Origin: Stenotrophomonas maltophilia
GTDB taxonomy: Bacteria > Pseudomonadota > Gammaproteobacteria > Xanthomonadales > Xanthomonadaceae
Assembly: GCF_900186865.1 (NCBI RefSeq)
Contig: NZ_LT906480.1
Span: forward strand, 3,614,001-3,678,000
DNA length: 64,000 nt
Direction of reading: 5' to 3'
The notes beneath the pieces were generated by a model. The model had not been told where the DNA came from. It searched no databases and saw nothing but the letters and a program-made list of their open reading frames with translations. Below, piece by piece: positions 1-64,000 of this stretch (within the stretch, counting starts at the first letter, position 1; every line of letters starts with the position of its first letter). The translations under genes were made by a program, and so were the position numbers.

Positions 1-2
1 CG

Positions 3-1160
3 CGCCTGACCCATGCCACCCCGGCCGCCACCTACGCGCACTCGCCCGAGCGCAACTGGGAAAACGACACCGACCTGACCGAAGCGGCCAAGGCGGCCGG
101 CTGCAAGGACATCGCCCAGCAGCTGCTGTCGACCTCACGCTATGGCCGCGGCCCCCTGGTCGCCCTCGGTGGCGGCCGCGGTGAATTCACCACCGTGGAA
201 GAGCGCGATCCGGAATACGACGACAAGGTCGGCCAGCGCCTGGATGGCCGCAGCCTGGTGCAGGAATGGCAGCAGGCACACCCGCAGGGTGCCTACGTGT
301 GGAACAGCAAGCAGCTGGCCGCCGCCGCCAACGCACCGGCCATCCTTGGCCTGTTCGAGCCGGACCACATGCGCTACGAGTACGAGCGCCCGCAGGATCC
401 GGGCGGTGAGCCGAGCCTGGCCGAACTGACGGCTGCAGCGATCAAGAATCTGGCCAAGCACCAGGAAGGCTACGTGCTGATGATCGAAGGCGCGCGCATC
501 GACCACGCCAACCACAGCGGCAACGCCTACCGTGCACTGACCGAGACCGTGGCCCTGTCCGACGCAGTGCGCGTGGCCAACGAGCTGACCTCCGCCGACG
601 ACACCCTGATCATCGTCACCGCCGACCACTCGCACACGCTGAACTTCGTCGGCTACCCGGCGCGCGGCAACCCGATCCTGGGCAAGGTCAAGGACAAGGG
701 CGGCGAAGATGGCGCCGGCAAGCTGGACTACGCGCTGGACGGCACCGGCCAGCCGTACACCACGCTGAGCTACGCCAACGGCCCGGGCCACACCGGCAGC
801 AGCAACCAGCAGCCGGCCGGCCCGAAGCGTTACCCGCACAACCCGAGCAGCTTCGAACCGGCCAACGGCCGCCCGAACCTGCGCGAGGTCGACACCGAGC
901 ATCCGGACTACATGCAGGAAGCGCTGGTGCCGATGAAGTCCGAATCGCACGGTGGCGAGGACGTCGGCATCTGGGCACGCGGCCCGGGCAGCAAGGCGAT
1001 CCGCGGCACGCTGGAACAGAACGCGATCTATCACATGATCGTGCAGGCCACCCCGGCCCTGCGCGAGCGCCTGTGCCAGGCTGGCACTTGCGATGACAAG
1101 GGCGTGCCGGTGCAGCTGCCGGCACCGACCGCGTTCGAGCGCAAGGCCGAGGCCAAGTGA
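3..1160 (+). CDS. Alkaline phosphatase, PhoA-type (5' end outside window)
   Basis: The frame is open from the left edge, so the signal peptide and the nucleophilic serine region lie outside; 385 codons are visible. The visible part carries metal-ligand motifs of the alkaline phosphatase superfamily: ARIDHANHSG (Asp and His), VTADHSHT (Asp-His pair) and SESHGGEDVG followed by ARGPG (late His ligand). Family knowledge: these are periplasmic or secreted metalloenzymes that release phosphate from phosphomonoesters. The last codons overlap the next gene by a GTGA junction, so the two are probably co-transcribed. The family call is secure; substrate and exact export route cannot be judged from the fragment. 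Confidence 0.93.
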   Translation, partial: RLTHATPAATYAHSPERNWENDTDLTEAAKAAGCKDIAQQLLSTSRYGRGPLVALGGGRGEFTTVEERDPEYDDKVGQRLDGRSLVQEWQQAHPQGAYVWNSKQLAAAANAPAILGLFEPDHMRYEYERPQDPGGEPSLAELTAAAIKNLAKHQEGYVLMIEGARIDHANHSGNAYRALTETVALSDAVRVANELTSADDTLIIVTADHSHTLNFVGYPARGNPILGKVKDKGGEDGAGKLDYALDGTGQPYTTLSYANGPGHTGSSNQQPAGPKRYPHNPSSFEPANGRPNLREVDTEHPDYMQEALVPMKSESHGGEDVGIWARGPGSKAIRGTLEQNAIYHMIVQATPALRERLCQAGTCDDKGVPVQLPAPTAFERKAEAK

Positions 1161-1702
1161 TCGCACGGCAGGCCCGCCCTGACGCTGCCAGCGGCCGCTT
1201 CGCGCGGTCGCTGGCCCTGCTTGGCGTGCTGGTCAGCGCCACTGCAGCGGCACAGGCACCGGCATGCAAGCTGCTGACCGACGAACACGGGTTGTGGCCG
1301 CTGCCCAACTGCGAGGTGATCGATCACCGGCCGAAGATCAGCGCCGACACGCTGAAGGACCTGAATTACGACGACCACGGCCTGGCAGTGGTGTACGCCG
1401 ACCAGGGTTTCCACTACGTCGACCGCAAGGGCCACAGCCTGCCGGTGCTGACCTGGGACAACGGCCCGGAAACGCCGCAGGAAGGCCTGCTGCGCGCCCG
1501 CGTAGGCGACCGCGTGGGTTACTTCGACCTGACGTTCCGCCAGGTGGTACCCGGCACGTTCGATTTCGCATGGCCGTTCCAGGACGGCGTGGCCGAGGTC
1601 TGCAATGGTTGCCGTCGTGGTACGCCGGATGCCGATGGCCACACGCCGATGGAAGGCGGAGAGTGGTTCCGCATCGACCGTTCGGGTCGTCGGGTGAAGT
1701 AG
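1157..1702 (+). CDS. Secreted WG-repeat-like protein
   Basis: 181 residues starting at a GTG that overlaps the phosphatase stop (GTGA). The N-terminus has a basic stretch, then a hydrophobic segment (about residues 17-31) ending in an Ala-rich AAAQA site, so a Sec signal peptide is likely. The mature part has weak repeats of the type (G/Q)xFxYVDRKG, GYFDL and WFRIDRSGR, resembling WG repeats, which usually form beta-rich binding modules. No catalytic motif is visible. Tight coupling to the phosphatase suggests a periplasmic accessory role, which is inference. Its TAG stop lies at the head of a palindrome cluster (GTAG at 1699-1702). Confidence 0.75.
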   Translation: MIARQARPDAASGRFARSLALLGVLVSATAAAQAPACKLLTDEHGLWPLPNCEVIDHRPKISADTLKDLNYDDHGLAVVYADQGFHYVDRKGHSLPVLTWDNGPETPQEGLLRARVGDRVGYFDLTFRQVVPGTFDFAWPFQDGVAEVCNGCRRGTPDADGHTPMEGGEWFRIDRSGRRVK

Positions 1703-1785
1703 GGTTTTCGGCAGGGCTGCGCCCTGCACCTGCCGAAGCCGAAGCCAAATCAAGATCAAAAGCGGCTCTGGTTTTCTGTGAGTTG

Positions 1786-1889
1786 GGCGGGGCGGTGTGG
1801 GTGGTCAGGACACGCCGTAAACCCGTCCATGGGGGCTCGATGGCGCCATCCATGGCGCCAACGGTCCTGCCCACCCACACCGCCCCACC
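1786..1889. repeat. 104-bp palindromic module, copy 1
   Basis: Identical by eye, base for base, to 57983-58086. The ends form an inverted repeat (GGGCGGTGTGGGTGG at 1790-1804 pairs with 1871-1885), and the centre holds a second palindrome around ATGGCGCCATCCATGGCGCC. As RNA it would fold into a long two-tier hairpin. No open reading frame of note. Confidence 0.9.
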
Positions 1890-1964
1890 CCCGACAGATT
1901 TCCGATGACGGTTGGACCATCCACGCCCTGCGTGGATGAAATCTGTCAAATATCGAAATAAATC

Positions 1965-2005
1965 GGGGTCAGATCCGTTTTCCGCAGGAAAACGGATCTG
2001 ACCCC
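1965..2005. repeat. Perfect 18-bp stem-loop beginning GGGGTCAGATCC
   Basis: GGGGTCAGATCCGTTTTC is followed by five loop bases and its exact reverse complement. A related stem beginning GGGTCAGAGCC flanks 60809-60901. No T-run follows, so it is not a standard terminator. Confidence 0.85.
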
Positions 2006-2040
2006 AAGAGCAATTCCGACAGTTCGCAGGAAACTGTCGA

Positions 2041-2144
2041 AGGCGGGGTGGGTCCGGTTGCGGGGGCGTGAGCCGCATGGATGCGGCGACCGAGCTTACA
2101 TGGACGTACTTGCAGCGGCCCCCGCAACCGGACCCACCCCGCCT
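2041..2144. repeat. Palindrome with 27-bp perfect arms
   Basis: Left arm 2041-2067 and right arm 2118-2144 are exact reverse complements (AGGCGGGGTGGGTCC at the outer end), enclosing about 50 bases. The same arms, 25 bp perfect, occur at 39513-39537 and 39749-39773 around a much longer insert. Confidence 0.88.
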
Positions 2145-2164
2145 ACCCTCAGGAAACCAGCTTC

Positions 2165-2192
2165 TGCTGTTGCTGTTGCTGTTGCTGTTGCT
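2165..2192. repeat. Hexanucleotide tandem repeat (TGCTGT, about 4.7 copies)
   Basis: Four full TGCTGT units followed by TGCT. It lies in the right flank of cluster I, about 55 bases before the preferred tilS start. The left flank of the same cluster has GCCGAA twice, and cluster III has GCCGAA three times (57936-57953), so copy number differs between copies. Confidence 0.85.
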
Positions 2193-2248
2193 CTGGATCG
2201 TAGCGGGTGCAGGGCGCAGCCCTGCCGAGCAACCCTATACTTGCCACC

Positions 2249-3535
2249 GTGACTGCCTTCCCTGCCCTCGTTCCGCTGGATGCGCCGCTGCTGGTGGGCT
2301 ACAGCGGTGGCGTCGACTCCACCGTGCTGCTGCACTGGCTGTGGCGCTGCGCGCAGACTTCCGGCAGCGCCCTGCGCGCGGTGCACGTGCATCACGGCCT
2401 GCAACCCGATGCGGATGACTGGGTGCTGCACTGCCGGCAGCAATGCGACGCCTGGGGCATTGAGCTGGCCGTGCACCGCGTGCAGGTCGAGAACGGCACA
2501 GGCCTGGGCACCGAAGGTGCCGCGCGACAGGCACGACGCGCCGCGTTCGCGGCTGAGCTGCGCGACGGTGAGACGCTGGCACTGGCGCAGCACCAGGACG
2601 ACCAGGCCGAGACCTTCCTGTTGCGCGCCCTGCGCGCTTCCGGCGTCGATGGCCTGGCGGCGATGTCCACGCACAGCCGCCTTGGCGAACATCCCTTGTG
2701 GCGCCCGCTGCTGGCGGTACCACGCAGTGCACTGCTCGACTACGCGCGCCAGCACGCGCTGCGCTGGATCGAAGACCCCAGCAACGCGGAAGACCACGCC
2801 GATCGCAACTTCCTGCGCCTGCAGGTGTTGCCGTTGCTGCGCCAGCGCTGGCCGCATGCGGCTGCAGCATTGGCGGGCAGCGCGACGCATTGCCGGCAGA
2901 CCCGCGAACTGCTGGACGAGGAAGACGCCGAGCTGATCGCGCATCTGGAAGTGGCACCGCGCGTGCTGTCACTGGAACTGCTGCGCCAGATGTCGCCGCG
3001 CCGCGCAGCACGCGTGCTGCGCGCGTGGGTGCTGGGCCATGATGCGGCACCGTTGCCGGCCTCGGTGTTGCAGCAGGCGCTGGAGGAGCTGTTGCCAGCC
3101 GACACCGACCGCCAGGCGCGTGTGCGCTGGCAGCAGCACGTGATCCAGCAATGGCGCGACCACGCCTATCTGCTGCCGGCCCGGCTGCCCTCGCTGCCCC
3201 TCGACTGGCAGGCCGTGTGGGATGGCCGTGCACCGCTGCCATTGCCCGACGGCGGCCAGCTGAGCCTGCTGGGCGCCGGCGCTTTCGAACAGCCACTGCA
3301 GGTCCGTGCACGCGTGGGCGGCGAGCGCATCCTGCTGCCGGGTCGCCAGCATTCGCACGCGCTGAAGGACTGCCTGCAACGCGAGCACCTCGCCCCCTGG
3401 CGACGCGCGCAGCTGCCGCTGATCTTTGATGGCCCGCAGTTGCTGGCCGCCGCCGACGTGGTCATCGCCGCACCGCTGCAGGCCTGGTTGCAGGCGCATG
3501 ACGCGCAGTTGCAGTGGCGCCCGGGCGGCTGGTGA
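2249..3535 (+). CDS. tilS: tRNA(Ile)-lysidine synthase TilS
   Basis: Modifies C34 of the CAU-anticodon tRNA-Ile with lysine using ATP, so the tRNA reads AUA and is charged with isoleucine; cytosolic and essential in most bacteria. The N-type PP-loop SGGVDS sits at residues 19-24 from this start, followed by HQDDQAETFLLR and SGVDGL motifs, then the substrate-binding and C-terminal domains; 428 residues is normal for TilS. The GTG at 2249 is preferred because the upstream in-frame GTG at 2207 lies inside a dispersed repeat (2206-2225) and the extra residues look unlike TilS. No clear Shine-Dalgarno precedes either start, so the start is uncertain. xseB and ispA follow on the same strand. Confidence 0.95.
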   Translation: MTAFPALVPLDAPLLVGYSGGVDSTVLLHWLWRCAQTSGSALRAVHVHHGLQPDADDWVLHCRQQCDAWGIELAVHRVQVENGTGLGTEGAARQARRAAFAAELRDGETLALAQHQDDQAETFLLRALRASGVDGLAAMSTHSRLGEHPLWRPLLAVPRSALLDYARQHALRWIEDPSNAEDHADRNFLRLQVLPLLRQRWPHAAAALAGSATHCRQTRELLDEEDAELIAHLEVAPRVLSLELLRQMSPRRAARVLRAWVLGHDAAPLPASVLQQALEELLPADTDRQARVRWQQHVIQQWRDHAYLLPARLPSLPLDWQAVWDGRAPLPLPDGGQLSLLGAGAFEQPLQVRARVGGERILLPGRQHSHALKDCLQREHLAPWRRAQLPLIFDGPQLLAAADVVIAAPLQAWLQAHDAQLQWRPGGW

Positions 3536-3571
3536 ATTGACCCCCGCGCGCGGCCCGTCCACACTTGCCGC

Positions 3572-3832
3572 ATGGCCAAGAAGTCCCCCGAAAACGCCTC
3601 CCCCGTCGCCCAGTTCGAGCAGTCGCTCGAATCGCTGGAGCAGCTGGTGGAGCAGATGGAAACCGGCGAGCTGAGCCTGGAAGCTTCGCTCAGTGCTTAC
3701 GAGCGTGGTGTCGGTCTGTACCGCCAGTGCCAGCAGGCACTGGAGCAGGCCGAACTGCGCGTGCGCCTGCTCAGTGATCCGGCGCAGCCGGAAGCCTCCG
3801 AGCCCTTCGACCCGCCCAGCCATGACGGCTGA
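3572..3832 (+). CDS. xseB: Exodeoxyribonuclease VII small subunit
   Basis: 86 residues, the usual size. The core has the family pattern ([20 protein letters not shown], then [13 protein letters not shown] and a helix ending in [11 protein letters not shown]), forming a helical hairpin that binds the large subunit XseA to make exonuclease VII, a single-strand-specific nuclease producing oligonucleotides. The large subunit is not in this window. The 3' end overlaps the start of ispA by 11 bases, indicating translational coupling, as in the xseB-ispA pairs of many proteobacteria. Confidence 0.95.
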
Positions 3833-4700
3833 GGTTCTGTTCGCGCGCTGGCGCGACCGTATCGAAAGCCAGCTCGATGCCGCCCTGCCCTCGCCTGCCG
3901 AGGCGCCGCAGCGCCTGCATCAGGCCATGCGCTATTCGGTGCTTGGTGGCGGCAAGCGCATGCGGCCCCTGCTGGTCTACGCCAGTGGTCACCTGTTCGG
4001 TGCGCAGCCGGAAAGCCTGGATGCGGCGGCCATGTCCGTCGAGCTGATCCATGCCTATTCGCTGGTGCATGACGACCTTCCGGCGATGGATGACGACGCC
4101 CTGCGTCGCGGCAAGCCCACCACCCACATCGCCTTCGACGAAGCCACCGCGATCCTTGCTGGCGACGCCCTGCAGACCCGCGCCTTCGGCCTGCTGGCCG
4201 ATGCGCCGCTGCCGGCCACGTTGCGCGTGGCCTGCCTGCAGACCCTGGCCCACGCCTCAGGCGCGTCCGGCATGTGTGGCGGCCAGGCGCTGGACATCGA
4301 TGCCACCGGCCAGCAGCAGACGCTGGCGGCGCTGACCCGCATGCACGCGCTGAAGACCGGCGCGCTGATCCGCGCGGCAGTGCGCATGGGCGCGCTGTGC
4401 GGCCAGGCCCACGAACCGCAGTTGGCCCAGCTCGACAGTTTCGCCGATGCACTCGGCCTGGCCTTCCAGGTCCGCGATGACATCCTCGATGTCGAAGCCA
4501 GTTCCGAACAGCTGGGCAAGACTGCCGGCAAGGACCAGGCGCAGGACAAGAGCACCTTCCCCGCCCTGCTTGGCATGGACGGCGCAAAGGCACAGCTGCA
4601 CGAGCTCGCAGCGCGCATGCAGTCGATCCTGGCCGGGTATGGCGAGGAAGCCGACGCGCTGCGCGCGCTGGCGACGCTGGCGGTGGAACGCGATCACTGA
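3822..4700 (+). CDS. ispA: Farnesyl diphosphate synthase family (geranyltranstransferase)
   Basis: 292 residues. Short-chain trans-prenyltransferase that condenses isopentenyl diphosphate with dimethylallyl and geranyl diphosphate to give farnesyl diphosphate, precursor of quinones and undecaprenyl carrier. Visible motifs: GGGKRMRP (residues 42-49), the first Asp-rich motif DDLPAMDDD (84-92) with following RRGKPTTH, and the second motif DDILDVE (about 214-220) followed by GKTAGKD. The ATG at 3822 gives the normal N-terminus and overlaps xseB by 11 bases. A hairpin with A-run and T-run follows. Confidence 0.94.
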
Positions 4701-4733
4701 TCGCTGCACGCGGCCCGGCATTCCCCGCACACG

Positions 4734-4760
4734 AAAACGCCCGGCAGTGCCGGGCGTTTT
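4734..4760. terminator. Bidirectional terminator between ispA and the DUF4870 gene
   Basis: AAAACGCCCGGCA and TGCCGGGCGTTTT form a strong stem with an A-run on one side and a T-run on the other, between two convergent genes, so it can end transcription in both directions. Confidence 0.9.
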
Positions 4761-4781
4761 CAGTTCCGCGTGCGGACGATC

Positions 4782-5156
4782 CTACTTGATCAGGCGCAGC
4801 GCGAACGGGTAGCGATAGGCTTCGCCGTTGTTGGCCTTGACCGCAGCGATGATGCTGAACACCAGGCTGATGATGCCGACGATCGGGGCCAGGAACACGC
4901 CGATGATCACGATGGTGAGGATCATGCTGATGACCATGGCGATGGTCACGGTGATCTGGAAGTTCAGGGCTTCCTTGGCCTGGTCGGTCACGAAGGCCTT
5001 GCCAGCATCGTCCTTGTTGATCAGCCAGATGATCAGCGCGCCGATGAAGCCGGTGAAGATGCCCAGCAGGTGCGCGGCCAGGGCCATGGTGCGCTGATCG
5101 GCCGGAACGTCGGCGGTGGCCGGTGGCGGCGGCGGGACGTTATCGAATTCACTCAC
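4782..5156 (-). CDS. DUF4870 family membrane protein
   Basis: 124 residues from a GTG start (VSEFDNV), chosen because AGGAG lies seven bases upstream; an ATG 14 codons further upstream lacks such a site. The N-terminus has a Pro run (PPPPP), then three predicted membrane helices: about residues 26-46 (HLLGIFTGFIGALIIWLI), 67-90 and 90-108 (VIIGVFLAPIVGIISLVFS). The family is known as small integral membrane proteins of unknown role, often near stress or envelope genes. Nothing in the neighbours points to a specific function. Confidence 0.85.
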   Translation of the reverse strand: MSEFDNVPPPPPATADVPADQRTMALAAHLLGIFTGFIGALIIWLINKDDAGKAFVTDQAKEALNFQITVTIAMVISMILTIVIIGVFLAPIVGIISLVFSIIAAVKANNGEAYRYPFALRLIK

Positions 5157-5243
5157 GACAAAACTCCTTTTCATTGGGTGGTCTTGACCAACCAGCACCC
5201 AGCTGATTGCGTCAGGCGGGCATAGCTTACGCCATCGACGGCA

Positions 5244-6611
5244 TCAATCATTACCTGCGATGGTCATCCGCCCCAACAGGATCGAACCGGTCCGGATGTG
5301 CGAGCGGGGATCGACGTCGCTGCCGACCGCCTCGATGCTGCTGAACATCTCGCGCAGGTTGCCGGCGATGGTGATGCCGTCCACCGGGTACTGGATCTCG
5401 CCGTTCTCGACCCGGAAGCCACCCGCGCCACGCGAATAGTCGCCGGTCACGCCGTTCACGCCCTGCCCCATCAGCTCGGTCACCAGCAGGCCATCGCCCA
5501 TCTGCCGCGCGATGTCCTGCAGCGGGCCGGCATTGGCCGCCAACTGCAGGTTGTGCACGCCACCGGCGTTGGCGGTGGTCTGCAGGCCCAGCTTGCGTGC
5601 CGAGTAGCTGCCCAGCACATAGCGCTGCAGCACGCCGTCGCGGACCAGAGCCGAGGCCCGGGTGGCCACGCCGTCGCCGTCGAAGGCGGCCGAGCGCAGG
5701 CCACGACGCAGGTGGGGCAGCTCCTCGATCTGCATCCATTCCGGGAACAGGCGCTGGCCAACGCTGTCCAGCAGGAAGCTGGCCTGGCGATACAGAGCAC
5801 CGCCGGACACCGCCGAGAGCAGGTGCCCGACCAGGCTGCGCGCCACTTCCGGGGCGAACAGCACCGGCATGCTGCCGGTGGCCAGCGATCGTGGCTGCAG
5901 GCGGGCGACAGTACGCTCGGCGGCACGACGTCCGACCAGGCCGACGTCCTCCAGGTCCTCGCGAGCCAGCGCACTGGTGTACCAGCCGTCACGCTGCATG
6001 CCATCGCCCTGCCCGGCGATCAGCGCACAACCGACCGAATGGTGGGTGCCGCGCTCACGGCCGATGAAACCATGCGAATTGGCATAGACCGACAGGCTCT
6101 GCATGCTCGACACCGAGGCGCCGTCGGAATTGCGGATCTGCGCATCGGCCTCACGGCCTGCGGCTTCGCAAGCCAGGGCCAGGTCCACCGCCTCGTCGGC
6201 CTGCAGCGCCCACGGGTGCCAGCCGTCCAGGTCCGGGAAGTGGGTGGCCATCAGGGCCGCCTCGGCCAGGCCGGCGGCCGTGTCATCTTCGGTATGCCGG
6301 GCGATGGCGCAGGCCTGCTCGACCGTGGCCGCCAGGCTGGCCTCGTTCAGGTCGCCGGTGCTGGCGCTGCCCTTGCGTTGGCCGAAATACACAGTGACGG
6401 CGATGCCGCGGTCGCGGGTGGACTGCACGGTTTCGACCTCGCCGAGGCGGACATTCACCTCCAGCCCGCGGTCTTCGCTGCAGCTGACTTCAGCCTGGCT
6501 GGCGCCCAGCGCGCGGGCGCGGTCGAGCAGCTGCTGGGAGAGGTCGGCCAGCCGTTCCAGCCGGGCCGGGCTGTCGTCGCCGACGGCGGCTTCAGGGGCG
6601 ATCACGTTCAA
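5244..6611 (-). CDS. pmbA: Metalloprotease PmbA/TldE
   Basis: 455 residues, the expected length. PmbA (TldE) forms a heterodimer with TldD; the TldD/E protease degrades unfolded peptides and in enterobacteria processes microcin B17 and the CcdA antitoxin. The protein lacks a HExxxH zinc motif, which is normal for this subunit, and keeps the Gly-rich C-terminal half (GVNGVTGDYSRGAGGFRVENG, late SGSILLGRM-like end). The partner tldD lies 0.7 kb away at 7309-8754, separated by darP. Divergent from darP with a 68-base gap. Confidence 0.94.
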   Translation of the reverse strand: MNVIAPEAAVGDDSPARLERLADLSQQLLDRARALGASQAEVSCSEDRGLEVNVRLGEVETVQSTRDRGIAVTVYFGQRKGSASTGDLNEASLAATVEQACAIARHTEDDTAAGLAEAALMATHFPDLDGWHPWALQADEAVDLALACEAAGREADAQIRNSDGASVSSMQSLSVYANSHGFIGRERGTHHSVGCALIAGQGDGMQRDGWYTSALAREDLEDVGLVGRRAAERTVARLQPRSLATGSMPVLFAPEVARSLVGHLLSAVSGGALYRQASFLLDSVGQRLFPEWMQIEELPHLRRGLRSAAFDGDGVATRASALVRDGVLQRYVLGSYSARKLGLQTTANAGGVHNLQLAANAGPLQDIARQMGDGLLVTELMGQGVNGVTGDYSRGAGGFRVENGEIQYPVDGITIAGNLREMFSSIEAVGSDVDPRSHIRTGSILLGRMTIAGND

Positions 6612-6632
6612 TGCTTTATCCTGTACGGGTTG

Positions 6633-6663
6633 GGCCCGGCATCACGCCGGGCGACTTTTTTTG
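6633..6663 (+). terminator. Terminator-like hairpin just upstream of darP
   Basis: GCCCGGC and GCCGGGC pair across five bases and are followed after three bases by seven Ts. It sits between the divergent starts of pmbA and darP, on the darP strand, 17 bases before the darP ATG. This is an unusual place for a terminator; it may attenuate darP or stop transcripts arriving antisense through pmbA. Confidence 0.6.
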
Positions 6664-6679
6664 AAATCAGGTATGGACG

Positions 6680-7267
6680 ATGCGCGGACGCGACGAAGAA
6701 ACCGGTGAATTCCACGACAAGAGCCGCAGCCAGAACCGGCGCGACGCGCTCGACGTCCTGGCCCTGGGCGAAAAACTGGTGTCGCTGACACCGGCCCAGC
6801 TGGCGCGCCTGCCGATCCCGGAAGACCTGCTGCCGCACATCGCCGAGTGCAAGCGCATCACCGCGCACATCGCCCACAAGCGCCAGCTGGCGTTCCTGGC
6901 CAAGCACATGCGCCGCGAAGAAGAAGCCACGCTGGATGCGATCCGCGATGCGCTGGATGCCAACAGCGAAACCGGCCGCCGCGAAGTGGCGATGATGCAC
7001 CGCGTGGAAGACTGGCGCGAGCGCCTGCTGGCCGAAGGTGACAAGGCGCTGGCCGCCCTGCTGGACGATTACCCGCAGGCCGACCGCCAGCAGCTGCGCA
7101 CGCTGGTGCGCAATGCGCAGGCCGAGAAGGCGAAGAACAAGCCGCCGCGTGCCTATCGCGAGATCTACCAGGTGCTGCGCGCACTGATGCTGCCGGCGGC
7201 GCTCGGCCTGAAGGCCAGCGCCGAAGACGCTGGCCACGTCGAAGCCGACGAGGCCGACGAGGACTGA
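6680..7267 (+). CDS. darP: Ribosome biogenesis factor DarP (YjgA, DUF615)
   Basis: 195 residues, close to the 183 of E. coli YjgA. The protein is basic and helical, with the family's N-terminal [23 protein letters not shown] pattern and the helices around [22 protein letters not shown]. Known role: associates with late 50S precursors and promotes correct peptidyl-transferase centre assembly. In E. coli yjgA and pmbA are also adjacent. The ATG at 6680 has only a weak AGGT upstream; an out-of-frame ATG lies seven bases before it. Confidence 0.92.
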
Positions 7268-7277
7268 GTCCGCGCTG

Positions 7278-7310
7278 GAGCGGGCGGTGGCGCTGGCCAT
7301 CGCCCGGCTC
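7278..7310. terminator. Imperfect hairpin between convergent darP and tldD
   Basis: GAGCGGGCGGTGGC and GGCCATCGCCCGGCTC pair with a few mismatches and reach into the tldD stop codon. There is no T-run, so it is only a candidate bidirectional terminator. Confidence 0.45.
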
Positions 7311-8754
7311 AGGCCTGGGTACCGCCGACGGTGATGCCCTCGATCAACAGCGACGGCTGGCCGACACCCACCGGCACGCTCTGCCCGTCCTTGCCACAGA
7401 TACCCACGCCCTCGTCCAGGGCCAGGTCGTTGCCGACCATCCGCACCTTCTGCATGGTTTCCGGACCGTTGCCGATCAGGGTCGCCCCCTTCACCGGCGC
7501 GGTGATGCGGCCATCCTCGATCAGGTAGGCCTCGGTGGCCGAGAACACGTACTTGCCGCTGGTGATGTCGACCTGTCCGCCGCCGAAGTTCACTGCATAC
7601 AGGCCCTTCTTCACCGAGCGGATCATTTCCTGCGGGTCGTGCTGGCCGGCGCGCATGTAGGTATTGGTCATGCGCGGCATGGTCAGGTGCGCGAACGATT
7701 CGCGACGCCCGTTGCCGGTCGGTGCCATGCCCATCAGGCGTGCATTGAGGCTGTCCTGCATGTAGCCGACCAGGATGCCGTCCTCGATCAGCGTGGTGCA
7801 CTGGCTCGGGTGGCCTTCGTCGTCGATGTTGAGCGAACCGCGACGCCCGTCCAGGGTTCCATCGTCGACGATGGTCACGCCCGGTGCCGCCACGCGTTCG
7901 CCGATGCGGCCGGCGTAGACGCTGGTGCCCTTGCGGTTGAAGTCGCCTTCCAGGCCGTGGCCGACCGCTTCATGCAGCAGCACGCCGGGCCAGCCAGGTC
8001 CCAGTACCACCGGCATCACGCCGGCCGGCGCCGGCACGGCGTCCAGGTTCACCAGCGCCTGGCGCAGGGCCTCGCGCGCAAATGCTTCCGGGCGGCCATC
8101 AGCAAACAGTTCCCCGTAGCCATAGCGGCCACCGCCACCGGCATAGCCGGACTCGCGGCGGCCGTTGTGTTCGACGATCACCTGCACGTTCAGGCGTACC
8201 AGCGGGCGCACGTCAGCGCCCAGCACGCCGTCGCTGCGCGCGATGAGCACCGTGTCCACGCCGCCGGACAGGCTCACCATCACCTGCTTCACGCGCGGGT
8301 CGGCGGCACGCAGGTAGCCGTCCAGGCGCTTCAGCACCTCGACCTTTGCCTCGTTGCCGACGCCATCGATGGGATCCAGCGCCGGATACAGCGCGCGTGA
8401 ATTGCCGCGCAGCAGCGAGCGCCCGGACTGCGCGCCACCCTCGCGCGAAATCGCACGCGCCGACTGCGCCGCGGCCAGCAGCGCGTCGGCATGGATGTCG
8501 TCGGAGTAGGCGAATCCGGTCTTCTCGCCGGACATCGCCCGTACGCCCACGCCTTGCTCGATGGAATGGGCACCGTCCTTGACGATGCCGTCTTCCACGC
8601 TCCAGCTCTCGCGGCGGGCGTGCTGGAAATAGAGGTCGCCGAAGTCCACACCGGGGCCGAGCAGCTGGCCGAAGGTGCGCTCCAGGCCATCGGTATCCAG
8701 CCCGCCGGGGCGCAGCAGGCGATCTTGGGCAAGCGTCAGGGCGATATCAGTCAT
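7309..8754 (-). CDS. tldD: Metalloprotease TldD
   Basis: 481 residues from the ATG at 8754 ([10 protein letters not shown]). Catalytic subunit of the TldD/PmbA protease: the zinc motif HEAVGH is at residues 261-266, with later [21 protein letters not shown] and [18 protein letters not shown] regions typical of the family. It works with PmbA, encoded at 5244-6611. The adjoining upstream gene yhdP is on the same strand with a 60-base gap, and the order rng-yhdP-tldD is widely conserved, so an operon is likely. Confidence 0.95.
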
Positions 8755-8814
8755 GGTTCTCGATCTGGGGGTGCTGGGGCGCTCAGGCAAGCCCCGTGAA
8801 CAGGAGGTCCACGC

Positions 8815-11800
8815 TCAGCGTGAGCGTGACAGGTCGGTAACGGGCGGCGGAACGGCCGGGGCCGGGCGCGGCGCGGGCGCTGACGCTGGCGGGGTCTTGT
8901 CGCGGCTGCGTTCGATCACTTCCACCTTCGGCTCCTTCCATGGACCGGTCACCTTGTAGGTGCGGGCGCCGATCTCGCCGAGCGGTTTGGACAGTACCGC
9001 ATTGGTGGCCGCGCCGAGCGCCGCGCCCACCGGGCCACCGGCCACCGCGCCGACCACCGTCAGCAGGTTGCCGGCGCGCGGGTTGACATCGATGGTCTGG
9101 TCGAACCGCTGGTTGCGCAGGTCGGCCTGGCCGCGGATGGTGATGTTCGCCGCCGGGCCCTCGATCAGTACCTTGTCGGTGCGGGCCATGCCCTGCCCGA
9201 ACTGCACGCTGCCGTCGACCTGGTTGAACGCGAAGCCCTTGGAGAAGAAGTCGCGGAAGTCGAACATCAGACGCCGCGGCAGCTGGGTCACGCTGAGCAG
9301 GCCCAGCACACGGCCAGCGCCCGGCTCCAGCTCCAGCAGCTGGCCATTACGCGCGTGCAGATCAAGGCTGCCCTGCAGATTGGCCAGCTGGAAGTCCGAC
9401 GGCCCCCCGCTCCAGGAGGCCTGCAGCTGCGCCTGGCCAGAGCCGCCACGCAGCTGGCCGCCGTAGTCGAGGTTCTGCATCAGGCCGCCCAGGTCCTCGC
9501 TGCGCACCTGCGCGGTCAGCTCGGTGCGGGCACCACCGGTGCGACCCAGCCAGCGACCGCTGATGTCGATCTCCTGATCGGGCGCGCGGAAGCGCAGCTC
9601 GTCCACGTTCAGGCCATTGGCCAGCGGCCGCGTACGCAGCACCGCCTGGCCCAGCACCACCTTGCCGAACTTCAGGTCGGCGATGTCCAGCGCGAACGGC
9701 GGCAGCTTGGCCGGGTCCATGTCGTTGGCGCCGGCCTGCACCCGGGCTGGCGCGGCCGCGCCCGGCGCCGGCGGCATCGACTGCCAGTGCACACGGTCGA
9801 GTCGGCCACTGATGGTGCCTCCTTCGGCGTTGGGTACGGTCAGGCGACCGGCCAGCGAAGGTCCATCCAGGCGCACGTCCAGCGCCTGCGGTCCCGGCTG
9901 CAGCTGCAACCGGGTCTGCTCGAAGACGCCGCCGATCAGCATCAGCTTGCCGACCTGCACGTCCACTGCACGCAGCGGCATGCCGTCATCGTCGTTGCCA
10001 CCACGGGCCAGACTGATCCACTCCAGCGCATCCAGAGTCGGGCTGCGGCCATTGACGGACAGTCCGCTGGGCGGCGGCTCGCGATCGGCATGGTCGCTGC
10101 CCAGGGTGACCTGCACACCGGTGCGGTTGTTGTGGCTGCGCGCGGCCAGGGCCAGACGCTGGCCAAAGGCCACATCGATGCGACCAGCGCCCATCGGCAG
10201 CTGCGCGGCCACCGTGGTCGCCAGCGGCTCGGTGGCCGGCTTGTCCAGCGGCGCCGGCAAGTCCAGGCGGGTTCCTACCAGATCCGAACTCAGGCGCAGT
10301 TCGCTGGGCGGTGCGGGCGCTCCCGGTGCGACTTTGGGCAGGTTGACCGCGATGGTCCAGGGCGAGTTACCCGCGATATAGGGCTTGAGCCACGCCATTT
10401 CCGGGGCGCGGTCAATCAGCACACCGGCGTCGAGGTTGGCCGTCAGCTGCGACTCGAACGCCAGCCTGCTGTCGTGCACGTAGCCGCCGGCACGCAGGCT
10501 CAAGCGGCCGTCCTGACCGAGGTGGCGCACCGCCAGTTCCTCGGCACCGAAGCCGCCATTGCTGTAGCGCGCCTGCCCATGCATGTTGTCGAAGGCCAGC
10601 TGGAAGCGCTTGTCCACCAGTTTCACACCATTGAGGTCGACCGTGCCCTGCAGGTGACCGCCGCCTTCATCGTGGTGCAGCGGCTGCAGCAGGTCGAAGG
10701 TCACATGCGCCGGGCCCGCAGCCGTGAGGTTGTCCAGGGTGTCGCCATAGTCCTTGTGCAATGGGCTCTGCCGCAGCATTGCCAGCAGTCTGCCGGCCTC
10801 GCTCTGCGCATCGGCACGCACGTACAGCGGCTGCTGCCCGAAGTCCTGGATGCCCGCCTCGAATTTCTGCACCGCTACACCGGCCAGGTCCCCGCGCCCA
10901 TGCATGTCGAAGCCGGGGCCGATGAAGGCGATATCGGCGTCGACCTGGCGCATCAGCGGCCAGTCGTGCTGGAAGCGGATGTCGCCGTTGGTGATATGGC
11001 CGGTGGCCTCGAAACGGCCATCGTTGTTGTCGAACGGCCAATCGTCCAGGTCACCGCTGACCAGGCCGATGCCATTGCGCACCTGGCCGCCGGCCAGCGC
11101 CATGTCCAGCCAGTCGGTGGCGCCCTTGCTCATCTTGGAGTGGATCCAGAAGCGCTTGGCCGCCGTCATCGGCACATCGTCCAGCTTGGCCGCCAACTGC
11201 AGCCAGGGCCGCGTGCCGTCGCCCTGGAACCAGACACCACCGCGCACATCGGCCGCGTAGTCGGTGCCTTCCACGCGCATCGCCGCAGTGCCGATACGCC
11301 AGCCACCGCCCTCGTCACGCCAGCCCACGATCTGTCCAGCCAGGTGCAGGTCGTGCCGCACGCCGAAGCCGGTGGGCCAATCGAACTGCAGCTGCCGTTG
11401 CGGTTGCAGCTGCAGGCTGAAGCCATCGGCGTCGCCCTCGAAATGTCCCCCCAGGCCGCGCAGACCCGGAGAATTGCCAACGCTGGCAAAGCCCAGCGAC
11501 TGCAGCTCGCCCTGTGCCCGCAACGGGCCATCACGTTCGCCGGCCAGTTGCAGCTCTCGCACATCCAGCTGCGGTTTGGACAGGAACAACCAATGGCGCA
11601 GGCCTGGCTCGAGGCGATCACTCAGCGCCAGCGCCCGCAGCGCCGTACCGGCCTGTACTTCGCCGGAACTCACCCGCGCCTGCCTGCCAACCTGCAACTG
11701 CAGGCCATCGAGCTGTTGTTCGCCGTCTTCGGTCTTCAAACGAAGGCGCGATACCTGCAGCGCCCAACCATCGGCCTGGCGCTGCCAGCGCAGGCGCGCC

Positions 11801-12675
11801 TGCAAGCGCTGCAGCTGCAACCGTGGCGTTGCCACGTCGGGCATCGGTGCACCGTCGACGCGCACGTCACGCAGGTCCGAATCGGTGGTCAGCGCCACCG
11901 GCGCGAAGTCGCGCAGGGTCAGCCACAGGTTCAGCTCACCCTTGCCTTCGCGCAGGCGCACGCCACCAGCTGCCAGCAGCGGCGACCAGGCGTGGAAATC
12001 AACAGGATCGGCACCCAGCCAGGCCTGCCCGTTGCCGCGCGCGCGGTCCACGTCCAGCACTGCGGTCAGCGGCAGGGCATCGGTCTGCGCCCAGGCACGC
12101 GCGCCCACACGCAGGCGGTCGCCATTGACGCGCAGGCGCAGATCGATACGCGGCAGGGTGGTATCGATACCCAGTCCCGGTGCATGCACACCCAGGCGGC
12201 CATCGATCACCTGCAGCTCGCCCAACCGGCGCAGCGCGTCCAGCGGGTCTCCGCCCGTGTCTGACTTCGGCAGGCCGCGCACCGACCAGCGGCCGTCCTC
12301 GCCATGCTGCAGGTCCAGCGCCAGGCCACGCAGGCGCAGCTCGGTCAGCGAGCGACCGGGCAGCAGCCCGCTGTACATTGACACCAGCACTTCGGCCTCG
12401 CCGATGGCCAGGCCCTGCCCGGCGCCGATGCGCAGGCCCTTCAGCTGCAGCAGCGGACCACGCCGGGTCCAGGCCGTCTGCAGCTGGTCGAAATGCACCG
12501 GCTGGCCGGCACGCTCACTCAGCCAGGCGGCAATCCTGTCGGGGTGACGCTCGGCCAGCGGCAGCAGCTGGCTGAGGGTACCCACCAGCAGTGCCAGCCC
12601 GACCAGGCCTACCGCGCAGGCGGCAATGAAATGACGGCGGATCCTTCGCAGTCGCAGGCGCGGCGGCGCGCTCAT
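8815..12675 (-). CDS. yhdP: YhdP family AsmA-like envelope protein
   Basis: 1286 residues. An N-terminal basic stretch (RLRLRRIRRHF) precedes one membrane helix (about 15-36), then a very long beta-rich periplasmic region with AsmA/DUF3971-like repeats, ending in a Pro-rich tail. Family knowledge: YhdP is one of the AsmA-like bridge proteins thought to carry phospholipids between inner and outer membranes. Near the C-terminus the pattern GxFDFRDFFSKGFAFNQ-like and NITIRGQADLRNQRF is characteristic. Its neighbours rng and tldD match the usual context. The opposite strand shows long open frames that are shadows of its codon use. Confidence 0.92.
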   Translation of the reverse strand: MSAPPRLRLRRIRRHFIAACAVGLVGLALLVGTLSQLLPLAERHPDRIAAWLSERAGQPVHFDQLQTAWTRRGPLLQLKGLRIGAGQGLAIGEAEVLVSMYSGLLPGRSLTELRLRGLALDLQHGEDGRWSVRGLPKSDTGGDPLDALRRLGELQVIDGRLGVHAPGLGIDTTLPRIDLRLRVNGDRLRVGARAWAQTDALPLTAVLDVDRARGNGQAWLGADPVDFHAWSPLLAAGGVRLREGKGELNLWLTLRDFAPVALTTDSDLRDVRVDGAPMPDVATPRLQLQRLQARLRWQRQADGWALQVSRLRLKTEDGEQQLDGLQLQVGRQARVSSGEVQAGTALRALALSDRLEPGLRHWLFLSKPQLDVRELQLAGERDGPLRAQGELQSLGFASVGNSPGLRGLGGHFEGDADGFSLQLQPQRQLQFDWPTGFGVRHDLHLAGQIVGWRDEGGGWRIGTAAMRVEGTDYAADVRGGVWFQGDGTRPWLQLAAKLDDVPMTAAKRFWIHSKMSKGATDWLDMALAGGQVRNGIGLVSGDLDDWPFDNNDGRFEATGHITNGDIRFQHDWPLMRQVDADIAFIGPGFDMHGRGDLAGVAVQKFEAGIQDFGQQPLYVRADAQSEAGRLLAMLRQSPLHKDYGDTLDNLTAAGPAHVTFDLLQPLHHDEGGGHLQGTVDLNGVKLVDKRFQLAFDNMHGQARYSNGGFGAEELAVRHLGQDGRLSLRAGGYVHDSRLAFESQLTANLDAGVLIDRAPEMAWLKPYIAGNSPWTIAVNLPKVAPGAPAPPSELRLSSDLVGTRLDLPAPLDKPATEPLATTVAAQLPMGAGRIDVAFGQRLALAARSHNNRTGVQVTLGSDHADREPPPSGLSVNGRSPTLDALEWISLARGGNDDDGMPLRAVDVQVGKLMLIGGVFEQTRLQLQPGPQALDVRLDGPSLAGRLTVPNAEGGTISGRLDRVHWQSMPPAPGAAAPARVQAGANDMDPAKLPPFALDIADLKFGKVVLGQAVLRTRPLANGLNVDELRFRAPDQEIDISGRWLGRTGGARTELTAQVRSEDLGGLMQNLDYGGQLRGGSGQAQLQASWSGGPSDFQLANLQGSLDLHARNGQLLELEPGAGRVLGLLSVTQLPRRLMFDFRDFFSKGFAFNQVDGSVQFGQGMARTDKVLIEGPAANITIRGQADLRNQRFDQTIDVNPRAGNLLTVVGAVAGGPVGAALGAATNAVLSKPLGEIGARTYKVTGPWKEPKVEVIERSRDKTPPASAPAPRPAPAVPPPVTDLSRSR

Positions 12676-12705
12676 CGGCCACCGCCGGCCTGCGGCCGGC
12701 GAGGA

Positions 12706-14193
12706 TCAGAGCAGAACGACATCGAATTGCTCCTGCAGGTACTGCTCGTCCGCCTGGAAGCGGATGCTCTTGCCGAGGAATTCCTCCAGCTCGGCCACCG
12801 CCGAGGATTCCTCGTCGGTGATGCGCGCGACCACCTTGGTCGAGGCGATCACCAGCAGGCGTGCGGCATCGAACTGGCGCACGGCACGGGTGATCTCGCG
12901 GAAGATCTCGTAGGTCACCGTTTCGGTGGTCTTGATGCTGCCACGGCCACTGCACTGCGGGCACGTTTCCGACAGCTGGCGCTCCAGGCTTTCCACCGTG
13001 CGCTTGCGCGTCATCTCCACCAGCCCCAGCGGCGAGAAGTCGTACACCGTGGTCTTGGCATGGTCGCGGGCCAGCGCCTTTTCCAGGGTGCGCAGCACCT
13101 GGCGGCGATGCTCGGCATCGTCCATGTCGATGAAGTCGATGATGATGATGCCGCCCAGGTTGCGCAGGCGCAGCTGGCGGGCCACCGCCTGTGCCGCTTC
13201 CAGGTTGGTGCGGAACACCGTCTCTTCCAGGTTGCGCTGGCCGAGGAACGAACCGGTATTGACGTCGATGGTGGTCATCGCCTCGGTCTGGTCGATCACC
13301 AGGTAACCACCGGATTTCAGCGGCACCTGCTTGTCCAGCGCACGGCCGATCTCGTCCTCCACCCCGAACATGTCGAAGATCGGGCGATCGCCTGAATACA
13401 GTTCCAGCTTCTCGGCCAGCACCGGCATGTACTTGGCGACGAACGCCTGCAGCTGCGCGAAGGTTTCCTTCGAGTCCACCTTCACCTTGTCCACGTCCTT
13501 GCGGATCAGGTCGCGCACCGAACGCAGCGGCAGGCTCAGGTCTTCATAGATGTTGCTGCACGAGGCCGCTTCGCGGCCGCGGCGCTCGACCACGTTCCAG
13601 ACCCGCGACAGGTAAGCGATGTCCTCGGCGATGGCCTCGGCCGGCTGGCCCTCGGCATTGGTACGCACGATGTAGCCGTAGCCGCCATGCTGCGCAGACA
13701 GCTCGGTCACCAGGGCCTTCAGGCGGGCGCGCTCGGCTTCATCCTCGATGCGCGCGGACACCCCCACCACCTTGGATTGCGGCAGCAGCACCATGTAGCG
13801 CGACGGAATGCTGATCTGGGTGGTCAGGCGTGCGCCCTTGGTGCCGATCGGGTCCTTCACCACCTGCACCACGATGTCCTGGCCGTCACGCAGCAGCTCG
13901 ACGATGGGCACGCTGGCCGGCGGCGGCAGGGTCGTGTTCTCGGTGTCTGCACTGGCCACCGGGGCCGGGCGCACCACGTCGTTGGCGTGCAGGAACGCGG
14001 CGCGCTCCAGGCCTACCTCGACGAACGCGGCCTGCATGCCGGGCATGACCCGCTGCACCTTGCCCTTGTAGATGTTGCCGACCACACCCCGGCGCCAACC
14101 GCGCTCGATGTGCAGTTCCTGCAGCATGCCGTTCTCGATCACCGCGACCCGGGTCTCGCGCGGGGTCACATTGACCAGGATTTCCTCAGACAT
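12706..14193 (-). CDS. rng: Ribonuclease G
   Basis: 495 residues from ATG 14193 (MSEEILVN). Endoribonuclease of the RNase E/G family, which matures the 5' end of 16S rRNA and degrades mRNA. N-terminal S1 RNA-binding part ([21 protein letters not shown]), DNase I-like catalytic core with TIDVNTG and FIDMDD carrying the magnesium-binding Asps, and the zinc-link CPQC at 411-414. No long RNase E-type C-terminal scaffold is present, which fits RNase G. The start overlaps the end of maf by eight bases; maf-rng-yhdP-tldD reads as one leftward operon. Confidence 0.96.
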
Positions 14194-14794
14194 CGGCAGC
14201 CTCCCTGGCGGCATCGGCAGTGGGGGCCAGCACGCCACAGCGCGCCAGCAGACGATCGGTATGCAGCAATGGCAACCCCATGACGCCGGAGTAGCTGCCG
14301 GAAAGATGTTCGATCCAGCGCTCGGCCCCGCCCTGGATGGCGTAGGCCCCGGCCTTGTCCAACGGCTCGCCGGTGGCGACATAGGCGGCGATGTCGGCGG
14401 CGGCGATCGGGGCGAAGGTCACTTCGGAAATGACCAGTTCGCTGTCCAGCCCGTCGGCGCCGACCACCACCACCGCAGTCATCACCTGGTGGGTGCGCCC
14501 GGCCAGGCGCGCCAGCATCGCGCGTGCGCCGGCGGCGTCGGCCGGCTTGCCGAAGACCTCGCCGTCCAGCACCACTTCGGTGTCCGAGCCAAGCACCCGC
14601 GCCTGCGGATCATCGGCCAGCACCCGGGCCAGGCCGGCGCGCGCCTTGTCGGCGGCGACCCGGCACACATACTGTTCGGCGCTTTCAGCGGGCGTGCGCT
14701 GCTCGACGACCTCCAGGTCCAGGGCCTGGAAGGGGCGTCCGAGTCGGGCCAGCAACTGGTTGCGTCGGGGGGAGCGGGAAGCAAGATAGAGCAT
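14186..14794 (-). CDS. maf: Maf family nucleotide pyrophosphatase
   Basis: 202 residues from ATG 14794 ([11 protein letters not shown]). The N-terminal [10 protein letters not shown] motif, then [18 protein letters not shown] and a late [21 protein letters not shown] segment are diagnostic. Maf/YhdE proteins hydrolyse dTTP, UTP or modified nucleotides to monophosphates and were first linked to septum formation. It heads the leftward maf-rng-yhdP-tldD cluster and overlaps rng by eight bases, implying translational coupling. Confidence 0.93.
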
Positions 14795-14925
14795 CGGCAC
14801 AGCATAACCTGAGGCCGCCACCTGAATCGTCGGCAACCCGTCCCGGAACGCGTTCAACCCCGAACGGGCTCACAGCGCGTTCATCGCTACGACACCACCC
14901 TCAACGGCACAACAAGGAGTTCTCC

Positions 14926-15663
14926 ATGCGCCTGACCGCCACCCCGCTGCTGCTTGCCCTGTCCCTCGCCCTTGGAACCTCGATGACTGCCCATGCCGCC
15001 CCGTCGTCGCCGTCGATCGCCGCCGCGGCCGAAGGCACGCTGCTGAACATTTCGGCCAATGCCGAAGCCACCCGCGTGCCGGACGTGGCCACCCTGTCGG
15101 CCGGTGTGGTCACCCAGGCCGCAGATGGCAACAGCGCCATGCGCCAGAACGCCCAGCAGATGGACAAGGTACTGGCCGCGATCAAGGCCGCCGGCATCGC
15201 CGAGCGCGACGTGCAGACCAGCGGCGTCAGCCTCAATCCGCAGTACCGCTATGCCGACAACGAAGCGCCGAAGATCACCGGCTACCAGGCCAGCAACACG
15301 GTCAGCCTGAAGGTCCGTGACATCGCCAAGCTCGGCAAGGTGCTGGACGCGCTGGCCGCTCAGGGCGCCAACCAGATCAACGGCCCCAGCTTCGAGATCG
15401 ACCAGCCGGAACCGGTCTATGACGAAGCGCGCCTGGCCGCGCTGAAGAAGGCCCAGGCCCGCGCCCAGACCTATGCCAAGTCGCTCGGCCTTCAGGTGCG
15501 CCGCATCGTCAGCATCTCCGAGAATGCCGGGGGTGGTTACCGCCCGATGCCGATGATGCGGACCATGGCCGCCGGCGCGGCGATGGACAAGGCCACGCCG
15601 GTCGCCCCGGGCGAATCCACTGTGTCGGTCAATCTGGACGTGGTGTTCGAGCTGGGTCGCTGA
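14926..15663 (+). CDS. SIMPL domain periplasmic protein
   Basis: 245 residues; ATG 14926 has AAGGAG seven bases upstream. A signal peptide is clear (residues 1 to about 24, ending AHA). The mature protein matches the SIMPL/DUF541 family (E. coli YggE-like): VATLSAGVVTQAADGNSAMRQNAQQMDKV, then GYQASNTVSLKVRD and a C-terminal VAPGESTVSVNLDVVFEL strand. YggE-type proteins form ring-shaped periplasmic oligomers and have been linked to oxidative stress, but the biochemical role is unknown. A good terminator follows. Confidence 0.9.
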   Translation: MRLTATPLLLALSLALGTSMTAHAAPSSPSIAAAAEGTLLNISANAEATRVPDVATLSAGVVTQAADGNSAMRQNAQQMDKVLAAIKAAGIAERDVQTSGVSLNPQYRYADNEAPKITGYQASNTVSLKVRDIAKLGKVLDALAAQGANQINGPSFEIDQPEPVYDEARLAALKKAQARAQTYAKSLGLQVRRIVSISENAGGGYRPMPMMRTMAAGAAMDKATPVAPGESTVSVNLDVVFELGR

Positions 15664-15686
15664 CCCCATCCGTTCCGGTAGACAGA

Positions 15687-15714
15687 GGCGGGTCCCGCAG
15701 GGGCCCGCCTTTTT
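15687..15714 (+). terminator. Terminator after the SIMPL gene
   Basis: GGCGGGTCCC and GGGCCCGCC pair around a short loop and are followed by five Ts. Confidence 0.9.
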
Positions 15715-15876
15715 CATGGACCGGGGCGGCTGGCTGAAGGCCAGCCCAACGATCCTGCCCCTGCCTCTAGGCAGTGGCCGGGGCCTGGCGTTAATGATTG
15801 GCTGCCAGCCGCGTGCGGCAACCCCGCCACGGGCCCTGGTGCGTTGAGGACTTCGTCACTGGCATGGAGGTGGACC

Positions 15877-16527
15877 ATGGTTCGTACGTATCCCGTTGCA
15901 TCCCCGCACTTCGACCCCGCCCGCGTTGCCGCCTGGAGCGCGGCCATCGCCCTGCACCTGCTCGCGTTCCTGTTGCTGCTGATCCCGGCGACCTACCAGG
16001 CCGTGCAGGTCCCGCGTGACAAGACCACGGTCAGGCTGATCGAGAAGATCCCGCCAACGCCGCCCCCACCGGTGCTGCAGGAACCGAAGGAAGTCGCCCG
16101 GGTCGTGCCGAAACCGCAGGCACAGCCGGCGACACCGCCACTGCCGGCCCCAACCGCGACCGTGGAGGAAACGCAGGGCATCATGCTGCCGGCCGCCGAA
16201 CCGGCCCCGCCGCAACTCGCGCCGAGCATCGACACCCATGCACCGCTGGCCGGCGCCCAGCTGCAATACCGCAGTGCCCCGCCACCGGCCTATCCGGTCG
16301 CCGCACTGCGCAACCATGAGCAGGGCACGGTGCTGCTGCGGGTGCAGGTCGACAACAGCGGCCAGCCGGTCGCGGTCAGCATCGAGCGCAGCAGTGGCTC
16401 CCGCCACCTGGACCAGGCTGCACGCCAACAGGTGCTCAAGCGCTGGCGCTTTGAACCGGCCCAGCGTGATGGTGTAGCGGTACCGGCCATCGGTTTGGTG
16501 CCGGTGCAGTTCTCGTTGCCGGACTGA
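15877..16527 (+). CDS. TonB-like energy transducer
   Basis: 216 residues from ATG 15877, which has GGAGG six to ten bases upstream; a TTG 11 codons earlier is less likely. One membrane helix near residues 15-35 (WSAAIALHLLAFLLLLIPA), a Pro/Lys/Glu-rich periplasmic spacer (PPTPPPPV, PATPPLPAP), and a C-terminal TonB domain (SAPPPAYPVAALRNHEQGTV to FEPAQRDGVAVP). TonB transmits proton-motive energy from ExbBD to outer-membrane receptors. The receptor gene directly downstream is a plausible client. It is one of several TonB-like proteins expected in this group; ExbBD are not in the window. Confidence 0.9.
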   Translation: MVRTYPVASPHFDPARVAAWSAAIALHLLAFLLLLIPATYQAVQVPRDKTTVRLIEKIPPTPPPPVLQEPKEVARVVPKPQAQPATPPLPAPTATVEETQGIMLPAAEPAPPQLAPSIDTHAPLAGAQLQYRSAPPPAYPVAALRNHEQGTVLLRVQVDNSGQPVAVSIERSSGSRHLDQAARQQVLKRWRFEPAQRDGVAVPAIGLVPVQFSLPD

Positions 16528-16534
16528 CGACCCG

Positions 16535-16563
16535 GGCCGGTCCGACCGCCTGTCGGACCGGCC
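16535..16563 (+). terminator. Hairpin after the TonB-like gene
   Basis: GGCCGGTCCGAC and GTCGGACCGGCC pair across five bases. No T-run follows, so termination efficiency is uncertain. Confidence 0.55.
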
Positions 16564-16723
16564 TCCGGGACCGAACTGCCAAACTCGGCAAAGTTCCAGT
16601 TCAAGCGTTACGGATTAAGCAAAATTTCACGACTTCGTCACCCGTCGGAAACCTAGATTGGCCCGTCCCGGACACTCCGGAGACAGCCCTCAACGCTACG
16701 GTTTTCCAGTTAGGAGAGAAGCT

Positions 16724-19549
16724 GTGAAACACCTGATCCAACGGCCCGCCAGCCGCCGCCGCTGCACCCTGGCATCGTCCATCACCCACATCCTTACCGG
16801 CGGCACTCTGCTGCTGGTTGGCGCCGTGGCTTCCACCTCCGCCTTCGCGCAGGAGAAGGCCACCAACCTGGACCGCATCACGGTTACCGGTTCGAACATT
16901 CCGCGCACCAACACCGAAACACCGTCCCCGGTGCAGGTGGTGACCCGCCAGGAAATCGACCGCACCGGCAAGACCACGGTCGCCGAATACCTGCAGACCC
17001 TGACCGCCGATGGTTCCGGCTCGATCCCGAAGACCTTCGGCAACGGCTTTGCCGGCGGTGGCGCCGGCATCTCCCTGCGCGGCCTGGGCGCGGGCTCGAC
17101 CCTTGTCCTGTTGAATGGTCGTCGCATGGCCACCTACGGCCTGGCCGATGACGGCCAGAAGGTCTTCACCGACCTGAGCACCATCCCGCTCGACGCCGTT
17201 GAACGCGTGGAAGTGCTGAAGGACGGCGCCTCGGCGATCTATGGCTCCGATGCCATCGCCGGCGTGGTCAACATCATCCTGCGCAGTGATTTCCAGGGCG
17301 CGATCCTTCGCGGTTCCTACGGCCTGTCCGGCGACAGCGATGGCGACGCGAAGAAGGCGACCCTGACCGCCGGTACCGGCGATCTGGCCACCGACGGCTG
17401 GAACGCGTTCTTCAGCCTGGACGTTGGCAAGACCGACGCGATCAAGATCAGCGATCGCAAGAACCGCAAGTGGATCGGCACGGGCGACATCCGTCCGTGG
17501 GGCTATGGTAACAACGCGCAGTTCCTGGGCGGCGCCTTCCTCAACAACCGCACCAGCGGTGGCGTGGGTCCGAACGGCTCGGTATTCGACGACCGCGTCC
17601 CGCCGGGCACCTCGGCCCAGCTCGTGCCGCTGCCCGGCTGCCAGGGCCTGACCACCATCCCGGGCCAGACCGATGCCTCGGTGGCCGCGCAGGGCTGCCT
17701 GTGGGATCCGAACCAGCTGTACCGTGATCTGACCCCGGAAGAGAAGTACGTCAACGTGTTCGGCCGCGCCAGCTTCGCCTTCGGTGAAGGCGGCGAGATC
17801 TACACCGAGATCGGCTATTCGAAGAAGGAAACGATCTTCAGCAACACGCCCTCCGGCGTGTCCGGCAGCTGGGGCTATCCGCTTGGCCCGCGCAATGCCA
17901 GCAGCGGCCCGGGCGCCGTAGTGCTGTCGCCGACCCATCCCGACAACCCGATTCCGGGCCAGGCCTCGCGCCTGCGCTACTCGGCCTGGGATGTCGGCCC
18001 GCGCGTGACCAACAACACCAACGAGTTCAATCGCTTCCTGGTCGGCGTCAAGGGCAATTGGGGTGACTGGAGCTACGACACCGCCTACCTGCACTCCGGC
18101 ACCGATCTGGTCAACAAGCGTACCGGCTTCCTGCGCTACAGCGCCGTGCAGTGCGCGCTGGGCAACCCGAACTGTGCCGGCGGCGTGTGGCGTATTGGCG
18201 ACAATGCCAACCTCAATTCGCAGGCACTGTACGACTACATTTCGCCGACCATCAGCGCACGCGCCAAGTCCAGCCTGGACATGTTCGACTTCACCGTATC
18301 GCGCAGCCTGATGGACCTGAAGGGTGGTCCGCTGGGCCTGGCGATCGGTACCGAGTGGCGCAAGACCAGCAACAGCCTGAGCCCGCAGACCTACACCGAC
18401 CAGGGTGACATCATCGGCCTGGGCTACTCGGCCTACGACGGTACGCAGAATGTCTACGCCGGCTACGTTGAACTGTCGGCACCGGTGCTGGAGCAGCTGG
18501 AACTGTCCGGCGCGCTGCGTTACGACAAGTACGAAAGTGGCGAAGGAAAGGCGACGCCGAAGCTGGGCATCAAGTGGACGCCGGCCGACTGGATCGCACT
18601 GCGCGCCAGCTACGCAGAAGGCTTCCGCGCCCCCAATCCGGCCGAGAACGGCGACGGTGGTCTGGCCGCCTTCTCCAACGCCCGCGATCCGGTGCGCTGC
18701 GCCGCCAGCCCGCCGGCCGATGTCGGCACCAACTGCAGCTCGCGTCCGGTTGCAATCATCACCCGCCCCAACAAGGACCTGAAACCGGAGGAATCCAAGA
18801 GCTACTCGGTGGGTATCGTGCTGCAGCCGACCCCCACCACCTCGATGACCGTGGATGCATGGCAGATCAAGCGCACCAACGAGATCGCCCAGGGCTCCAC
18901 GGCCGATGCCATCGCCGCCGGCAATGTGCTGCGTGACATCGACCTGATCAACGGCATCGCTGGCACCGGCAGCATCCTGGCGGTCAACACCGCGTACATC
19001 AATGCCGCCTCCACCCGCGTGCGCGGTATCGATACCGATATCCGCCAGACCTTCGACATCGGCCCGGGCCAGCTGGAAATGGACCTGCAGTGGAGCCATG
19101 TGCTGAAGTACGAGCGCACCGACTCCGACCAGACCTTCGACTATGCAGGCACCCACGGCAACTGCGACGTGACCAACTGCATCGGTACGCCGAAGGATCG
19201 CATCAACTTCGGTACCACCTGGCGCCAGGGTCCGTGGAGTGTGAGCGGCGTTGCCAACTACATCTCCAAGATGGACAACAAGGATTTCCGTGGTCCGGAC
19301 GGTTCGTACCAGTTCTCGTACGCCGACGGTACCGACGTCACCAAGATCTCCTCGTTCACCACCTTCGACCTGTCCGGCCGCTGGAACATCACCGAAGCCT
19401 TCGAACTGAATGCATCGGTGCAGAACGTGTTCGATCGCATCGCTCCGCTCGACCCGACCACCTACGGTGGCGTGAACTACAACCCGCTGCACTTCAGCGG
19501 CGCCATCGGCCGTTACTTCACTGTCGGCGCCAAGTACACCTTCAAGTAA
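16724..19549 (+). CDS. TonB-dependent outer-membrane receptor
   Basis: 941 residues from GTG 16724 with TAGGAGAG upstream. A long signal peptide ends near ASTSAFAQ. A TonB-box-like LDRITVTGSNIPR is followed by the plug domain (PSPVQVVTRQEIDRTGK to NGRRMATYG and the typical ERVEVLKDGASAIYGSDAIAGVVNIILR), then a 22-strand barrel ending in aromatic FTVGAKYTFK. Such receptors import scarce nutrients; the ligand cannot be told from sequence, and no siderophore, sugar or vitamin genes lie next to it. The upstream TonB-like gene and this gene form a natural pair. Confidence 0.95.
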   Translation: MKHLIQRPASRRRCTLASSITHILTGGTLLLVGAVASTSAFAQEKATNLDRITVTGSNIPRTNTETPSPVQVVTRQEIDRTGKTTVAEYLQTLTADGSGSIPKTFGNGFAGGGAGISLRGLGAGSTLVLLNGRRMATYGLADDGQKVFTDLSTIPLDAVERVEVLKDGASAIYGSDAIAGVVNIILRSDFQGAILRGSYGLSGDSDGDAKKATLTAGTGDLATDGWNAFFSLDVGKTDAIKISDRKNRKWIGTGDIRPWGYGNNAQFLGGAFLNNRTSGGVGPNGSVFDDRVPPGTSAQLVPLPGCQGLTTIPGQTDASVAAQGCLWDPNQLYRDLTPEEKYVNVFGRASFAFGEGGEIYTEIGYSKKETIFSNTPSGVSGSWGYPLGPRNASSGPGAVVLSPTHPDNPIPGQASRLRYSAWDVGPRVTNNTNEFNRFLVGVKGNWGDWSYDTAYLHSGTDLVNKRTGFLRYSAVQCALGNPNCAGGVWRIGDNANLNSQALYDYISPTISARAKSSLDMFDFTVSRSLMDLKGGPLGLAIGTEWRKTSNSLSPQTYTDQGDIIGLGYSAYDGTQNVYAGYVELSAPVLEQLELSGALRYDKYESGEGKATPKLGIKWTPADWIALRASYAEGFRAPNPAENGDGGLAAFSNARDPVRCAASPPADVGTNCSSRPVAIITRPNKDLKPEESKSYSVGIVLQPTPTTSMTVDAWQIKRTNEIAQGSTADAIAAGNVLRDIDLINGIAGTGSILAVNTAYINAASTRVRGIDTDIRQTFDIGPGQLEMDLQWSHVLKYERTDSDQTFDYAGTHGNCDVTNCIGTPKDRINFGTTWRQGPWSVSGVANYISKMDNKDFRGPDGSYQFSYADGTDVTKISSFTTFDLSGRWNITEAFELNASVQNVFDRIAPLDPTTYGGVNYNPLHFSGAIGRYFTVGAKYTFK

Positions 19550-19571
19550 TACCGCTCAACGCACCACCGTC

Positions 19572-19600
19572 GAAGGCCCGGGCACCTGCCCGGGCCTTCG
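19572..19600 (+). terminator. Terminator-like hairpin after the TonB-dependent receptor
   Basis: GAAGGCCCGGGCA and TGCCCGGGCCTTC form a strong stem 23 bases after the receptor stop; only short T content follows. Confidence 0.7.
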
Positions 19601-19678
19601 TCGTTGCGGCCCCTTGCGTGCATGTTCACGGGCACACCGCTACCGTGGGTCAGCGGCATCAGCGCCGCAGGGGACATC

Positions 19679-21100
19679 ATGGCCGCGACATCACAACGCC
19701 TCGGGCTGCCCGCGTTGACCGCACTGGTGGTCGGCTCGATGGTCGGTGCCGGCATCTTTTCATTGCCGCAGAACGTAGCGCGCAGCGCCGGTCCGGCGGC
19801 GGCGCTGCTCGGCTGGGCGGTCAGCGGCGCCGGCATGCTGATGCTGGCCTTCGTGTTCCAGGCCCTGGCCAACCGCCGGCCGGATCTCGATACCGGCATC
19901 TACGCATACGCGCGCGAAGGCTTCGGCAACTACATCGGCTTCTCCGCTGCGTGGGGCTACTGGGTTGCCTCGGTGCTCGGCAACGCCAGCTTCTTCGTGC
20001 TGATCTTCAGTGGTCTCGGCCACTTCATGCCGGTCTTCGGTGAAGGCAATACCCCGGCCGCCGTGGCCGCTTCGTCGCTACTTCTCTGGACCGTGCACCT
20101 GCTGGTGCTGCGCGGCCTGCGCACCGCCGCCATCGTCAACGGGCTGGTGACGGTGGCCAAGCTGCTGCCTATCACGCTGTTCCTGATCCTGGCCGCCGGT
20201 GCCTTCCGCATGGATGTGTTCCGTGCCGATTTCCTTGGCGCGCCCGCACTCGGCGATCTCGGCCAGCAGCTGCGCGGCATGATGCTGGTGACCGTGTGGG
20301 TATTCATCGGCATCGAAGGCGCCAGCATCTACTCGCGGCGCGCGGCCCGTCGCGCCGATGTCGGCCGCGCCACGGTGATCGGCTTCCTCGGCGTCTGGCT
20401 GCTGCTGGTGCTGGTCAGCCTGCTGTCGATGGGCGTGCTGTCGCAGGCCGAACTGGCGGGGTTGCCCAATCCGTCGATGGCTTACGTGCTGCGCGCCATC
20501 GTTGGCGAGTGGGGCGCGACGGTGATCATCGTCGGCTCGATCATTTCGGTACTCGGCGCGCTGCTGGCCTGGGTGCTGCTGTGTGCCGAAGTGCTGTACG
20601 CCGCTGCAGGCGACGGCACCATGCCGGCCTTCCTGGGACGCGAGAATGCGCGCGGCGTGCCCGCCAACGCGCTGTGGCTGAGCAATGGCTTGATCCAGCT
20701 GTTCCTGCTGCTGGTGCTGGTCAACTCCGGCAGCTATACGGGCCTGGTGCTGCTGGCGGCCTCGATGAGCCTGGTGCCCTACTTCCTGTCCACCGCGTTC
20801 GGCGTGCAGTTGGCGTGGCGCGGGGACGCCTATGCGGGTGAACCGGGCGTGCGCTGGCGTGACTTCGCTGTGGCGCTGCTGGCCAGTGCCTACGCGTTGT
20901 GGCTGGTGTATGCAGGAGGCCTCGACAACCTGCTGCTGTCGGTGCTGCTGTATGTGCCCGGCGTGGTGGTGTTCGCACTGACCCGGCTGCAACGCGGTGA
21001 GCAGGTATTCACGCGTTGGGAATGGGTGTTGTTCGGCGCCATTCTGGTGGTGGCCATCGCTACGCTGGTGGCGTTCTCCAGAGGTGAGCTGGCACTGTAG
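19679..21100 (+). CDS. APC-family amino acid permease, basic amino acid antiporter type
   Basis: 473 residues from ATG 19679 (MAATSQRLGL), preceded by a weak GCAGGGG. About 12 membrane helices. The first helix has the substrate-binding pattern GSMVGAGIFSLPQNVA, and later segments IGIEGASIYSRRAARR and GALLAWVLLCAEVLYAAAGDGTMPAFLGREN resemble ArcD/YdgI arginine-ornithine and related antiporters. It should exchange or import amino acids across the inner membrane; the exact substrate is inference. Its TAG stop is embedded in a SMAG palindrome (21097-21124). Confidence 0.88.
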   Translation: MAATSQRLGLPALTALVVGSMVGAGIFSLPQNVARSAGPAAALLGWAVSGAGMLMLAFVFQALANRRPDLDTGIYAYAREGFGNYIGFSAAWGYWVASVLGNASFFVLIFSGLGHFMPVFGEGNTPAAVAASSLLLWTVHLLVLRGLRTAAIVNGLVTVAKLLPITLFLILAAGAFRMDVFRADFLGAPALGDLGQQLRGMMLVTVWVFIGIEGASIYSRRAARRADVGRATVIGFLGVWLLLVLVSLLSMGVLSQAELAGLPNPSMAYVLRAIVGEWGATVIIVGSIISVLGALLAWVLLCAEVLYAAAGDGTMPAFLGRENARGVPANALWLSNGLIQLFLLLVLVNSGSYTGLVLLAASMSLVPYFLSTAFGVQLAWRGDAYAGEPGVRWRDFAVALLASAYALWLVYAGGLDNLLLSVLLYVPGVVVFALTRLQRGEQVFTRWEWVLFGAILVVAIATLVAFSRGELAL

Positions 21101-21124
21101 AGTCGAGCGCGGGCTCGGCTCTAC
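21097..21124. repeat. SMAG/REP palindrome overlapping the permease stop codon
   Basis: GTAGAGTCGAGC, four bases, then GCTCGGCTCTAC: a near-perfect GTAG-headed palindrome. The TAG stop of the permease (21098-21100) is the last three bases of the GTAG head. Confidence 0.8.
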
Positions 21125-21132
21125 AACAACGC

Positions 21133-21164
21133 AAAAAAAAGACCTGCATCTTGCGATGCAGGTC
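21133..21164 (-). terminator. Terminator of tRNA-Asn
   Basis: On the minus strand GACCTGCATC and GATGCAGGTC pair across four bases and are followed by eight Ts (A-run 21133-21140 on the plus strand), nine bases after the tRNA 3' end. Confidence 0.92.
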
Positions 21165-21173
21165 TCTTCAAGG

Positions 21174-21250
21174 TGGCGCCCGAAGTTGGACTCGAACCAA
21201 CGACCCCCTGATTAACAGTCAAGTGCTCTAACCGGCTGAGCTATTCGGGC
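21174..21250 (-). tRNA. tRNA-Asn (anticodon GTT)
   Basis: Seventy-seven bases including an encoded CCA. The acceptor stem GCCCGAA pairs with TTCGGGC, the D arm reads AGCTCAGCCGGTTAGAGC, the anticodon loop CTGTTAATC gives GTT, and the T arm contains GGTTCGAGTCC. A TATACT hexamer on the minus strand at 21259-21264, about ten bases upstream, may be its -10 element. It follows the leuS-to-rlmH operon and has its own terminator. Confidence 0.97.
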
Positions 21251-21272
21251 AGACGACTAGTATAACCACTCT

Positions 21273-21743
21273 TCACGCGCGATGGTAGGGGTGATTCGCA
21301 ATCATTGCGGCGGCCCGGTACAACTGCTCGGCCACCACCAGGCGTACCAGCATGTGCGGCAGCGTCAATGGTCCAATCGACCACTTTTCGTCGGCCAGCG
21401 CGGAAACTTCCGGCGAATGCCCTTCCGGGCCACCGATCAGGAAGGCAAGGTCCCTGCCCTGCCCACGCCAATGCTCCAGCCGCTGCGCCAGCTGTTCGGA
21501 ACTGAGCTGGCGGCCCGGCACATCCAGCGCCACCACATAGGCATTCTTCGGCAGTGCGGCGATCACGCGCCTGCCTTCGTCTTCGGTGGCGCGGCGCGCA
21601 TCGCGGCCCTTGCCGCGCAGGCCGGGCTCGATTTCCACCAGATCGAACGGCAGCCAGTGCGACAGCCGCTTCTGGTACTCGGCGAAGCCCTGCGCCACCC
21701 AGCTGGGTGCGCGTTCGCCGGTAGCAATCAGGCGGGCTTTCAT
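21273..21743 (-). CDS. rlmH: 23S rRNA m3-pseudouridine 1915 methyltransferase RlmH
   Basis: 156 residues from ATG 21743 (MKARLIATGERAP), exactly the usual length. SPOUT-fold enzyme that methylates pseudouridine 1915 of 23S rRNA using SAM. The SAM-binding knot is visible as LIGGPEGHSPEV and the C-terminus SIGPLTLPHMLVRLVVAEQLYRA with the late HPYHR motif is diagnostic. It follows rsfS by 64 bases on the same strand, the conserved order in gammaproteobacteria. Confidence 0.96.
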   Translation of the reverse strand: MKARLIATGERAPSWVAQGFAEYQKRLSHWLPFDLVEIEPGLRGKGRDARRATEDEGRRVIAALPKNAYVVALDVPGRQLSSEQLAQRLEHWRGQGRDLAFLIGGPEGHSPEVSALADEKWSIGPLTLPHMLVRLVVAEQLYRAAAMIANHPYHRA

Positions 21744-21807
21744 CAACGGTCCTCCAAAACGTCGACGGCGCCATCGGCGCCGTCGAAGGGATGCATCAAC
21801 GTGCGGC

Positions 21808-22218
21808 TCAGGCCACTTCGTCGTCGCTGGACGGCGGCTGGTCGCCAACGGTCCACAGGCGCTCCAGGGCATAGAACTCACGCACGCGCGGCAGCATCAC
21901 ATGCACGATCACGTCGCCCAGGTCGACCAGCACCCACTCGGCTTCGCGCTCGCCTTCAACACCCAGCGGCATCACGTCGAGATTCTTGGCAAAGCGCACG
22001 ACTTCATCGGCGATCGACTTGACGTGGCGGGTCGAGGTGCCCGAAACGACGATCATGTAGTCGGCAACGCTGGACCGGCCGCGCACATCGATCTCGACCA
22101 GGTCCTTGGCCTTCAGGTCTTCGGTGGCTTGGCGGACGCTGGCCAGCAGTTCCGGCACGGACGGCGGCGGGCTGGGCAGATCGACCTTGATGGTCTGGGG
22201 CTGGGTCTGGTTGCTCAA
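21808..22218 (-). CDS. rsfS: Ribosomal silencing factor RsfS
   Basis: 136 residues. Binds L14 on free 50S subunits and blocks joining with 30S during nutrient stress. The family core is clear: DLKAKDLVEIDVRGRSSVADYMIVVSGTSTRHV with following SIADEVVRFAKNL and EWVLVDLGDVIVHVMLPRVREFYALERLW. It lies between nadD and rlmH as in many proteobacteria, 58 bases after nadD. Confidence 0.95.
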   Translation of the reverse strand: MSNQTQPQTIKVDLPSPPPSVPELLASVRQATEDLKAKDLVEIDVRGRSSVADYMIVVSGTSTRHVKSIADEVVRFAKNLDVMPLGVEGEREAEWVLVDLGDVIVHVMLPRVREFYALERLWTVGDQPPSSDDEVA

Positions 22219-22276
22219 AGTGGATCGACTCGATAAACGTGGGGGCGATTATACGGGCAAGCCGGGGCGGCGGCAT

Positions 22277-22942
22277 TCACGGCGTAGGGGAGCGGTACAG
22301 GCCATGGGCGGCCACATAGTCGGCCACGGCCGGCGGCAGCAGCGCCCGCCAGGGGCCGCCGGCGGCGATCTGCGCACGCACGGCACTGGCCGATTCCTCG
22401 CGCAGCGGATGATGCAGGCGCAGGATGCGCCCGGCCGGACTGGCGAACAGGGCCTGCTCGTTGTCGGCCCAGCGGCCTTCCAGGGCGCGGCCAAGTTCGC
22501 CATCCACCGAGGCCTGAAGGGGACTGCCCGGGCGCTCGGCCACCACGAAATGGGCCAGCCCGAACAGTGCCTCCCATTCATGCCAGCGGGTCAGGCCCAG
22601 CAGGCTGTCGGCCCCCACCAGCCAGGCCAATGGCCGGCTGGGGCCCAACTCGCCGCGCAGTTCGCGCAGGGTGTCGACGGTATAGGACGGGCGGCCGGGA
22701 AAGCGTATGGCGCGGTCCAGTTCACGGTGGTCCAGCAGCAGGCCTGGCTCATCGCCGATGGCCAGCGAGAGCATGGTGAAGCGCTGGTCAGCGGTTGCGC
22801 CCGGCACCGCGCGATGCGGCGGATCAGCCGCCGGCAGCATGCGTACAGCGACCTGCAGTTCGTCACGGGCAGCACGCGCGATGGCGAGGTGCCCGAGGTG
22901 CACCGGATCGAAGGTGCCCCCGTAATAGATCCGCAGGCTCAT
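22277..22942 (-). CDS. nadD: Nicotinate-nucleotide adenylyltransferase NadD
   Basis: 221 residues from ATG 22942; a GTG one codon earlier touches the holA stop. Transfers AMP from ATP to nicotinate mononucleotide in NAD synthesis. The nucleotidyltransferase motif GGTFDPVHLGHL is at residues 8-19, with WLVGADSLLGLTRWHEWEAL in the middle. The C-terminal IS(S/T)TxxR motif of the family appears as a diverged SASAVRAQ. Immediately adjacent to holA, so co-translated. Confidence 0.95.
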   Translation of the reverse strand: MSLRIYYGGTFDPVHLGHLAIARAARDELQVAVRMLPAADPPHRAVPGATADQRFTMLSLAIGDEPGLLLDHRELDRAIRFPGRPSYTVDTLRELRGELGPSRPLAWLVGADSLLGLTRWHEWEALFGLAHFVVAERPGSPLQASVDGELGRALEGRWADNEQALFASPAGRILRLHHPLREESASAVRAQIAAGGPWRALLPPAVADYVAAHGLYRSPTP

Positions 22943-22945
22943 CAC

Positions 22946-23983
22946 TCAGGCCCGCGCCAGCAGGCGCACGGCACGCGGTTCGGCCACGGCCACCAGCAGG
23001 CGCTCCAGCGCCAGCCAGGCATCACCGTCGGCGCGCCCCTTGGCGATGCGGTCGACCAGTCCGGCCTCGGCCACGAAACGCTCCCAGCGCTTGCCCTCGG
23101 GGTGCCGCTGCAGCGCACGCTTGTAGGGCGCTTGCCGCGATTCCCAGATGCCGCGCGATTTCATTTCGGCGGCCAGATTGCCGCCACGCGCCTGTACCCG
23201 GGCCAGGCCGGCACCAGCCAGCAGCTCGCGGATCACCATTGGCATCAGTGCGGCCACCACCTCGCCTTCGCCACGCAGGCCCGCCAGCATGCGCAGCACC
23301 GCCGGCGGCTGGCCGGAGAACGTGGCTTCCAGCAGCCGGAAAACGTCATAGCGGGCGGCGTCGGCCACCAGCGATTCCATCCGTTCCACGTCCAGCGGCT
23401 GGCCGTCGGCCAGCAACGCCAGCTTGTCGATTTCCTGCGCAGCGGCCAGCAGGTTGCCCTCGACCCGCTCGGCCAGGCGCTGCACGGCGGCCGGATCGGC
23501 ACGCAGGCCCTTGCCACGCAGGCGGCGCTCGATCCAGTCCGGCAGTTCGTGCGGCTTGATCGCCCACGCCACCGACAGCACGCCGATGCGATTGACTGCC
23601 TCGGCCCACTTGCCCTGGTGGGCCTTGCTCCATTCGCTGGCGGTAATCATCAGCACCACGTCCGGCGCCGGGTTGGCGCAGAACTGGCTGATCACCTCGG
23701 CCCCGTCCTTGCCCGGCTTGCCGCTGGGCAGGCGCACCTCGACCAGGCGGCGGGCACTGAACAGGCTGGGCGCGTTGAAGCTGGCGTCGAGCTGGTTCCA
23801 GTCGAAATCACGCCCATCGGCGTCGAACACTTCCCGCTCGGCGATGCCGGCGGCGCGTGCGCGTGCACGGATGGCGTCGGCCGCCTCAAGCACGCGCAGG
23901 GTTTCCGGGCCGGCAATCAGGTAGACCGGCGCCAGCGGGGTGTCAGCGCCCTGGCTGGCCAGCTGCTCCGGACGCAGTTCCAT
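22946..23983 (-). CDS. holA: DNA polymerase III delta subunit
   Basis: 345 residues. Clamp-loader subunit that opens the beta ring. Family features: MELRPEQLASQG start, PVYLIAGPETLRVLEAADAIR, FDWNQLDASFNAPSLFSARRLVEVRLPSGKPG and WAIKPHELPDWIERRLRGKGL. It lies between lptE and nadD, with nine bases to lptE and three to nadD, the conserved order of the leuS operon. Confidence 0.95.
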   Translation of the reverse strand: MELRPEQLASQGADTPLAPVYLIAGPETLRVLEAADAIRARARAAGIAEREVFDADGRDFDWNQLDASFNAPSLFSARRLVEVRLPSGKPGKDGAEVISQFCANPAPDVVLMITASEWSKAHQGKWAEAVNRIGVLSVAWAIKPHELPDWIERRLRGKGLRADPAAVQRLAERVEGNLLAAAQEIDKLALLADGQPLDVERMESLVADAARYDVFRLLEATFSGQPPAVLRMLAGLRGEGEVVAALMPMVIRELLAGAGLARVQARGGNLAAEMKSRGIWESRQAPYKRALQRHPEGKRWERFVAEAGLVDRIAKGRADGDAWLALERLLVAVAEPRAVRLLARA

Positions 23984-23992
23984 CGTCGCGAC

Positions 23993-24577
23993 TCAGTGCT
24001 TGGCTGCGGGAACCGGCTCGGCCGGCTCCGCCCCTTCGATCGGCTTGGCCTTCGGCGCCGTCAGGCTGCCGCCCTTCTCGATCTCGGCGCGCACCACGCT
24101 GTCGATGCGGCGGATGATCGACGCGGACATTTCCCGTCGCAGCTCATCGGCCAGGATTTCGCGTTCGGTGGTGGTACCGGTGGCGTCGGTCGGCGGCGAC
24201 ACGTAGTCGCGCGACAGTTCGATCACCTGCTGCGGCACCAGCTCGCTGCCATCCTCGCGACGGAAGATGAAGATCACCGCATAGCGCAGGCTGTACTCCT
24301 GCGCACGGCCCTGCGAGTCGATGGCGATCGGCAGGTCGCCCCAGCGTTCGGAGAGCACCTGGAGCTGGGTACTGGGCCCCTTGCTGTCCTCGTCGGCCAG
24401 CTTGGCACCGGATGCCAGCAGGCTGCGATTGAGCAGCTTGACCAGTTCGCTGTAAGGCGCGGTGGAGACCACCTTCACCGGCGCCGTGTCGGTCGGCAGC
24501 ATCAGCTTGTTGCGCAGATGGAAACCGCAGCCGGCAAGGCCGAGGACAAGAACGAGGGCAAGCAGGATTCGGGTCAT
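23993..24577 (-). CDS. lptE: LPS-assembly lipoprotein LptE
   Basis: 194 residues from ATG 24577 (MTRILLALVL). A lipoprotein signal with lipobox LAGC is at about residues 14-17, followed by GFHLRNKLMLP, the typical LptE N-terminus. LptE plugs the LptD barrel in the outer membrane and helps deliver lipopolysaccharide to the surface. The C-terminal tail is rich in Lys, Pro and Ala. It sits between leuS and holA as expected. Confidence 0.94.
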   Translation of the reverse strand: MTRILLALVLVLGLAGCGFHLRNKLMLPTDTAPVKVVSTAPYSELVKLLNRSLLASGAKLADEDSKGPSTQLQVLSERWGDLPIAIDSQGRAQEYSLRYAVIFIFRREDGSELVPQQVIELSRDYVSPPTDATGTTTEREILADELRREMSASIIRRIDSVVRAEIEKGGSLTAPKAKPIEGAEPAEPVPAAKH

Positions 24578-24713
24578 GGAGACAGTCTGGCGGAGCCGGG
24601 CGATCACGGCAACACACAGCCTGCCCGAAGCCGCGTGAATGCAGGGCCATCAAGTGCATGGCCCCGCACCGGGAAGGTACCGGCCACCGCGTGGGTGACC
24701 GGCCCAGGATGCA

Positions 24714-27461
<2,748 letters not shown>

Positions 27462-28064
27462 TCAGCGCGGTCGCGACAGAGGCAGGGCCAGCGCCAGCCA
27501 GACCGCCCAGCAGGCGAATGCAAGCCGTTGTGCCAGCGGCGCCGGCAGCACGCCCTGCAGCGCAAAGGCAGCCAGCGCCGCCAGCACGCCACAGGCGAGC
27601 GCCACCCCGCCCAGGGCGCGGCCGTGCGTCTGGCGCAGCTGCGAGATGCCCAGCAACAGGGTGCCGGCGACGAAGCCCAGCACCCAGATCATCCAGGCAC
27701 TGGCGTGCAGCTGGCTGGCCGGCCCGTGCAGATCGTCCACATCCAGCGGCATCAAGCCCATCGCGGTGAAGGCCAGTCCGCCCAGCAACAGCATCTGGCT
27801 GCCCACCCGCGGCGCCCAGCCAGCACTGGCCGGCAGCTGTCGGCGCAGGCACTCGGCCGCTACCACCGCCAACAGGCCCGGCAGTACGAAGCCCAGCAGA
27901 TTGAAGGCCAACGCGTGCGGCACGCCGTGTGCGCCCAGCAGGGCCACCGGGTGACTGGCCTGTGCATAGCCGTCCAGGCCGGAGCCGAAGCCCAGCACCG
28001 CCAGCACGAACAGCAGTGCGGCGGCGGGGCCGGACAGACGCAACAGGGAAGACGGGGAGGTCAT
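27462..28064 (-). CDS. DUF998 family membrane protein
   Basis: 200 residues from ATG 28064 (MTSPSSLLRLSG). Six hydrophobic segments typical of DUF998: about 10-28, 45-65, 85-105, 115-135, 145-165 and 172-190, with a conserved GLMPLDVDDLHGPASQLHASAW loop. Function unknown. A second DUF998 protein is encoded at 49473-50090. It lies between leuS and a divergent thioredoxin gene with no obvious functional tie. Confidence 0.85.
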   Translation of the reverse strand: MTSPSSLLRLSGPAAALLFVLAVLGFGSGLDGYAQASHPVALLGAHGVPHALAFNLLGFVLPGLLAVVAAECLRRQLPASAGWAPRVGSQMLLLGGLAFTAMGLMPLDVDDLHGPASQLHASAWMIWVLGFVAGTLLLGISQLRQTHGRALGGVALACGVLAALAAFALQGVLPAPLAQRLAFACWAVWLALALPLSRPR

Positions 28065-28188
28065 GCAGGCTCCAGGAGCAACGGCGGCGGGAACGACGCA
28101 TTGTCGGGCATTTGCCGCAGTCCGGGTTGAGACTGGCATCGATCGTCACCATAGAATCGGTCTCCAGACGCCAATCGATGCCTCCCCC

Positions 28189-29046
28189 ATGACCGAGACG
28201 ACCTACGTATTCGACGCCACCACTGCGACCTTCGAGGCCGAAGTCCTGCAGAAGTCGCTGCAGACGCCGGTGCTGGTCGACTTCTGGGCCACGTGGTGCG
28301 GCCCCTGCAAGACCCTGGGGCCGATGCTGGAAAAGCTGGCCGCCGAATACAACGGCGCCTTCGAGCTGGCCAAGGTCGATGTCGACAAGGAACAGCAGAT
28401 CGCTGCCGCCTTCCAGATCCGCTCGGTGCCCACCGTGTTCCTGGTCAAGGGCGGCCAGCTGGTGGACGGTTTCCCCGGCGCCATCCCGGAAGGCCAGCTG
28501 CGTGAGTTCCTGGCCCAGCACGGCATCGTGCCGGCCGACGTCGGCGACACTGCCGCCGAGGACGAAGCGCCGTTGGATCCGCAGGCACAGGTGGACGTAC
28601 TGCGTGCGCAGATCGCCGCCGAGCCGGACAAGGACGAGCTGAAGCTCGACCTGGCCCTGGCCCTGCTGCAGATCGGCGGCGTGGACGAAGCCGGTACGCT
28701 GATCGACGGCCTGCCCGCCAACCTGGCCACCGACGACCGCGCCGTGCGCGCCCGCGCCCGGCTGTCCTTTGCCGCCGCCCTGAAGGACGCCCCGGCCGCC
28801 GAGGTGCTGGACGCGCGCATCGCCGCCAACGGCAATGACCTCAAGGCTCGCCACCTGCGCGGCGTGCAGCTGCTGCTCGGCGGCCATGACGAAGCCGCGC
28901 TGGCGCAGTTCCTGGACATGCTGCGGATCGACCGGAGTTTCGAGGAAGGCCTGCCGCGCAAGGCGCTGATCGATGCCTTCAATGTGATCTCCGACGAGGA
29001 CCTGGTCGGCCAGTACCGCCGCAGGATGGCCTCCCTGCTGTTCTGA
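28189..29046 (+). CDS. Thioredoxin-TPR co-chaperone (CnoX/YbbN type)
   Basis: 285 residues from ATG 28189. The N-terminal thioredoxin domain has the intact active site WCGPCK (CGPC at 37-40). The C-terminal half, about 125-285, is helical with TPR-like repeats (ALLQIGGVDEAGTLIDGLPANL, RHLRGVQLLLGGHDEAALAQFLDMLRID). E. coli CnoX holds oxidised clients and passes them to GroEL or DnaK; its active site is SxxC, whereas this one has both cysteines, so redox activity is possible. A divergent DUF998 gene lies upstream. Confidence 0.92.
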   Translation: MTETTYVFDATTATFEAEVLQKSLQTPVLVDFWATWCGPCKTLGPMLEKLAAEYNGAFELAKVDVDKEQQIAAAFQIRSVPTVFLVKGGQLVDGFPGAIPEGQLREFLAQHGIVPADVGDTAAEDEAPLDPQAQVDVLRAQIAAEPDKDELKLDLALALLQIGGVDEAGTLIDGLPANLATDDRAVRARARLSFAAALKDAPAAEVLDARIAANGNDLKARHLRGVQLLLGGHDEAALAQFLDMLRIDRSFEEGLPRKALIDAFNVISDEDLVGQYRRRMASLLF

Positions 29047-29104
29047 ACGGAAGCCGGGTTCGTTCAGAATCCCTGCACTGGACGCGGGCAATAATGCGCA
29101 CGAT

Positions 29105-29122
29105 GGCGGCCGTACGGCCGCC
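29105..29122. promoter_or_regulatory. 18-bp perfect palindrome upstream of the LysM/FecR gene
   Basis: GGCGGCCGTACGGCCGCC lies 78 bases before the GTG start of the LysM/FecR gene. It could be an operator or a small transcript hairpin; nothing else supports either reading. Confidence 0.4.
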
Positions 29123-29199
29123 ACGATCCGTTCGGGGGGATGAGGTCGGGGCCATGGGGTCTTGCAGCTGCACCCCCGCATTGCCGGGATTGCAAAACT

Positions 29200-30855
29200 G
29201 TGACCTTCGTCCGCTCGCTGTTGTTTGCCACGCGCTTCCAGGGCGCCCTGCTCTGTGCCCTGCTTCTGCTGCCGGCCATCGCCGCCGCGCAGGACTGGAA
29301 CTACCGGGTCCGCCCCGGCGACACCCTGTGGGATCTGGGTGGCGTGTATCTGAAACCCTCGGTGCGCTGGCAACAGCTCCAGCAGCACAACCGAATCGAC
29401 AACCCCTACCGGCTGCCGCCCGGCCAGCTGCTGCGTTTCCCCATCAGCTGGCTGCGCATCGAACCGGCACCGGCGCGGGTGCTCTCGGTCCGCGGCAAGG
29501 TCGAACTGTCCAGTGGAGACGGTAGCGCCAGCCGCGCCATCCAGGCCGGCGAGCAACTGCATATCGGAGACACCGTACAGACCGAGGGCGAATCCAGCGT
29601 CACGCTGGAATTTGCCGATGCGTCGCGCCTGCAGCTGCGTGAGTACTCGCGCCTGCGCCTGGACCAGCTCAGCCGCTACGGCCACACCGGCATGGTCGAC
29701 ACCCGCCTGCGCCTGCAGCAGGGCCGCGCCAGCAATCGGGTGACGCCCGCGCGCGGCCCGGCATCGCGCTACATCATCGATGCGCCCACCGCCACCAGCA
29801 GCGTGCGCGGCACCGTCTTCCGGGTCAGTGCCGGCGACGGTCGTGATGTCGCGGCCACCGAGGTCCTGCAGGGCAAGGTGCAGGTCGGCAACACCCATGG
29901 CCAGCGCATGGTCCAGCCCGGACAGGCCACCCGCAGCGCCAGCGCAGACGCCGCTCCGGACGCAGTCTCCGTACTGCTGCCGGCGCCGCAGCTGCGCAAC
30001 GATGAACTGCGCCTGGCCCCGTTGCCGACGCTGCTGGCATGGACTCCGGTCACCGGCGCCGCGCATTACCGCGTTGAAGTGGTAGAGGCAGCCACGCCGG
30101 AGATCCTGCTGTTCGCTGCCACCACCCCCGATACCCGCCTGGCCATCGGCGATCTGCCGCCGGGCCAGCTGCGCATCCTGCTGCGCGCGGTCGATGCGCA
30201 GGGTGTGGAAGGCATCGACGCCAGTGCCGACTTCGAACTCAGCGACCAGCCCCCACCGCCGCTGACCCTGACCCCGCTGCATGGACAGACAATCAACAGC
30301 GACCGCCCGCGTTTCCGCTGGAGCCAAGCCCCCGGTGCGCGCAGCAGCGTGCTGCAGATCGCGGCTGATTCCACCTTCGTACAGCCACTGCAGGAACAGA
30401 CCAGCACCGGCACCGATCTGCGCCTGGCGCAGCCATTGCCGCCGGGTCACTACTTCTGGCGGATCGCCTCCCGCAGTGCCGATGGGCACCAGGGGCGCTA
30501 TGGCCAGGCCCTGCCACTGCGGCTGAGCAACGAGCCGGTGGATCCTGCGCTGCAACCGCCGGAGGCCGCGCACGGTGAACTGACCCTGCGTTGGCAGGCC
30601 GGCAGCGAAGGCCAGCGCTATCGCGTGCAGGTCGACCGCCGCGGCGACTTCAAGGCGCCCCTGGTCGACGAAACCGTGGCCGAACCGCAGGTCAGCTTCA
30701 AGCGTCCGTGGCGCGGTACCCTGCATGTGCGCGTGCAGTACATCGACGATGACGGCCATGCCGGCGAGTTCTCGCCTGCCCAGCAGATCGCCCTGCCGTG
30801 TCGCCTCTGCTATGGCACCGGCGGTGGTGCCCTGCTGCTGTGGCTGCTGTTGTGA
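29200..30855 (+). CDS. LysM and FecR domain periplasmic protein
   Basis: 551 residues from GTG 29200. Signal peptide about 1-30 (ALLCALLLLPAIAAAQ). LysM motif 33-80 (YRVRPGDTLWDLGGVYL to LPPGQLLRFP) suggests peptidoglycan binding. A FecR domain follows, about 90-225 (VLSVRGKVELSSGDG, GDTVQTEGESSVTLEF, TSSVRGTVFRVS), then fibronectin-like segments (LLAWTPVTGAAHYRVEV, PRFRWSQAPGA). The C-terminus is a short hydrophobic GALLLWLLL. The stop overlaps the GTG start of a CHASE2-GGDEF gene (GTGA), so the two are translationally coupled and probably form a periplasmic input and cytoplasmic output pair. The start codon is inferred. Confidence 0.88.
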   Translation: MTFVRSLLFATRFQGALLCALLLLPAIAAAQDWNYRVRPGDTLWDLGGVYLKPSVRWQQLQQHNRIDNPYRLPPGQLLRFPISWLRIEPAPARVLSVRGKVELSSGDGSASRAIQAGEQLHIGDTVQTEGESSVTLEFADASRLQLREYSRLRLDQLSRYGHTGMVDTRLRLQQGRASNRVTPARGPASRYIIDAPTATSSVRGTVFRVSAGDGRDVAATEVLQGKVQVGNTHGQRMVQPGQATRSASADAAPDAVSVLLPAPQLRNDELRLAPLPTLLAWTPVTGAAHYRVEVVEAATPEILLFAATTPDTRLAIGDLPPGQLRILLRAVDAQGVEGIDASADFELSDQPPPPLTLTPLHGQTINSDRPRFRWSQAPGARSSVLQIAADSTFVQPLQEQTSTGTDLRLAQPLPPGHYFWRIASRSADGHQGRYGQALPLRLSNEPVDPALQPPEAAHGELTLRWQAGSEGQRYRVQVDRRGDFKAPLVDETVAEPQVSFKRPWRGTLHVRVQYIDDDGHAGEFSPAQQIALPCRLCYGTGGGALLLWLLL

Positions 30856-32468
30856 GGCGCTCGCCGCTGCCGTGGTCGAAGCGGATCCTGCTGGCCATGC
30901 TGGCCGGGATACTGACCCTCGTCGCCAGCCAGGGCCAATGGCTGTGGCGGCAGGACGAGGCCACCTACGACGCGATGGTCGGCAACTGGGACTATCGACC
31001 CGACCCGAGCGTGCTGATCGTGGCCATCGACGAAGGCAGCCTGCAACGCATCGGCCAATGGCCGTGGCCGCGCTCGGTCCACGCCCGGTTGCTGGATCGC
31101 CTGACCGATGCCGGTGCCGAACGGGTCGCGCTGGATCTGATGCTGTCCGAGCCGGACCGCCGCGACAGCCGCCAGGACGAGGCGCTGGCCGCGGCCATCC
31201 GTCGCAATGGCCGGGTGGTGCTGCCGGTGCTGGCCGCACCGGCAGCCGGCGATCGCATGGCAGAGGAAATGCTGCCGGTTCCGCAGATCGCGGCCAGTGC
31301 CGCCGCCATCGGCCACACCGACGTTGAGGTGGACAGTGACGGTGTCGCCCGCGGCATCTACCTGCATGCGGGCATCGGCAAGGCGCATTGGCCGGCGCTC
31401 GGGCTGGCCCTGACCGGCCTGCCCGCGGGCGCGGTGCGCGGGCTGCCCGACCCTGATCCCGAGGTGGGCTCGCCCTATCAATGGCGGCGCAACGACTACG
31501 TGCGGGTGCGCTATGCCGGACCTCCCGAGCAGTTGCCGCAGGTTTCCTACGCAGACGTGCTCGTGGACATGGCGATGCTGCATGGCCGCCGCATCATCGT
31601 CGGCATGACCGCCAGCGGCATCGCACCGCGCCTGCTGACCCCGACCACCCGCGAGTTCTGGATGAGCGGCAGCGAGTACCAGGCCAACATCGCCTCGATG
31701 CTGCTGCAGCACAAGCAGATCGAGGTGCTGCCCCGCTTCTGGCAGCACACCATCAGCGCGGTGCTGGTGGCGCTGTGCGTGATCCTGCTCGGCCTGCGCC
31801 TGCCGTGGCTGGCAGCACTGAGTTCGCTGCCGCTTGCCCCTCTGCTGAGCTGGTTGCTGTTGCGCACCAGCAACCTCTGGTGGGCGCCAGCCACCGCCCT
31901 GCTGGGCGTCCTGCTGGTCCTGCTGGCCTGGGCGATCTGGCGGATTTCGGCCTGGCACCGGCAGGCCAACCGCGACGCACTGACCGGCCTTGGCAATCGC
32001 CTGCGTTTCGAACAGGCGCTGCAGCAGGAATGCGACGCCGCACGACGCAACGGCAAGCCACTGAGCCTGGCGCTGATTGATGTCGACCACTTCAAGCGCC
32101 ACAACGACCGCCATGGCCACCAGGTCGGCGACCGCGTGCTGCGGGACGTCGCCCGGTTGATCGGCGCGCATGCGCGGCGGCCGCGCGACATGGCCGCGCG
32201 TTACGGTGGCGATGAATTCGCGCTGGTATTGCCCGATACCCCGGCCGAAGGCGCGCGGCTTGTCATCCAGGACCTGATCGACTGCGTACGTGCATTGCCG
32301 GTACACGGTGACGGCAGCGACGATCGGGTGACGCTCACCATCGGCGTGTTTACCCGGGTACCGGAAGGCGAGCTGCAACCGCATCATTTCGTCGAAGGGG
32401 CCGACACCGCGCTGTACCAGGCCAAAGCGAATGGACGCGACGGGTATGTGATCGACGGCGGCGCGTGA
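30852..32468 (+). CDS. CHASE2 domain diguanylate cyclase
   Basis: 538 residues from GTG 30852, overlapping the previous stop. After a first membrane helix (about 12-30) there is a periplasmic CHASE2 domain (PSVLIVAIDEGSLQRIGQWPWPRSVHARLL and the conserved MTASGIAPRLLTPT), then three membrane helices (about 310-370) and a C-terminal GGDEF domain beginning DALTGLGNRLRFE. The active site GGDEF is intact, and RPRD five residues before it is a product-inhibition I-site. It should make cyclic di-GMP from GTP in response to a periplasmic signal, probably with the LysM/FecR protein. Confidence 0.93.
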   Translation: MRRSPLPWSKRILLAMLAGILTLVASQGQWLWRQDEATYDAMVGNWDYRPDPSVLIVAIDEGSLQRIGQWPWPRSVHARLLDRLTDAGAERVALDLMLSEPDRRDSRQDEALAAAIRRNGRVVLPVLAAPAAGDRMAEEMLPVPQIAASAAAIGHTDVEVDSDGVARGIYLHAGIGKAHWPALGLALTGLPAGAVRGLPDPDPEVGSPYQWRRNDYVRVRYAGPPEQLPQVSYADVLVDMAMLHGRRIIVGMTASGIAPRLLTPTTREFWMSGSEYQANIASMLLQHKQIEVLPRFWQHTISAVLVALCVILLGLRLPWLAALSSLPLAPLLSWLLLRTSNLWWAPATALLGVLLVLLAWAIWRISAWHRQANRDALTGLGNRLRFEQALQQECDAARRNGKPLSLALIDVDHFKRHNDRHGHQVGDRVLRDVARLIGAHARRPRDMAARYGGDEFALVLPDTPAEGARLVIQDLIDCVRALPVHGDGSDDRVTLTIGVFTRVPEGELQPHHFVEGADTALYQAKANGRDGYVIDGGA

Positions 32469-32541
32469 CCGGTGCCACCGGGTGCAACATACGCATGCGA
32501 ATGGTTAGACTGGACACCTCGCCCAGCGCCCCCGGATCCGC

Positions 32542-32994
32542 ATGAACGCCCGTCTGTTCCGCTTCGGCATCAACCTCTGGCCGCCCTTCCTGTTCACCGG
32601 CATCCACGTCACCCGCATCACCCCCGACTACCGGCAGATCGATGTCGAGCTGCGCCTGCGGCCATGGAACCGCAACTACGTCGGCACCCACTTCGGTGGC
32701 AGCCTGTTCGCGATGACCGATCCGTTCTGGATGCTCGGCCTGCTGCACATCCTCGGCCGCGACTACTACGTGTGGGATCGCGCCGGCGCCATCGACTTCC
32801 TCAAGCCCGGCCGCGGCACGGTACGCACATCATTCCGCATCGACGACGCGCTGCTGGACGAACTGCGCGCCGAAGCGGCCAGTGGCGAGAAGGTGCTGCG
32901 CTGGTTCAGCAACGACGTGATCAATGAAAGCGGCGAGGTGGTCGCACAGGTCCGCAAGCAGGTGTACCTGCGGTTGAAGCCACACGCACGCTGA
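32542..32994 (+). CDS. DUF4442 hotdog-fold thioesterase-like protein
   Basis: 150 residues. The central pattern RNYVGTHFGGSLFAMTDPFWMLGLLHILG matches DUF4442, a hotdog family related to PaaI-type acyl-CoA thioesterases, with the helix following the HFGG loop as the probable catalytic region. Substrate unknown. It stands alone between the cyclase gene and a convergent hypothetical gene. Confidence 0.85.
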   Translation: MNARLFRFGINLWPPFLFTGIHVTRITPDYRQIDVELRLRPWNRNYVGTHFGGSLFAMTDPFWMLGLLHILGRDYYVWDRAGAIDFLKPGRGTVRTSFRIDDALLDELRAEAASGEKVLRWFSNDVINESGEVVAQVRKQVYLRLKPHAR

Positions 32995-33001
32995 GCGCGC
33001 C

Positions 33002-34318
33002 TCAATCGCGCGCCAACGCAGTCGAAGCTGGCTCCGCCTGCAGCGGCACCGACAGCCACGGGCTTTCGTCGTTGCTGCGGGACGGCGAGCGGCGCGGCAC
33101 CTGCAGATGGCGGCCATCCGCCGACAAGCGCGGCACCCGCACCGGCGAGGCGAACTGCGCCGGCAACCCCTGCAGGGCATCCACCGGATCCCCCGGCTGC
33201 TGCCGCAGCCAGCGCTGTGCGCCCAGCAGGCGCAGCATCGCCGCGGCGTCCTGGGTGCGCGACGAATAGGCCGGATAGACCGGACCGGCAATGTCGGTCA
33301 ACAGGCAACCCATGACGTTCGACAGGCAACCAAAGTCACGCTGCGGCGGCGCCGGTGCCGGCAACGGACGGTCCGCCTCCAGCGCAGCGGTCGCCGTCGC
33401 GCCACAGGCCCAACCGAGATTGCCGGCCGCACGGGCCAGGGTGCTGCTGCGGTCCAGTACCAGCGCGCCGCCGAATTCCCGCGCCGAGGTCTCGATCGCC
33501 ACCCGGTTCATCGCATACTCGCCCTGCATCGCACGGCACAGGCTCTGCTCGTCGGCCCGCATCGGCTGCATGGCCTGTTCGCATTCGGCCGGCAGCGGGT
33601 GATCGGCAGGCAGTTCGACCAGCATGTCGGCCAGCAGCTGCGCGTTGGCCTGTACCAGGCTGGCGCCGATGATGCTTTCGACCAGATAGCTGCCACCGGG
33701 CACCAGCCGCCGGCCCAGCTGCACTCCCCGGCAGCTGCCGCGCAGGGCACCATCGATGTCACCCTGTACGAACGCCAGCGCGCGTGCGCTGGTGGCATCG
33801 ACCACCAGCCCGTAGGTCGGCATCGGCACCAGGATGCCCTCGCCCTTCGGCTGGAACGGCGATACGAAGTAGTCTGCTTCGGCGAGCTGATCCAGCCGCG
33901 CGTGCAACTGCTGGTGCCCGGCATGGGCCTCCACGAAGCGTTGCGGGTCCGCGCGGACCTGGGCGAGGCAGCCGCGGGCGGCCGGCCCGCAACTGGCACC
34001 GGGCCGCGAGCGCAGCTCGGCATGGTTGGCCACCAGGTGTGTCTGGCCGCCGCTGCTGCCCCGCAGGTCGGCCTCCCAACGGCGCACGTCCTCGGCCAAC
34101 GCCTGCTCGCGCTGGCGGGCATCCAGATCGTCGAACGGCAGCGTCCACAACAGGGCATAACCGTTGCGCCCGCTCGCCGGCAGCCGCGCTTCCAGCCGTT
34201 GCTGCGCCTGCAACCGCGATTCCGGCACCGGCCACATGCGTGAGGCGCACCACACCACGATGGTCAACAGCAGCAGGCCCGCCAGGGTCCAGCCCAGTCC
34301 GCGCAGAATCTTCAACAC
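33002..34318 (-). CDS. Hypothetical single-pass membrane protein
   Basis: 438 residues, not recognised. One N-terminal membrane helix (about 8-26, LGWTLAGLLLLTIVVWCA) suggests an inner-membrane anchor with a large periplasmic domain. Several cysteines (SCGPAARGCL, GSCRG, ECEQ, LCRA, GWACG, FGCLSNVMGCL) could form disulfides. No known motif seen. It ends seven bases from the convergent DUF4442 gene and is divergent from a DUF502 gene. Codon use is like its neighbours, so it is a real gene of this genome, probably restricted to xanthomonads. Confidence 0.7.
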   Translation of the reverse strand: MLKILRGLGWTLAGLLLLTIVVWCASRMWPVPESRLQAQQRLEARLPASGRNGYALLWTLPFDDLDARQREQALAEDVRRWEADLRGSSGGQTHLVANHAELRSRPGASCGPAARGCLAQVRADPQRFVEAHAGHQQLHARLDQLAEADYFVSPFQPKGEGILVPMPTYGLVVDATSARALAFVQGDIDGALRGSCRGVQLGRRLVPGGSYLVESIIGASLVQANAQLLADMLVELPADHPLPAECEQAMQPMRADEQSLCRAMQGEYAMNRVAIETSAREFGGALVLDRSSTLARAAGNLGWACGATATAALEADRPLPAPAPPQRDFGCLSNVMGCLLTDIAGPVYPAYSSRTQDAAAMLRLLGAQRWLRQQPGDPVDALQGLPAQFASPVRVPRLSADGRHLQVPRRSPSRSNDESPWLSVPLQAEPASTALARD

Positions 34319-34394
34319 AGCTTCCCTTCCATGGCTCGTTGCCGCAGTCGATCCACCAGCGTAATCGACCGGCAGTGACCGCTACAATGCGCAC

Positions 34395-35090
34395 ATGTCG
34401 CTCGAAGCCCCCGCCCTGGTCCCCCGCCCCTCCCTGCAGCGCCTGTTCCTGACCGGCCTGCTGACCCTGCTGCCGATCTGGCTGACCTGGGTCGTGGTCA
34501 AGTTCGTGTTCGTGTTGCTGTCGGGCATTTCCAGCCCGCTGGTGGTACCGCTGTCCGAGCAGATCGCGACAAGCTTCCCGCACTACCTCGGCTGGGTCCG
34601 CGCCGAATGGATCCAGGACACCATCGCCCTGCTGGCCACCCTGCTGGTGATCCTGGCGGTGGGCGTGGCCAGCCGCCGCGTGCTCGGCCAGCGCCTGCTG
34701 CGCTGGGTGGGCGCGGTCATCAAGCGCATTCCGCTGGCCAGCATCATCTACGACAGCGCAAAGAAGCTGCTGGACATGCTGCAGACCGAACCGGGCAGCA
34801 CCCAGCGCGTGGTGCTGATCGACTTCCCGCACCGCGACATGAAATCGGTCGGACTGGTCACCCGCGTGATCAAGGAACACGGCACCGACCGTGAGCTGGC
34901 CGCGGTGTATGTACCGACCACGCCAAACCCGACCTCGGGCTACCTGGAAATCGTGCCGGTGGAACTGCTGACCCCGACTGACTGGACCGTCGACCAGGCC
35001 ATGAGCTTCATCATTTCCGGCGGCGCCGTCGCACCGTCCAGCGTGCCGTTCACCCGCGCCGGCGAACGCACCGGCGAACGCACCGAATGA
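34395..35090 (+). CDS. DUF502 family membrane protein
   Basis: 231 residues. Two membrane helices (about 16-42 LFLTGLLTLLPIWLTWVVVKFVFVL and 73-92) and a conserved soluble part with IPLASIIYDSAKKLLDML, VLIDFPHRDMKSVGLVTR and VPTTPNPTSGYLEIVP, all diagnostic of DUF502. Function unknown; plant homologues are linked to trafficking. The stop overlaps the next gene's ATG by four bases (ATGA), so they share an mRNA. Confidence 0.9.
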   Translation: MSLEAPALVPRPSLQRLFLTGLLTLLPIWLTWVVVKFVFVLLSGISSPLVVPLSEQIATSFPHYLGWVRAEWIQDTIALLATLLVILAVGVASRRVLGQRLLRWVGAVIKRIPLASIIYDSAKKLLDMLQTEPGSTQRVVLIDFPHRDMKSVGLVTRVIKEHGTDRELAAVYVPTTPNPTSGYLEIVPVELLTPTDWTVDQAMSFIISGGAVAPSSVPFTRAGERTGERTE

Positions 35091-35872
35091 CCCCGGCGCC
35101 GATCGAGCGCCCGCTGCAGGACCGCGCGGTCCTGCTGTTCATCGTGCTGGCCGCGTTCTTCTGCGGCAATGCGGTGCTGGCCGAGCTGATCGGGGTGAAG
35201 ATCTTCGCGCTGGAAGACACGCTGGGCATCGCCCCGCTGAACTGGAACCTGTTCGGCCAGACCGGCTCGCTCAGCTTCACCGCCGGTACCCTGCTGTGGC
35301 CGGTGGTGTTCATCATGACCGACACCATCAACGAGTTTTTCGGCAAGCGCGGCGTGCGCTTCATCTCGTGGCTGGCGGTGGTGCTGATCGGCTACGGTTT
35401 CCTGTTCGCCTTCGCGGCCATTTCGCTGGCGCCGGCCAGCTGGTGGGTCACGTCGATGGATGACCATGGTGTGCCCGACTACCAGGCCGCGTTCGCAGCC
35501 GTGTTCGGCCAGGGCATGTGGACCATCGCCGGTTCGCTGGTGGCCTTCCTGCTCGGCCAGCTGATCGACGTGGCGGTGTTCCACCGCATCCGCCAGGCCA
35601 CCGGCGAACGCCACGTGTGGCTGCGTGCGACCGGATCGACCGCGATCTCGCAGGTGGTGGACAGCTTCGTGGTGATCTGGATCGCCTTCGTGCTGGGCCC
35701 GCAACACTGGCCGACCTCGCTGTTCCTTGCGGTCGCCAGCGTCAACTACGTGTACAAGATGGGCTTTGCGGTCGCCCTGATTCCGTTGCTGTACCTGATG
35801 CGGCGTGCCATCACCCGCTATCTGGGCGCCGGTCGCGCGGCGGCACTGCGCGCCGCCGCTGCGGCTGACTGA
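35087..35872 (+). CDS. Queuosine precursor transporter (YhhQ family)
   Basis: 261 residues, ATGA overlap with the DUF502 gene. Six or more membrane helices. Family marks: ELIGVKIF, FIMTDTINEFFGKRGVRF and STAISQVVDSFVVIWIAF. YhhQ (QPTR, formerly DUF165) imports preQ0 or preQ1 for queuosine tRNA modification. No queuosine biosynthesis genes lie nearby, so whether it feeds salvage or supplements synthesis is not shown. Confidence 0.92.
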   Translation: MTPAPIERPLQDRAVLLFIVLAAFFCGNAVLAELIGVKIFALEDTLGIAPLNWNLFGQTGSLSFTAGTLLWPVVFIMTDTINEFFGKRGVRFISWLAVVLIGYGFLFAFAAISLAPASWWVTSMDDHGVPDYQAAFAAVFGQGMWTIAGSLVAFLLGQLIDVAVFHRIRQATGERHVWLRATGSTAISQVVDSFVVIWIAFVLGPQHWPTSLFLAVASVNYVYKMGFAVALIPLLYLMRRAITRYLGAGRAAALRAAAAAD

Positions 35873-35967
35873 AGCCCCAGCGCCACCAAGCTGACTGCGT
35901 CTTCACGCTGGCCGTACGCGCGCGGATCGTGCAAGCTCCACGATCTGTGTTCCACGGAAGCTTCTTG

Positions 35968-37908
35968 ATGCCGTATTCCCCCCGCGTCCTGGCCGCTGCC
36001 ATTGCCGCGTTGTTCCTGTTCAGTGCCGTGCCGTCGGCCGAAGCAGCGAAGAAGAAGGCCAGCCGCCCTGCCGCTGCGCAGACCCGCCAGGCCGCCAAGC
36101 CCAAGGCCAGGCCCGCCCGTGCCACCGCACCGGCCCGTGGCAGTTCGGCGCGCCGCGCTGCGCCGCGTCCGGTCGCACCGGCCCGTGCCGTGCCCAAGCA
36201 GGTGCAGCTGGAACGGCTGTACGACGAGTACTGGGATGCCTCGATGCGGTTGAACCCGCTGCAGGCCACGTTCCAGGGCGAACCGCGCTACAACGACCAG
36301 CTGCCCAACATCCTGTCCGCCGCCTGGCGCCAGCAGTCGCACGACTTCACCACGCAGTGGCTGGGCAAGGTCGAAAAACTCGGCAGCGATGGCCTGCAGG
36401 GCCAGGACCTGCTCAGTTACGAGATCTTCGTACGTGACGCGCGCGCCTCGCTGGCTGCCGAGCGCTACCCGAGCTGGATGATGCCGATCAGCCAGTACTA
36501 CAACATCGGCAGCATCATGGCGATCCTCGGCTCCGGCGCGGGCGCGCAGCCGTTCAACACCGTGCAGGACTATGACACCTGGTCGCGCCGTTCGCTCGGC
36601 ATTCCCGAACTGTTCGACCAGGCCATCGACAACATGCGCCAGGGCATGAAGGCCGGCGTGGTGCAGCCGCGCGACCTGATGGAGAAGGTGCTGCCGCAGC
36701 TGGATGCGGTGATCAAGCCGACCGCTGAAGAGAGCATCTTCTGGTCGCCGATCCGCACCATGCCGAACACGATTGCGGCCGAAGACAAGGCGCGCATCAG
36801 TGCCGAGTACAAGCGCATGATCGAACTGCGCATCATGCCCGCCTACCGCGCCCTGCGCGGCTTCATCGCCACCGAGTACCTGCCGGCCACGCGCGCCAGC
36901 AGCGGCATGGGCGCGCTGCCCGACGGCCAGGCCTGGTACGCCAACCTGATCGTGCAGACCACCGCCAGCGACCAGACCGCCGCGCAGCTGCACGCGCTGG
37001 GCGAGCAACGCGTGCAGGAACTGCAGGCACAGATCGCCACGGTGATGAAGGACGCCAAGCTGCGTGGCACGCCGGCAAAGCTGCTGCGCAGCATGCGCAA
37101 CGATCGCCAGTTCCAGTACAGCGATGCCAATGCACTGATCAGCCGCTACCACCAGGTGCAGCAGCAGGTCAACGCGCGCCTGCCGCAGGTGCTCGATACG
37201 CTGCCGAAGTCCGCGCTGGAAGTACGCGCGGTGGAACCGGAACGGGCGCTGACCGCTGCCGCTGCCGCCTACCAGCCGTCGCCGCCCGGGCAGCCCGGCG
37301 TGCTGTACATCAACACCCGCGACCTGCCCAGCCGCAAGCGCTGGAGCGTGCCGGTGCAGTACCTGCATGAAGCGATTCCCGGCCATCACGTGCAACTGGG
37401 CCTGCAGCAGGAGCTGGCCAAGCTGCCGCGCTTCCGTCGCCTCGGTGGCGATCTTGCGTTCGTCGAAGGCTGGGGCCTGTACGCCGAAACGCTGGGTGAA
37501 GACCTCGGCGTCTACACCGATCCCTACGACCGTATCGGCTACCTGTACTCACGCCTGCTGCGCGCCGCGCGCGTCGTCGCCGACACCGGCGTCAATGCAC
37601 AAGGCTGGAGCAAGCAGCAGGCCGTGGCCTACCTGCAGAAGACGGTGGACATGAGCAGCGATGACGCCAACGCCGAAGTCGAGCGGATCATGGCCCAGCC
37701 CGGCCAGGCACTGTCGAACGTCGCCGGCCTGACCACCATCGTTGCCCTGCGCGACAAGGCCAAGGCACGCCAGGGCGCAGCCTTCGATCTGCGCCGCTTC
37801 CATGCAGAACTGCTGAAAGACGGCTCGATGCCTCTGGACGTGCTGGACCGCAAGATGGAGCGCTGGATGGCACAGCCGGCCAGCGCTGCGCCCACACCTT
37901 CGCCCTGA
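35968..37908 (+). CDS. DUF885 family secreted metallopeptidase-like protein
   Basis: 646 residues from ATG 35968 with CGGAAG upstream. Signal peptide about 1-26 (AAAIAALFLFSAVPSAEA), then a Lys/Ala/Pro-rich linker up to about residue 75. The DUF885 core carries YLHEAIPGHHVQL (HExxxHH) and, about 30 residues later, FVEGWGLYAETLG, a layout of zinc ligands as in gluzincin-like peptidases. Probably a periplasmic carboxypeptidase-like enzyme; substrate unknown. A serine hydrolase gene follows 16 bases downstream. Confidence 0.9.
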   Translation: MPYSPRVLAAAIAALFLFSAVPSAEAAKKKASRPAAAQTRQAAKPKARPARATAPARGSSARRAAPRPVAPARAVPKQVQLERLYDEYWDASMRLNPLQATFQGEPRYNDQLPNILSAAWRQQSHDFTTQWLGKVEKLGSDGLQGQDLLSYEIFVRDARASLAAERYPSWMMPISQYYNIGSIMAILGSGAGAQPFNTVQDYDTWSRRSLGIPELFDQAIDNMRQGMKAGVVQPRDLMEKVLPQLDAVIKPTAEESIFWSPIRTMPNTIAAEDKARISAEYKRMIELRIMPAYRALRGFIATEYLPATRASSGMGALPDGQAWYANLIVQTTASDQTAAQLHALGEQRVQELQAQIATVMKDAKLRGTPAKLLRSMRNDRQFQYSDANALISRYHQVQQQVNARLPQVLDTLPKSALEVRAVEPERALTAAAAAYQPSPPGQPGVLYINTRDLPSRKRWSVPVQYLHEAIPGHHVQLGLQQELAKLPRFRRLGGDLAFVEGWGLYAETLGEDLGVYTDPYDRIGYLYSRLLRAARVVADTGVNAQGWSKQQAVAYLQKTVDMSSDDANAEVERIMAQPGQALSNVAGLTTIVALRDKAKARQGAAFDLRRFHAELLKDGSMPLDVLDRKMERWMAQPASAAPTPSP

Positions 37909-37924
37909 CGCTTCCGGAGCCACC

Positions 37925-38995
37925 ATGCGCCCTGCCGTCGCCCTGTTCGCCGCCGTGCTGGGCCTGCTGCCTCTGGCGGGCGCCGCCGCACCGGTGCTGA
38001 CCCCACCGGATGCTGGTATCGACGGCCTGATGCAGGCCTACGATGGCCAGGTGCCCGGCGCCGCAGTGCTGGTGCTGCATGACGGGCAGCCGGTGTTCCG
38101 CCGTGGCTACGGCCTTGCGGTGGTCGAAGACGGCACCCCGGTCACAGCCGCCAGCAACTTCCGGCTGGCCTCGGTCAGCAAGCAGTTCACCGCTGCGGCG
38201 GTGCTGCTGCTGGTGGAAGACGGCCGGCTCGGGCTGGACCAGCCGGCCCGGCAGTGGCTGCCCGAGCTGCCACCGGCTGCAGCGGGCATCACCCTCCGCC
38301 ACCTGCTCTCGCATGCCAGCGGCCTGCTCGACTACGAAGACCTGATGGACCCGGCAGACACGCGGCAGGTACACGATGCCGATGTGCTGGCCCTGCTGTC
38401 GCGCCAGGACCGGCTGAACTTCGCGCCGGGCACGCAGTACCGCTACAGCAACAGCGGCTATGCACTGCTGGCACTGATCGTGGGCCGCGCATCCGGCCAG
38501 GATTTCGCCGCCTTCCTGCAACAACGCATCTTCCGCCCGCTGGGCATGACGCATACCGTGGCCCACCAGGACGGCGTGGACACGGTCGCCGCACGCGCCT
38601 ATGGCTACAGCCGGATCGATGGCCGCTGGCAGCGCACCGACCAGAGCACTACCAGCGCCGTACTGGGAGACGGCGGGATCTACTCCTCGCTGGACGATCT
38701 CGCCCGCTGGGATGCCGCGCTGTACGACGACCGCCTGCTGTCGAAGGCCTCGCGCCGGGCGATGTTCAGCCCCGCCACACCGACGCCCGAACCGGATGTG
38801 CCGCACTACGGCTTCGGCTGGCGCCTGAACGGCCCGGTGCAATGGCACAGCGGCGAGAGCATCGGCTTCCGCAACGTGATCGTGCGCCACCCGGAGAAGC
38901 ACCTGACCGTGATCGTGCTGACCAACCGCAACGACCCCGAACCCTATCCGCTGGCGCAGAAGATCGCCCAGCGCTGGCTGGACACCCTGCAATGA
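37925..38995 (+). CDS. Beta-lactamase-fold serine hydrolase
   Basis: 356 residues. Signal peptide 1 to about 21 (LLPLAGAAA). Class C/penicillin-binding fold: SxxK at Ser83-Lys86 (LASVSKQF), YSN in RYSNSGYALL, and a late WHSGESIGF segment in the place of the HxG/KTG triad. Such proteins are often D-peptidases or esterases rather than true beta-lactamases. The TGA overlaps the next gene's ATG by four bases, so it is coupled to the VOC gene and probably to the upstream DUF885 gene. Confidence 0.9.
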   Translation: MRPAVALFAAVLGLLPLAGAAAPVLTPPDAGIDGLMQAYDGQVPGAAVLVLHDGQPVFRRGYGLAVVEDGTPVTAASNFRLASVSKQFTAAAVLLLVEDGRLGLDQPARQWLPELPPAAAGITLRHLLSHASGLLDYEDLMDPADTRQVHDADVLALLSRQDRLNFAPGTQYRYSNSGYALLALIVGRASGQDFAAFLQQRIFRPLGMTHTVAHQDGVDTVAARAYGYSRIDGRWQRTDQSTTSAVLGDGGIYSSLDDLARWDAALYDDRLLSKASRRAMFSPATPTPEPDVPHYGFGWRLNGPVQWHSGESIGFRNVIVRHPEKHLTVIVLTNRNDPEPYPLAQKIAQRWLDTLQ

Positions 38996-39396
38996 CCCCC
39001 GGTTCCGACGCCCTGCTGGGCATCCACCACGCCGCACTGATCTGCAGCGACTACGCACGCTCGAAGGACTTCTACGTGCGCATCCTCGGCCTGCGCGTGC
39101 TGGCCGAGAACCACCGCGCCGCACGCGATTCCTGGAAGCTCGATCTGGCCCTGCCCGACGGCGGCCAGCTGGAACTGTTCTCCTTCCCCTCGCCGCCGCC
39201 CCGTCCCAGCCGCCCGGAGGCCCAGGGTCTGCGCCACCTCGCGTTCCGGGTGGCTGCACTGGAACCCTTCATCCAGCGCCTGGCCGCGCATGGTGTCGCC
39301 TGCGAACCGATCCGCGTGGACGAATACACCGGCCGACGCTTCACCTTCTTCGCCGACCCCGACGACCTGCCACTGGAGTTGTACGAGATCGCGTGA
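38992..39396 (+). CDS. VOC family protein (YaeR/SMU1112c-like)
   Basis: 134 residues from ATG 38992. One vicinal-oxygen-chelate repeat pair: IHHAALICSDYARSKDFYVRILGLRVL at the N-terminus, LELFSFPSPPP, LRHLAFRVAAL, and a C-terminal FFADPDDLPLELYE. Conserved His and Glu ligands fit a metal-binding glyoxalase-like fold. Specific reaction unknown. Translationally coupled to the serine hydrolase; followed by palindrome cluster II. Confidence 0.88.
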   Translation: MTPGSDALLGIHHAALICSDYARSKDFYVRILGLRVLAENHRAARDSWKLDLALPDGGQLELFSFPSPPPRPSRPEAQGLRHLAFRVAALEPFIQRLAAHGVACEPIRVDEYTGRRFTFFADPDDLPLELYEIA

Positions 39397-39419
39397 GCGA
39401 TTTTCAATCGCGGAGGCCC

Positions 39420-39442
39420 ATCCACGCATGGCGTGGATCTAC
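39420..39442 (-). repeat. SMAG/REP element
   Basis: ATCCACGCATGGCGTGGAT palindrome followed by CTAC, so the GTAG head is on the minus strand. Confidence 0.8.
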
Positions 39443-39462
39443 GTGTCGACCAAGGTCGACAC
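39443..39462. repeat. SMAG-like palindrome
   Basis: GTGTCGACCAAGGTCGACAC, a near-perfect palindrome directly abutting the preceding SMAG element as a doublet. Confidence 0.7.
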
Positions 39463-39512
39463 CCACCAAGAGCAGGCCGTGGCATTCCAACAGATCGCGG
39501 AGACCTGTCGAA

Positions 39513-39773
39513 GGCGGGGTGGGTCCGGTTGCGGGGGCGTGAGCCGCATGGGCCCGAGGCATGCCTCGGGCGGGTTGGGCAGGACGCCCAACCCCGGTCT
39601 TGCCGTGTGCGCAGGACAGCGCCCACGAGCAAGCGGCGACCGAGCTTACATGGGTGAGGGCGCTTTGCTTGCGAAGCACTGCTTCGCAAGCGCCCGAACG
39701 CACAGCCGCCAGCGGCTGGGCCGGGCCCCGGAGGGGGAATTGCAGCGCCCCCCGCAACCGGACCCACCCCGCC
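39513..39773. repeat. Long multi-armed palindrome, cluster II
   Basis: Outer arms 39513-39537 and 39749-39773 are perfect reverse complements (25 bp). Inside are CCCGAGGCATGCCTCGGG, GTTGGGCAGGACGCCCAAC, a CTTGC...GCAAG hairpin around 39599-39634, and CTTGCGAAGCACTGCTTCGCAAG-like pairing near 39668-39690. As RNA this would be a branched multi-hairpin structure. Bases 39546-39634 match 58274-58362 with four differences by eye. Confidence 0.85.
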
Positions 39774-39832
39774 ATCCCACGGATAGCCGTCTTTGCTTTT
39801 GAGGTTGCCGGCCAGCGTCCGGCACTACCGCG

Positions 39833-39852
39833 GGTGCAGGGCGCAGCCCTGC
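39833..39852. repeat. Bounding module of cluster II
   Basis: GGTGCAGGGCGCAGCCCTGC, the same sequence and orientation as 2206-2225 and 58465-58484, always at the right end of a cluster. Confidence 0.85.
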
Positions 39853-39938
39853 AAAGCCCCCCTTCCCCATACCCCGCCGAATGGGTATACAGTCGACCCG
39901 TACCGGCATCGTGCCGGAATGAACCCTGGGAGGGGACC

Positions 39939-40382
39939 ATGCGCAAGACCTTCAAGAACCTGCTGCTGGCACTGCCGCTGTGCCTGGCCGCGCTCTCGGC
40001 GCAGGCCGCCGATGGCGCCGCCGGCCGCTGGAAGACCATCGACGACAAGACCGGCAAGGTGAAGTCGATCGTCGAGATCACCCAGGCCGCCAACGGCACC
40101 CTGACCGGCAAGGTGGTCGACATCCTGCACTCGGACAAGGGCCCCAACCCGGTCTGTGACGGCTGTGAAGGCGCCAACAGGAACAAGCCGGTGAAGGGCA
40201 TGACCATCCTCTGGAACCTGAAGGCCGACGGCGCCAACAAGTGGTCCGGTGGCACCATCCTCGATCCGGCCAATGGCAAGACCTACAAGTCGAAGATGGA
40301 ACTGCAGCCCGGCGGCACCAGGCTGGACGTGTCCGGCTGCATCGCCTTCATCTGCCGCGCGCAGACCTGGCAGCGCGAATAA
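39939..40382 (+). CDS. DUF2147 domain secreted protein
   Basis: 147 residues from ATG 39939 with GGGAGGGG upstream. Signal peptide 1 to about 24 (LLLALPLCLAALSAQAA). Core: GRWKTIDDKTGKVKSIVEI, PVCDGCEG, GMTILWNLK and the C-terminal YKSKMELQPGGTRLDVSGCIAFICRAQTW, which is typical of DUF2147, a periplasmic lipocalin-like family of unknown function. Four cysteines could form two disulfides. A strong hairpin follows. Confidence 0.9.
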   Translation: MRKTFKNLLLALPLCLAALSAQAADGAAGRWKTIDDKTGKVKSIVEITQAANGTLTGKVVDILHSDKGPNPVCDGCEGANRNKPVKGMTILWNLKADGANKWSGGTILDPANGKTYKSKMELQPGGTRLDVSGCIAFICRAQTWQRE

Positions 40383-40407
40383 GCGCCCCGGCCCCCGCTT
40401 CATCCCC

Positions 40408-40431
40408 GTGACCCGGCCCCGGCCGGGTCAC
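40408..40431 (+). terminator. Hairpin between the DUF2147 gene and metG
   Basis: GTGACCCGGCC, two bases, GGCCGGGTCAC: an 11-bp perfect stem 25 bases after the DUF2147 stop. No T-run, so rated as a candidate. Confidence 0.55.
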
Positions 40432-40484
40432 CTCGTTGCGGGCATGCGATACTCTGCGGTTCCCCTCGGCTTCACCCCGCGACC

Positions 40485-42557
40485 ATGACCCGTACCGCGC
40501 TCGTCACCACCGCCCTGCCCTACGCCAACGGCCCGCTGCACCTGGGCCACCTGGTCGGCTACATCCAGGCCGACATCTGGGTGCGTGCGCGGCGAATGAG
40601 TGGCGGCAAGGCCTGGTTTGTCTGCGCCGACGATACCCATGGCACGCCGATCATGCTGGCCGCGGAAAAGGCCGGGGTCACCCCGGAAACCTTCATCGCC
40701 AACATCCAGGCCAGCCACGAACGTGACTTCGCCGCCTTCGGCGTGGCCTTCGACCACTACGACTCGACCAATTCGGCAGCCAACAAGGCGCTGACCGAGC
40801 AGTTCTACCTGAAGCTGGAAGCGGCCGGCCACATCAGCCGCCGTTCGGTGGCGCAGTTCTACGACCCGGCCAAGGGCATGTTCCTGCCCGACCGCTACGT
40901 CAAGGGCATCTGCCCGAACTGCGGCAGCCCCGACCAATACGGCGACAACTGCGAAGTGTGCGGCGCTACCTATGCGCCGACCGACCTGAAGGAACCGCGT
41001 TCGGTCATCTCCGGTGCCACGCCGGAAATGCGCGATTCGGAGCACTTCTTCTTCGAGGTGGGCCACTTCGACGCGTTCCTGCGCGAATGGCTGGCCGGCG
41101 ACGTCGCCCTGCCGGGCGTGAAGGCCAAGCTGGGTGAGTGGCTCAATGCCGAAGGTGGCCTGCGCGCGTGGGACATCTCGCGCGATGCGCCGTACTTCGG
41201 CTTCCAGATTCCCGGCCAGCCGGGCAAGTACTTCTATGTCTGGCTGGACGCGCCGATCGGCTACCTGTCCAGCTTCCAGACCCTGTGCGGCAGGATCGGC
41301 GAGGACTTCGAAGCGCACCTGCGCGCCGGTACCAGCACCGAGCTGCACCACTTCATCGGCAAGGACATCGTCAACTTCCACGGCCTGTTCTGGCCGGCGG
41401 TGCTGCACGGCACTGGTCACCGCGCGCCGACCCGCCTGCACGTCAACGGCTACCTGACCGTGGACGGCGCCAAGATGAGCAAGTCGCGCGGCACCTTCGT
41501 GATGGCGCGTACCTTCCTCGATGCCGGCCTGGAACCGGAAGCACTGCGCTACTACTACGCCGCCAAGTCCGGCGGTGGCGTCGACGATCTCGACCTGAAC
41601 CTGGGTGACTTCATCGCCCGCGTCAACGCCGACCTGGTCGGCAAGTTCGTCAACCTGGCCAGCCGCTGCGCCGGCTTCATCAGCAAGCGTTTCGACGGCC
41701 AGCTGGCCGCGCAGCTGCCCGATGCGGCGCAGTACCAACGCTTCGTCGACGGCCTGGCGCCGATCCGTGAAGCCTACGAGCGCAACGACCCGGCCGCGGC
41801 GATCCGCCTGACCATGGCCCTGGCCGACGAAGCCAACCGCTACATCGACGACGTCAAGCCGTGGGTCATCGCCAAGCAGGAAGGCGCCGACGCGCAGCTG
41901 CAGGCCGTGTGCAGCCAGGGCCTGAACCTGTTCCGCGTACTGGTCACCGCACTGAAGCCGGTGCTGCCGGCAACCGCCGCGCAGGCCGAGGCCTTCCTGG
42001 CCGCGCCGGTGAACGACTGGACCGAGCTGGCGCAACCGCTGCTGGGACACCGCATCACCGAGTACACCCCGCTGTTCACCCGTATCGACCCGAAGAAGAT
42101 TGACGCCATGATCGACGCCTCCAAGGACACCCTGCAGCCGGCGGCTGCCGCTGCCCCCGCCGCCAAGCCGGCCGCCCCGGCCCCGGCCCCGGCCAAGGAC
42201 GAAGCAAAGAGCGCCGACGCGCCGGCCTACATCGGCATCGACGATTTCGCCAAGCTCGACCTGCGCATCGGCAAGGTGCTGGTCTGCGAGTTCGTGGAAG
42301 GATCGGACAAGCTGCTGCGCTTCGAGCTGGATGCAGGTGAACTGGGCAAGCGCCAGATCTTCTCCGGTATCCGTGGCAGCTACGGCGAGCCGGAGAAGCT
42401 GGTCGGCCGCAGCGTGGTGTTCATCGCCAACCTGGCCCCGCGCAAGATGCGCTTCGGCCTGAGCGAAGGCATGATCCTGTCGGCCGGCTTCGACGGCGGT
42501 GCGCTGGCGTTGCTGGACGCCGACAGCGGCGCGCAGCCGGGCATGCCGGTCCGCTGA
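40485..42557 (+). CDS. metG: Methionyl-tRNA synthetase
   Basis: 690 residues. Class I synthetase charging elongator and initiator tRNA-Met. HLGH in PYANGPLHLGHLVGY, four zinc cysteines in CPNCGSPDQYGDNCEVCG, KMSKS in GAKMSKSRGTF. After an Ala/Pro-rich linker (about 550-575, PAAAAAPAAKPAAPAPAPA) there is a C-terminal tRNA-binding/dimerisation domain (IDDFAKLDLRIGKVL to GLSEGMILSAGF). Domain set and length match E. coli MetG. Confidence 0.97.
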   Translation: MTRTALVTTALPYANGPLHLGHLVGYIQADIWVRARRMSGGKAWFVCADDTHGTPIMLAAEKAGVTPETFIANIQASHERDFAAFGVAFDHYDSTNSAANKALTEQFYLKLEAAGHISRRSVAQFYDPAKGMFLPDRYVKGICPNCGSPDQYGDNCEVCGATYAPTDLKEPRSVISGATPEMRDSEHFFFEVGHFDAFLREWLAGDVALPGVKAKLGEWLNAEGGLRAWDISRDAPYFGFQIPGQPGKYFYVWLDAPIGYLSSFQTLCGRIGEDFEAHLRAGTSTELHHFIGKDIVNFHGLFWPAVLHGTGHRAPTRLHVNGYLTVDGAKMSKSRGTFVMARTFLDAGLEPEALRYYYAAKSGGGVDDLDLNLGDFIARVNADLVGKFVNLASRCAGFISKRFDGQLAAQLPDAAQYQRFVDGLAPIREAYERNDPAAAIRLTMALADEANRYIDDVKPWVIAKQEGADAQLQAVCSQGLNLFRVLVTALKPVLPATAAQAEAFLAAPVNDWTELAQPLLGHRITEYTPLFTRIDPKKIDAMIDASKDTLQPAAAAAPAAKPAAPAPAPAKDEAKSADAPAYIGIDDFAKLDLRIGKVLVCEFVEGSDKLLRFELDAGELGKRQIFSGIRGSYGEPEKLVGRSVVFIANLAPRKMRFGLSEGMILSAGFDGGALALLDADSGAQPGMPVR

Positions 42558-42635
42558 TGCCCGCAGCGGGCGTGGCCTCGGCCGCGCCCGCCGGCAGCAT
42601 TGGCCAGCGGAGGCAACGCGATGGGAGGCAACGGA

Positions 42636-43226
42636 ATGGAACTGGCGCTGTTCGACTTCGACCACACCGTGACCACCTGCGATACCTATGGCCGTTTCCT
42701 GCGCCGCGTGGCCACCGCCGAACAGCTGGCGCAGGCGTGGTGGAAGGTCGGCCCGTGGCTGCTCGCGTACAGGCTGAAGCTGATCTCGGCCGAACGCATC
42801 CGCGCGCGCGTCACCCGCCTGACCTTCAGCGACCGCCACAGTGACGACATCGCCACCCTGGCCGCCGGCTTCTCGCGTGAGTTCCTGCCCGACGTGGTGC
42901 GCCCGGAAATGCTGAAGCAGATCCGCTGGCACAAGGAACAGCAGCACACCGTGGTGATCGTGTCCGGCTCGCTGGACCTGTACCTGCGGCCGTGGTGCGA
43001 GCAGCTGGGCCTGCAGTTGATCTGCAACCGGCTGGAATGTCAGGACGGACGCCTGACCGGCCGTTACGCCGGTGGCGACTGTGGCCCGCGCAAGGTCGAG
43101 CACATCCGTCGCCAGTTCGATCTGTCGCGTTACGTGCGCATCCATGCCTACGGTGACAGTTCCGAAGACAAGCCGATGCTGGCGCTGGCCCACGAGCGCT
43201 GGTTCCGCGGCAAACCCCTGAAGTAA
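42636..43226 (+). CDS. HAD-IB family phosphatase (SerB-like)
   Basis: 196 residues from ATG 42636, chosen because GGGAGG lies seven bases upstream; an ATG five codons earlier is possible. The nucleophile motif DFDHT is at residues 8-12, motif II is VIVSGSLDLY, and motif III/IV is HAYGDSSEDKPMLALA. This is the HAD-IB layout of phosphoserine-phosphatase-like and glycerol-phosphate phosphatases. Substrate not determined. It lies between metG and rnfB on the same strand. Confidence 0.9.
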   Translation: MELALFDFDHTVTTCDTYGRFLRRVATAEQLAQAWWKVGPWLLAYRLKLISAERIRARVTRLTFSDRHSDDIATLAAGFSREFLPDVVRPEMLKQIRWHKEQQHTVVIVSGSLDLYLRPWCEQLGLQLICNRLECQDGRLTGRYAGGDCGPRKVEHIRRQFDLSRYVRIHAYGDSSEDKPMLALAHERWFRGKPLK

Positions 43227-43250
43227 CCCGACGCGCAGCCTTCGCCACGC

Positions 43251-43664
43251 ATGAGCCTGATCCCACCCCTGACCGAACGCCTCGACCGCCTGTTGCCGCA
43301 GACCCAATGCGGGCAATGCGGCTACGACGGTTGCCGACCGTACGCGCAGGCGATGGCGCGCGGCGAGGCAGGCGTCGACCGCTGCCCACCCGGTGGCGAT
43401 GCCGGTGCACGCGCGCTGGCCCAGGTTCTGCGCGTACCGGCGATTCCTTTTGATCGTTCGCGCGGCGAGCACAAGGCGCCGCAGGTGGCGTTGATCGTGG
43501 AAGCCGACTGCATCGGCTGCACCAAGTGCATCCAGGCCTGCCCGGTGGACGCCATCGTCGGCGGCGCCAAGTACATGCACACGGTGATCGCCGATCTGTG
43601 CACCGGCTGCGAGCTGTGCATCCCGCCGTGCCCGGTGGACTGCATCGAGCTGGTGCCGGCCTAG
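43251..43664 (+). CDS. rnfB: Short RnfB-type ferredoxin protein
   Basis: 137 residues. The 4Fe-4S Fes domain ([18 protein letters not shown] with later RCPPGG) is at about 17-50, and two 4Fe-4S ferredoxin clusters follow ([16 protein letters not shown] and [16 protein letters not shown]). The N-terminal membrane helix of classical RnfB/RsxB is absent: the protein starts [16 protein letters not shown]. No other rnf gene is in the window. In E. coli RsxB belongs to the complex that reduces SoxR; here it may be a soluble electron carrier with a different partner. Confidence 0.9.
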
Positions 43665-43707
43665 CCACCAGACCAACCGGCGGTGGAGCGGCGGGGTAGA
43701 GTCGGCT

Positions 43708-43713
43708 GTTAGT
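43708..43713. repeat. Target-site duplication, left copy (GTTAGT)
   Basis: GTTAGT directly precedes the TGTG tip of the IS; the same six bases follow the other tip at 44737-44742. Confidence 0.85.
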
Positions 43714-44653
43714 TGTGTAAACCCACCACGTTGTTCAGCAGGACTCTGGAAATAGGTGGCTGGCCACCGATCCCCATGTGAGGGCGGTGCCAGTTGTAGT
43801 GGTGCAGCCATTGGGTCAGCACGGAATTGCGCTGGTCCGAGGAGGCGTATTCGCGGGCGTAGGCCCATTCGCGCAGGCTGGTTTGGATGAAGCGCTCGGC
43901 TTTGCCATTGGTCCGCGGCGTGTAGGGCTTGGTTCTGATGTGCTTGATCCCAAGGGATTTGAGCAGCTTGGCAAAGGCGGTGGAGCGATAGCAGGCACCG
44001 TTGTCGGTCAGGATCCGCTTGAAGGTGATTCCCAGGCTGGCGTAGTACTGCAGAGCGCCCAGCAGCGCCTGGCAGGCGGTTTCGGCCTGTTCGTTGGGGT
44101 GGACGCTGCTGAAGGCGACCCGGGAGTGATCGTCGATGGCCACGTGGACGTAGCCCCAGCCACCGCCAGCGGCGTTTCCCCGACGTTTGGCATCGGTTCT
44201 GTGCCCTGGCCGCTGGAAGTTGCCCAGCTTCTTGATGTCCAGGTGCAGCAGCCCTCCGGGCTGATCGTATTCGTATCGGATGACCTCCTTGGGCGGTTCA
44301 AGCCGACACAGCCGATTGAGGCCGTGGGCACGCATCAGCCTTGAAATCGTACTGTGGCCGACCCCCAGCGCCTTGGAGATGGTCAGGTAGGTCTGCCGTT
44401 TACGGCGGTGCTCCTTGATTTGCTCGATTACCGGAGCAGGTGTGGCATGCGGCGTCTGGTGAGGCCGTGAGCTGCGGTTTTCCAGCCCCGGTGCCCCGAA
44501 CTGGCGGAATCGGGCCAGCCATTTGTAGGCCGTACGCACACTTACGCCGCATGCTTGGGCTGCTTCCTCTGGGCGCAGGCCCTCGTGGAGGATGCGGCGA
44601 ATAAGAAGTGCTCGACTATGGACGGTCAAACGGGCATTTTTATGGTGGTTCAT
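43709..44653 (-). CDS. IS481-family transposase
   Basis: 314 residues from ATG 44653 (MNHHKNARLTVHSR). N-terminal helix-turn-helix domain (SRALLIRRILHEGLRPEEAAQACGVSVRTAYKWLARF, about 14-50), then an rve integrase core with the DDE triad: Asp in LLHLDIKKLGNF, Asp in RILTDNGACY, Glu in NGKAERFIQTSLREW. Full length with no frameshift, so likely active. The last sense codon and TAA stop read across the IS tip into the target duplication: the TAA occupies 43709-43711, outside the element. Confidence 0.95.
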   Translation of the reverse strand: MNHHKNARLTVHSRALLIRRILHEGLRPEEAAQACGVSVRTAYKWLARFRQFGAPGLENRSSRPHQTPHATPAPVIEQIKEHRRKRQTYLTISKALGVGHSTISRLMRAHGLNRLCRLEPPKEVIRYEYDQPGGLLHLDIKKLGNFQRPGHRTDAKRRGNAAGGGWGYVHVAIDDHSRVAFSSVHPNEQAETACQALLGALQYYASLGITFKRILTDNGACYRSTAFAKLLKSLGIKHIRTKPYTPRTNGKAERFIQTSLREWAYAREYASSDQRNSVLTQWLHHYNWHRPHMGIGGQPPISRVLLNNVVGLHN

Positions 44654-44736
44654 CCGGGCTCTTTGGGGTCTGGAGAGGTGTGGTAACCACCATTTTCCAA
44701 AGATGTCCCGGATGAACAACGTACAGAGAGATCACA
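43714..44736. mobile_element. IS481-family insertion sequence, 1023 bp
   Basis: Tips read TGTG inward on both ends. The imperfect terminal inverted repeats share TGTG, ten variable bases, then ACGTTGTTCA and a GGAC-like end. The tips and GTTCATCCG core resemble IS481 of Bordetella. One transposase gene fills the element. A six-base GTTAGT duplication on both sides shows an intact, probably fairly recent insertion. The target is a SMAG doublet between rnfB and ridA. Confidence 0.93.
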
Positions 44737-44742
44737 GTTAGT
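44737..44742. repeat. Target-site duplication, right copy (GTTAGT)
   Basis: Identical to 43708-43713, directly after the CACA tip of the IS. Confidence 0.85.
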
Positions 44743-44844
44743 CGACTGCTCTTCGTTCCGGCGGCGCAAAACCCCGCGCTGCGCGCGACAGTCGACTAAC
44801 CGTCGACTCTACCCCCCCTCCACTGCTGGGAGGTGACCCCGCCG

Positions 44845-45192
44845 TTACGGCACTGCCGCCGTCACCACGATCTCGACCTTCCAGTCGGCGTGGGCCAGCT
44901 TGGCCTCGACCGTGGCGCGCGCCGGGGTCGCACCTTCCACCACCCACTCATCCCATGCCTTGTTCATACCGTCGAAATCGGCCATGTCGGCCAGGAACAC
45001 TTCGGCGCGCAACACATGCTGGCGATCACTGGCCACCAGCGCCAGCAGCTTGTCGATCTCGGCCAGCACCTGCCGGGTCTGCCCGGTGATGTCCTGGCTG
45101 GTGTCTTCCGGAATCTGGCCGGAAAGGTAGGCGACCTTGTTGTACACGGTCATTTCGGACATGCGCGGTCCGACGTCGTAACGCTCCATCAT
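44845..45192 (-). CDS. RidA family protein
   Basis: 115 residues. The family deaminates reactive enamine/imine intermediates released by PLP enzymes. Visible features: VAYLSGQIPEDTSQDITGQTRQVLAEIDKLL, EVFLADMADFDGMNKAWDEW and the C-terminal PARATVEAKLAHADWKVEIVVTA, with the usual catalytic Arg in ARATVEA. Some RidA subfamilies lack activity; this one keeps the Arg. Start at MMERYD or one codon later. Confidence 0.9.
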   Translation of the reverse strand: MMERYDVGPRMSEMTVYNKVAYLSGQIPEDTSQDITGQTRQVLAEIDKLLALVASDRQHVLRAEVFLADMADFDGMNKAWDEWVVEGATPARATVEAKLAHADWKVEIVVTAAVP

Positions 45193-45384
45193 GGGCGTGG
45201 CTCCTGCGGGTGATCAGGCCTGCATTGTCCTCCAAACCGGTCAACGATGGGTGCAGGGCAGCCATCCACACACGGTCACTACCGGCTTCCGACAGCGACG
45301 CTGGTCAAATGCCAGCGACAGGCGCACGATGCGCCACGGCTGCATTGACACCGCCCTCGCCCTCCCTGACGCACCCTTGCGCCG

Positions 45385-47949
45385 ATGACCGAAACCACCG
45401 ACCCCGCCACCGCTCCCTCCACCCCGGCATGGAAGCGGGTCCTCACCATCGTCATCCCGCTGCTGATCCTTGCGTTGGCGCTGCACGGCCTGGCCAACGA
45501 GTTCGATGAGAACGGCTACCGCGCCATCCGCCATGCCTTCCACCAGCTCAGTAGCACGCAGATCGCGCTTACTGTCGTGCTGGGCCTGGCCAGCTATGCC
45601 TGCCTGATCGGCTTTGATGCCATCGGCCTGCGCCGCAGCGGCATCCGCGTGCATCCGGCGCGCATCGGCATCACCGCGTTCCTGGCACACACGCTCGGCC
45701 AGACCGTGGGCTTTGCCGCGCTCACCGGCGGTGCGGTGCGCCTGCGCGGCTACCGTACCGCCGGCCTCGACCTGGCGCAGATCGGCCAAGTCGTGCTGAT
45801 GAGCACGCTCGGCTTCGTGTTCGGTGCGTGGCTGCTGATCAGCGTGGCGCTGTGCATGGAACCGGCGGCAGCGGCGCTTGCCCTGCCGCTGGACCCGGAT
45901 GCGGTGCGCGTGGTCGGCATCGTCGCGCTGCTGGCCTATGCGGCCACCCTGCTGCTGGTCGGCCGCGATGGACGCCAGTTCAGCGTGTTCGGCCATGTGC
46001 TGTGGCTGCCCGACCGGCGCACGATGCTCGGGGTGACCGTGCTCAGCGTGATCGAGCTGGTGCTGGCCAGTGCCGCGTTCTATGTGCTGCTTCCGGACTC
46101 GACGCCGACCGGCCTGCCCGGCTTCGTCGGCCTGTACCTGGTCGCGGTGCTGGTCGGCCTGGTTTCGACCGTGCCCGCCGGCCTCGGCGTGTTCGAATGG
46201 AGCCTGCTGAAGCTGCTGCCACAGGTGGCACCGGCTGCGGTGCTGGCGGCGGCGTTGATCTACCGCGTCACCTACTACGTGCTGCCCCTGCTGCTGGCCA
46301 CCCTGCTCGCGCTTGCACCCGCGCTGCGCCAGCCGCTGCAGGCCAGTGCCGGGGCAACCCGTGCCGGCTGGAACGCGCTGCGCCCATGGTTGCCGCAGAT
46401 CATCGCGCTGGCGGTGTTCAGCATCGGTGCTGCGCTGGTCATCGACGGCACGTTGCCCACGCCGCGCCGTCACCTGGTCAACGCATCACTGCCGATCCTG
46501 GAAACGTCCCATCTGATCGGCAGCCTCAGCGGCGTCGCCCTGCTGCTGATCGGCCAGGGCCTGGCCCGGCGCAGCCATGCCGCATGGATGCTGGCGATGG
46601 CCGTGTGCGTGATCACCCCGTTGCCACTGTGGCTGCGCGGTGGCCAACCGTTGATCGCGGTCTCCGCCCTGCTGGTGGCGATGGCGCTGTGGGCCGCACG
46701 CCGCGAGTTCTACCGCCAGGGCGCACTGCTCGATGAAGCATGGTCGTGGCCATGGCTGCGCAACCTCGGCCTGGTACTGGTGGCGGTCACCTGGCTGTTG
46801 TTCTTTACCTACAGCCATGTCGAGTATCAGAACGAACTGTGGTGGCAGTTTGCGATATCCGGCAACGCACCGCGTGCGCTGCGTGCGCTGCTGGTGGTGG
46901 CGATCGCGCTGGTGATGTTCGGCCTGGCCCGGCTGCTGCACAGTACGCGCAGCCCGCTGCCAGCCGCCGACGAGGCCACGCTGCAATCATTGGCGCCGGT
47001 ACTGGCCGGTGCCACCGATACCCAGGCCTGCCTGGTACTGACCGCCGACAAGGCGGTGCTGCGCGATGATGCGAAACAGGGCTTCGTGATGATGCAGCGC
47101 TACGGCGGTTCGCTGATCGCGATGGGCGATCCGGTCGGCCCGCCTGATGTGGCGCGCGCGCTGATATGGCGCTTCCGCGAGGAAGCTGACCGGCTCGGCC
47201 TGCGCCCGGTGTTCTACCAGGTGGGCGAGACCTACTGGCAGACCTATCTCGACCTGGGCCTGGGCCTGGTCAAGCTGGGCGAGGAAGCGATCGTGCCCTT
47301 GCACGACTTCGGCCTGGAAGGCCGCGAACGCGCCGATCTGCGCCAGGCCTGGAACCGTGGCAAGCGCGGGGGCCTTTCGTTCCGCGTGGCACCGGTGGAA
47401 GAGATTCCCAGCCTGCTTCCCCGCCTGCACGCGATCTCCAACGCGTGGCTGGAAGACAAGGCCGGCGACGAGAAAGGTTTCTCGCTGGGCAGCTACGATC
47501 CGGATTACCTGGCGCGCTTCCCGGTGGCACTGGTCGAAGCCGAGGGCCAGATCGTGGCATTCGCCAACCTGTGGCAGGCACCGGCCGGTGCCGAGCTGTC
47601 GGTGGACCTCATGCGCCACGTCAACGAGGCACCAAAGGGCACGATGGACTTCCTGTTCATCGAGCTGTTCCTTTGGGGCCGCGCTCAGGGCTATGCGCGC
47701 TTCTCGCTGGGCATGGCGCCGCTGTCCGGGCTGGCCCAGCATCGCCTTGCTGGGCGCTGGAACCGACTGGCCGGCCTGCTGGCGCGGCATGGCGAACGCT
47801 TCTATGGCTTCAGTGGCCTGCGCCGCTTCAAGTCGAAGTTCGACCCGCAGTGGCGACCGCGCTATCTGGCAGCACCCGGCGGCATGCATCTACCGGCCGC
47901 GTTGCTGGATGCCACGCGCCTGATCTCGCTGGACCCGCGGCGTAACTGA
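45385..47949 (+). CDS. mprF: Bifunctional lysylphosphatidylglycerol flippase/synthetase MprF
   Basis: 854 residues. The N-terminal half has about 14 membrane helices and acts as flippase in the family (LSSTQIALTVVLGLASYACLIGFD, TVPAGLGVFEWSLLKLLP). The C-terminal cytosolic domain from about 540 is the DUF2156/LPG synthase domain that transfers an aminoacyl group from tRNA to phosphatidylglycerol (QGFVMMQRYGGSLIAMGDPVG, ending SGLRRFKSKFDPQWRPRY). This lowers membrane negative charge and gives resistance to cationic peptides. The amino acid used (Lys or Ala) is not decided by sequence here. acvB lies convergent 100 bases downstream. Confidence 0.94.
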   Translation: MTETTDPATAPSTPAWKRVLTIVIPLLILALALHGLANEFDENGYRAIRHAFHQLSSTQIALTVVLGLASYACLIGFDAIGLRRSGIRVHPARIGITAFLAHTLGQTVGFAALTGGAVRLRGYRTAGLDLAQIGQVVLMSTLGFVFGAWLLISVALCMEPAAAALALPLDPDAVRVVGIVALLAYAATLLLVGRDGRQFSVFGHVLWLPDRRTMLGVTVLSVIELVLASAAFYVLLPDSTPTGLPGFVGLYLVAVLVGLVSTVPAGLGVFEWSLLKLLPQVAPAAVLAAALIYRVTYYVLPLLLATLLALAPALRQPLQASAGATRAGWNALRPWLPQIIALAVFSIGAALVIDGTLPTPRRHLVNASLPILETSHLIGSLSGVALLLIGQGLARRSHAAWMLAMAVCVITPLPLWLRGGQPLIAVSALLVAMALWAARREFYRQGALLDEAWSWPWLRNLGLVLVAVTWLLFFTYSHVEYQNELWWQFAISGNAPRALRALLVVAIALVMFGLARLLHSTRSPLPAADEATLQSLAPVLAGATDTQACLVLTADKAVLRDDAKQGFVMMQRYGGSLIAMGDPVGPPDVARALIWRFREEADRLGLRPVFYQVGETYWQTYLDLGLGLVKLGEEAIVPLHDFGLEGRERADLRQAWNRGKRGGLSFRVAPVEEIPSLLPRLHAISNAWLEDKAGDEKGFSLGSYDPDYLARFPVALVEAEGQIVAFANLWQAPAGAELSVDLMRHVNEAPKGTMDFLFIELFLWGRAQGYARFSLGMAPLSGLAQHRLAGRWNRLAGLLARHGERFYGFSGLRRFKSKFDPQWRPRYLAAPGGMHLPAALLDATRLISLDPRRN

Positions 47950-47957
47950 AGCCCTGA

Positions 47958-48051
47958 GCCGCCGGGCATGGCCCGGCGCTGCAAACCACCCGGTAGGTGT
48001 CGACCTAGGTCGACACGGCGGCGACAGCGTTCGGGCGTGGCCCGGCGCTAC
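47958..48051. repeat. Three SMAG elements between mprF and acvB
   Basis: Palindromes at about 47960-47982 (GCCGGGCATGGCCCGGC), 47993-48016 (GTAGGTGTCGACCTAGGTCGACAC-type, GTAG head) and 48028-48051 (GTAG head on the minus strand, CGGGCGTGGCCCG). The last one contains the acvB TAG stop (48048-48050). They lie at the 3' ends of two convergent genes and may terminate or stabilise both transcripts. Confidence 0.8.
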
Positions 48052-49394
48052 GCCCCGCCCTTGAGGATCACTTCGGCCAATCGGTCGTAATCACCATTGA
48101 AGTGATGGTCGCCCGGAAGCTTCACCTTCTGCACGCCGTCGTTGGCCGGCAGGCCGGGGCACAGCGCGTCGTCATCCTTGTCGCCATACACGCAGAGGGT
48201 CTTCGCCGCCGGCAACTTCGCCACTTCCGGCGCGATCGGCAGGCCGTCACCGCCGCCCCCCAGCCAGTTGCTGACATGGAATTCAAAGTCAGCCTTCCTG
48301 CCCACCGACAGCAGCACGATACGGTCCAGCGCCTCACGGGTGCCGGCATCAAGCTGGTTGATGGTGGCCGGCAGCACGTCGGCACCCTGCGAGAAACCGA
48401 TCAGCATCACCTTGTCGCGATGCCACTGCTGGCGGTAGTGATCGATGATCTTCTGCAGGTCAGTGGCAAATCCCTTCGGCGTGCGTTCGCTCCAGAAGTA
48501 GCGCAGTGAGTCGATGCCGACCACGGCCACGCCATGCTCGTTGAGCGACGATGCTACGTCCTTGTCCAGGCCGGCCCAGCCGCCATCGCCGGAAACGAAC
48601 ACGGCCAGCGTGTCGCCATTACCGGCAGCGGGTACTTCCACTATCGGCAGGCCCTTCAGCGCGGCTGGTGGCGGTGCCAGGCTGACGCCGGCCTGCGCGC
48701 CGATCACCCGCGCCGCCGCCACCAGGCCGGGTGAAGCATCGCCGCGCGCGGTGCGCTTGAACTCGCGTGCCATCGCCACCTGCTGCACGAAGCGGCTGGC
48801 CTCGCCAACCTTGCAGCCATGGTCGCCGGCGGCGCTCAGCCACGGGGAATTCAACTCGGCAGGCTGCAGCTTGTTGTGCTTCACGCCATCGCCGCAGACC
48901 ATGCGCTCGTGGCTGTGATCCGGGCAGAAGCCGGTGGTCAGCAGGCCGGCGAACACCTGGGTGTCGGCCTGTGCGGCCAGCGTGTAGGCCATCTCGGCGC
49001 CTTCACCATCACCACCGACCAGCGGCAGGTGGTAGCCAGGCAGGTGCAGGGAGGCCTGCAACCAGCGCGAGAAGTTCTCGACGTCGCCGGAACCGAACGA
49101 ACAGGTCGGATTCCCCTCGCGCTTGAGCACGCTGCGCAGATGCGCGATGTCCACGGCAGCGACCATCGCGCCATCGGCACGCAGGGCCTCGATCGGAAGG
49201 CGGCTGGTATCACCACCGGCGGTGGGTTCATGGAACCAGATCACCACACGCTGCGGCGTGCCAGCCGGCATGTGCACCGGAATCTGCTCGAACCGCCCGT
49301 GGCTGAACTGCTGCACGTTGGCCGCCGCCATTGCCGGCAGTGCTGCCAACGCCAGAACCACACCCATTGCCCTGCCCAGCCCTGCACGCTTCAT
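48048..49394 (-). CDS. acvB: AcvB/VirJ family lysyl-phosphatidylglycerol hydrolase
   Basis: 448 residues from ATG 49394 (MKRAGLGRAM). Signal peptide about 1-24 (ALAALPAMAAAN). Two alpha/beta-hydrolase-like lobes: the N-terminal one with VGGDGEGAEMA and the C-terminal one with DGGWAGLDKDVAS, nucleophile elbow LIGFSQGAD and late CVYGDKDDDALCP. The two-lobe length matches AcvB rather than the shorter VirJ. In Agrobacterium, AcvB is a periplasmic hydrolase that removes lysyl-phosphatidylglycerol made by LpiA (an MprF). Its position facing mprF fits the same balance here. Confidence 0.9.
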   Translation of the reverse strand: MKRAGLGRAMGVVLALAALPAMAAANVQQFSHGRFEQIPVHMPAGTPQRVVIWFHEPTAGGDTSRLPIEALRADGAMVAAVDIAHLRSVLKREGNPTCSFGSGDVENFSRWLQASLHLPGYHLPLVGGDGEGAEMAYTLAAQADTQVFAGLLTTGFCPDHSHERMVCGDGVKHNKLQPAELNSPWLSAAGDHGCKVGEASRFVQQVAMAREFKRTARGDASPGLVAAARVIGAQAGVSLAPPPAALKGLPIVEVPAAGNGDTLAVFVSGDGGWAGLDKDVASSLNEHGVAVVGIDSLRYFWSERTPKGFATDLQKIIDHYRQQWHRDKVMLIGFSQGADVLPATINQLDAGTREALDRIVLLSVGRKADFEFHVSNWLGGGGDGLPIAPEVAKLPAAKTLCVYGDKDDDALCPGLPANDGVQKVKLPGDHHFNGDYDRLAEVILKGGA

Positions 49395-49472
49395 GTCGCA
49401 TCCCCGATGGAATGCGCACACGATACGCCGCCGCCGCGTGCACGGCACGTACCGGCGCAGGCCGTTGGGGAT

Positions 49473-50090
49473 TCAGTCGGCTGCGGCCCGACGGCTGCGC
49501 CGGTACAGGGCCATCGCCAGATACAGCAGCCAGCCAACGATCACCGCGATCACCACTTTCTGTCCCAGCCCACGCGGTGGTCCACCACGCCACAGCACAT
49601 GCAGCCACAGCAGCACGAAGGCCAGCCATGCCCAGCCCCAGAGCAGGCCCGCGGCGGACTGCCAACCCGGTTCGCGGCGCAGGTACCAGGCCTGCAGCAG
49701 CATGCCGACGCTGGCACACAGGAACGCGGTGTTGGCTGCCAGTCCATGGATGAACGGTGCAAGCAGCGGGGTCGCTTCAGGCAGCCAGCTGTCACCGATG
49801 GCGACCGTCGCCAGCCCCAGCGCAGAGACAGTGAACAACAGCGGCGCCGCCGCACTGCGGCGCGGCCCGATGCTGCCGCGATACAGCGCAATGCCAAGCG
49901 CCGCAATGGCCAGCGCCAGCAGGCAGTAGGCAGCGCGCAATGCCAGGCCCCACGGCCCGTGCAGGTACAGACTCAAGGTTGCCCGCACCCAGTCCAGATC
50001 ACTGCGCGCGACCTGGGTCCACAGCGCGGTGGTCACGAACAGCAGCAGCGCCACCAGTGCCAGTACCGCCGCCGGACGCGCACGGCTCAT
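49473..50090 (-). CDS. DUF998 family membrane protein
   Basis: 205 residues from ATG 50090 (MSRARPAAVL). Six hydrophobic segments with a DWVRATLSLYLHGPWGLALR loop and a central GDSWLPE, fitting DUF998. The second such protein in the window (the other at 27462-28064). The start overlaps the stop of the upstream oxidoreductase-like gene by four bases (ATGA). Function unknown; genes 50912 to 48048 all run leftward and may be one unit. Confidence 0.8.
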   Translation of the reverse strand: MSRARPAAVLALVALLLFVTTALWTQVARSDLDWVRATLSLYLHGPWGLALRAAYCLLALAIAALGIALYRGSIGPRRSAAAPLLFTVSALGLATVAIGDSWLPEATPLLAPFIHGLAANTAFLCASVGMLLQAWYLRREPGWQSAAGLLWGWAWLAFVLLWLHVLWRGGPPRGLGQKVVIAVIVGWLLYLAMALYRRSRRAAAD

Positions 50091-50260
50091 GGCGTTGCCT
50101 CCGGATGCCGCGTCTTCCACTCGGCCAGCGCCTTGCGATAGCGCTGCAGCTCATCGGCGTACAGATCCAGCACGCACAGCGGGCAACCACTGCCGCAGCA
50201 TTCGTTGGGACCGGGCTCTTCCGGTGGCAGCGGGCGGGGATCGGGATCAGGGACGGACAC
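50087..50260 (-). CDS. Oxidoreductase-like domain small protein
   Basis: 57 residues from GTG 50260 (VSVPDPDPRPLPPEEPG). The C-terminal half NECCGSGCPLCVLDLYADELQRYRKALAEW carries the CCGxGCxxCVxD cluster of the oxidoreductase-like (OXLD) domain, which in larger proteins sits at the N-terminus. Function unknown; the four cysteines may bind a metal or cluster. A TTG six codons earlier is another possible start. Overlaps the DUF998 gene by ATGA. Confidence 0.78.
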   Translation of the reverse strand: MSVPDPDPRPLPPEEPGPNECCGSGCPLCVLDLYADELQRYRKALAEWKTRHPEATP

Positions 50261-50309
50261 AGTGGGAAGCGACAATCGGTGAGAGCAGGCCCAAGTGTAC
50301 CGGTCCAGC

Positions 50310-50912
50310 TCAGCGGGCCAGCTGTCGACGCAGGTTTTCCCGAGCCGCCGCATCCAGGCGCTGGTGGAAGAAGTCACTGAGGAAGATGCGCGGCGCCCGC
50401 AGCAGCCCCTGCAGGAAACGGCGACGCCCGGCGCGGTACAGGAAGCCCGGCACGACCCCTTTGTACTCTTCGGCCACGCCACGATCGTAGGCGGCGAACA
50501 CCGGCTCGGGCGCGCCCAGGATCGCCATGTCGCAGTCCAGGAACAGCGCGGCCTCGGCATCAACGTCGTCCGGGCCCAGATCGCCATGGCGGGCTGTCAG
50601 CAGGATCAACTGCTCGACCCGCGCGGCGTCGACGCCGGCCAGTTCCGGGGCCCGTGCGATTGCCTGCAGGGCCAGCGCCGCCGAACGCGCTTCGTTGTCC
50701 TTGCGGCCCGCCACATAGATCGCGTCGTGGTAGAGCACGGCCAGGTACACCTCGGCGGGCCTCTGCCAGCCCGGGCCGTCAGCCACGTCCTGGCAGTGCT
50801 GCAGCACCGCGCGTACGTGTCCGAAGTGGTGGTAGGCGCGGGGCGGCGTTGCGTAGCTGCCCTGCAGCGCCTGCCACTGCGCAGGAGCCAGCGTCAGCGG
50901 GGAGAAATCCAT
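50310..50912 (-). CDS. HD-domain-like predicted phosphohydrolase (COG4339 type)
   Basis: 200 residues. Metal-binding His/Asp pattern of the HD superfamily: YHHFGHVRAVLQH at about 27-39, VLYHDAIYV at about 59-67, then TARHGDLGPDDVDAEAALFLDCDMAILG. Proteins of this type are annotated as predicted metal-dependent HD phosphohydrolases; the substrate is unknown. It is first in a leftward set with the OXLD and DUF998 genes. Confidence 0.85.
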   Translation of the reverse strand: MDFSPLTLAPAQWQALQGSYATPPRAYHHFGHVRAVLQHCQDVADGPGWQRPAEVYLAVLYHDAIYVAGRKDNEARSAALALQAIARAPELAGVDAARVEQLILLTARHGDLGPDDVDAEAALFLDCDMAILGAPEPVFAAYDRGVAEEYKGVVPGFLYRAGRRRFLQGLLRAPRIFLSDFFHQRLDAAARENLRRQLAR

Positions 50913-51004
50913 ACCCGGATCATCCCGCCTGCGCAGCCCCGCGGCAAGCTGATGGTTTTTTCACCACATACTCACAACGCTTGCCCGGTGAGGCCTGGAC
51001 GCGG

Positions 51005-51050
51005 TTGTCCACAGCTTTGTCGAGCGCTGGTCCACATCGGTTGTGGATGA
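51005..51050. promoter_or_regulatory. Cluster of three DnaA-box-like sites
   Basis: TTGTCCACA (51005-51013), TGGTCCACA (51028-51036) and TGTGGATGA (51042-51050, reverse orientation) each differ from the TTATCCACA consensus at one or two positions, all in the 240-base gap between divergent genes. Could titrate DnaA or be chance in a region of this composition. Confidence 0.35.
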
Positions 51051-51152
51051 AACGCCGTACCGGCCACGCGCCGACCAACGGTCACTGCAGCGCGGCGCCG
51101 CCGGGTCTACACTCGCTGCAGGCGGGAGCGCCCGCCGCTGCCGGGAACTGTC

Positions 51153-52304
51153 ATGTACCGCCCTGCTGCCCGCATCTTCGTCGTGGTCCTGGCCGCTTTG
51201 ATGGCCGCGCCGCTCTGCGCACAGGACCACCCGCGCACCGATGCACTCCCGCCCATCGGCAGCGTCCCCCCGGTGGAGGTCCCCTCACCGGAACAGGTCT
51301 TCGCGATTCCTCCCGCAATGCGCGCGATGCTGCAGGCGCAGGTGATCGACCGCAGTTCATCGCGCGAGCAGCGGCTGCAGGCACTGGTGGAAATGATCTT
51401 CGGCCGCCAGGGGCTGGACCTGCAGTACGACGCGAACGCGACCTATACCGTGGACGAAGTCTGGCAGCAGCGCCGCGCCAACTGCCTCGCCTTCACGCTG
51501 ATGTTCGTGGCACTGGCGCGCGAGGCTGGCATCCAGGCCCGCGTCCAGGAAGTCGGCCAGGTCGTGTCCTGGTACCAGGACCAGGACGCCGGCGTGGTCT
51601 ACAGTGTGGGCCACGTCAACGCGGGCGTGGAGATCGCGGGGCGTTACGCCACGGTCGACCTCGATCGCAACGTACTCTACGACCGCCACGGCCCGCAGCC
51701 GGTCAGCCGCGCGCGTGCACTGGCCCATTTCTACAACAATCGAGGTGCCGAACGCATGGCCGAAGGAGACCTCGTCGGCGCCCGCGCGTTCTTCGATGCC
51801 TCGGTCGTGCAGGATCGCGCATTCCCCTCGGTCTGGAACAACCTGGGTGTGCTCGACAACCGTGAGGGCAACACCGATGCGGCGCGGCAGGCACTGGACC
51901 GCGCCCTGCGCCTGGACGGTCGCCAGGATGCGGCGCTGACCAATGCCAGCGCGCTGTATCGGCAGCTTGGGCTGGATGCGCAGGCCAAGGCCCTGGAGCG
52001 ACGCTTGAAGTCGGTGCAGCGTGAGGACCCGTTCGCGCAGTACATGCTGGGCACGCAGGCCGAGCAGGCCGGAAAGCTGGCCGAAGCCATCCGCTATTAC
52101 CGGCAGGCCGTGCGCCTGTATGACACCGCGCACCAGTTCCACTTCGGGCTGGCGCGCGGGTATTTCCTGTCCGGGCAGCTTGAACGCGCCGACCGTGAAC
52201 TGACCCGCGCGCAGCTGCTTGGTGGTGCACCGGAGCAGGCACGCTACCAGGCCAAGCTCGACAGCCTGGCCCGCTGGCGCGCGCAGCAGCAGGCCAGGCG
52301 CTGA
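51153..52304 (+). CDS. Secreted transglutaminase-like protein with TPR repeats
   Basis: 383 residues. Signal peptide 1 to about 24 (VVVLAALMAAPLCAQ). A transglutaminase-like core has the triad in order: Cys in RRANCLAFTLMFVALAREAGI, His in VGHVNAGVE, Asp in TVDLDRNVLY. From about 195 there are TPR-type repeats (AHFYNNRGAERMAEGDLVGARAFFD, PSVWNNLGVLDNREGNTDAARQALDRAL, EDPFAQYMLGTQAEQAGKLAEAIRYYRQAV). Probably a periplasmic peptidase or scaffold. Ends six bases from the convergent PhnA-type gene. Confidence 0.85.
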   Translation: MYRPAARIFVVVLAALMAAPLCAQDHPRTDALPPIGSVPPVEVPSPEQVFAIPPAMRAMLQAQVIDRSSSREQRLQALVEMIFGRQGLDLQYDANATYTVDEVWQQRRANCLAFTLMFVALAREAGIQARVQEVGQVVSWYQDQDAGVVYSVGHVNAGVEIAGRYATVDLDRNVLYDRHGPQPVSRARALAHFYNNRGAERMAEGDLVGARAFFDASVVQDRAFPSVWNNLGVLDNREGNTDAARQALDRALRLDGRQDAALTNASALYRQLGLDAQAKALERRLKSVQREDPFAQYMLGTQAEQAGKLAEAIRYYRQAVRLYDTAHQFHFGLARGYFLSGQLERADRELTRAQLLGGAPEQARYQAKLDSLARWRAQQQARR

Positions 52305-52310
52305 GACCGA

Positions 52311-52646
52311 TCAGGCCTTCTTGAGGAAGCAGGTCTTCAGGACCAGGCCCTTGATCTTGTCCGAGTTGCCTTCGATGTGCTCGGCATCATCTTCGACCAG
52401 GCGGATGTTGCGGATCACGGTGCCCTGCTTCAGCGGGATCGAAGACCCCTTCACCTTCAGGTCCTTGATCACGGTGACGGTGTCGCCGGCCTGCAGGGTA
52501 TTGCCGTTGCTGTCACGCACGACCAGGGTCGAACCGGCACTTTCCTCGGCGGTCCATTCGAAACCGCAATCGGCGCAGATCCACAGCGCGCCATCGGCAT
52601 AGGTGTTTTCCAGGGTGCACTGCGGGCAGGCGGGAACAGACGACAT
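52311..52646 (-). CDS. Zinc-ribbon PhnA/YjdM family protein
   Basis: 111 residues from ATG 52646 (MSSVPACPQC). N-terminal zinc ribbon CPQC and CADC at about 7-29, followed by the conserved NTLQAGDTVTVIKDLKVKGSSIPLKQGT SH3-like domain and GLVLKTCFLKK end. Despite the historical name, no role in phosphonate breakdown is supported; the family is of unknown function. Confidence 0.93.
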   Translation of the reverse strand: MSSVPACPQCTLENTYADGALWICADCGFEWTAEESAGSTLVVRDSNGNTLQAGDTVTVIKDLKVKGSSIPLKQGTVIRNIRLVEDDAEHIEGNSDKIKGLVLKTCFLKKA

Positions 52647-52828
52647 CGGCAAGTACCTCAAAGTGAATCAACAGCCGCCATTGTAACCGCCCGGTCCGGG
52701 GCCCCGGCTCCCTGGCAGGTGCCCGGCCGCCGCCATGACCGCGGCTGGAGCAGCCGTGACGCTGGAACTTGCAGTCGGCGACGAACTGCAGCAGAGTGCG
52801 CGGCCCCTGACCGCCCCCGGAACTCCCC

Positions 52829-54190
52829 ATGCGCCTCGGCATCGACTTCGGTACCAGCAACTCCGCCGCCGCCATCGTGCATGAGGGGAAACTGCTGCCG
52901 ATCCGTTTCGGTGACGCCGAACAGTTCCGCACCAGCGTGTACTTCCCCGGCGTGGTGCCCGACCCGGACGACTTCCAGCTCGACGACGGCCAGGAACACC
53001 AGCTGCAGCAGATGATCGATAGCGCCGCGCGTGCAGCCCGTGCCGCCGGCCAGGAACGCACCCCGCAGGCGCTGCGCCGTGAAGCCCTGCGCGCCCTGCG
53101 CCGTGAATGGATGGAGGCCCGCGCCGGCAAGGAACGCAGCGCCAGCGACCTGCTGCAGAACGCGGTCTACGGCGACGACGCGCTGGAAGCCTATTTCGAG
53201 GAACACGAAGGCAACCTGGTGCAGAGCCCGAAGTCGATGCTGGGCTACAACCTGCACCCACGCGCGAAGCAGACCATCACCGGCATCGCCGCGCACATCC
53301 TCGAACACATCCGCCTGACCGCCAGCGCCCAGCTTGGCCAGCCGCTGCGTGCCGCTCTGCTCGGCCGCCCGGTGCAGTTCCGCAGCTCGATCGGCGCGGC
53401 CGGCAATGACCAGGCACTGGATATCCTGCGCGAGGCCGCCACCCAGGCCGGCTTCGACCAGATCGATTTCCTCGAAGAACCCGCCGCGGCGGCCATGCAC
53501 TACCACGCCGAAAGCCGCGAGCGGCACCAGGCGGTGATCGTCGACATCGGCGGCGGTACCACCGATATCGCGCATGCCGAAGTCGGCGGCGACGACGCCC
53601 CGCGTATCCACCGCGCGTGGGGTATCGCCCGCGGCGGTACCGACATTGATCTGGCGCTGAGCCTGTCCAGCTACATGCCGCTGTTCGGCCGCGGCATCAC
53701 CCGCGTGCCCGCCCACCACTATGTGGAAGCAGCCACCGTGCAGGACATGACGCGCCAGCGCGACTTCCGCCAGCACAAATACGATCACGTCGACGAGCCG
53801 TGGGGCGGGCGCCTGCAGGCCCTGCAGGACACCGGCAATACTGCCCGCCTGTACCGCGATGTCGAACGCGCCAAGATCGCCCTCAGCGCCGCCAGCGAGC
53901 ACCGCAGCACGCTGGACTACATCGCCCGCGACCTGCATGCCGACAGCAGCGCCGATGGCCTGGCCGCCGCCGCCCACGGCTACCTGGAGCAGATCCGGGA
54001 ACTGCTGGCCCAGGTCCGCAGCGACATCGGGGGCGACCCGGATGCGGTGTTCCTGACCGGCGGCATGTCCCGTGCCGGCTACCTGCGCCAGGCCGTGGCC
54101 GAGGCCTTCCCGGGGGCCCGCATGGTCCACGGCGAGCCCTCGCTGGGCGTGGTCCAGGGCCTGGCATTGGCGGCAGCCAGCCAGGATTAA
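52829..54190 (+). CDS. Hsp70-family chaperone, YegD-like
   Basis: 453 residues. Actin-like ATPase: phosphate 1 motif GIDFGTSNSAAA at residues 4-15, phosphate 2 motif VIVDIGGGTTDIAHAEV, adenosine motif VFLTGGMSRAGYLRQA. No separate substrate-binding domain follows, as in E. coli YegD. Likely ATP-dependent chaperone-like protein with unknown clients. A small hairpin (GGCCCGC...GCGGGCC, 54283-54299) follows about 95 bases downstream. Confidence 0.92.
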   Translation: MRLGIDFGTSNSAAAIVHEGKLLPIRFGDAEQFRTSVYFPGVVPDPDDFQLDDGQEHQLQQMIDSAARAARAAGQERTPQALRREALRALRREWMEARAGKERSASDLLQNAVYGDDALEAYFEEHEGNLVQSPKSMLGYNLHPRAKQTITGIAAHILEHIRLTASAQLGQPLRAALLGRPVQFRSSIGAAGNDQALDILREAATQAGFDQIDFLEEPAAAAMHYHAESRERHQAVIVDIGGGTTDIAHAEVGGDDAPRIHRAWGIARGGTDIDLALSLSSYMPLFGRGITRVPAHHYVEAATVQDMTRQRDFRQHKYDHVDEPWGGRLQALQDTGNTARLYRDVERAKIALSAASEHRSTLDYIARDLHADSSADGLAAAAHGYLEQIRELLAQVRSDIGGDPDAVFLTGGMSRAGYLRQAVAEAFPGARMVHGEPSLGVVQGLALAAASQD

Positions 54191-54326
54191 CAAAACGTTA
54201 CGCGGTCTAAGTTACTCTTGGTCGGCTAGAACCCCGCTGCACCTTCCACCGGCCACGCCGGTGTGTGTCCACGGTGCAGCCTGGCCCGCCCTGCGGGCCT
54301 AGCGGCCATGCCTTCCTGGCTCGTTC

Positions 54327-54713
54327 ATGGTCCGCGCAGCACCTGAGCCGCCATCGAGACCCGCTTTGGGCACCCGCCAGGCCCCTGTGGCCTTACAACC
54401 TGACGCAGCACCTGCACCCATCGACTGCCGCCGTTGTGACGCGGTCTGTTGCCGGCTGCCCGTGCTGCTGCAGCCCGGCGACCACGTGCCTGGCCAGTTC
54501 CTGTCACGCGACACCCACGGCCGTGCCGTGATGGCGCGCAACGAGGAAGGCTGGTGCGCGGCGATCGATCCCTATCACCTGCGCTGCACGATCTATTCGC
54601 AGCGCCCGGCGATCTGCCGCCAGTTTTCGATGGGCGGCGATGACTGCCGCCGCGAGCGGCAGGACTACCTGCGCCAGGCCGACGCCTGGGCGCTTTCCTC
54701 CCCTTCCACCTGA
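54327..54713 (+). CDS. YkgJ family cysteine-cluster protein
   Basis: 128 residues. Eight cysteines in the YkgJ pattern: CRRCDAVCCRLPVLL, GWCAAIDPYHLRCTIYSQRPAICRQF and DDCRRER, expected to bind zinc or an iron-sulfur cluster. Function unknown. The N-terminal 30 residues are Pro/Ala-rich and poorly conserved in look, so a later start is possible. Followed by a 60-residue basic protein 11 bases downstream. Confidence 0.85.
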   Translation: MVRAAPEPPSRPALGTRQAPVALQPDAAPAPIDCRRCDAVCCRLPVLLQPGDHVPGQFLSRDTHGRAVMARNEEGWCAAIDPYHLRCTIYSQRPAICRQFSMGGDDCRRERQDYLRQADAWALSSPST

Positions 54714-54724
54714 CAGGAGCAACC

Positions 54725-54907
54725 ATGCCCCGCAAGGCAAAGACCCCCGCGAAGGCCAGCAACAGCATCCGCAGCGAACGCAAGGGCGCGGCCGCCAGCA
54801 CCGTGGTCAGCAGCGATTCGATCGCTTCGGACCTGGCAGCGTTCCGCAAGGCCGGTGGCAAGATCGAAGTCCTCGGCACCACCTGGGCGCTGAAGAAAGC
54901 CAGCTGA
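54725..54907 (+). CDS. Small basic conserved-looking protein
   Basis: 60 residues, not recognised. Basic N-terminus (MPRKAKTPAKASNSIRSERKG), Ser-rich middle, and a C-terminal SDLAAFRKAGGKIEVLGTTWALKK that reads like a folded motif. GGAG lies six bases before the ATG. Immediately downstream of the YkgJ gene, so probably co-transcribed. Possibly a nucleic-acid-associated small protein, which is inference from charge only. Confidence 0.65.
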   Translation: MPRKAKTPAKASNSIRSERKGAAASTVVSSDSIASDLAAFRKAGGKIEVLGTTWALKKAS

Positions 54908-54918
54908 CCCAGTACCGA

Positions 54919-54942
54919 CCGCGGCGGCGCTGCCGCCGCGGC
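54919..54942. terminator. Hairpin between convergent genes
   Basis: CCGCGGCGGC and GCCGCCGCGG form a ten-base stem between the small basic protein gene and the DUF4097 gene. No T-run. Confidence 0.5.
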
Positions 54943-54956
54943 CTGCCGGACCGTGC

Positions 54957-55838
54957 TCAGCGATCCAGGCGTACCCGCACACTGCCCGAATGCGACTGGA
55001 TGCGGATGTCTCCATCGCCGCCCCCCAGACGCGTATCGAGATGGCTGCCCGGCCCGTAGCGCGGCCGCTCCACCTGACCGGCGTCGCTGTTGATCGAGCC
55101 GCTGAAGCTGTTCACCGACAGCTGTGCCGACACCGTGCGTGGCAGGCTCAGCGTGACCGAGGCACTGACCGATTCGACATTGATGCGGCCGCCGGGCGCC
55201 AACCCGGCCGCTGCCAGATCGATGCTGCCCGAAACGGTTTCCACCGCCAGTCGCTGCACGCGCCCGGCGTCGACCTCGACCCGTCCGGACACCGTCTGCG
55301 CACCGATATCACCGGACACGCCGCCGCCGGCCTCGATGCGGCCACTGACGGTGTTCACATCCAGCTTCGGCGTCTGCAGGCGTGCGCTGACGCTGCCACT
55401 GACCGTGTTGAGCTTGCTGTCGCCACTGCGGCCAGCCGCGCTCAGGCTGCCGCTGACCGTGTCGGCCTGCAGCCGTCGCACATCGATACCACTGATGTCC
55501 TGGCTGGCGCTGACCGTGCTCAGCAGCAGCTCCACCGATCGCGGCACGTTCAACACCAGCGTTGCACCACCGTTGTTGCTGCGGCGCGGATATTCGATCT
55601 CCCAGCGCACACGGTTGGCGCTTTTTTCCTGGCGCAACTGCAGGCCGTCGCTGAGCGTGCCGGTGAGCTGCACGTCATTGCGGTCCCAGCCACGCACGGT
55701 CACCTTGCCGGCCACGTTGCTCAGCTCGATGCGACCGCCCGCAGCCAAGGTGTGGCGCTCGTCGATGCGGGTGTCGGCCAGTGCCACGGCAGGGGTCAGC
55801 AGCAGCGCGACACAGCAGGAAATCAGGGTTCGGGTCAT
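54957..55838 (-). CDS. DUF4097 beta-repeat protein
   Basis: 293 residues. Signal peptide 1 to about 21 (LISCCVALLLTPAVALA). The rest is a right-handed beta-repeat protein of DUF4097/adhesin-like type, with serial units such as VNTVSGSVSARL, VNTVSGRIEAGG, AQTVSGRVEVDAG and VETVSGSIDLAAAG. Third gene of an operon with an ECF sigma factor and an anti-sigma-like membrane protein, ten bases after the latter, suggesting an exported product controlled by or reporting to that sigma system. Confidence 0.9.
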   Translation of the reverse strand: MTRTLISCCVALLLTPAVALADTRIDERHTLAAGGRIELSNVAGKVTVRGWDRNDVQLTGTLSDGLQLRQEKSANRVRWEIEYPRRSNNGGATLVLNVPRSVELLLSTVSASQDISGIDVRRLQADTVSGSLSAAGRSGDSKLNTVSGSVSARLQTPKLDVNTVSGRIEAGGGVSGDIGAQTVSGRVEVDAGRVQRLAVETVSGSIDLAAAGLAPGGRINVESVSASVTLSLPRTVSAQLSVNSFSGSINSDAGQVERPRYGPGSHLDTRLGGGDGDIRIQSHSGSVRVRLDR

Positions 55839-55848
55839 GGGGGTCTCC

Positions 55849-56382
55849 TCAGGTCGTCAGGCCGGCCTCGGCGGCATAGGCCGCCTGCCGGGTCAGTTCC
55901 AGCCGCAACGCATAGGTGCGCTTGAGCTGGCCAAGCAGGTGCGGCGCACGCGGGTCCTGCGCCAGGGCGGCACGGATCTGCGCCGCGCTTTCATCCAGTT
56001 CATGCAAGGCCGGCTGCCATTCCGGCGCCCGTCCATCGGGCAGCGCGGCCACGGCCTGCTGGTACTGCTCGGTCATCGCCGCGGCCTGCAGCTGCAGGGC
56101 GGACGGCGCCGGCGTATCCGGCTGCGCATGCCGCCACGGCGCCACCGCATACAGTGCCAGGCTGGCAGCCAGGGCAGCGCCGGCCGGCCACCACCAGCGG
56201 CGCCGCGAACGCACCGGCAGGACCACCACGTTGTCCGTTGGCGCGGGTGCTGCCTGCGATTCACGCGGCGGCAGCCGGGCGGACAGGCGTGCCCAGCCAT
56301 CGGCGGGTACATCGCGCTCGTTCGGCAGCGCGCGCAGCCGGGCCAGCAGGTCGTGATCGGAATCGTGTTCGTGTGTACTCAT
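55849..56382 (-). CDS. Anti-sigma-factor-like membrane protein
   Basis: 177 residues. Cytosolic N-terminus of about 60 residues (DHDLLARLRALPNERDVPADGWARLSARL), one membrane helix near 65-82 preceded by RSRRRWWW, and a periplasmic helical tail. The position after and overlapping (ATGA) the ECF sigma gene argues for an anti-sigma factor. No HxxxCxxC zinc motif is present, so it is not a classical ZAS-type anti-sigma. The role is inference from context. Confidence 0.75.
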   Translation of the reverse strand: MSTHEHDSDHDLLARLRALPNERDVPADGWARLSARLPPRESQAAPAPTDNVVVLPVRSRRRWWWPAGAALAASLALYAVAPWRHAQPDTPAPSALQLQAAAMTEQYQQAVAALPDGRAPEWQPALHELDESAAQIRAALAQDPRAPHLLGQLKRTYALRLELTRQAAYAAEAGLTT

Positions 56383-56957
56383 GTCATGTCTCCCAGCCGT
56401 GCGCGCAACAGGCCGCGCGCACGATGCAGCTGTGCCTTGGAACTGCCGACAGCCATCTGCAGCTGCTCGGCGATTTCCTGGTGTTTCCAGCCTTCGATAT
56501 CGTGCAGCACCAGTACCGCACGCGCCCGTGGTGGCAGTGTCGACAATGCGCGCTCCAGGTCACGCTCGGTACCCGCGCAACGGTCATGCACCGCCAGTTC
56601 CTGCAGGCCGCCATCGACATCCTCCAGACTGTCGTGATCCTGCCCTGCGGCGCGACCGCGCAGTTCCATCAGTGCGGCGTTGACCCCCAGCCGATGCAGC
56701 CAGGTGGACAGGCTGCTCTCGAAACGGAACCCTGGCAGGGCTTTCCAGGCCTGCAGGAAGGCCTCCTGCAACGCATCCTCGGCACGTGCCTGCTGGCCGC
56801 CACACAACCGCCACAGGACAGCGAATACACGCGGCGCGTGACGCCGGTACAGCAGTTCGTAGGCAGCGGTGTCGCCGGCGGCCGCCGCCCGCACCAGGGC
56901 GGGTTCGTCGACGGCGTCGTTGGCGGCAGGCAGCGCGGGCATGGTGGTGTCGAGCAT
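56379..56957 (-). CDS. ECF-family RNA polymerase sigma factor
   Basis: 192 residues from ATG 56957 (MLDTTMPALP); an ATG five codons later is also possible. Region 2: YELLYRRHAPRVFAVLWRLCGG to AEDALQEAFLQAWKALPGFRFESSLSTWLHRL; region 4: LSTLPPRARAVLVLHDIEGWKHQEIAEQLQMAVGSSKAQLHRARGLLR. This is a small two-domain sigma factor directing core polymerase to a special regulon. It overlaps the anti-sigma-like gene (ATGA). The signal is unknown. Confidence 0.95.
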   Translation of the reverse strand: MLDTTMPALPAANDAVDEPALVRAAAAGDTAAYELLYRRHAPRVFAVLWRLCGGQQARAEDALQEAFLQAWKALPGFRFESSLSTWLHRLGVNAALMELRGRAAGQDHDSLEDVDGGLQELAVHDRCAGTERDLERALSTLPPRARAVLVLHDIEGWKHQEIAEQLQMAVGSSKAQLHRARGLLRARLGDMT

Positions 56958-57083
56958 ATCGCTTGGATGCGGCGACCCGGGAAAAGGTTTAGAGCCGATC
57001 GACGGCCGATGCCATGCAACCTTTTCGACGGCTGCTGCATCCATGGAAGGTCCTTCGCGAATCTGCCGTCCGGGAGTCCTGCC

Positions 57084-57263
57084 ATGTCCAGCCCTTCCTG
57101 CGCCGCCCTGCTGGTGATCGCTGCCTGCGTCCTGCTGCAGGCGCTGGGCCTGTCACTGCAGCTGCGCCCCGACAACGGCCGCGCCTGCCTGCATCAGCAC
57201 CGCCAGGAGCTGGTCTGCCTGGCCTGGACCCCGGCGGTCGAATCCCCCGCACGCGCCGGGTAA
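57084..57263 (+). CDS. Small hypothetical single-helix membrane protein
   Basis: 59 residues, not recognised. MSSPSCAALLVIAACVLLQALGL gives one membrane helix or signal-like segment (about 5-26), followed by a short tail with two cysteines (ACLHQHRQELVCLAW). GGAG lies ten bases before the ATG. It lies 36 bases before the MscS gene and divergent from the sigma gene. Short length keeps confidence moderate. Confidence 0.5.
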   Translation: MSSPSCAALLVIAACVLLQALGLSLQLRPDNGRACLHQHRQELVCLAWTPAVESPARAG

Positions 57264-57299
57264 CATCGAGGGCCGTTATTGCCACCCGTCGTCGCCCCC

Positions 57300-57893
57300 A
57301 TGATGTTGTCGCTGAAGGATCACCTGCCGGCCTGGACCTACCCTTGGCTCCACGACGCGGGTATCGCCGTGAAGATCCTGCTCACCCTGCTGGCCGCGTG
57401 GCTGCTGCGGGTGCTGGCACGGCGCTTGATCCGCCGCTTCGCCGAGCACTACACGCTGCCACCGGAAATGGTGATGGGCGCGCGCCGGATCACCAGTTTC
57501 GTGGTCTATTTCAGCGCAGTGCTGTACATCCTCAGCCTGCTCGGCGCATCGCCGTCGGTACTGTGGACCGCGTTCACCGGCTTCGCGGCGGTGGGTGCGG
57601 TGGCCTTCTTCGCGGCCTGGAGCGTGCTCTCCAACATCTTCTGCACGCTGCTGATCTTCACCACGCGCCCGTTCCGCCTGCATGACTACATCGAGGTGCT
57701 GGAGAACGGCGAGAAACCGGGCCTGAAGGGCCGGGTGATCGACGTGAACCTGATCTACACCACGCTGCAGGAGACCGGCGACGGCCACGAGGGCACGGTG
57801 CTGCAGCTGCCGAACAACCTGTTCTTCCAGCGCACGGTGCGGCGCTGGCGCGACCCGGCGCAGGCCCCCGGCGGCATCCAGGGCGACGGCTGA
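57300..57893 (+). CDS. Small MscS-type mechanosensitive channel
   Basis: 197 residues from ATG 57300. Three hydrophobic segments (about 21-40, 66-86 and 93-115), the last being the pore-lining Gly/Ala-rich helix FTGFAAVGAVAFFAAWSVLSNIFC, followed by the beta domain TRPFRLHDYIEV and VLQLPNNLFFQRTVRRW. Shorter than E. coli MscS (286) because the cytoplasmic cage is reduced, as in short MscS subfamilies. Releases osmolytes under hypo-osmotic shock. Followed by palindrome cluster III. Confidence 0.9.
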   Translation: MMLSLKDHLPAWTYPWLHDAGIAVKILLTLLAAWLLRVLARRLIRRFAEHYTLPPEMVMGARRITSFVVYFSAVLYILSLLGASPSVLWTAFTGFAAVGAVAFFAAWSVLSNIFCTLLIFTTRPFRLHDYIEVLENGEKPGLKGRVIDVNLIYTTLQETGDGHEGTVLQLPNNLFFQRTVRRWRDPAQAPGGIQGDG

Positions 57894-57982
57894 GGGAGGT
57901 TCTTCTTTGCAGGGCTGCGCCCTGCACCTGCAGAGGCCGAAGCCGAAGCCGAAGCAAGATCAAGAGCGGCATTCCGTGGGAT

Positions 57983-58086
57983 GGCGGGGCGGTGTGGGTG
58001 GTCAGGACACGCCGTAAACCCGTCCATGGGGGCTCGATGGCGCCATCCATGGCGCCAACGGTCCTGCCCACCCACACCGCCCCACC
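57983..58086. repeat. 104-bp palindromic module, copy 2
   Basis: Identical by eye to 1786-1889, more than 56 kb away, in the same orientation and the same relative place between the bounding module and the GACAGATT pair. Confidence 0.9.
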
Positions 58087-58240
58087 TCTGACAGATTCCG
58101 CGCGCTGTTGGTGGGTGCCGACCGTTGGTCGGCACATCTGTCAGATATCGATAGTCAAAATTGGATCCGACCCCGTGCCGACCAACGGTCGGCACCCACC
58201 ATCAGCAGCAGGTTCCAACAGATCGCGGAAATCTGTCAGA

Positions 58241-58421
58241 GGCGGGGCGGTGTCGGATTGCGGGGTGTCCGCGGCATGGGCCCGAGGCATGCCTCGGGCG
58301 GATTGGGCAGGACGCCCAACCCCGGGCTTGCCGTGTGCGCAGGAAAGCGCACACGAGCAAGCCGCGGCCAAGCCCCCATGGACGGGTTCACGGCGTCCCC
58401 GCACTCCGACACCGCCCTGCC
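58241..58421. repeat. Multi-armed palindrome, cluster III
   Basis: Arms 58241-58265 and 58397-58421 pair at 23 of 25 positions. The interior holds CCCGAGGCATGCCTCGGG, TTGGGCAGGACGCCCAA and a CTTGC...GCAAG hairpin; 58274-58362 matches 39546-39634 with four differences. The arms differ in sequence from those of clusters I and II although the core is shared. Confidence 0.85.
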
Positions 58422-58497
58422 AACCCACGGAATGCCAGCCTTTGATGTTGACGTTGCTTCTGCAGGTGCAGGGCGCAGCCCTGCAATAAAACACCCC

Positions 58498-58764
58498 TTA
58501 CCTCAGCTGGCTGTCCTTGCTGCCACGCCGGTTGTAGCCGGCATGCGCCTGCTCTTCGTCGTCGTGCGCCTGCTGGCACGCCACGCACAGCCGTACCCCG
58601 GGCACGGCCTGGCGCCGCGCCAACGGAATCGGTGCGTCGCATTCCTCACAGTGTTCCAGACCAGGGCCCTGCCGCAGCGGGCGCCGCGCGCGGGCAATCG
58701 CATCGTCGACGGTGGCGTCGATCTGGTCCTGGACCGCGCCGTCTCCCGCCCAACCGGTGGCCAT
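58498..58764 (-). CDS. DksA/TraR C4 zinc-finger protein
   Basis: 88 residues from ATG 58764 (MATGWAGDGAVQDQ). An ATG two codons earlier abuts GGAGG directly, so the later one with proper spacing is preferred. A C4 zinc finger CEECDAPIPLARR...CVACQQAHDDEE is the DksA/TraR signature (YbiI-like). DksA relatives bind in the polymerase secondary channel and alter initiation; this short form lacks most of the N-terminal coiled coil. Ends right at cluster III. Confidence 0.88.
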   Translation of the reverse strand: MATGWAGDGAVQDQIDATVDDAIARARRPLRQGPGLEHCEECDAPIPLARRQAVPGVRLCVACQQAHDDEEQAHAGYNRRGSKDSQLR

Positions 58765-58934
58765 GGCCATCCTCCGCAGGTGTGTCGCCTGATATGGGGA
58801 CGATACACCCGCGCACAAAGGAGCGGACCTGTGTTGAGCCGAGCCATGCCCGGCTGATCTTCAGCAATCTGAGCAGAACGTGGAGGGCTTCAATCAGGTC
58901 GATCGCGACTTAATCCCCTCCGTCCCCTTTTCGC

Positions 58935-59492
58935 TTACCAGACCAGGTCGTCGGGCACCTGGAACTGGGCGTAGTAGGCGTCGTCCTCGGCATTGCCGGT
59001 GGATATCTCAGCGGTCGAGCCCGGCTGGCCGTGGTCGACGATGATCGCTTCCGGGGCGCGCTCACGCACCTTCTCGGCAGCAGCACGTGGCAGCAGCGCG
59101 TAACCGTCGCCGTGGGCAACGATGACCAGCACGCCCACCGACAGCGCCTTGCGCAGCTTGGGGTCGATCAGCAGGGTGCGGATCGCCGCGCCATCGCTGA
59201 AGCGGTACTCGTCATCGCCCTTGTGGGGCACGGCATGGGCCGCGATGATCTGCTTCGCCTGCGCCTTCTGTTCAGCCTGCCTGGCCTGCGCATTGCGCTC
59301 GGCGGCCAGCGCGCGGTCGCGCTCGATCTTCTCGGCGCGGACGCGTTCAGCCTCGCGCTGGACCTCGGCCGAGGTCGATTCGGCCTTGCCCTGGCGGGCC
59401 TTGGCCTGCTCGCGCGCGGCGGCGCTGGCCTGCGACTTCTTGGCCAGGCCGGCCTTGAGCAATTGTTCCTGCAGCGCGTTGGGCTTTGCCAT
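58935..59492 (-). CDS. DUF2058 family protein (YaiL-like)
   Basis: 185 residues. The N-terminal half is a charged coiled coil (LQEQLLKAGLAKKSQASAAAREQAKARQ to ERNAQARQAEQKAQAKQII), and the C-terminal half is the conserved DUF2058 domain (YRFSDGAAIRTLLIDPKLRKALSVGVLVIVAHGDGYALLP). Function unknown; suggested to be nucleoprotein- or polysome-associated in the family. Divergent from the YgjP-like gene. Downstream, GGGGACGGAGGGGATTAAG-type sequence (about 58908-58928) may be part of its 3' region. Confidence 0.9.
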   Translation of the reverse strand: MAKPNALQEQLLKAGLAKKSQASAAAREQAKARQGKAESTSAEVQREAERVRAEKIERDRALAAERNAQARQAEQKAQAKQIIAAHAVPHKGDDEYRFSDGAAIRTLLIDPKLRKALSVGVLVIVAHGDGYALLPRAAAEKVRERAPEAIIVDHGQPGSTAEISTGNAEDDAYYAQFQVPDDLVW

Positions 59493-59554
59493 GGTCGGTG
59501 CGTACCGCGTGTAATCTTGGATGCCCCATTCTACCGACGCCCCGCCGCCCCTGC

Positions 59555-60055
59555 ATGGCAGTCCTGAAGTACCTCACCGGCTATCCCGAACCCCTGGTCG
59601 CCCAGGTCAGCGAACTGCTGGCGCAGGGCAAGCTCGGCCCCTGGCTGCAGCAGCGCTACCCCGACCCGCATGAAGTGCGCAGCGACCGCCAGCTGTACGA
59701 CTACACCCAGGAGCTGAAGGACCGCTACCTGCGCAAGTCGGTGCCGCTCAACAAGGTCTGCTACGACAACACGCTGGAAGTGATCAAGCACGCGCTGGGC
59801 ACTCATACCGCCATTTCCCGTGTGCACGGCGGCCGCCTCAAGGCCAGCCGCGAGATCCGCATCGCCACCGTGTTCCGCCAGGCACCGGCAGCGTTCCTGC
59901 GCATGATCGTGGTGCATGAGTTGGCCCACCTGAAGGAAGCCGACCACAACAAGGCCTTCTACCAGCTGTGCCAGCACATGGAGCCGGAGTACCTGCAGCT
60001 GGAGTTCGATACCCGCCTGTACCTGACCGAGCTGGCCAACCGCGGCCAGCGCTGA
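59555..60055 (+). CDS. YgjP-like zinc metallopeptidase domain protein
   Basis: 166 residues from ATG 59555 (MAVLKYLTGYPE). Zinc site HELAHLKEADHNKAFY: HExxH with a third His after DH, as in the YgjP/DUF45 (M48-like) family. The upstream part (VPLNKVCYDNTLEVIKHALGTHTA) is typical. Whether it cleaves proteins is unknown. A pseudouridine-synthase-like gene follows 47 bases downstream. Confidence 0.9.
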   Translation: MAVLKYLTGYPEPLVAQVSELLAQGKLGPWLQQRYPDPHEVRSDRQLYDYTQELKDRYLRKSVPLNKVCYDNTLEVIKHALGTHTAISRVHGGRLKASREIRIATVFRQAPAAFLRMIVVHELAHLKEADHNKAFYQLCQHMEPEYLQLEFDTRLYLTELANRGQR

Positions 60056-60102
60056 CCGGCCGCAGCAGCTACACTGCGCGCCCCCTGCCCGACCTTGCCG
60101 CC

Positions 60103-60801
60103 ATGGAACCGATCCGTCTCGACAAACGCCTGTCCGCCCTGCTCGGCATCCCGCGCGGCGAAGCGCGACGCTACATCGAAGGCGGCTGGGTCACGGTCAA
60201 CGGCGACGTGGTGGAGCAGCCGCAGCGCCCGGTCGATGACAGCGCGGTGATCGTCGTAGCCGCGCAGGCCAGCGATGAAAAGGCCGAGCGGGTCAGCATG
60301 CTGTTGAACAAGCCGGCCGGCGTTGCCGCTGAGACCCTGTGTGCGCTGGTCAGCAGTGACAGCCGCAGCGAACTCGATGCCAGCGACATCCGTCCGCTGC
60401 AGCGTCACTTCCATGGCCTGCAGCTGGCCGCCTCGCTTCCGGCCAGCGACAGCGGCCTGGTGGTGGTCAGCCAGGATCCGGCCACGCTGGCCCATCTGCA
60501 GCGCAATCTTGGCCGCACCGAACAGGAATACCTGATCGAAGTGGCCGAAGGCGGCCCGGAGCGTGGGCCATGGCTGATGGCGCGTCTGCAGCAGGAGGCC
60601 GGCGGCGGCAAGGTCAGCTGGCAGAGCGAACAACGCCTGCGCTTTGCCGGCAAGGGGCTTACCGCCAAGGGCCTGCGTGCAGCGGTGACAGCCGCCGGGC
60701 TGCAGGTGACCGGGGTGCGCCGCCTGCGTATCGGACGCGTGGCGCTGGGGCCGCTGCCGCCGGGGCAGTGGCGCTACCTGGGCAGCGACGAGCGGTTCTG
60801 A
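60103..60801 (+). CDS. S4 domain pseudouridine-synthase-like protein lacking the catalytic Asp
   Basis: 232 residues from ATG 60103. The N-terminal S4 RNA-binding domain is clear (IRLDKRLSALLGIPRGEARRYIEGGWVTVNGDVV), followed by LLNKPAGVAAE, the usual entry to an RsuA/RluB/RluF catalytic domain. Where the family has GRLDxDSxGL the protein reads ASLPASDSGL, so the catalytic Asp is replaced by Pro. The C-terminal NRQIRRM region is also lost (KGLTAKGLRAAVTAAGLQ). It probably binds RNA but cannot make pseudouridine by the known mechanism. The family call is firm; the loss of activity is inference. Confidence 0.85.
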   Translation: MEPIRLDKRLSALLGIPRGEARRYIEGGWVTVNGDVVEQPQRPVDDSAVIVVAAQASDEKAERVSMLLNKPAGVAAETLCALVSSDSRSELDASDIRPLQRHFHGLQLAASLPASDSGLVVVSQDPATLAHLQRNLGRTEQEYLIEVAEGGPERGPWLMARLQQEAGGGKVSWQSEQRLRFAGKGLTAKGLRAAVTAAGLQVTGVRRLRIGRVALGPLPPGQWRYLGSDERF

Positions 60802-60808
60802 GGTGTGC

Positions 60809-60901
60809 GGGTCAGAGCCCTTTCCTGTGGAATGGGATCCGACCCCATCGGTGACGCCCCCTCGGGGTGGGATCCCGTGCCGAAGGCAAGGGCTCTGACC
60901 C
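60809..60901. repeat. Inverted repeat with GGGTCAGAGCCC arms
   Basis: GGGTCAGAGCCCTT (60809-60822) pairs with AAGGGCTCTGACCC (60888-60901). The interior has GGGATCCGACCCC and GGGGTGGGATCCC that also pair. A relative of the stem at 1965-2005, directly after the pseudouridine-synthase-like gene. Confidence 0.8.
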
Positions 60902-60925
60902 CCTGTCGATCCTGCAGGCATTCCT

Positions 60926-60946
60926 TCACGCATGGCGTGGCTCTAC
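60926..60946 (-). repeat. SMAG/REP element
   Basis: CACGCATGGCGTG palindrome followed by CTCTAC, giving a GTAG head on the minus strand, ten bases before the phospholipase D family start. Confidence 0.7.
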
Positions 60947-60955
60947 CATCGGGGC

Positions 60956-62524
60956 ATGAGCCTGCCCAAGCCGCTGTGGCGACGCCTGCTGCGCATCGCT
61001 GCAATCATTCTCGCTGCGCTGGTGCTGCTGGTGCTGTCCGGCCTGCTGCTGGCCGACCACCTCACGCCGCAGGCACGGGGCACGCCTTCGCATGTGCTGC
61101 CACTGCAGCCGGCGCAGACCCGCATCGACCAGCAGATCGTGCCATTGCAGGAGGCCCATCCCGGCCAGTCCGGCGTGGCCTTCCTCAGTGATGGCATGGA
61201 TGCCTTCGCCGCACGCGCGATGATCACCACGCACGCAGGCCGCAGCCTGGACCTGCAGTACTACATCTGGCACGACGACCTGATCGGCCACCTGATGGCC
61301 AAGGCGCTGTATGACGCCGCCGAGCGCGGCGTGCGCGTGCGCATCCTGCTTGATGACATGAATGCCAAGGACAAGGACGCGCTGATGATGGCGCTCGATG
61401 CGCATCCGAACATCGAGATCCGCCTGTACAACCCGTTCCGCAACCGGACCGGCATCCTGCGCATGGTGGAGATGGTGCAGCGCTTCTTCAGCGTGAACCA
61501 CCGCATGCACAACAAGAGCTGGATCGCCGATGGCCGCGTCGCGATCGTCGGTGGCCGCAACATCGGCGAGGAGTATTTCAGCGCGCGCACCGATGTGAAC
61601 TTCCAGGATCTGGACCTGCTGGTCGCCGGCCCCGCCGTGGAGCAGGCCAACCGCATCTTCGACGACTACTGGAACAGCGAAACCGCCATTCCGGTATCCG
61701 CGCTTGCCTTCCATACCGACGCACAACTGCGCCTGCTGGTGCGCGAATCGGACCATGAGGCGCAGCGGGACGTGGCCCGGCCGTACCTGGCGCGCGTGGC
61801 CGAATCGCGCAAGCGGCAGCGCCCGAGCCCCGAGCCGCTGCGCTGGAGCGGTGCAGTGCGCATCGTGTCCGACCCGCCGATGAAGCACCGCAAGGACGAT
61901 CGCGCTGCCTGGCTGGTGTCGACCCTGATCAGCGAGCTGCAGGCCGCCAGGCACAAGGCCCTGTTGATCTCGCCCTACTTCGTTCCCGGCAACGAGGGCC
62001 TGGATGGCTTTTCGGCCATGTCCGGGCGGGGCGTGCAGGTCGGCGTGGTCACCAACTCACTGGCCGCCAATGATGTCGCCGCCGTACATGGTGGCTACAT
62101 GGGCTACCGCGTGCCGTTGCTCGAAGCCGGCGTCCACCTTTACGAACTGAAGGCACAAGGGCAGTCCGGCGATGCCGGCGTGTTCGGCAGCAGCGGCGCC
62201 AGCCTGCATACCAAGGCGTTCCTGGTCGATGACCGCCGCGGTTTTGTCGGTTCGTTCAACCTCGACCCGCGCTCGGCCTATCTGAACACCGAGATGGGCG
62301 TGCTGTTCGACGATCCGGTGCTGGGCGCACAGCTGCGGGACGAGTACCTGCGCCTGGCTGATCCCAGGCACAGCTGGTGGCTGGCGCTGGATGACCGTCG
62401 CCGGTTGCGCTGGCTGGAGCGCGAACCGCCACCGCACTGGGTGGAGGCCGAGCCGGGGGCAACGGCGCGCAAACGCTGGTTGTCTCGGGTGATCAGCTGG
62501 CTGCCGGTCGAATCGCAGCTGTAG
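60956..62524 (+). CDS. Phospholipase D family protein, cardiolipin-synthase-like
   Basis: 522 residues from ATG 60956 (MSLPKPLWRRLL). One N-terminal membrane helix (about 13-34). Two HKD motifs: HNKSWIADG in the first half and HTKAFLVDD in the second, each HxKxxxxD, with downstream GGRNIG and GSFNLDPRS. Such proteins exchange or hydrolyse phosphatidyl groups, for example in cardiolipin synthesis; the exact activity is not settled. Stop TAG directly precedes the convergent HDOD gene. Confidence 0.9.
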   Translation: MSLPKPLWRRLLRIAAIILAALVLLVLSGLLLADHLTPQARGTPSHVLPLQPAQTRIDQQIVPLQEAHPGQSGVAFLSDGMDAFAARAMITTHAGRSLDLQYYIWHDDLIGHLMAKALYDAAERGVRVRILLDDMNAKDKDALMMALDAHPNIEIRLYNPFRNRTGILRMVEMVQRFFSVNHRMHNKSWIADGRVAIVGGRNIGEEYFSARTDVNFQDLDLLVAGPAVEQANRIFDDYWNSETAIPVSALAFHTDAQLRLLVRESDHEAQRDVARPYLARVAESRKRQRPSPEPLRWSGAVRIVSDPPMKHRKDDRAAWLVSTLISELQAARHKALLISPYFVPGNEGLDGFSAMSGRGVQVGVVTNSLAANDVAAVHGGYMGYRVPLLEAGVHLYELKAQGQSGDAGVFGSSGASLHTKAFLVDDRRGFVGSFNLDPRSAYLNTEMGVLFDDPVLGAQLRDEYLRLADPRHSWWLALDDRRRLRWLEREPPPHWVEAEPGATARKRWLSRVISWLPVESQL

Positions 62525-62527
62525 CGC

Positions 62528-63604
62528 TCAGGGTGTTGGACCCGCCTCTTCCTGTCCGGCCTCATCACGTGTTTCCACGCTGCGTCCATGCAGGCGCCGC
62601 CAGATCCAACGCAGGGCATGCGGCGGCGCTGAAGGCAACTGTTCGAGCAGGGCCAGCATGCGGCTCTGGCTGGCATGTCCATGCCGGCACAGCAGGCTGG
62701 CTGCCGCCGCAGCGCTGGCCAGACGCAGGCTGTCGGCGAGTGGGCCATCGGCCTCCGGCGCCAGTGCCTGGTGCACGGGCTCGGGCAGCTCCCAGGCTGC
62801 AGCCACGCGTTGTGCCAGCGGCAACGACCATTGTTGGAGCAGTTGCAGGGCCAGCGCCGGCTCCACGGTTTCGTCGCGTGCCTGCGCTTCCTGCAGCAAC
62901 TGGCGCATCACCAGCGCTGACCCCAGCCCCTGCACCAGGCCCAGCCACTGCGCAGCGAAGGCATCACCGAAGGTGACCGTGCGCGCATGATCGGCGGCCG
63001 CACGCGAAGCCAGCAGCGCGTGCTCCCAGATGATCGTACTGAACTGCGGAAACATGCCGCACTGCACCTGCATCACCGGCTGCACCAGCACCGCGCTGAT
63101 GATCTGGCGCACGCCCTCGGTACCGACCAGGGTCACCGCACGCTGCAGGCTTTCCACCGGCCGCTCATGCACCTTGTAGGCCGGGCTGTTGGCGATGCGC
63201 AGCAGATTTCCGGTCAGCACCGGGTCCTGGCCGATGATGGCCGCCATCACCCGTGCCGAGGCGGCATCGTCGTTGACGGTCTGGATCAGCTGCGGCAGCA
63301 GTTGCGGGCGCCGCGGCAGGTGCCGGGCGGCCCAGTCACGGTCCTGCAGCGCGCGCGCCACCGCTTCGCCCAGTGCCGGATCCTGCACGGGGGCAGGCTC
63401 GCCGGCCAGCCGTGGGTACAGGGCAAGTGCGTGCAAGCCGCGCTGCAGGTGGGCGGCGATCTCACCGGCCTGCAGCGCCTCGCCCTGAAGGCTGGCTGCG
63501 GCAGCAGCGACCGCCTGTCGCGATACGGCCGCCAAGCGCAACGGAGCCGCCCCGGTCGAGCGCGCCAGCCAGCCGCGCAGCGATCGCCACCAGGCCGGCG
63601 TCAT
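62528..63604 (-). CDS. HDOD domain protein
   Basis: 358 residues. Central HDOD domain from about 95 (LLPQLIQTVNDDAASARVMAAIIGQDPVLTGNLLRIANSP, then HERPVESLQRAVTLVGTEGVRQI). HDOD is a non-catalytic relative of HD domains used in signalling, often with cyclic di-GMP. The N-terminal 90 residues are Ala/Leu-rich helices without a known domain. Partner genes are not evident here, though the CHASE2 cyclase lies 30 kb away. Confidence 0.9.
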   Translation of the reverse strand: MTPAWWRSLRGWLARSTGAAPLRLAAVSRQAVAAAAASLQGEALQAGEIAAHLQRGLHALALYPRLAGEPAPVQDPALGEAVARALQDRDWAARHLPRRPQLLPQLIQTVNDDAASARVMAAIIGQDPVLTGNLLRIANSPAYKVHERPVESLQRAVTLVGTEGVRQIISAVLVQPVMQVQCGMFPQFSTIIWEHALLASRAAADHARTVTFGDAFAAQWLGLVQGLGSALVMRQLLQEAQARDETVEPALALQLLQQWSLPLAQRVAAAWELPEPVHQALAPEADGPLADSLRLASAAAAASLLCRHGHASQSRMLALLEQLPSAPPHALRWIWRRLHGRSVETRDEAGQEEAGPTP

Positions 63605-63762
63605 CGCCGCCTGCCCTGTCGTTGTGGTGCCCTTGCCGTCACTGACCGCCCTGCCTCTTCACGCGAATCCGGCCACCCGCCGTCGTCGCAGCATCGGCCG
63701 CACTTTCATCTTCTTTAACCGGAAGGGCGCCGATGTCGACGGCAGCGACCGGGGGAATGGAC

Positions 63763-63768
63763 TAGAAT
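63763..63768 (+). promoter_or_regulatory. Candidate -10 element for the leucine dehydrogenase gene
   Basis: TAGAAT, one base from TATAAT, 125 bases before the start codon. No good -35 element is seen at normal spacing, so this is weak. Confidence 0.3.
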
Positions 63769-63841
63769 GGCGCCGCGCGACCCGTCTCCCTGCACTGACG
63801 ACGTCGCTTTTTTTGTTTTGGGACCCTACCGTTCACTGGCC

Positions 63842-63879
63842 GTTCGCTGCAGTTCGCCGCTGTTCGCCGCTGTTCGCGC
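63842..63879 (+). repeat. Four tandem decamers in the leucine dehydrogenase leader
   Basis: GTTCGCTGCA, GTTCGCCGCT, GTTCGCCGCT and GTTCGCGCC follow each other without gaps, ending 13 bases before the start codon. A T-rich stretch (CTTTTTTTGTTTTG, about 63810-63823) lies just upstream. Confidence 0.75.
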
Positions 63880-63892
63880 CATCGGAGACGCC

Positions 63893-64000
63893 ATGCTATT
63901 CGAAACCCTCGCCACCACCGGCCACGAACAAGTGGTGTTCTGCCACAACCACGATGCCGGCCTGAAGGCGATCATCGCCATCCACAACACCACCCTGGGC
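63893..64000 (+). CDS. Leucine dehydrogenase (Glu/Leu/Phe/Val dehydrogenase), 3' end outside window
   Basis: 36 codons visible to the right edge. The start [17 protein letters not shown] with following [14 protein letters not shown] matches the N-terminus of leucine dehydrogenases (compare the [24 protein letters not shown] region of Bacillus enzymes). ATG 63893 has GGAG six bases upstream. The frame stays open upstream to an ATG at 63767, but that would add 42 unlike residues and precede the expected transcript start. The enzyme deaminates branched-chain amino acids with NAD. Confidence 0.88.
   Translation, partial: [36 protein letters not shown]

Follow-up and report, generated by a model that had tools for sequence, protein, structure and literature searches.

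Sponge sRNAs such as CsrB/CsrC and RsmX/Y/Z sequester CsrA with several GGA hairpins, and each genome encodes them in one or a few genes, with a promoter and a terminator. ERIC/IRU of enterobacteria are intergenic palindromes of ~127 bp. RsmU (sRX061) of Xanthomonas campestris is described as a 3'UTR-derived RNA that binds RsmA and contains several GGA motifs, and its authors found no Rfam homologue (PMC7694677). SMAG/REP elements are described as hairpins of 20-26 bp with a GTRG head, associated with a RAYT transposase (PMC2613905, PMC2817692). The Rfam family TwoAYGGAY (RF01731, clan CL00106), with tandem G.A in one stem, was proposed to be CsrA-binding (Gardner and Eldai 2014, PMC4333381), and the passages found on it do not call it a dispersed repeat.

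TwoAYGGAY is the closest known family to the palindrome clusters reported here, which were found in a 64-kb window (the whole stretch of DNA analysed) of a Stenotrophomonas maltophilia genome. These clusters are probably composite loci of a class-wide, high-copy, TwoAYGGAY-like repeat, the unit of which is predicted to work as a CsrA-binding RNA. RsmU resembles this unit, by its description, as an RsmA-binding RNA with several GGA motifs, and the sponge sRNAs would work alike; unlike the latter, the repeat comprises more than 100 dispersed two-site modules. In the literature listings and passages covered, no description of the module repeat as a CsrA-type RNA was recognised.

Composition of the clusters

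The first-pass annotation had described three mosaic palindrome clusters with shared parts, and these were confirmed at 1711-2225 (I), 39510-39852 (II), and 57909-58484 (III), all between called genes. Cluster I is flanked by a WG-repeat gene and tilS, cluster II by glyoxalase and DUF2147 genes, and cluster III by an MscS-like gene and a small ORF. Clusters I and III have an exact block of 104 bp in common (starting at 1786 and 57983), clusters I and II share 47 identical bp including the outer arm (2034 and 39505), and a hairpin block of ~89 bp is common to clusters II and III with four mismatches (counted by eye) and a longest exact run of 28 bp. Inverted GCAGGGCTGCGCCCTGC-type hairpins end both sides of clusters I (1711 and 2209) and III (57909 and 58468), and cluster II has one at its right end only (39836). 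SMAG-like parts were present as claimed: a pair in cluster III is the published REP Smal3, and a hairpin in cluster I resembles S_sp1 without the GTAG head, as compared with a REP list from the literature on Stenotrophomonas SMAG/REP (PMC2613905, PMC2817692).

The repeating unit of the clusters is a module of ~100-105 nt, consisting of an outer stem (P1) and a 52-nt core with two small hairpins (hp1 and hp2). The parts of the clusters are as follows, with scores from the model R2.

1711..1727, no strand: cluster I left terminal hairpin, GCAGGGCTGCGCCCTGC (sequence)
1785..1890, minus strand: cluster I left module, A core (arms; R2 100.8 bits at 1790-1885, minus strand)
1847-1854 (hp2) and 1824-1831 (hp1), minus strand: GGA loops of the cluster I left module
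1918..1938, no strand: cluster I REP-like hairpin CATCCACGCCCTGCGTGGATG, resembling S_sp1, no GTAG head (sequence and REP list)
1965..2005, no strand: cluster I central 19-bp palindrome GGGGTCAGATCCGTTTTCC
2017..2039, plus strand: cluster I small hairpin with GGA in its loop (CGACAGTTCGCAGGAAACTGTCG), not kept in all copies
2041..2144, plus strand: cluster I right module, B core (R2 92.4 bits at 2045-2140, plus strand)
2076-2083 (CATGGATG) and 2099-2106 (CATGGACG), plus strand: loops of the cluster I right module
2209..2225, no strand: cluster I right terminal hairpin
39510..39776, plus strand: cluster II module, B-like core, inserts in both GGA loops (no R2 match at E<=1)
39553..39633 (approximate limits), plus strand: cluster II hp2-loop insert, GCCCGAGG type (same inserts in other copies)
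39654..39736 (approximate limits), plus strand: cluster II hp1-loop insert, GTGAGGGCGC type (same inserts in other copies)
39836..39852, no strand: cluster II right terminal hairpin
57909..57925, no strand: cluster III left terminal hairpin
57983..58086, minus strand: cluster III left module, A core, 104 bp identical to the cluster I left module
58044-58051 and 58021-58028, minus strand: loops of the cluster III left module
58104..58206, no strand: two inverted REPs of cluster III, Smal3 type (GGTGGGTGCCGACC...) (REP list)
58240..58421, plus strand: cluster III right module, A core (weak R2 match, 25.8 bits)
58377-58384, plus strand: intact hp1 loop CATGGACG of the cluster III right module, the hp2 loop of which is interrupted
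58280..58361 (approximate limits), plus strand: cluster III hp2-loop insert, GCCCGAGG type
58468..58484, no strand: cluster III right terminal hairpin

What looked like shared modules of the clusters is most readily understood as a single family of modules with inserts in their loops, and the 89-bp "core" of clusters II and III is an insert within one GGA loop. Some copies have interrupted loops, which contain an IS3-family IS or small inserts of two kinds; single copies thus seem dispensable.

Module structure, copies, and distribution

The P1 stem has a median length of 26-29 bp and a sequence that is ever-changing, and it encloses a nearly constant core. On the GGA strand, each core is predicted to form a three-way junction in which both hairpin loops read C-ANGGAN-G, the CsrA/RsmA motif (CANGGANG). 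The hp2 loop is closed by a stem of ~5-10 bp, and the hp1 loop by a stem of 3+3 bp with a conserved 5-nt bulge. Within a module, the GGAs are spaced 23 nt apart, so that one CsrA/RsmA dimer could hold both. An additional GGA hairpin upstream of P1 was not counted as a part of the module, as it was not kept in all copies.

Among the 109 cores found by pattern in this genome, the hp1 loop was ANGGAN in all and the hp2 loop was ATGGAT in 103, which are partly circular counts because the search patterns contain hp1. Less circular counts were obtained from 66 distinct modules of 21 related genomes, found with model R1. In these rows, the C, A, GGA, and G of hp2 were conserved in 66/66, and those of hp1 in 64 (C) or 65 (A, GGA, and G). 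The N of hp2, always T in the R1 training set, was T in 39, G in 14, A in 8, C in 1, and a gap in 4, and the letters left free in both loops are precisely the Ns of CANGGANG. The eight weakest of 82 R1 rows were left out, namely five antisense reads and three variant modules. All three variants keep a GGA in each loop and have a longer second hairpin; one has CANGGANG twice, and the second loop of the other two reads AGGAC or AGGAG.

The two core patterns matched 67 and 42 cores in this genome and none when read backwards; thus, the clusters are not due to chance. The covariance model identified 117 strong copies. All 35 strong two-module loci (46 including weaker matches) were divergent. In Stenotrophomonas, neighbouring modules point apart, with REPs between them and hairpins outside. 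The patterns defined 30 two-module loci and the model 46, so that some of the loci taken as "single" by pattern are pairs.

The modules are not confined to the window, and 78 of 369 genomes of the class (Gammaproteobacteria) had matches, 65 of them strong. R2 gives scores of up to ~30 bits to long palindromes without any relation to the module, so weak hits in other genomes may represent different elements. Of the 30 loci before tilS that were fetched, among 61 genomes, 25 had at least one strong module and 18 had both, with A and B cores swapped. Because orthologous sites keep their modules while the core types swap, the loci are mosaic. The earlier proposal of a composite non-coding family larger than SMAG/REP is supported, and its modules are exchanged between loci. 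The proposed mobility is backed only indirectly, by copy number and one near-empty site (genome G016), which at cluster III has a 46-bp gap and a single terminal hairpin, with target duplication not established.

This genome has one csrA copy, with L4 and R44 (residues read by eye). The gene was present in 32/32 module-bearing and 26/29 module-free genomes, indicating no detectable dependence of module presence on csrA (Fisher p 0.10).

Evidence for the proposed RNA and competing readings

Two-sided changes were observed for 30 of 36 pairs among 52 copies in this genome. Across 56 Gammaproteobacteria, they were observed for 34 of 38 pairs (32.2 in shuffles), with 757 two-sided cells against 220 in shuffles, and 93.5% of the stem cells were paired, compared with 56.8% when shuffled and 36.6-46.0% when slid. 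On the GGA strand, G.U exceeded A.C in P1 in three comparisons (33:12, 36:6, and 136:25), which is a mark of selection on the GGA-strand RNA and indirect evidence that this strand is transcribed. The tilS orthologues alone had no such bias (4:3), and the wobbles of the inner helices were too few to decide the strand. Single-sequence MFE folds did not always show hp1. The sigma-70 scan of cluster I yielded no promoter (0.1 expected), and neither an upstream motif common to module groups nor a conserved promoter or terminator signature of the modules was seen.

A palindrome acting as DNA (a REPIN/BIME/MITE or cruciform), moved by a transposase or kept perfect by template switching, would have no RNA role, and its loop letters would reflect protein recognition of single-stranded DNA. 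The perfect P1 arms of changing sequence, the high copy number, the association with known REPs, and the IS3-family IS and small inserts in the loops are all in keeping with it; yet it gives no evident explanation for the strand-asymmetric wobble or for free letters exactly at the N positions in both loops, and we regard it as unlikely. SMAG/REP elements are likewise high-copy intergenic palindromes and sit inside these clusters, but as described they lack the GGA-loop three-way junction. The modules do not belong to them (20-40 bp hairpins with a GTRG head), being ~105 nt long with a different core, and the REPs are separate parts. ERIC/IRU share GAGCTTACAT with the B cores but fold as one hairpin line unlike the module, and none of three E. 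coli ERIC loci matched R1 at E<=1, so they were rejected as the same family. We consider it very improbable that the modules resemble REPs in being ordinary terminators between genes or stabilisers of mRNA 3' ends. Strong GC stems, a GCTTTT no more than 40 nt downstream of P1 in 31 of 106 modules of this genome, and three terminator-like sites in cluster I (two being one overlapping hairpin; 0.5 expected) favor such a role, as does the tendency of modules in this genome to be directed at the 3' ends of genes: among 42 single loci (49 less 7 excluded), 33 had an oppositely directed gene on the 3' side of the GGA strand (14 of 79 loci overlapped an ORF predicted by a crude gene caller and were left out). 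Outside Stenotrophomonas, however, there was no orientation bias (27/49; of 85 modules, one cut at a contig end, in L240, was omitted, and of the 84 entered, 22 lay in a longest-ORF call and 13 at an edge). Orientation to genes was rejected as a rule, and over both data sets it is unlike that of a plain 3'UTR element, which speaks against the RNA reading that we favor. T was also rare (0.08-0.12) in the 10 nt directly after P1, and terminators leave the twin GGA loops, the asymmetric core, and the strand bias unexplained.

At gathering thresholds, Rfam reported one tRNA only in the 64-kb window. At lax E-values, the modules matched microRNA-type hairpins, Ysr224, isrG, and few others far below threshold; Ysr224 was rejected, with sub-threshold matches on the non-GGA strand (both cluster I modules, L158, and L238). 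The modules have the CANGGANG motif in hairpin loops expected of a CsrA/RsmA-binding RNA, and they share with TwoAYGGAY an outer stem, a pair of hairpins whose loops contain NGGA, tandem G.A (in one stem of B cores), and several copies per genome; ANGGAN occurs twice, some copies having Y as its second letter, under a covarying P1. TwoAYGGAY also occurs in close divergent pairs (5/7 neighbours within 600 bp, among the matches listed). The modules might therefore simply be this known, already proposed CsrA-binding RNA in more copies, which the longer second hairpin of the three variant modules also favors. R2 scored five of six TwoAYGGAY loci at 33-43 bits (E 5.5e-9 to 1.5e-6), but unrelated palindromes come close to this range, the matches cover P1 and hp2 and mostly skip hp1, and the sixth locus (20.5 bits) was no better than antisense hairpins there; the cross-detection is modest. 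In the other direction, RF01731 had no match in this genome at E<=1 (7 of 280 candidates scored) and none on module 2036-2150 at E<=10. The second hairpin of TwoAYGGAY is long and unbulged, unlike the short hp1 with its conserved bulge. With the dispersed repeat also missing from its descriptions found, we find simple identity rather doubtful.

Predicted role of the repeat

For the TwoAYGGAY-like repeat that we favor, P1 (~27 bp) would open into the three-way junction with its two hairpins on the GGA strand. This strand would be transcribed, from its own promoter or by read-through, and the module RNA would capture CsrA/RsmA; many loci could jointly titrate CsrA and/or tag neighbouring transcripts. 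The loci appear long-lived, with whole modules or cores replaced by other versions in a gene-conversion-like manner, producing the mosaic.

A junk-looking repeat family may therefore act on the master regulator CsrA/RsmA. As a tentative broader proposal, it could be a dispersed mobile or gene-converting RNA repeat with two candidate CsrA docking sites, spread through Gammaproteobacteria as a distributed CsrA sponge or regulatory tag on neighbouring transcripts, at up to 150+ copies per genome, its RNA evolving either in conflict or in concert with the global regulator. If transcribed, the repeat would endow each such genome with as many as a hundred twin CsrA sites, or more, that are absent from any annotation, and models of the Csr/Rsm regulon would change for Stenotrophomonas, Xanthomonas, Marinobacter, Shewanella, and others. 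It would also explain why so large a family of palindromic repeats has spread, and TwoAYGGAY, an RNA that has received little study, would become part of a broader group.

Copies and plan of the module

The three intergenic palindrome clusters described in the first-pass annotation were present on direct inspection of the window sequence, which holds the following features.

Window 1711–2225, cluster I, upstream of tilS
Window 21177–21250, reverse strand, tRNA gene
Window 39510–39852, cluster II
Window 57909–58484, cluster III

The clusters contain a repeat unit of approximately 100 nt (the module), in which an outer stem (P1) surrounds a core with two hairpins (hp1 and hp2). In the whole S. 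maltophilia genome (G000, 5.0 Mb), 67 and 42 cores, 109 altogether, were retrieved using two core patterns, and reversed-pattern controls over the whole genome retrieved none. The window corresponds to C1:3614001–3678000 of this genome. Aligned by their cores, the copies follow one plan: the outer arms, mostly 22–30 bp, are near-perfect inverted repeats with a sequence differing from copy to copy, and the core length is nearly constant (52 nt). The cores fall into two main types, A and B, distinguished by paired changes in each of the two small stems. The median P1 length was 26, 29, and 28 bp in three groups of modules. As the pattern search may itself favour the loop letters that it finds, a covariance model (R1) was built on an alignment of 52 copies (A1) to offset this possible bias. 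At E ≤ 1, R1 matched G000 at least 136 times (best 150 of 5721 candidates scored), and 117 of its matches scored at least 59 bits. Seventeen model-only matches with sequence comprised nine with both loops intact and eight with an insert in hp1.

With direction defined by the strand reading GGA in both loops (the GGA strand), all 46 two-module loci of G000 (35 among strong matches) were divergent, with a spacing of 132–297 bp. Outside G000, 15 close pairs comprised 10 divergent, three facing, and two in the same direction. In G000, 33 of 42 single modules had, on the 3′ side of their GGA strand, a gene whose 3′ end faced them; no such bias was observed outside this genome (27 of 49). In Stenotrophomonas, the space between paired modules often holds REPs or REP-like hairpins, and GCAGGGC-type hairpins lie outside the pair. 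The middle of cluster I (window 1965–2005) holds a perfect 19-bp palindrome, GGGGTCAGATCCGTTTTCC, which is also central in several clusters of relatives. Variable-length triplet-rich tracts, (TGTTGC/GAAGCC)n, occur between module and end hairpin, e.g., at window 2160–2190. The Rfam family Ysr224 (a Yersinia sRNA) gave sub-threshold matches to the non-GGA strand of modules at window 1768–1867 (+) and 2063–2152 (−) and in loci L158 and L238.

Twin GGA loops and probable selection on GGA-strand RNA

The GGA strand of the core, opposite to the search pattern, folds into two hairpins. In the pattern-found G000 cores, the hp2 loop is C-ATGGAT-G and the hp1 loop is C-ANGGAY-G, one hp1 loop ending in G. 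The consensus bound by the global regulator CsrA/RsmA is CANGGANG within a hairpin loop. A passage in PMC12889724 states the ANGGA motif in hairpins for CsrA/RsmA. In other genera and families, the same six letters were kept with N variable in both loops, in a count leaving out the eight weakest of 82 rows (five antisense reads and three variant modules with GGA also in their loops). The hp2 N varied outside although it was always T among the training copies; one family (f7) had AGGGAT, ACGGAT, AAGGAT, and ATGGAT, and G060, from another family of the order, had some shorter loops of the AGGAT/AGGAAG type. The strongest single clue is that the variable positions coincide with the N of the protein's motif. 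The three variant modules (L155:1764–1866, L173:1674–1770, and L182:1501–1605) have a normal hp2 (CATGGATG) and a different, longer second hairpin that retains GGA in its loop.

Pairing was evaluated in A3, an ungapped alignment of 56 diverse gammaproteobacterial modules, 44 rows of which came from a pattern fixing the loop letters, and thus, it is evidence for the stems only. A total of 93.5% of cells paired, compared with 56.8% in shuffles and 36.6–46.0% with partners slid, and two-sided changes were found in 757 cells versus 220 in shuffles. Pairs with a two-sided change (34 of 38) were barely above shuffles (32.2; 4 of 500 shuffles reached 34).

P1 mismatches were counted with the register set by Watson–Crick pairs alone, leaving out modules with fewer than 14 pairs. 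On the GGA strand, G.U exceeded A.C by 33:12 in G000 (102 modules, p = 0.002), 36:6 in other Xanthomonadales (51 modules, p = 3e-6), and 136:25 in named Gammaproteobacteria (126 modules, p = 1e-19); tilS orthologues alone showed no difference (4:3, 35 modules), and wobbles in the inner helices were too few to tell the strands apart. Since the two classes would swap on the other strand, this asymmetry is evidence of selection on RNA of the GGA strand and speaks against a palindrome acting purely at the DNA level.

Range and history at orthologous sites

R1 was positive in 32 of 61 relatives (G000 itself included). Within the family, at least 73 of the 247 genomes searched were positive, covering at least 16 of 54 genera (best 16 candidates scored in each genome). 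Elsewhere in the order, genomes of other families carried 41 (G042), 47 (G052), 11 (G060), and 3 (G050) copies. In a class-wide search of 369 genomes (271 genera) with a second model (R2), made from A3, at least 78 genomes and 69 genera matched at E ≤ 0.001 (best 11 candidates scored per genome), with a best E ≤ 1e-9 in 65 of the 78; the weaker genome matches may be other palindromes because unrelated palindromes reach approximately 30 bits. A pattern scan of named genomes gave at least 119 stretches, and the 80 titles among the matches listed were all gammaproteobacterial by title or by genus, one saying only Proteobacteria. In named genomes, which had been picked for having a match, R2 matches at E ≤ 0.001 ranged from 1 (Ectothiorhodospira) to at least 150 (Methylotuvimicrobium and Methylocucumis), with 113 in S. 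maltophilia D457, 142 in Xanthomonas arboricola, 137 in Microbulbifer, and 40 in Vibrio. csrA was found in 58 of the 61 relatives (32 of 32 with modules and 26 of 29 without). Modules also occur in three viral-collection contigs, one (L336) resembling a Stenotrophomonas copy and two (L335 and L337) sharing another host type.

Upstream of tilS (the cluster I site), 30 loci from 61 genomes searched had at least one strong module in 25 cases and both in 18. The tilS-proximal module has an A or a B core depending on the genome, with both stems re-matched and most of P1 unchanged. G220 and G317, in which the upstream gene differs, have no module there. Ten relatives share the gene order of the window; nine of them had an intact module at cluster I, eight at II, and eight at III. 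The first-pass annotation had taken the clusters for possible mobile or structural elements and proposed alignment between strains to find empty sites; a near-empty site was found in G016, where cluster III is represented only by a 46-bp gap that has one terminal hairpin.

Three inserts in the loops were searched directly after CANGG or CANGGA, a position that the pattern itself required. There were 16 distinct occurrences of the GTGAGGGCGC block in hp1, 11 of the 89-bp block common to clusters II and III in hp2, and five distinct copies of IS3-family ends in hp1 (L378, L034, L077, L082, and L096). The L378 element (G321, L378:5400–7400) is an IS3-type IS within the hp1 loop, encoding OrfA (HTH_28) and OrfB (rve). 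These insertions are comparable to those of the loop-targeting ISs of REPs, such as IS1397. The hp2 insert (window 39553–39633 and 58280–58361) itself forms hairpins whose loops read AGGAC or include AGGA, and these may be additional GGA sites. Modules or cores are swapped at fixed sites and the loops take up inserts; the clusters are therefore mosaic through replacement and insertion, and the modules themselves may be mobile.

Relation to TwoAYGGAY

The closest known RNA family, TwoAYGGAY (RF01731), has the same plan as the module and belongs to clan CL00106 alongside rsmX; its tandem G.A is also present in module B cores. In the relevant passage of Gardner and Eldai (2014, PMC4333381), CsrA binding of TwoAYGGAY was proposed from its loops, and the tandem G.A was mentioned. 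Identity of the module with RF01731 was not borne out by that family's own model, which had no match in G000 (best 7 of 280 candidates scored). In the class, RF01731 matched 37 of 369 genomes at E ≤ 1, 15 above the cut-off, and one weak match overlapped an R2 match (G422:C92). Conversely, R2 scored five of six TwoAYGGAY loci at 33–43 bits, chiefly through P1 and hp2, and the sixth was within background. Among the matches listed, TwoAYGGAY had several copies per genome in class genomes, and seven neighbours less than 600 bp apart comprised five divergent and two in the same direction.

The analysis establishes the module family, its structure, the twin motif, a constraint specific to one strand, the taxonomic range, divergent pairing in G000, and swapping in place. 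The module family and TwoAYGGAY are probably sister groups within one broader kind, and the three variant modules with a longer second hairpin may be intermediates or links toward TwoAYGGAY. It is well supported that the module works like TwoAYGGAY; the modules would be transcribed and bound by CsrA, with a putative sponge or tagging function.
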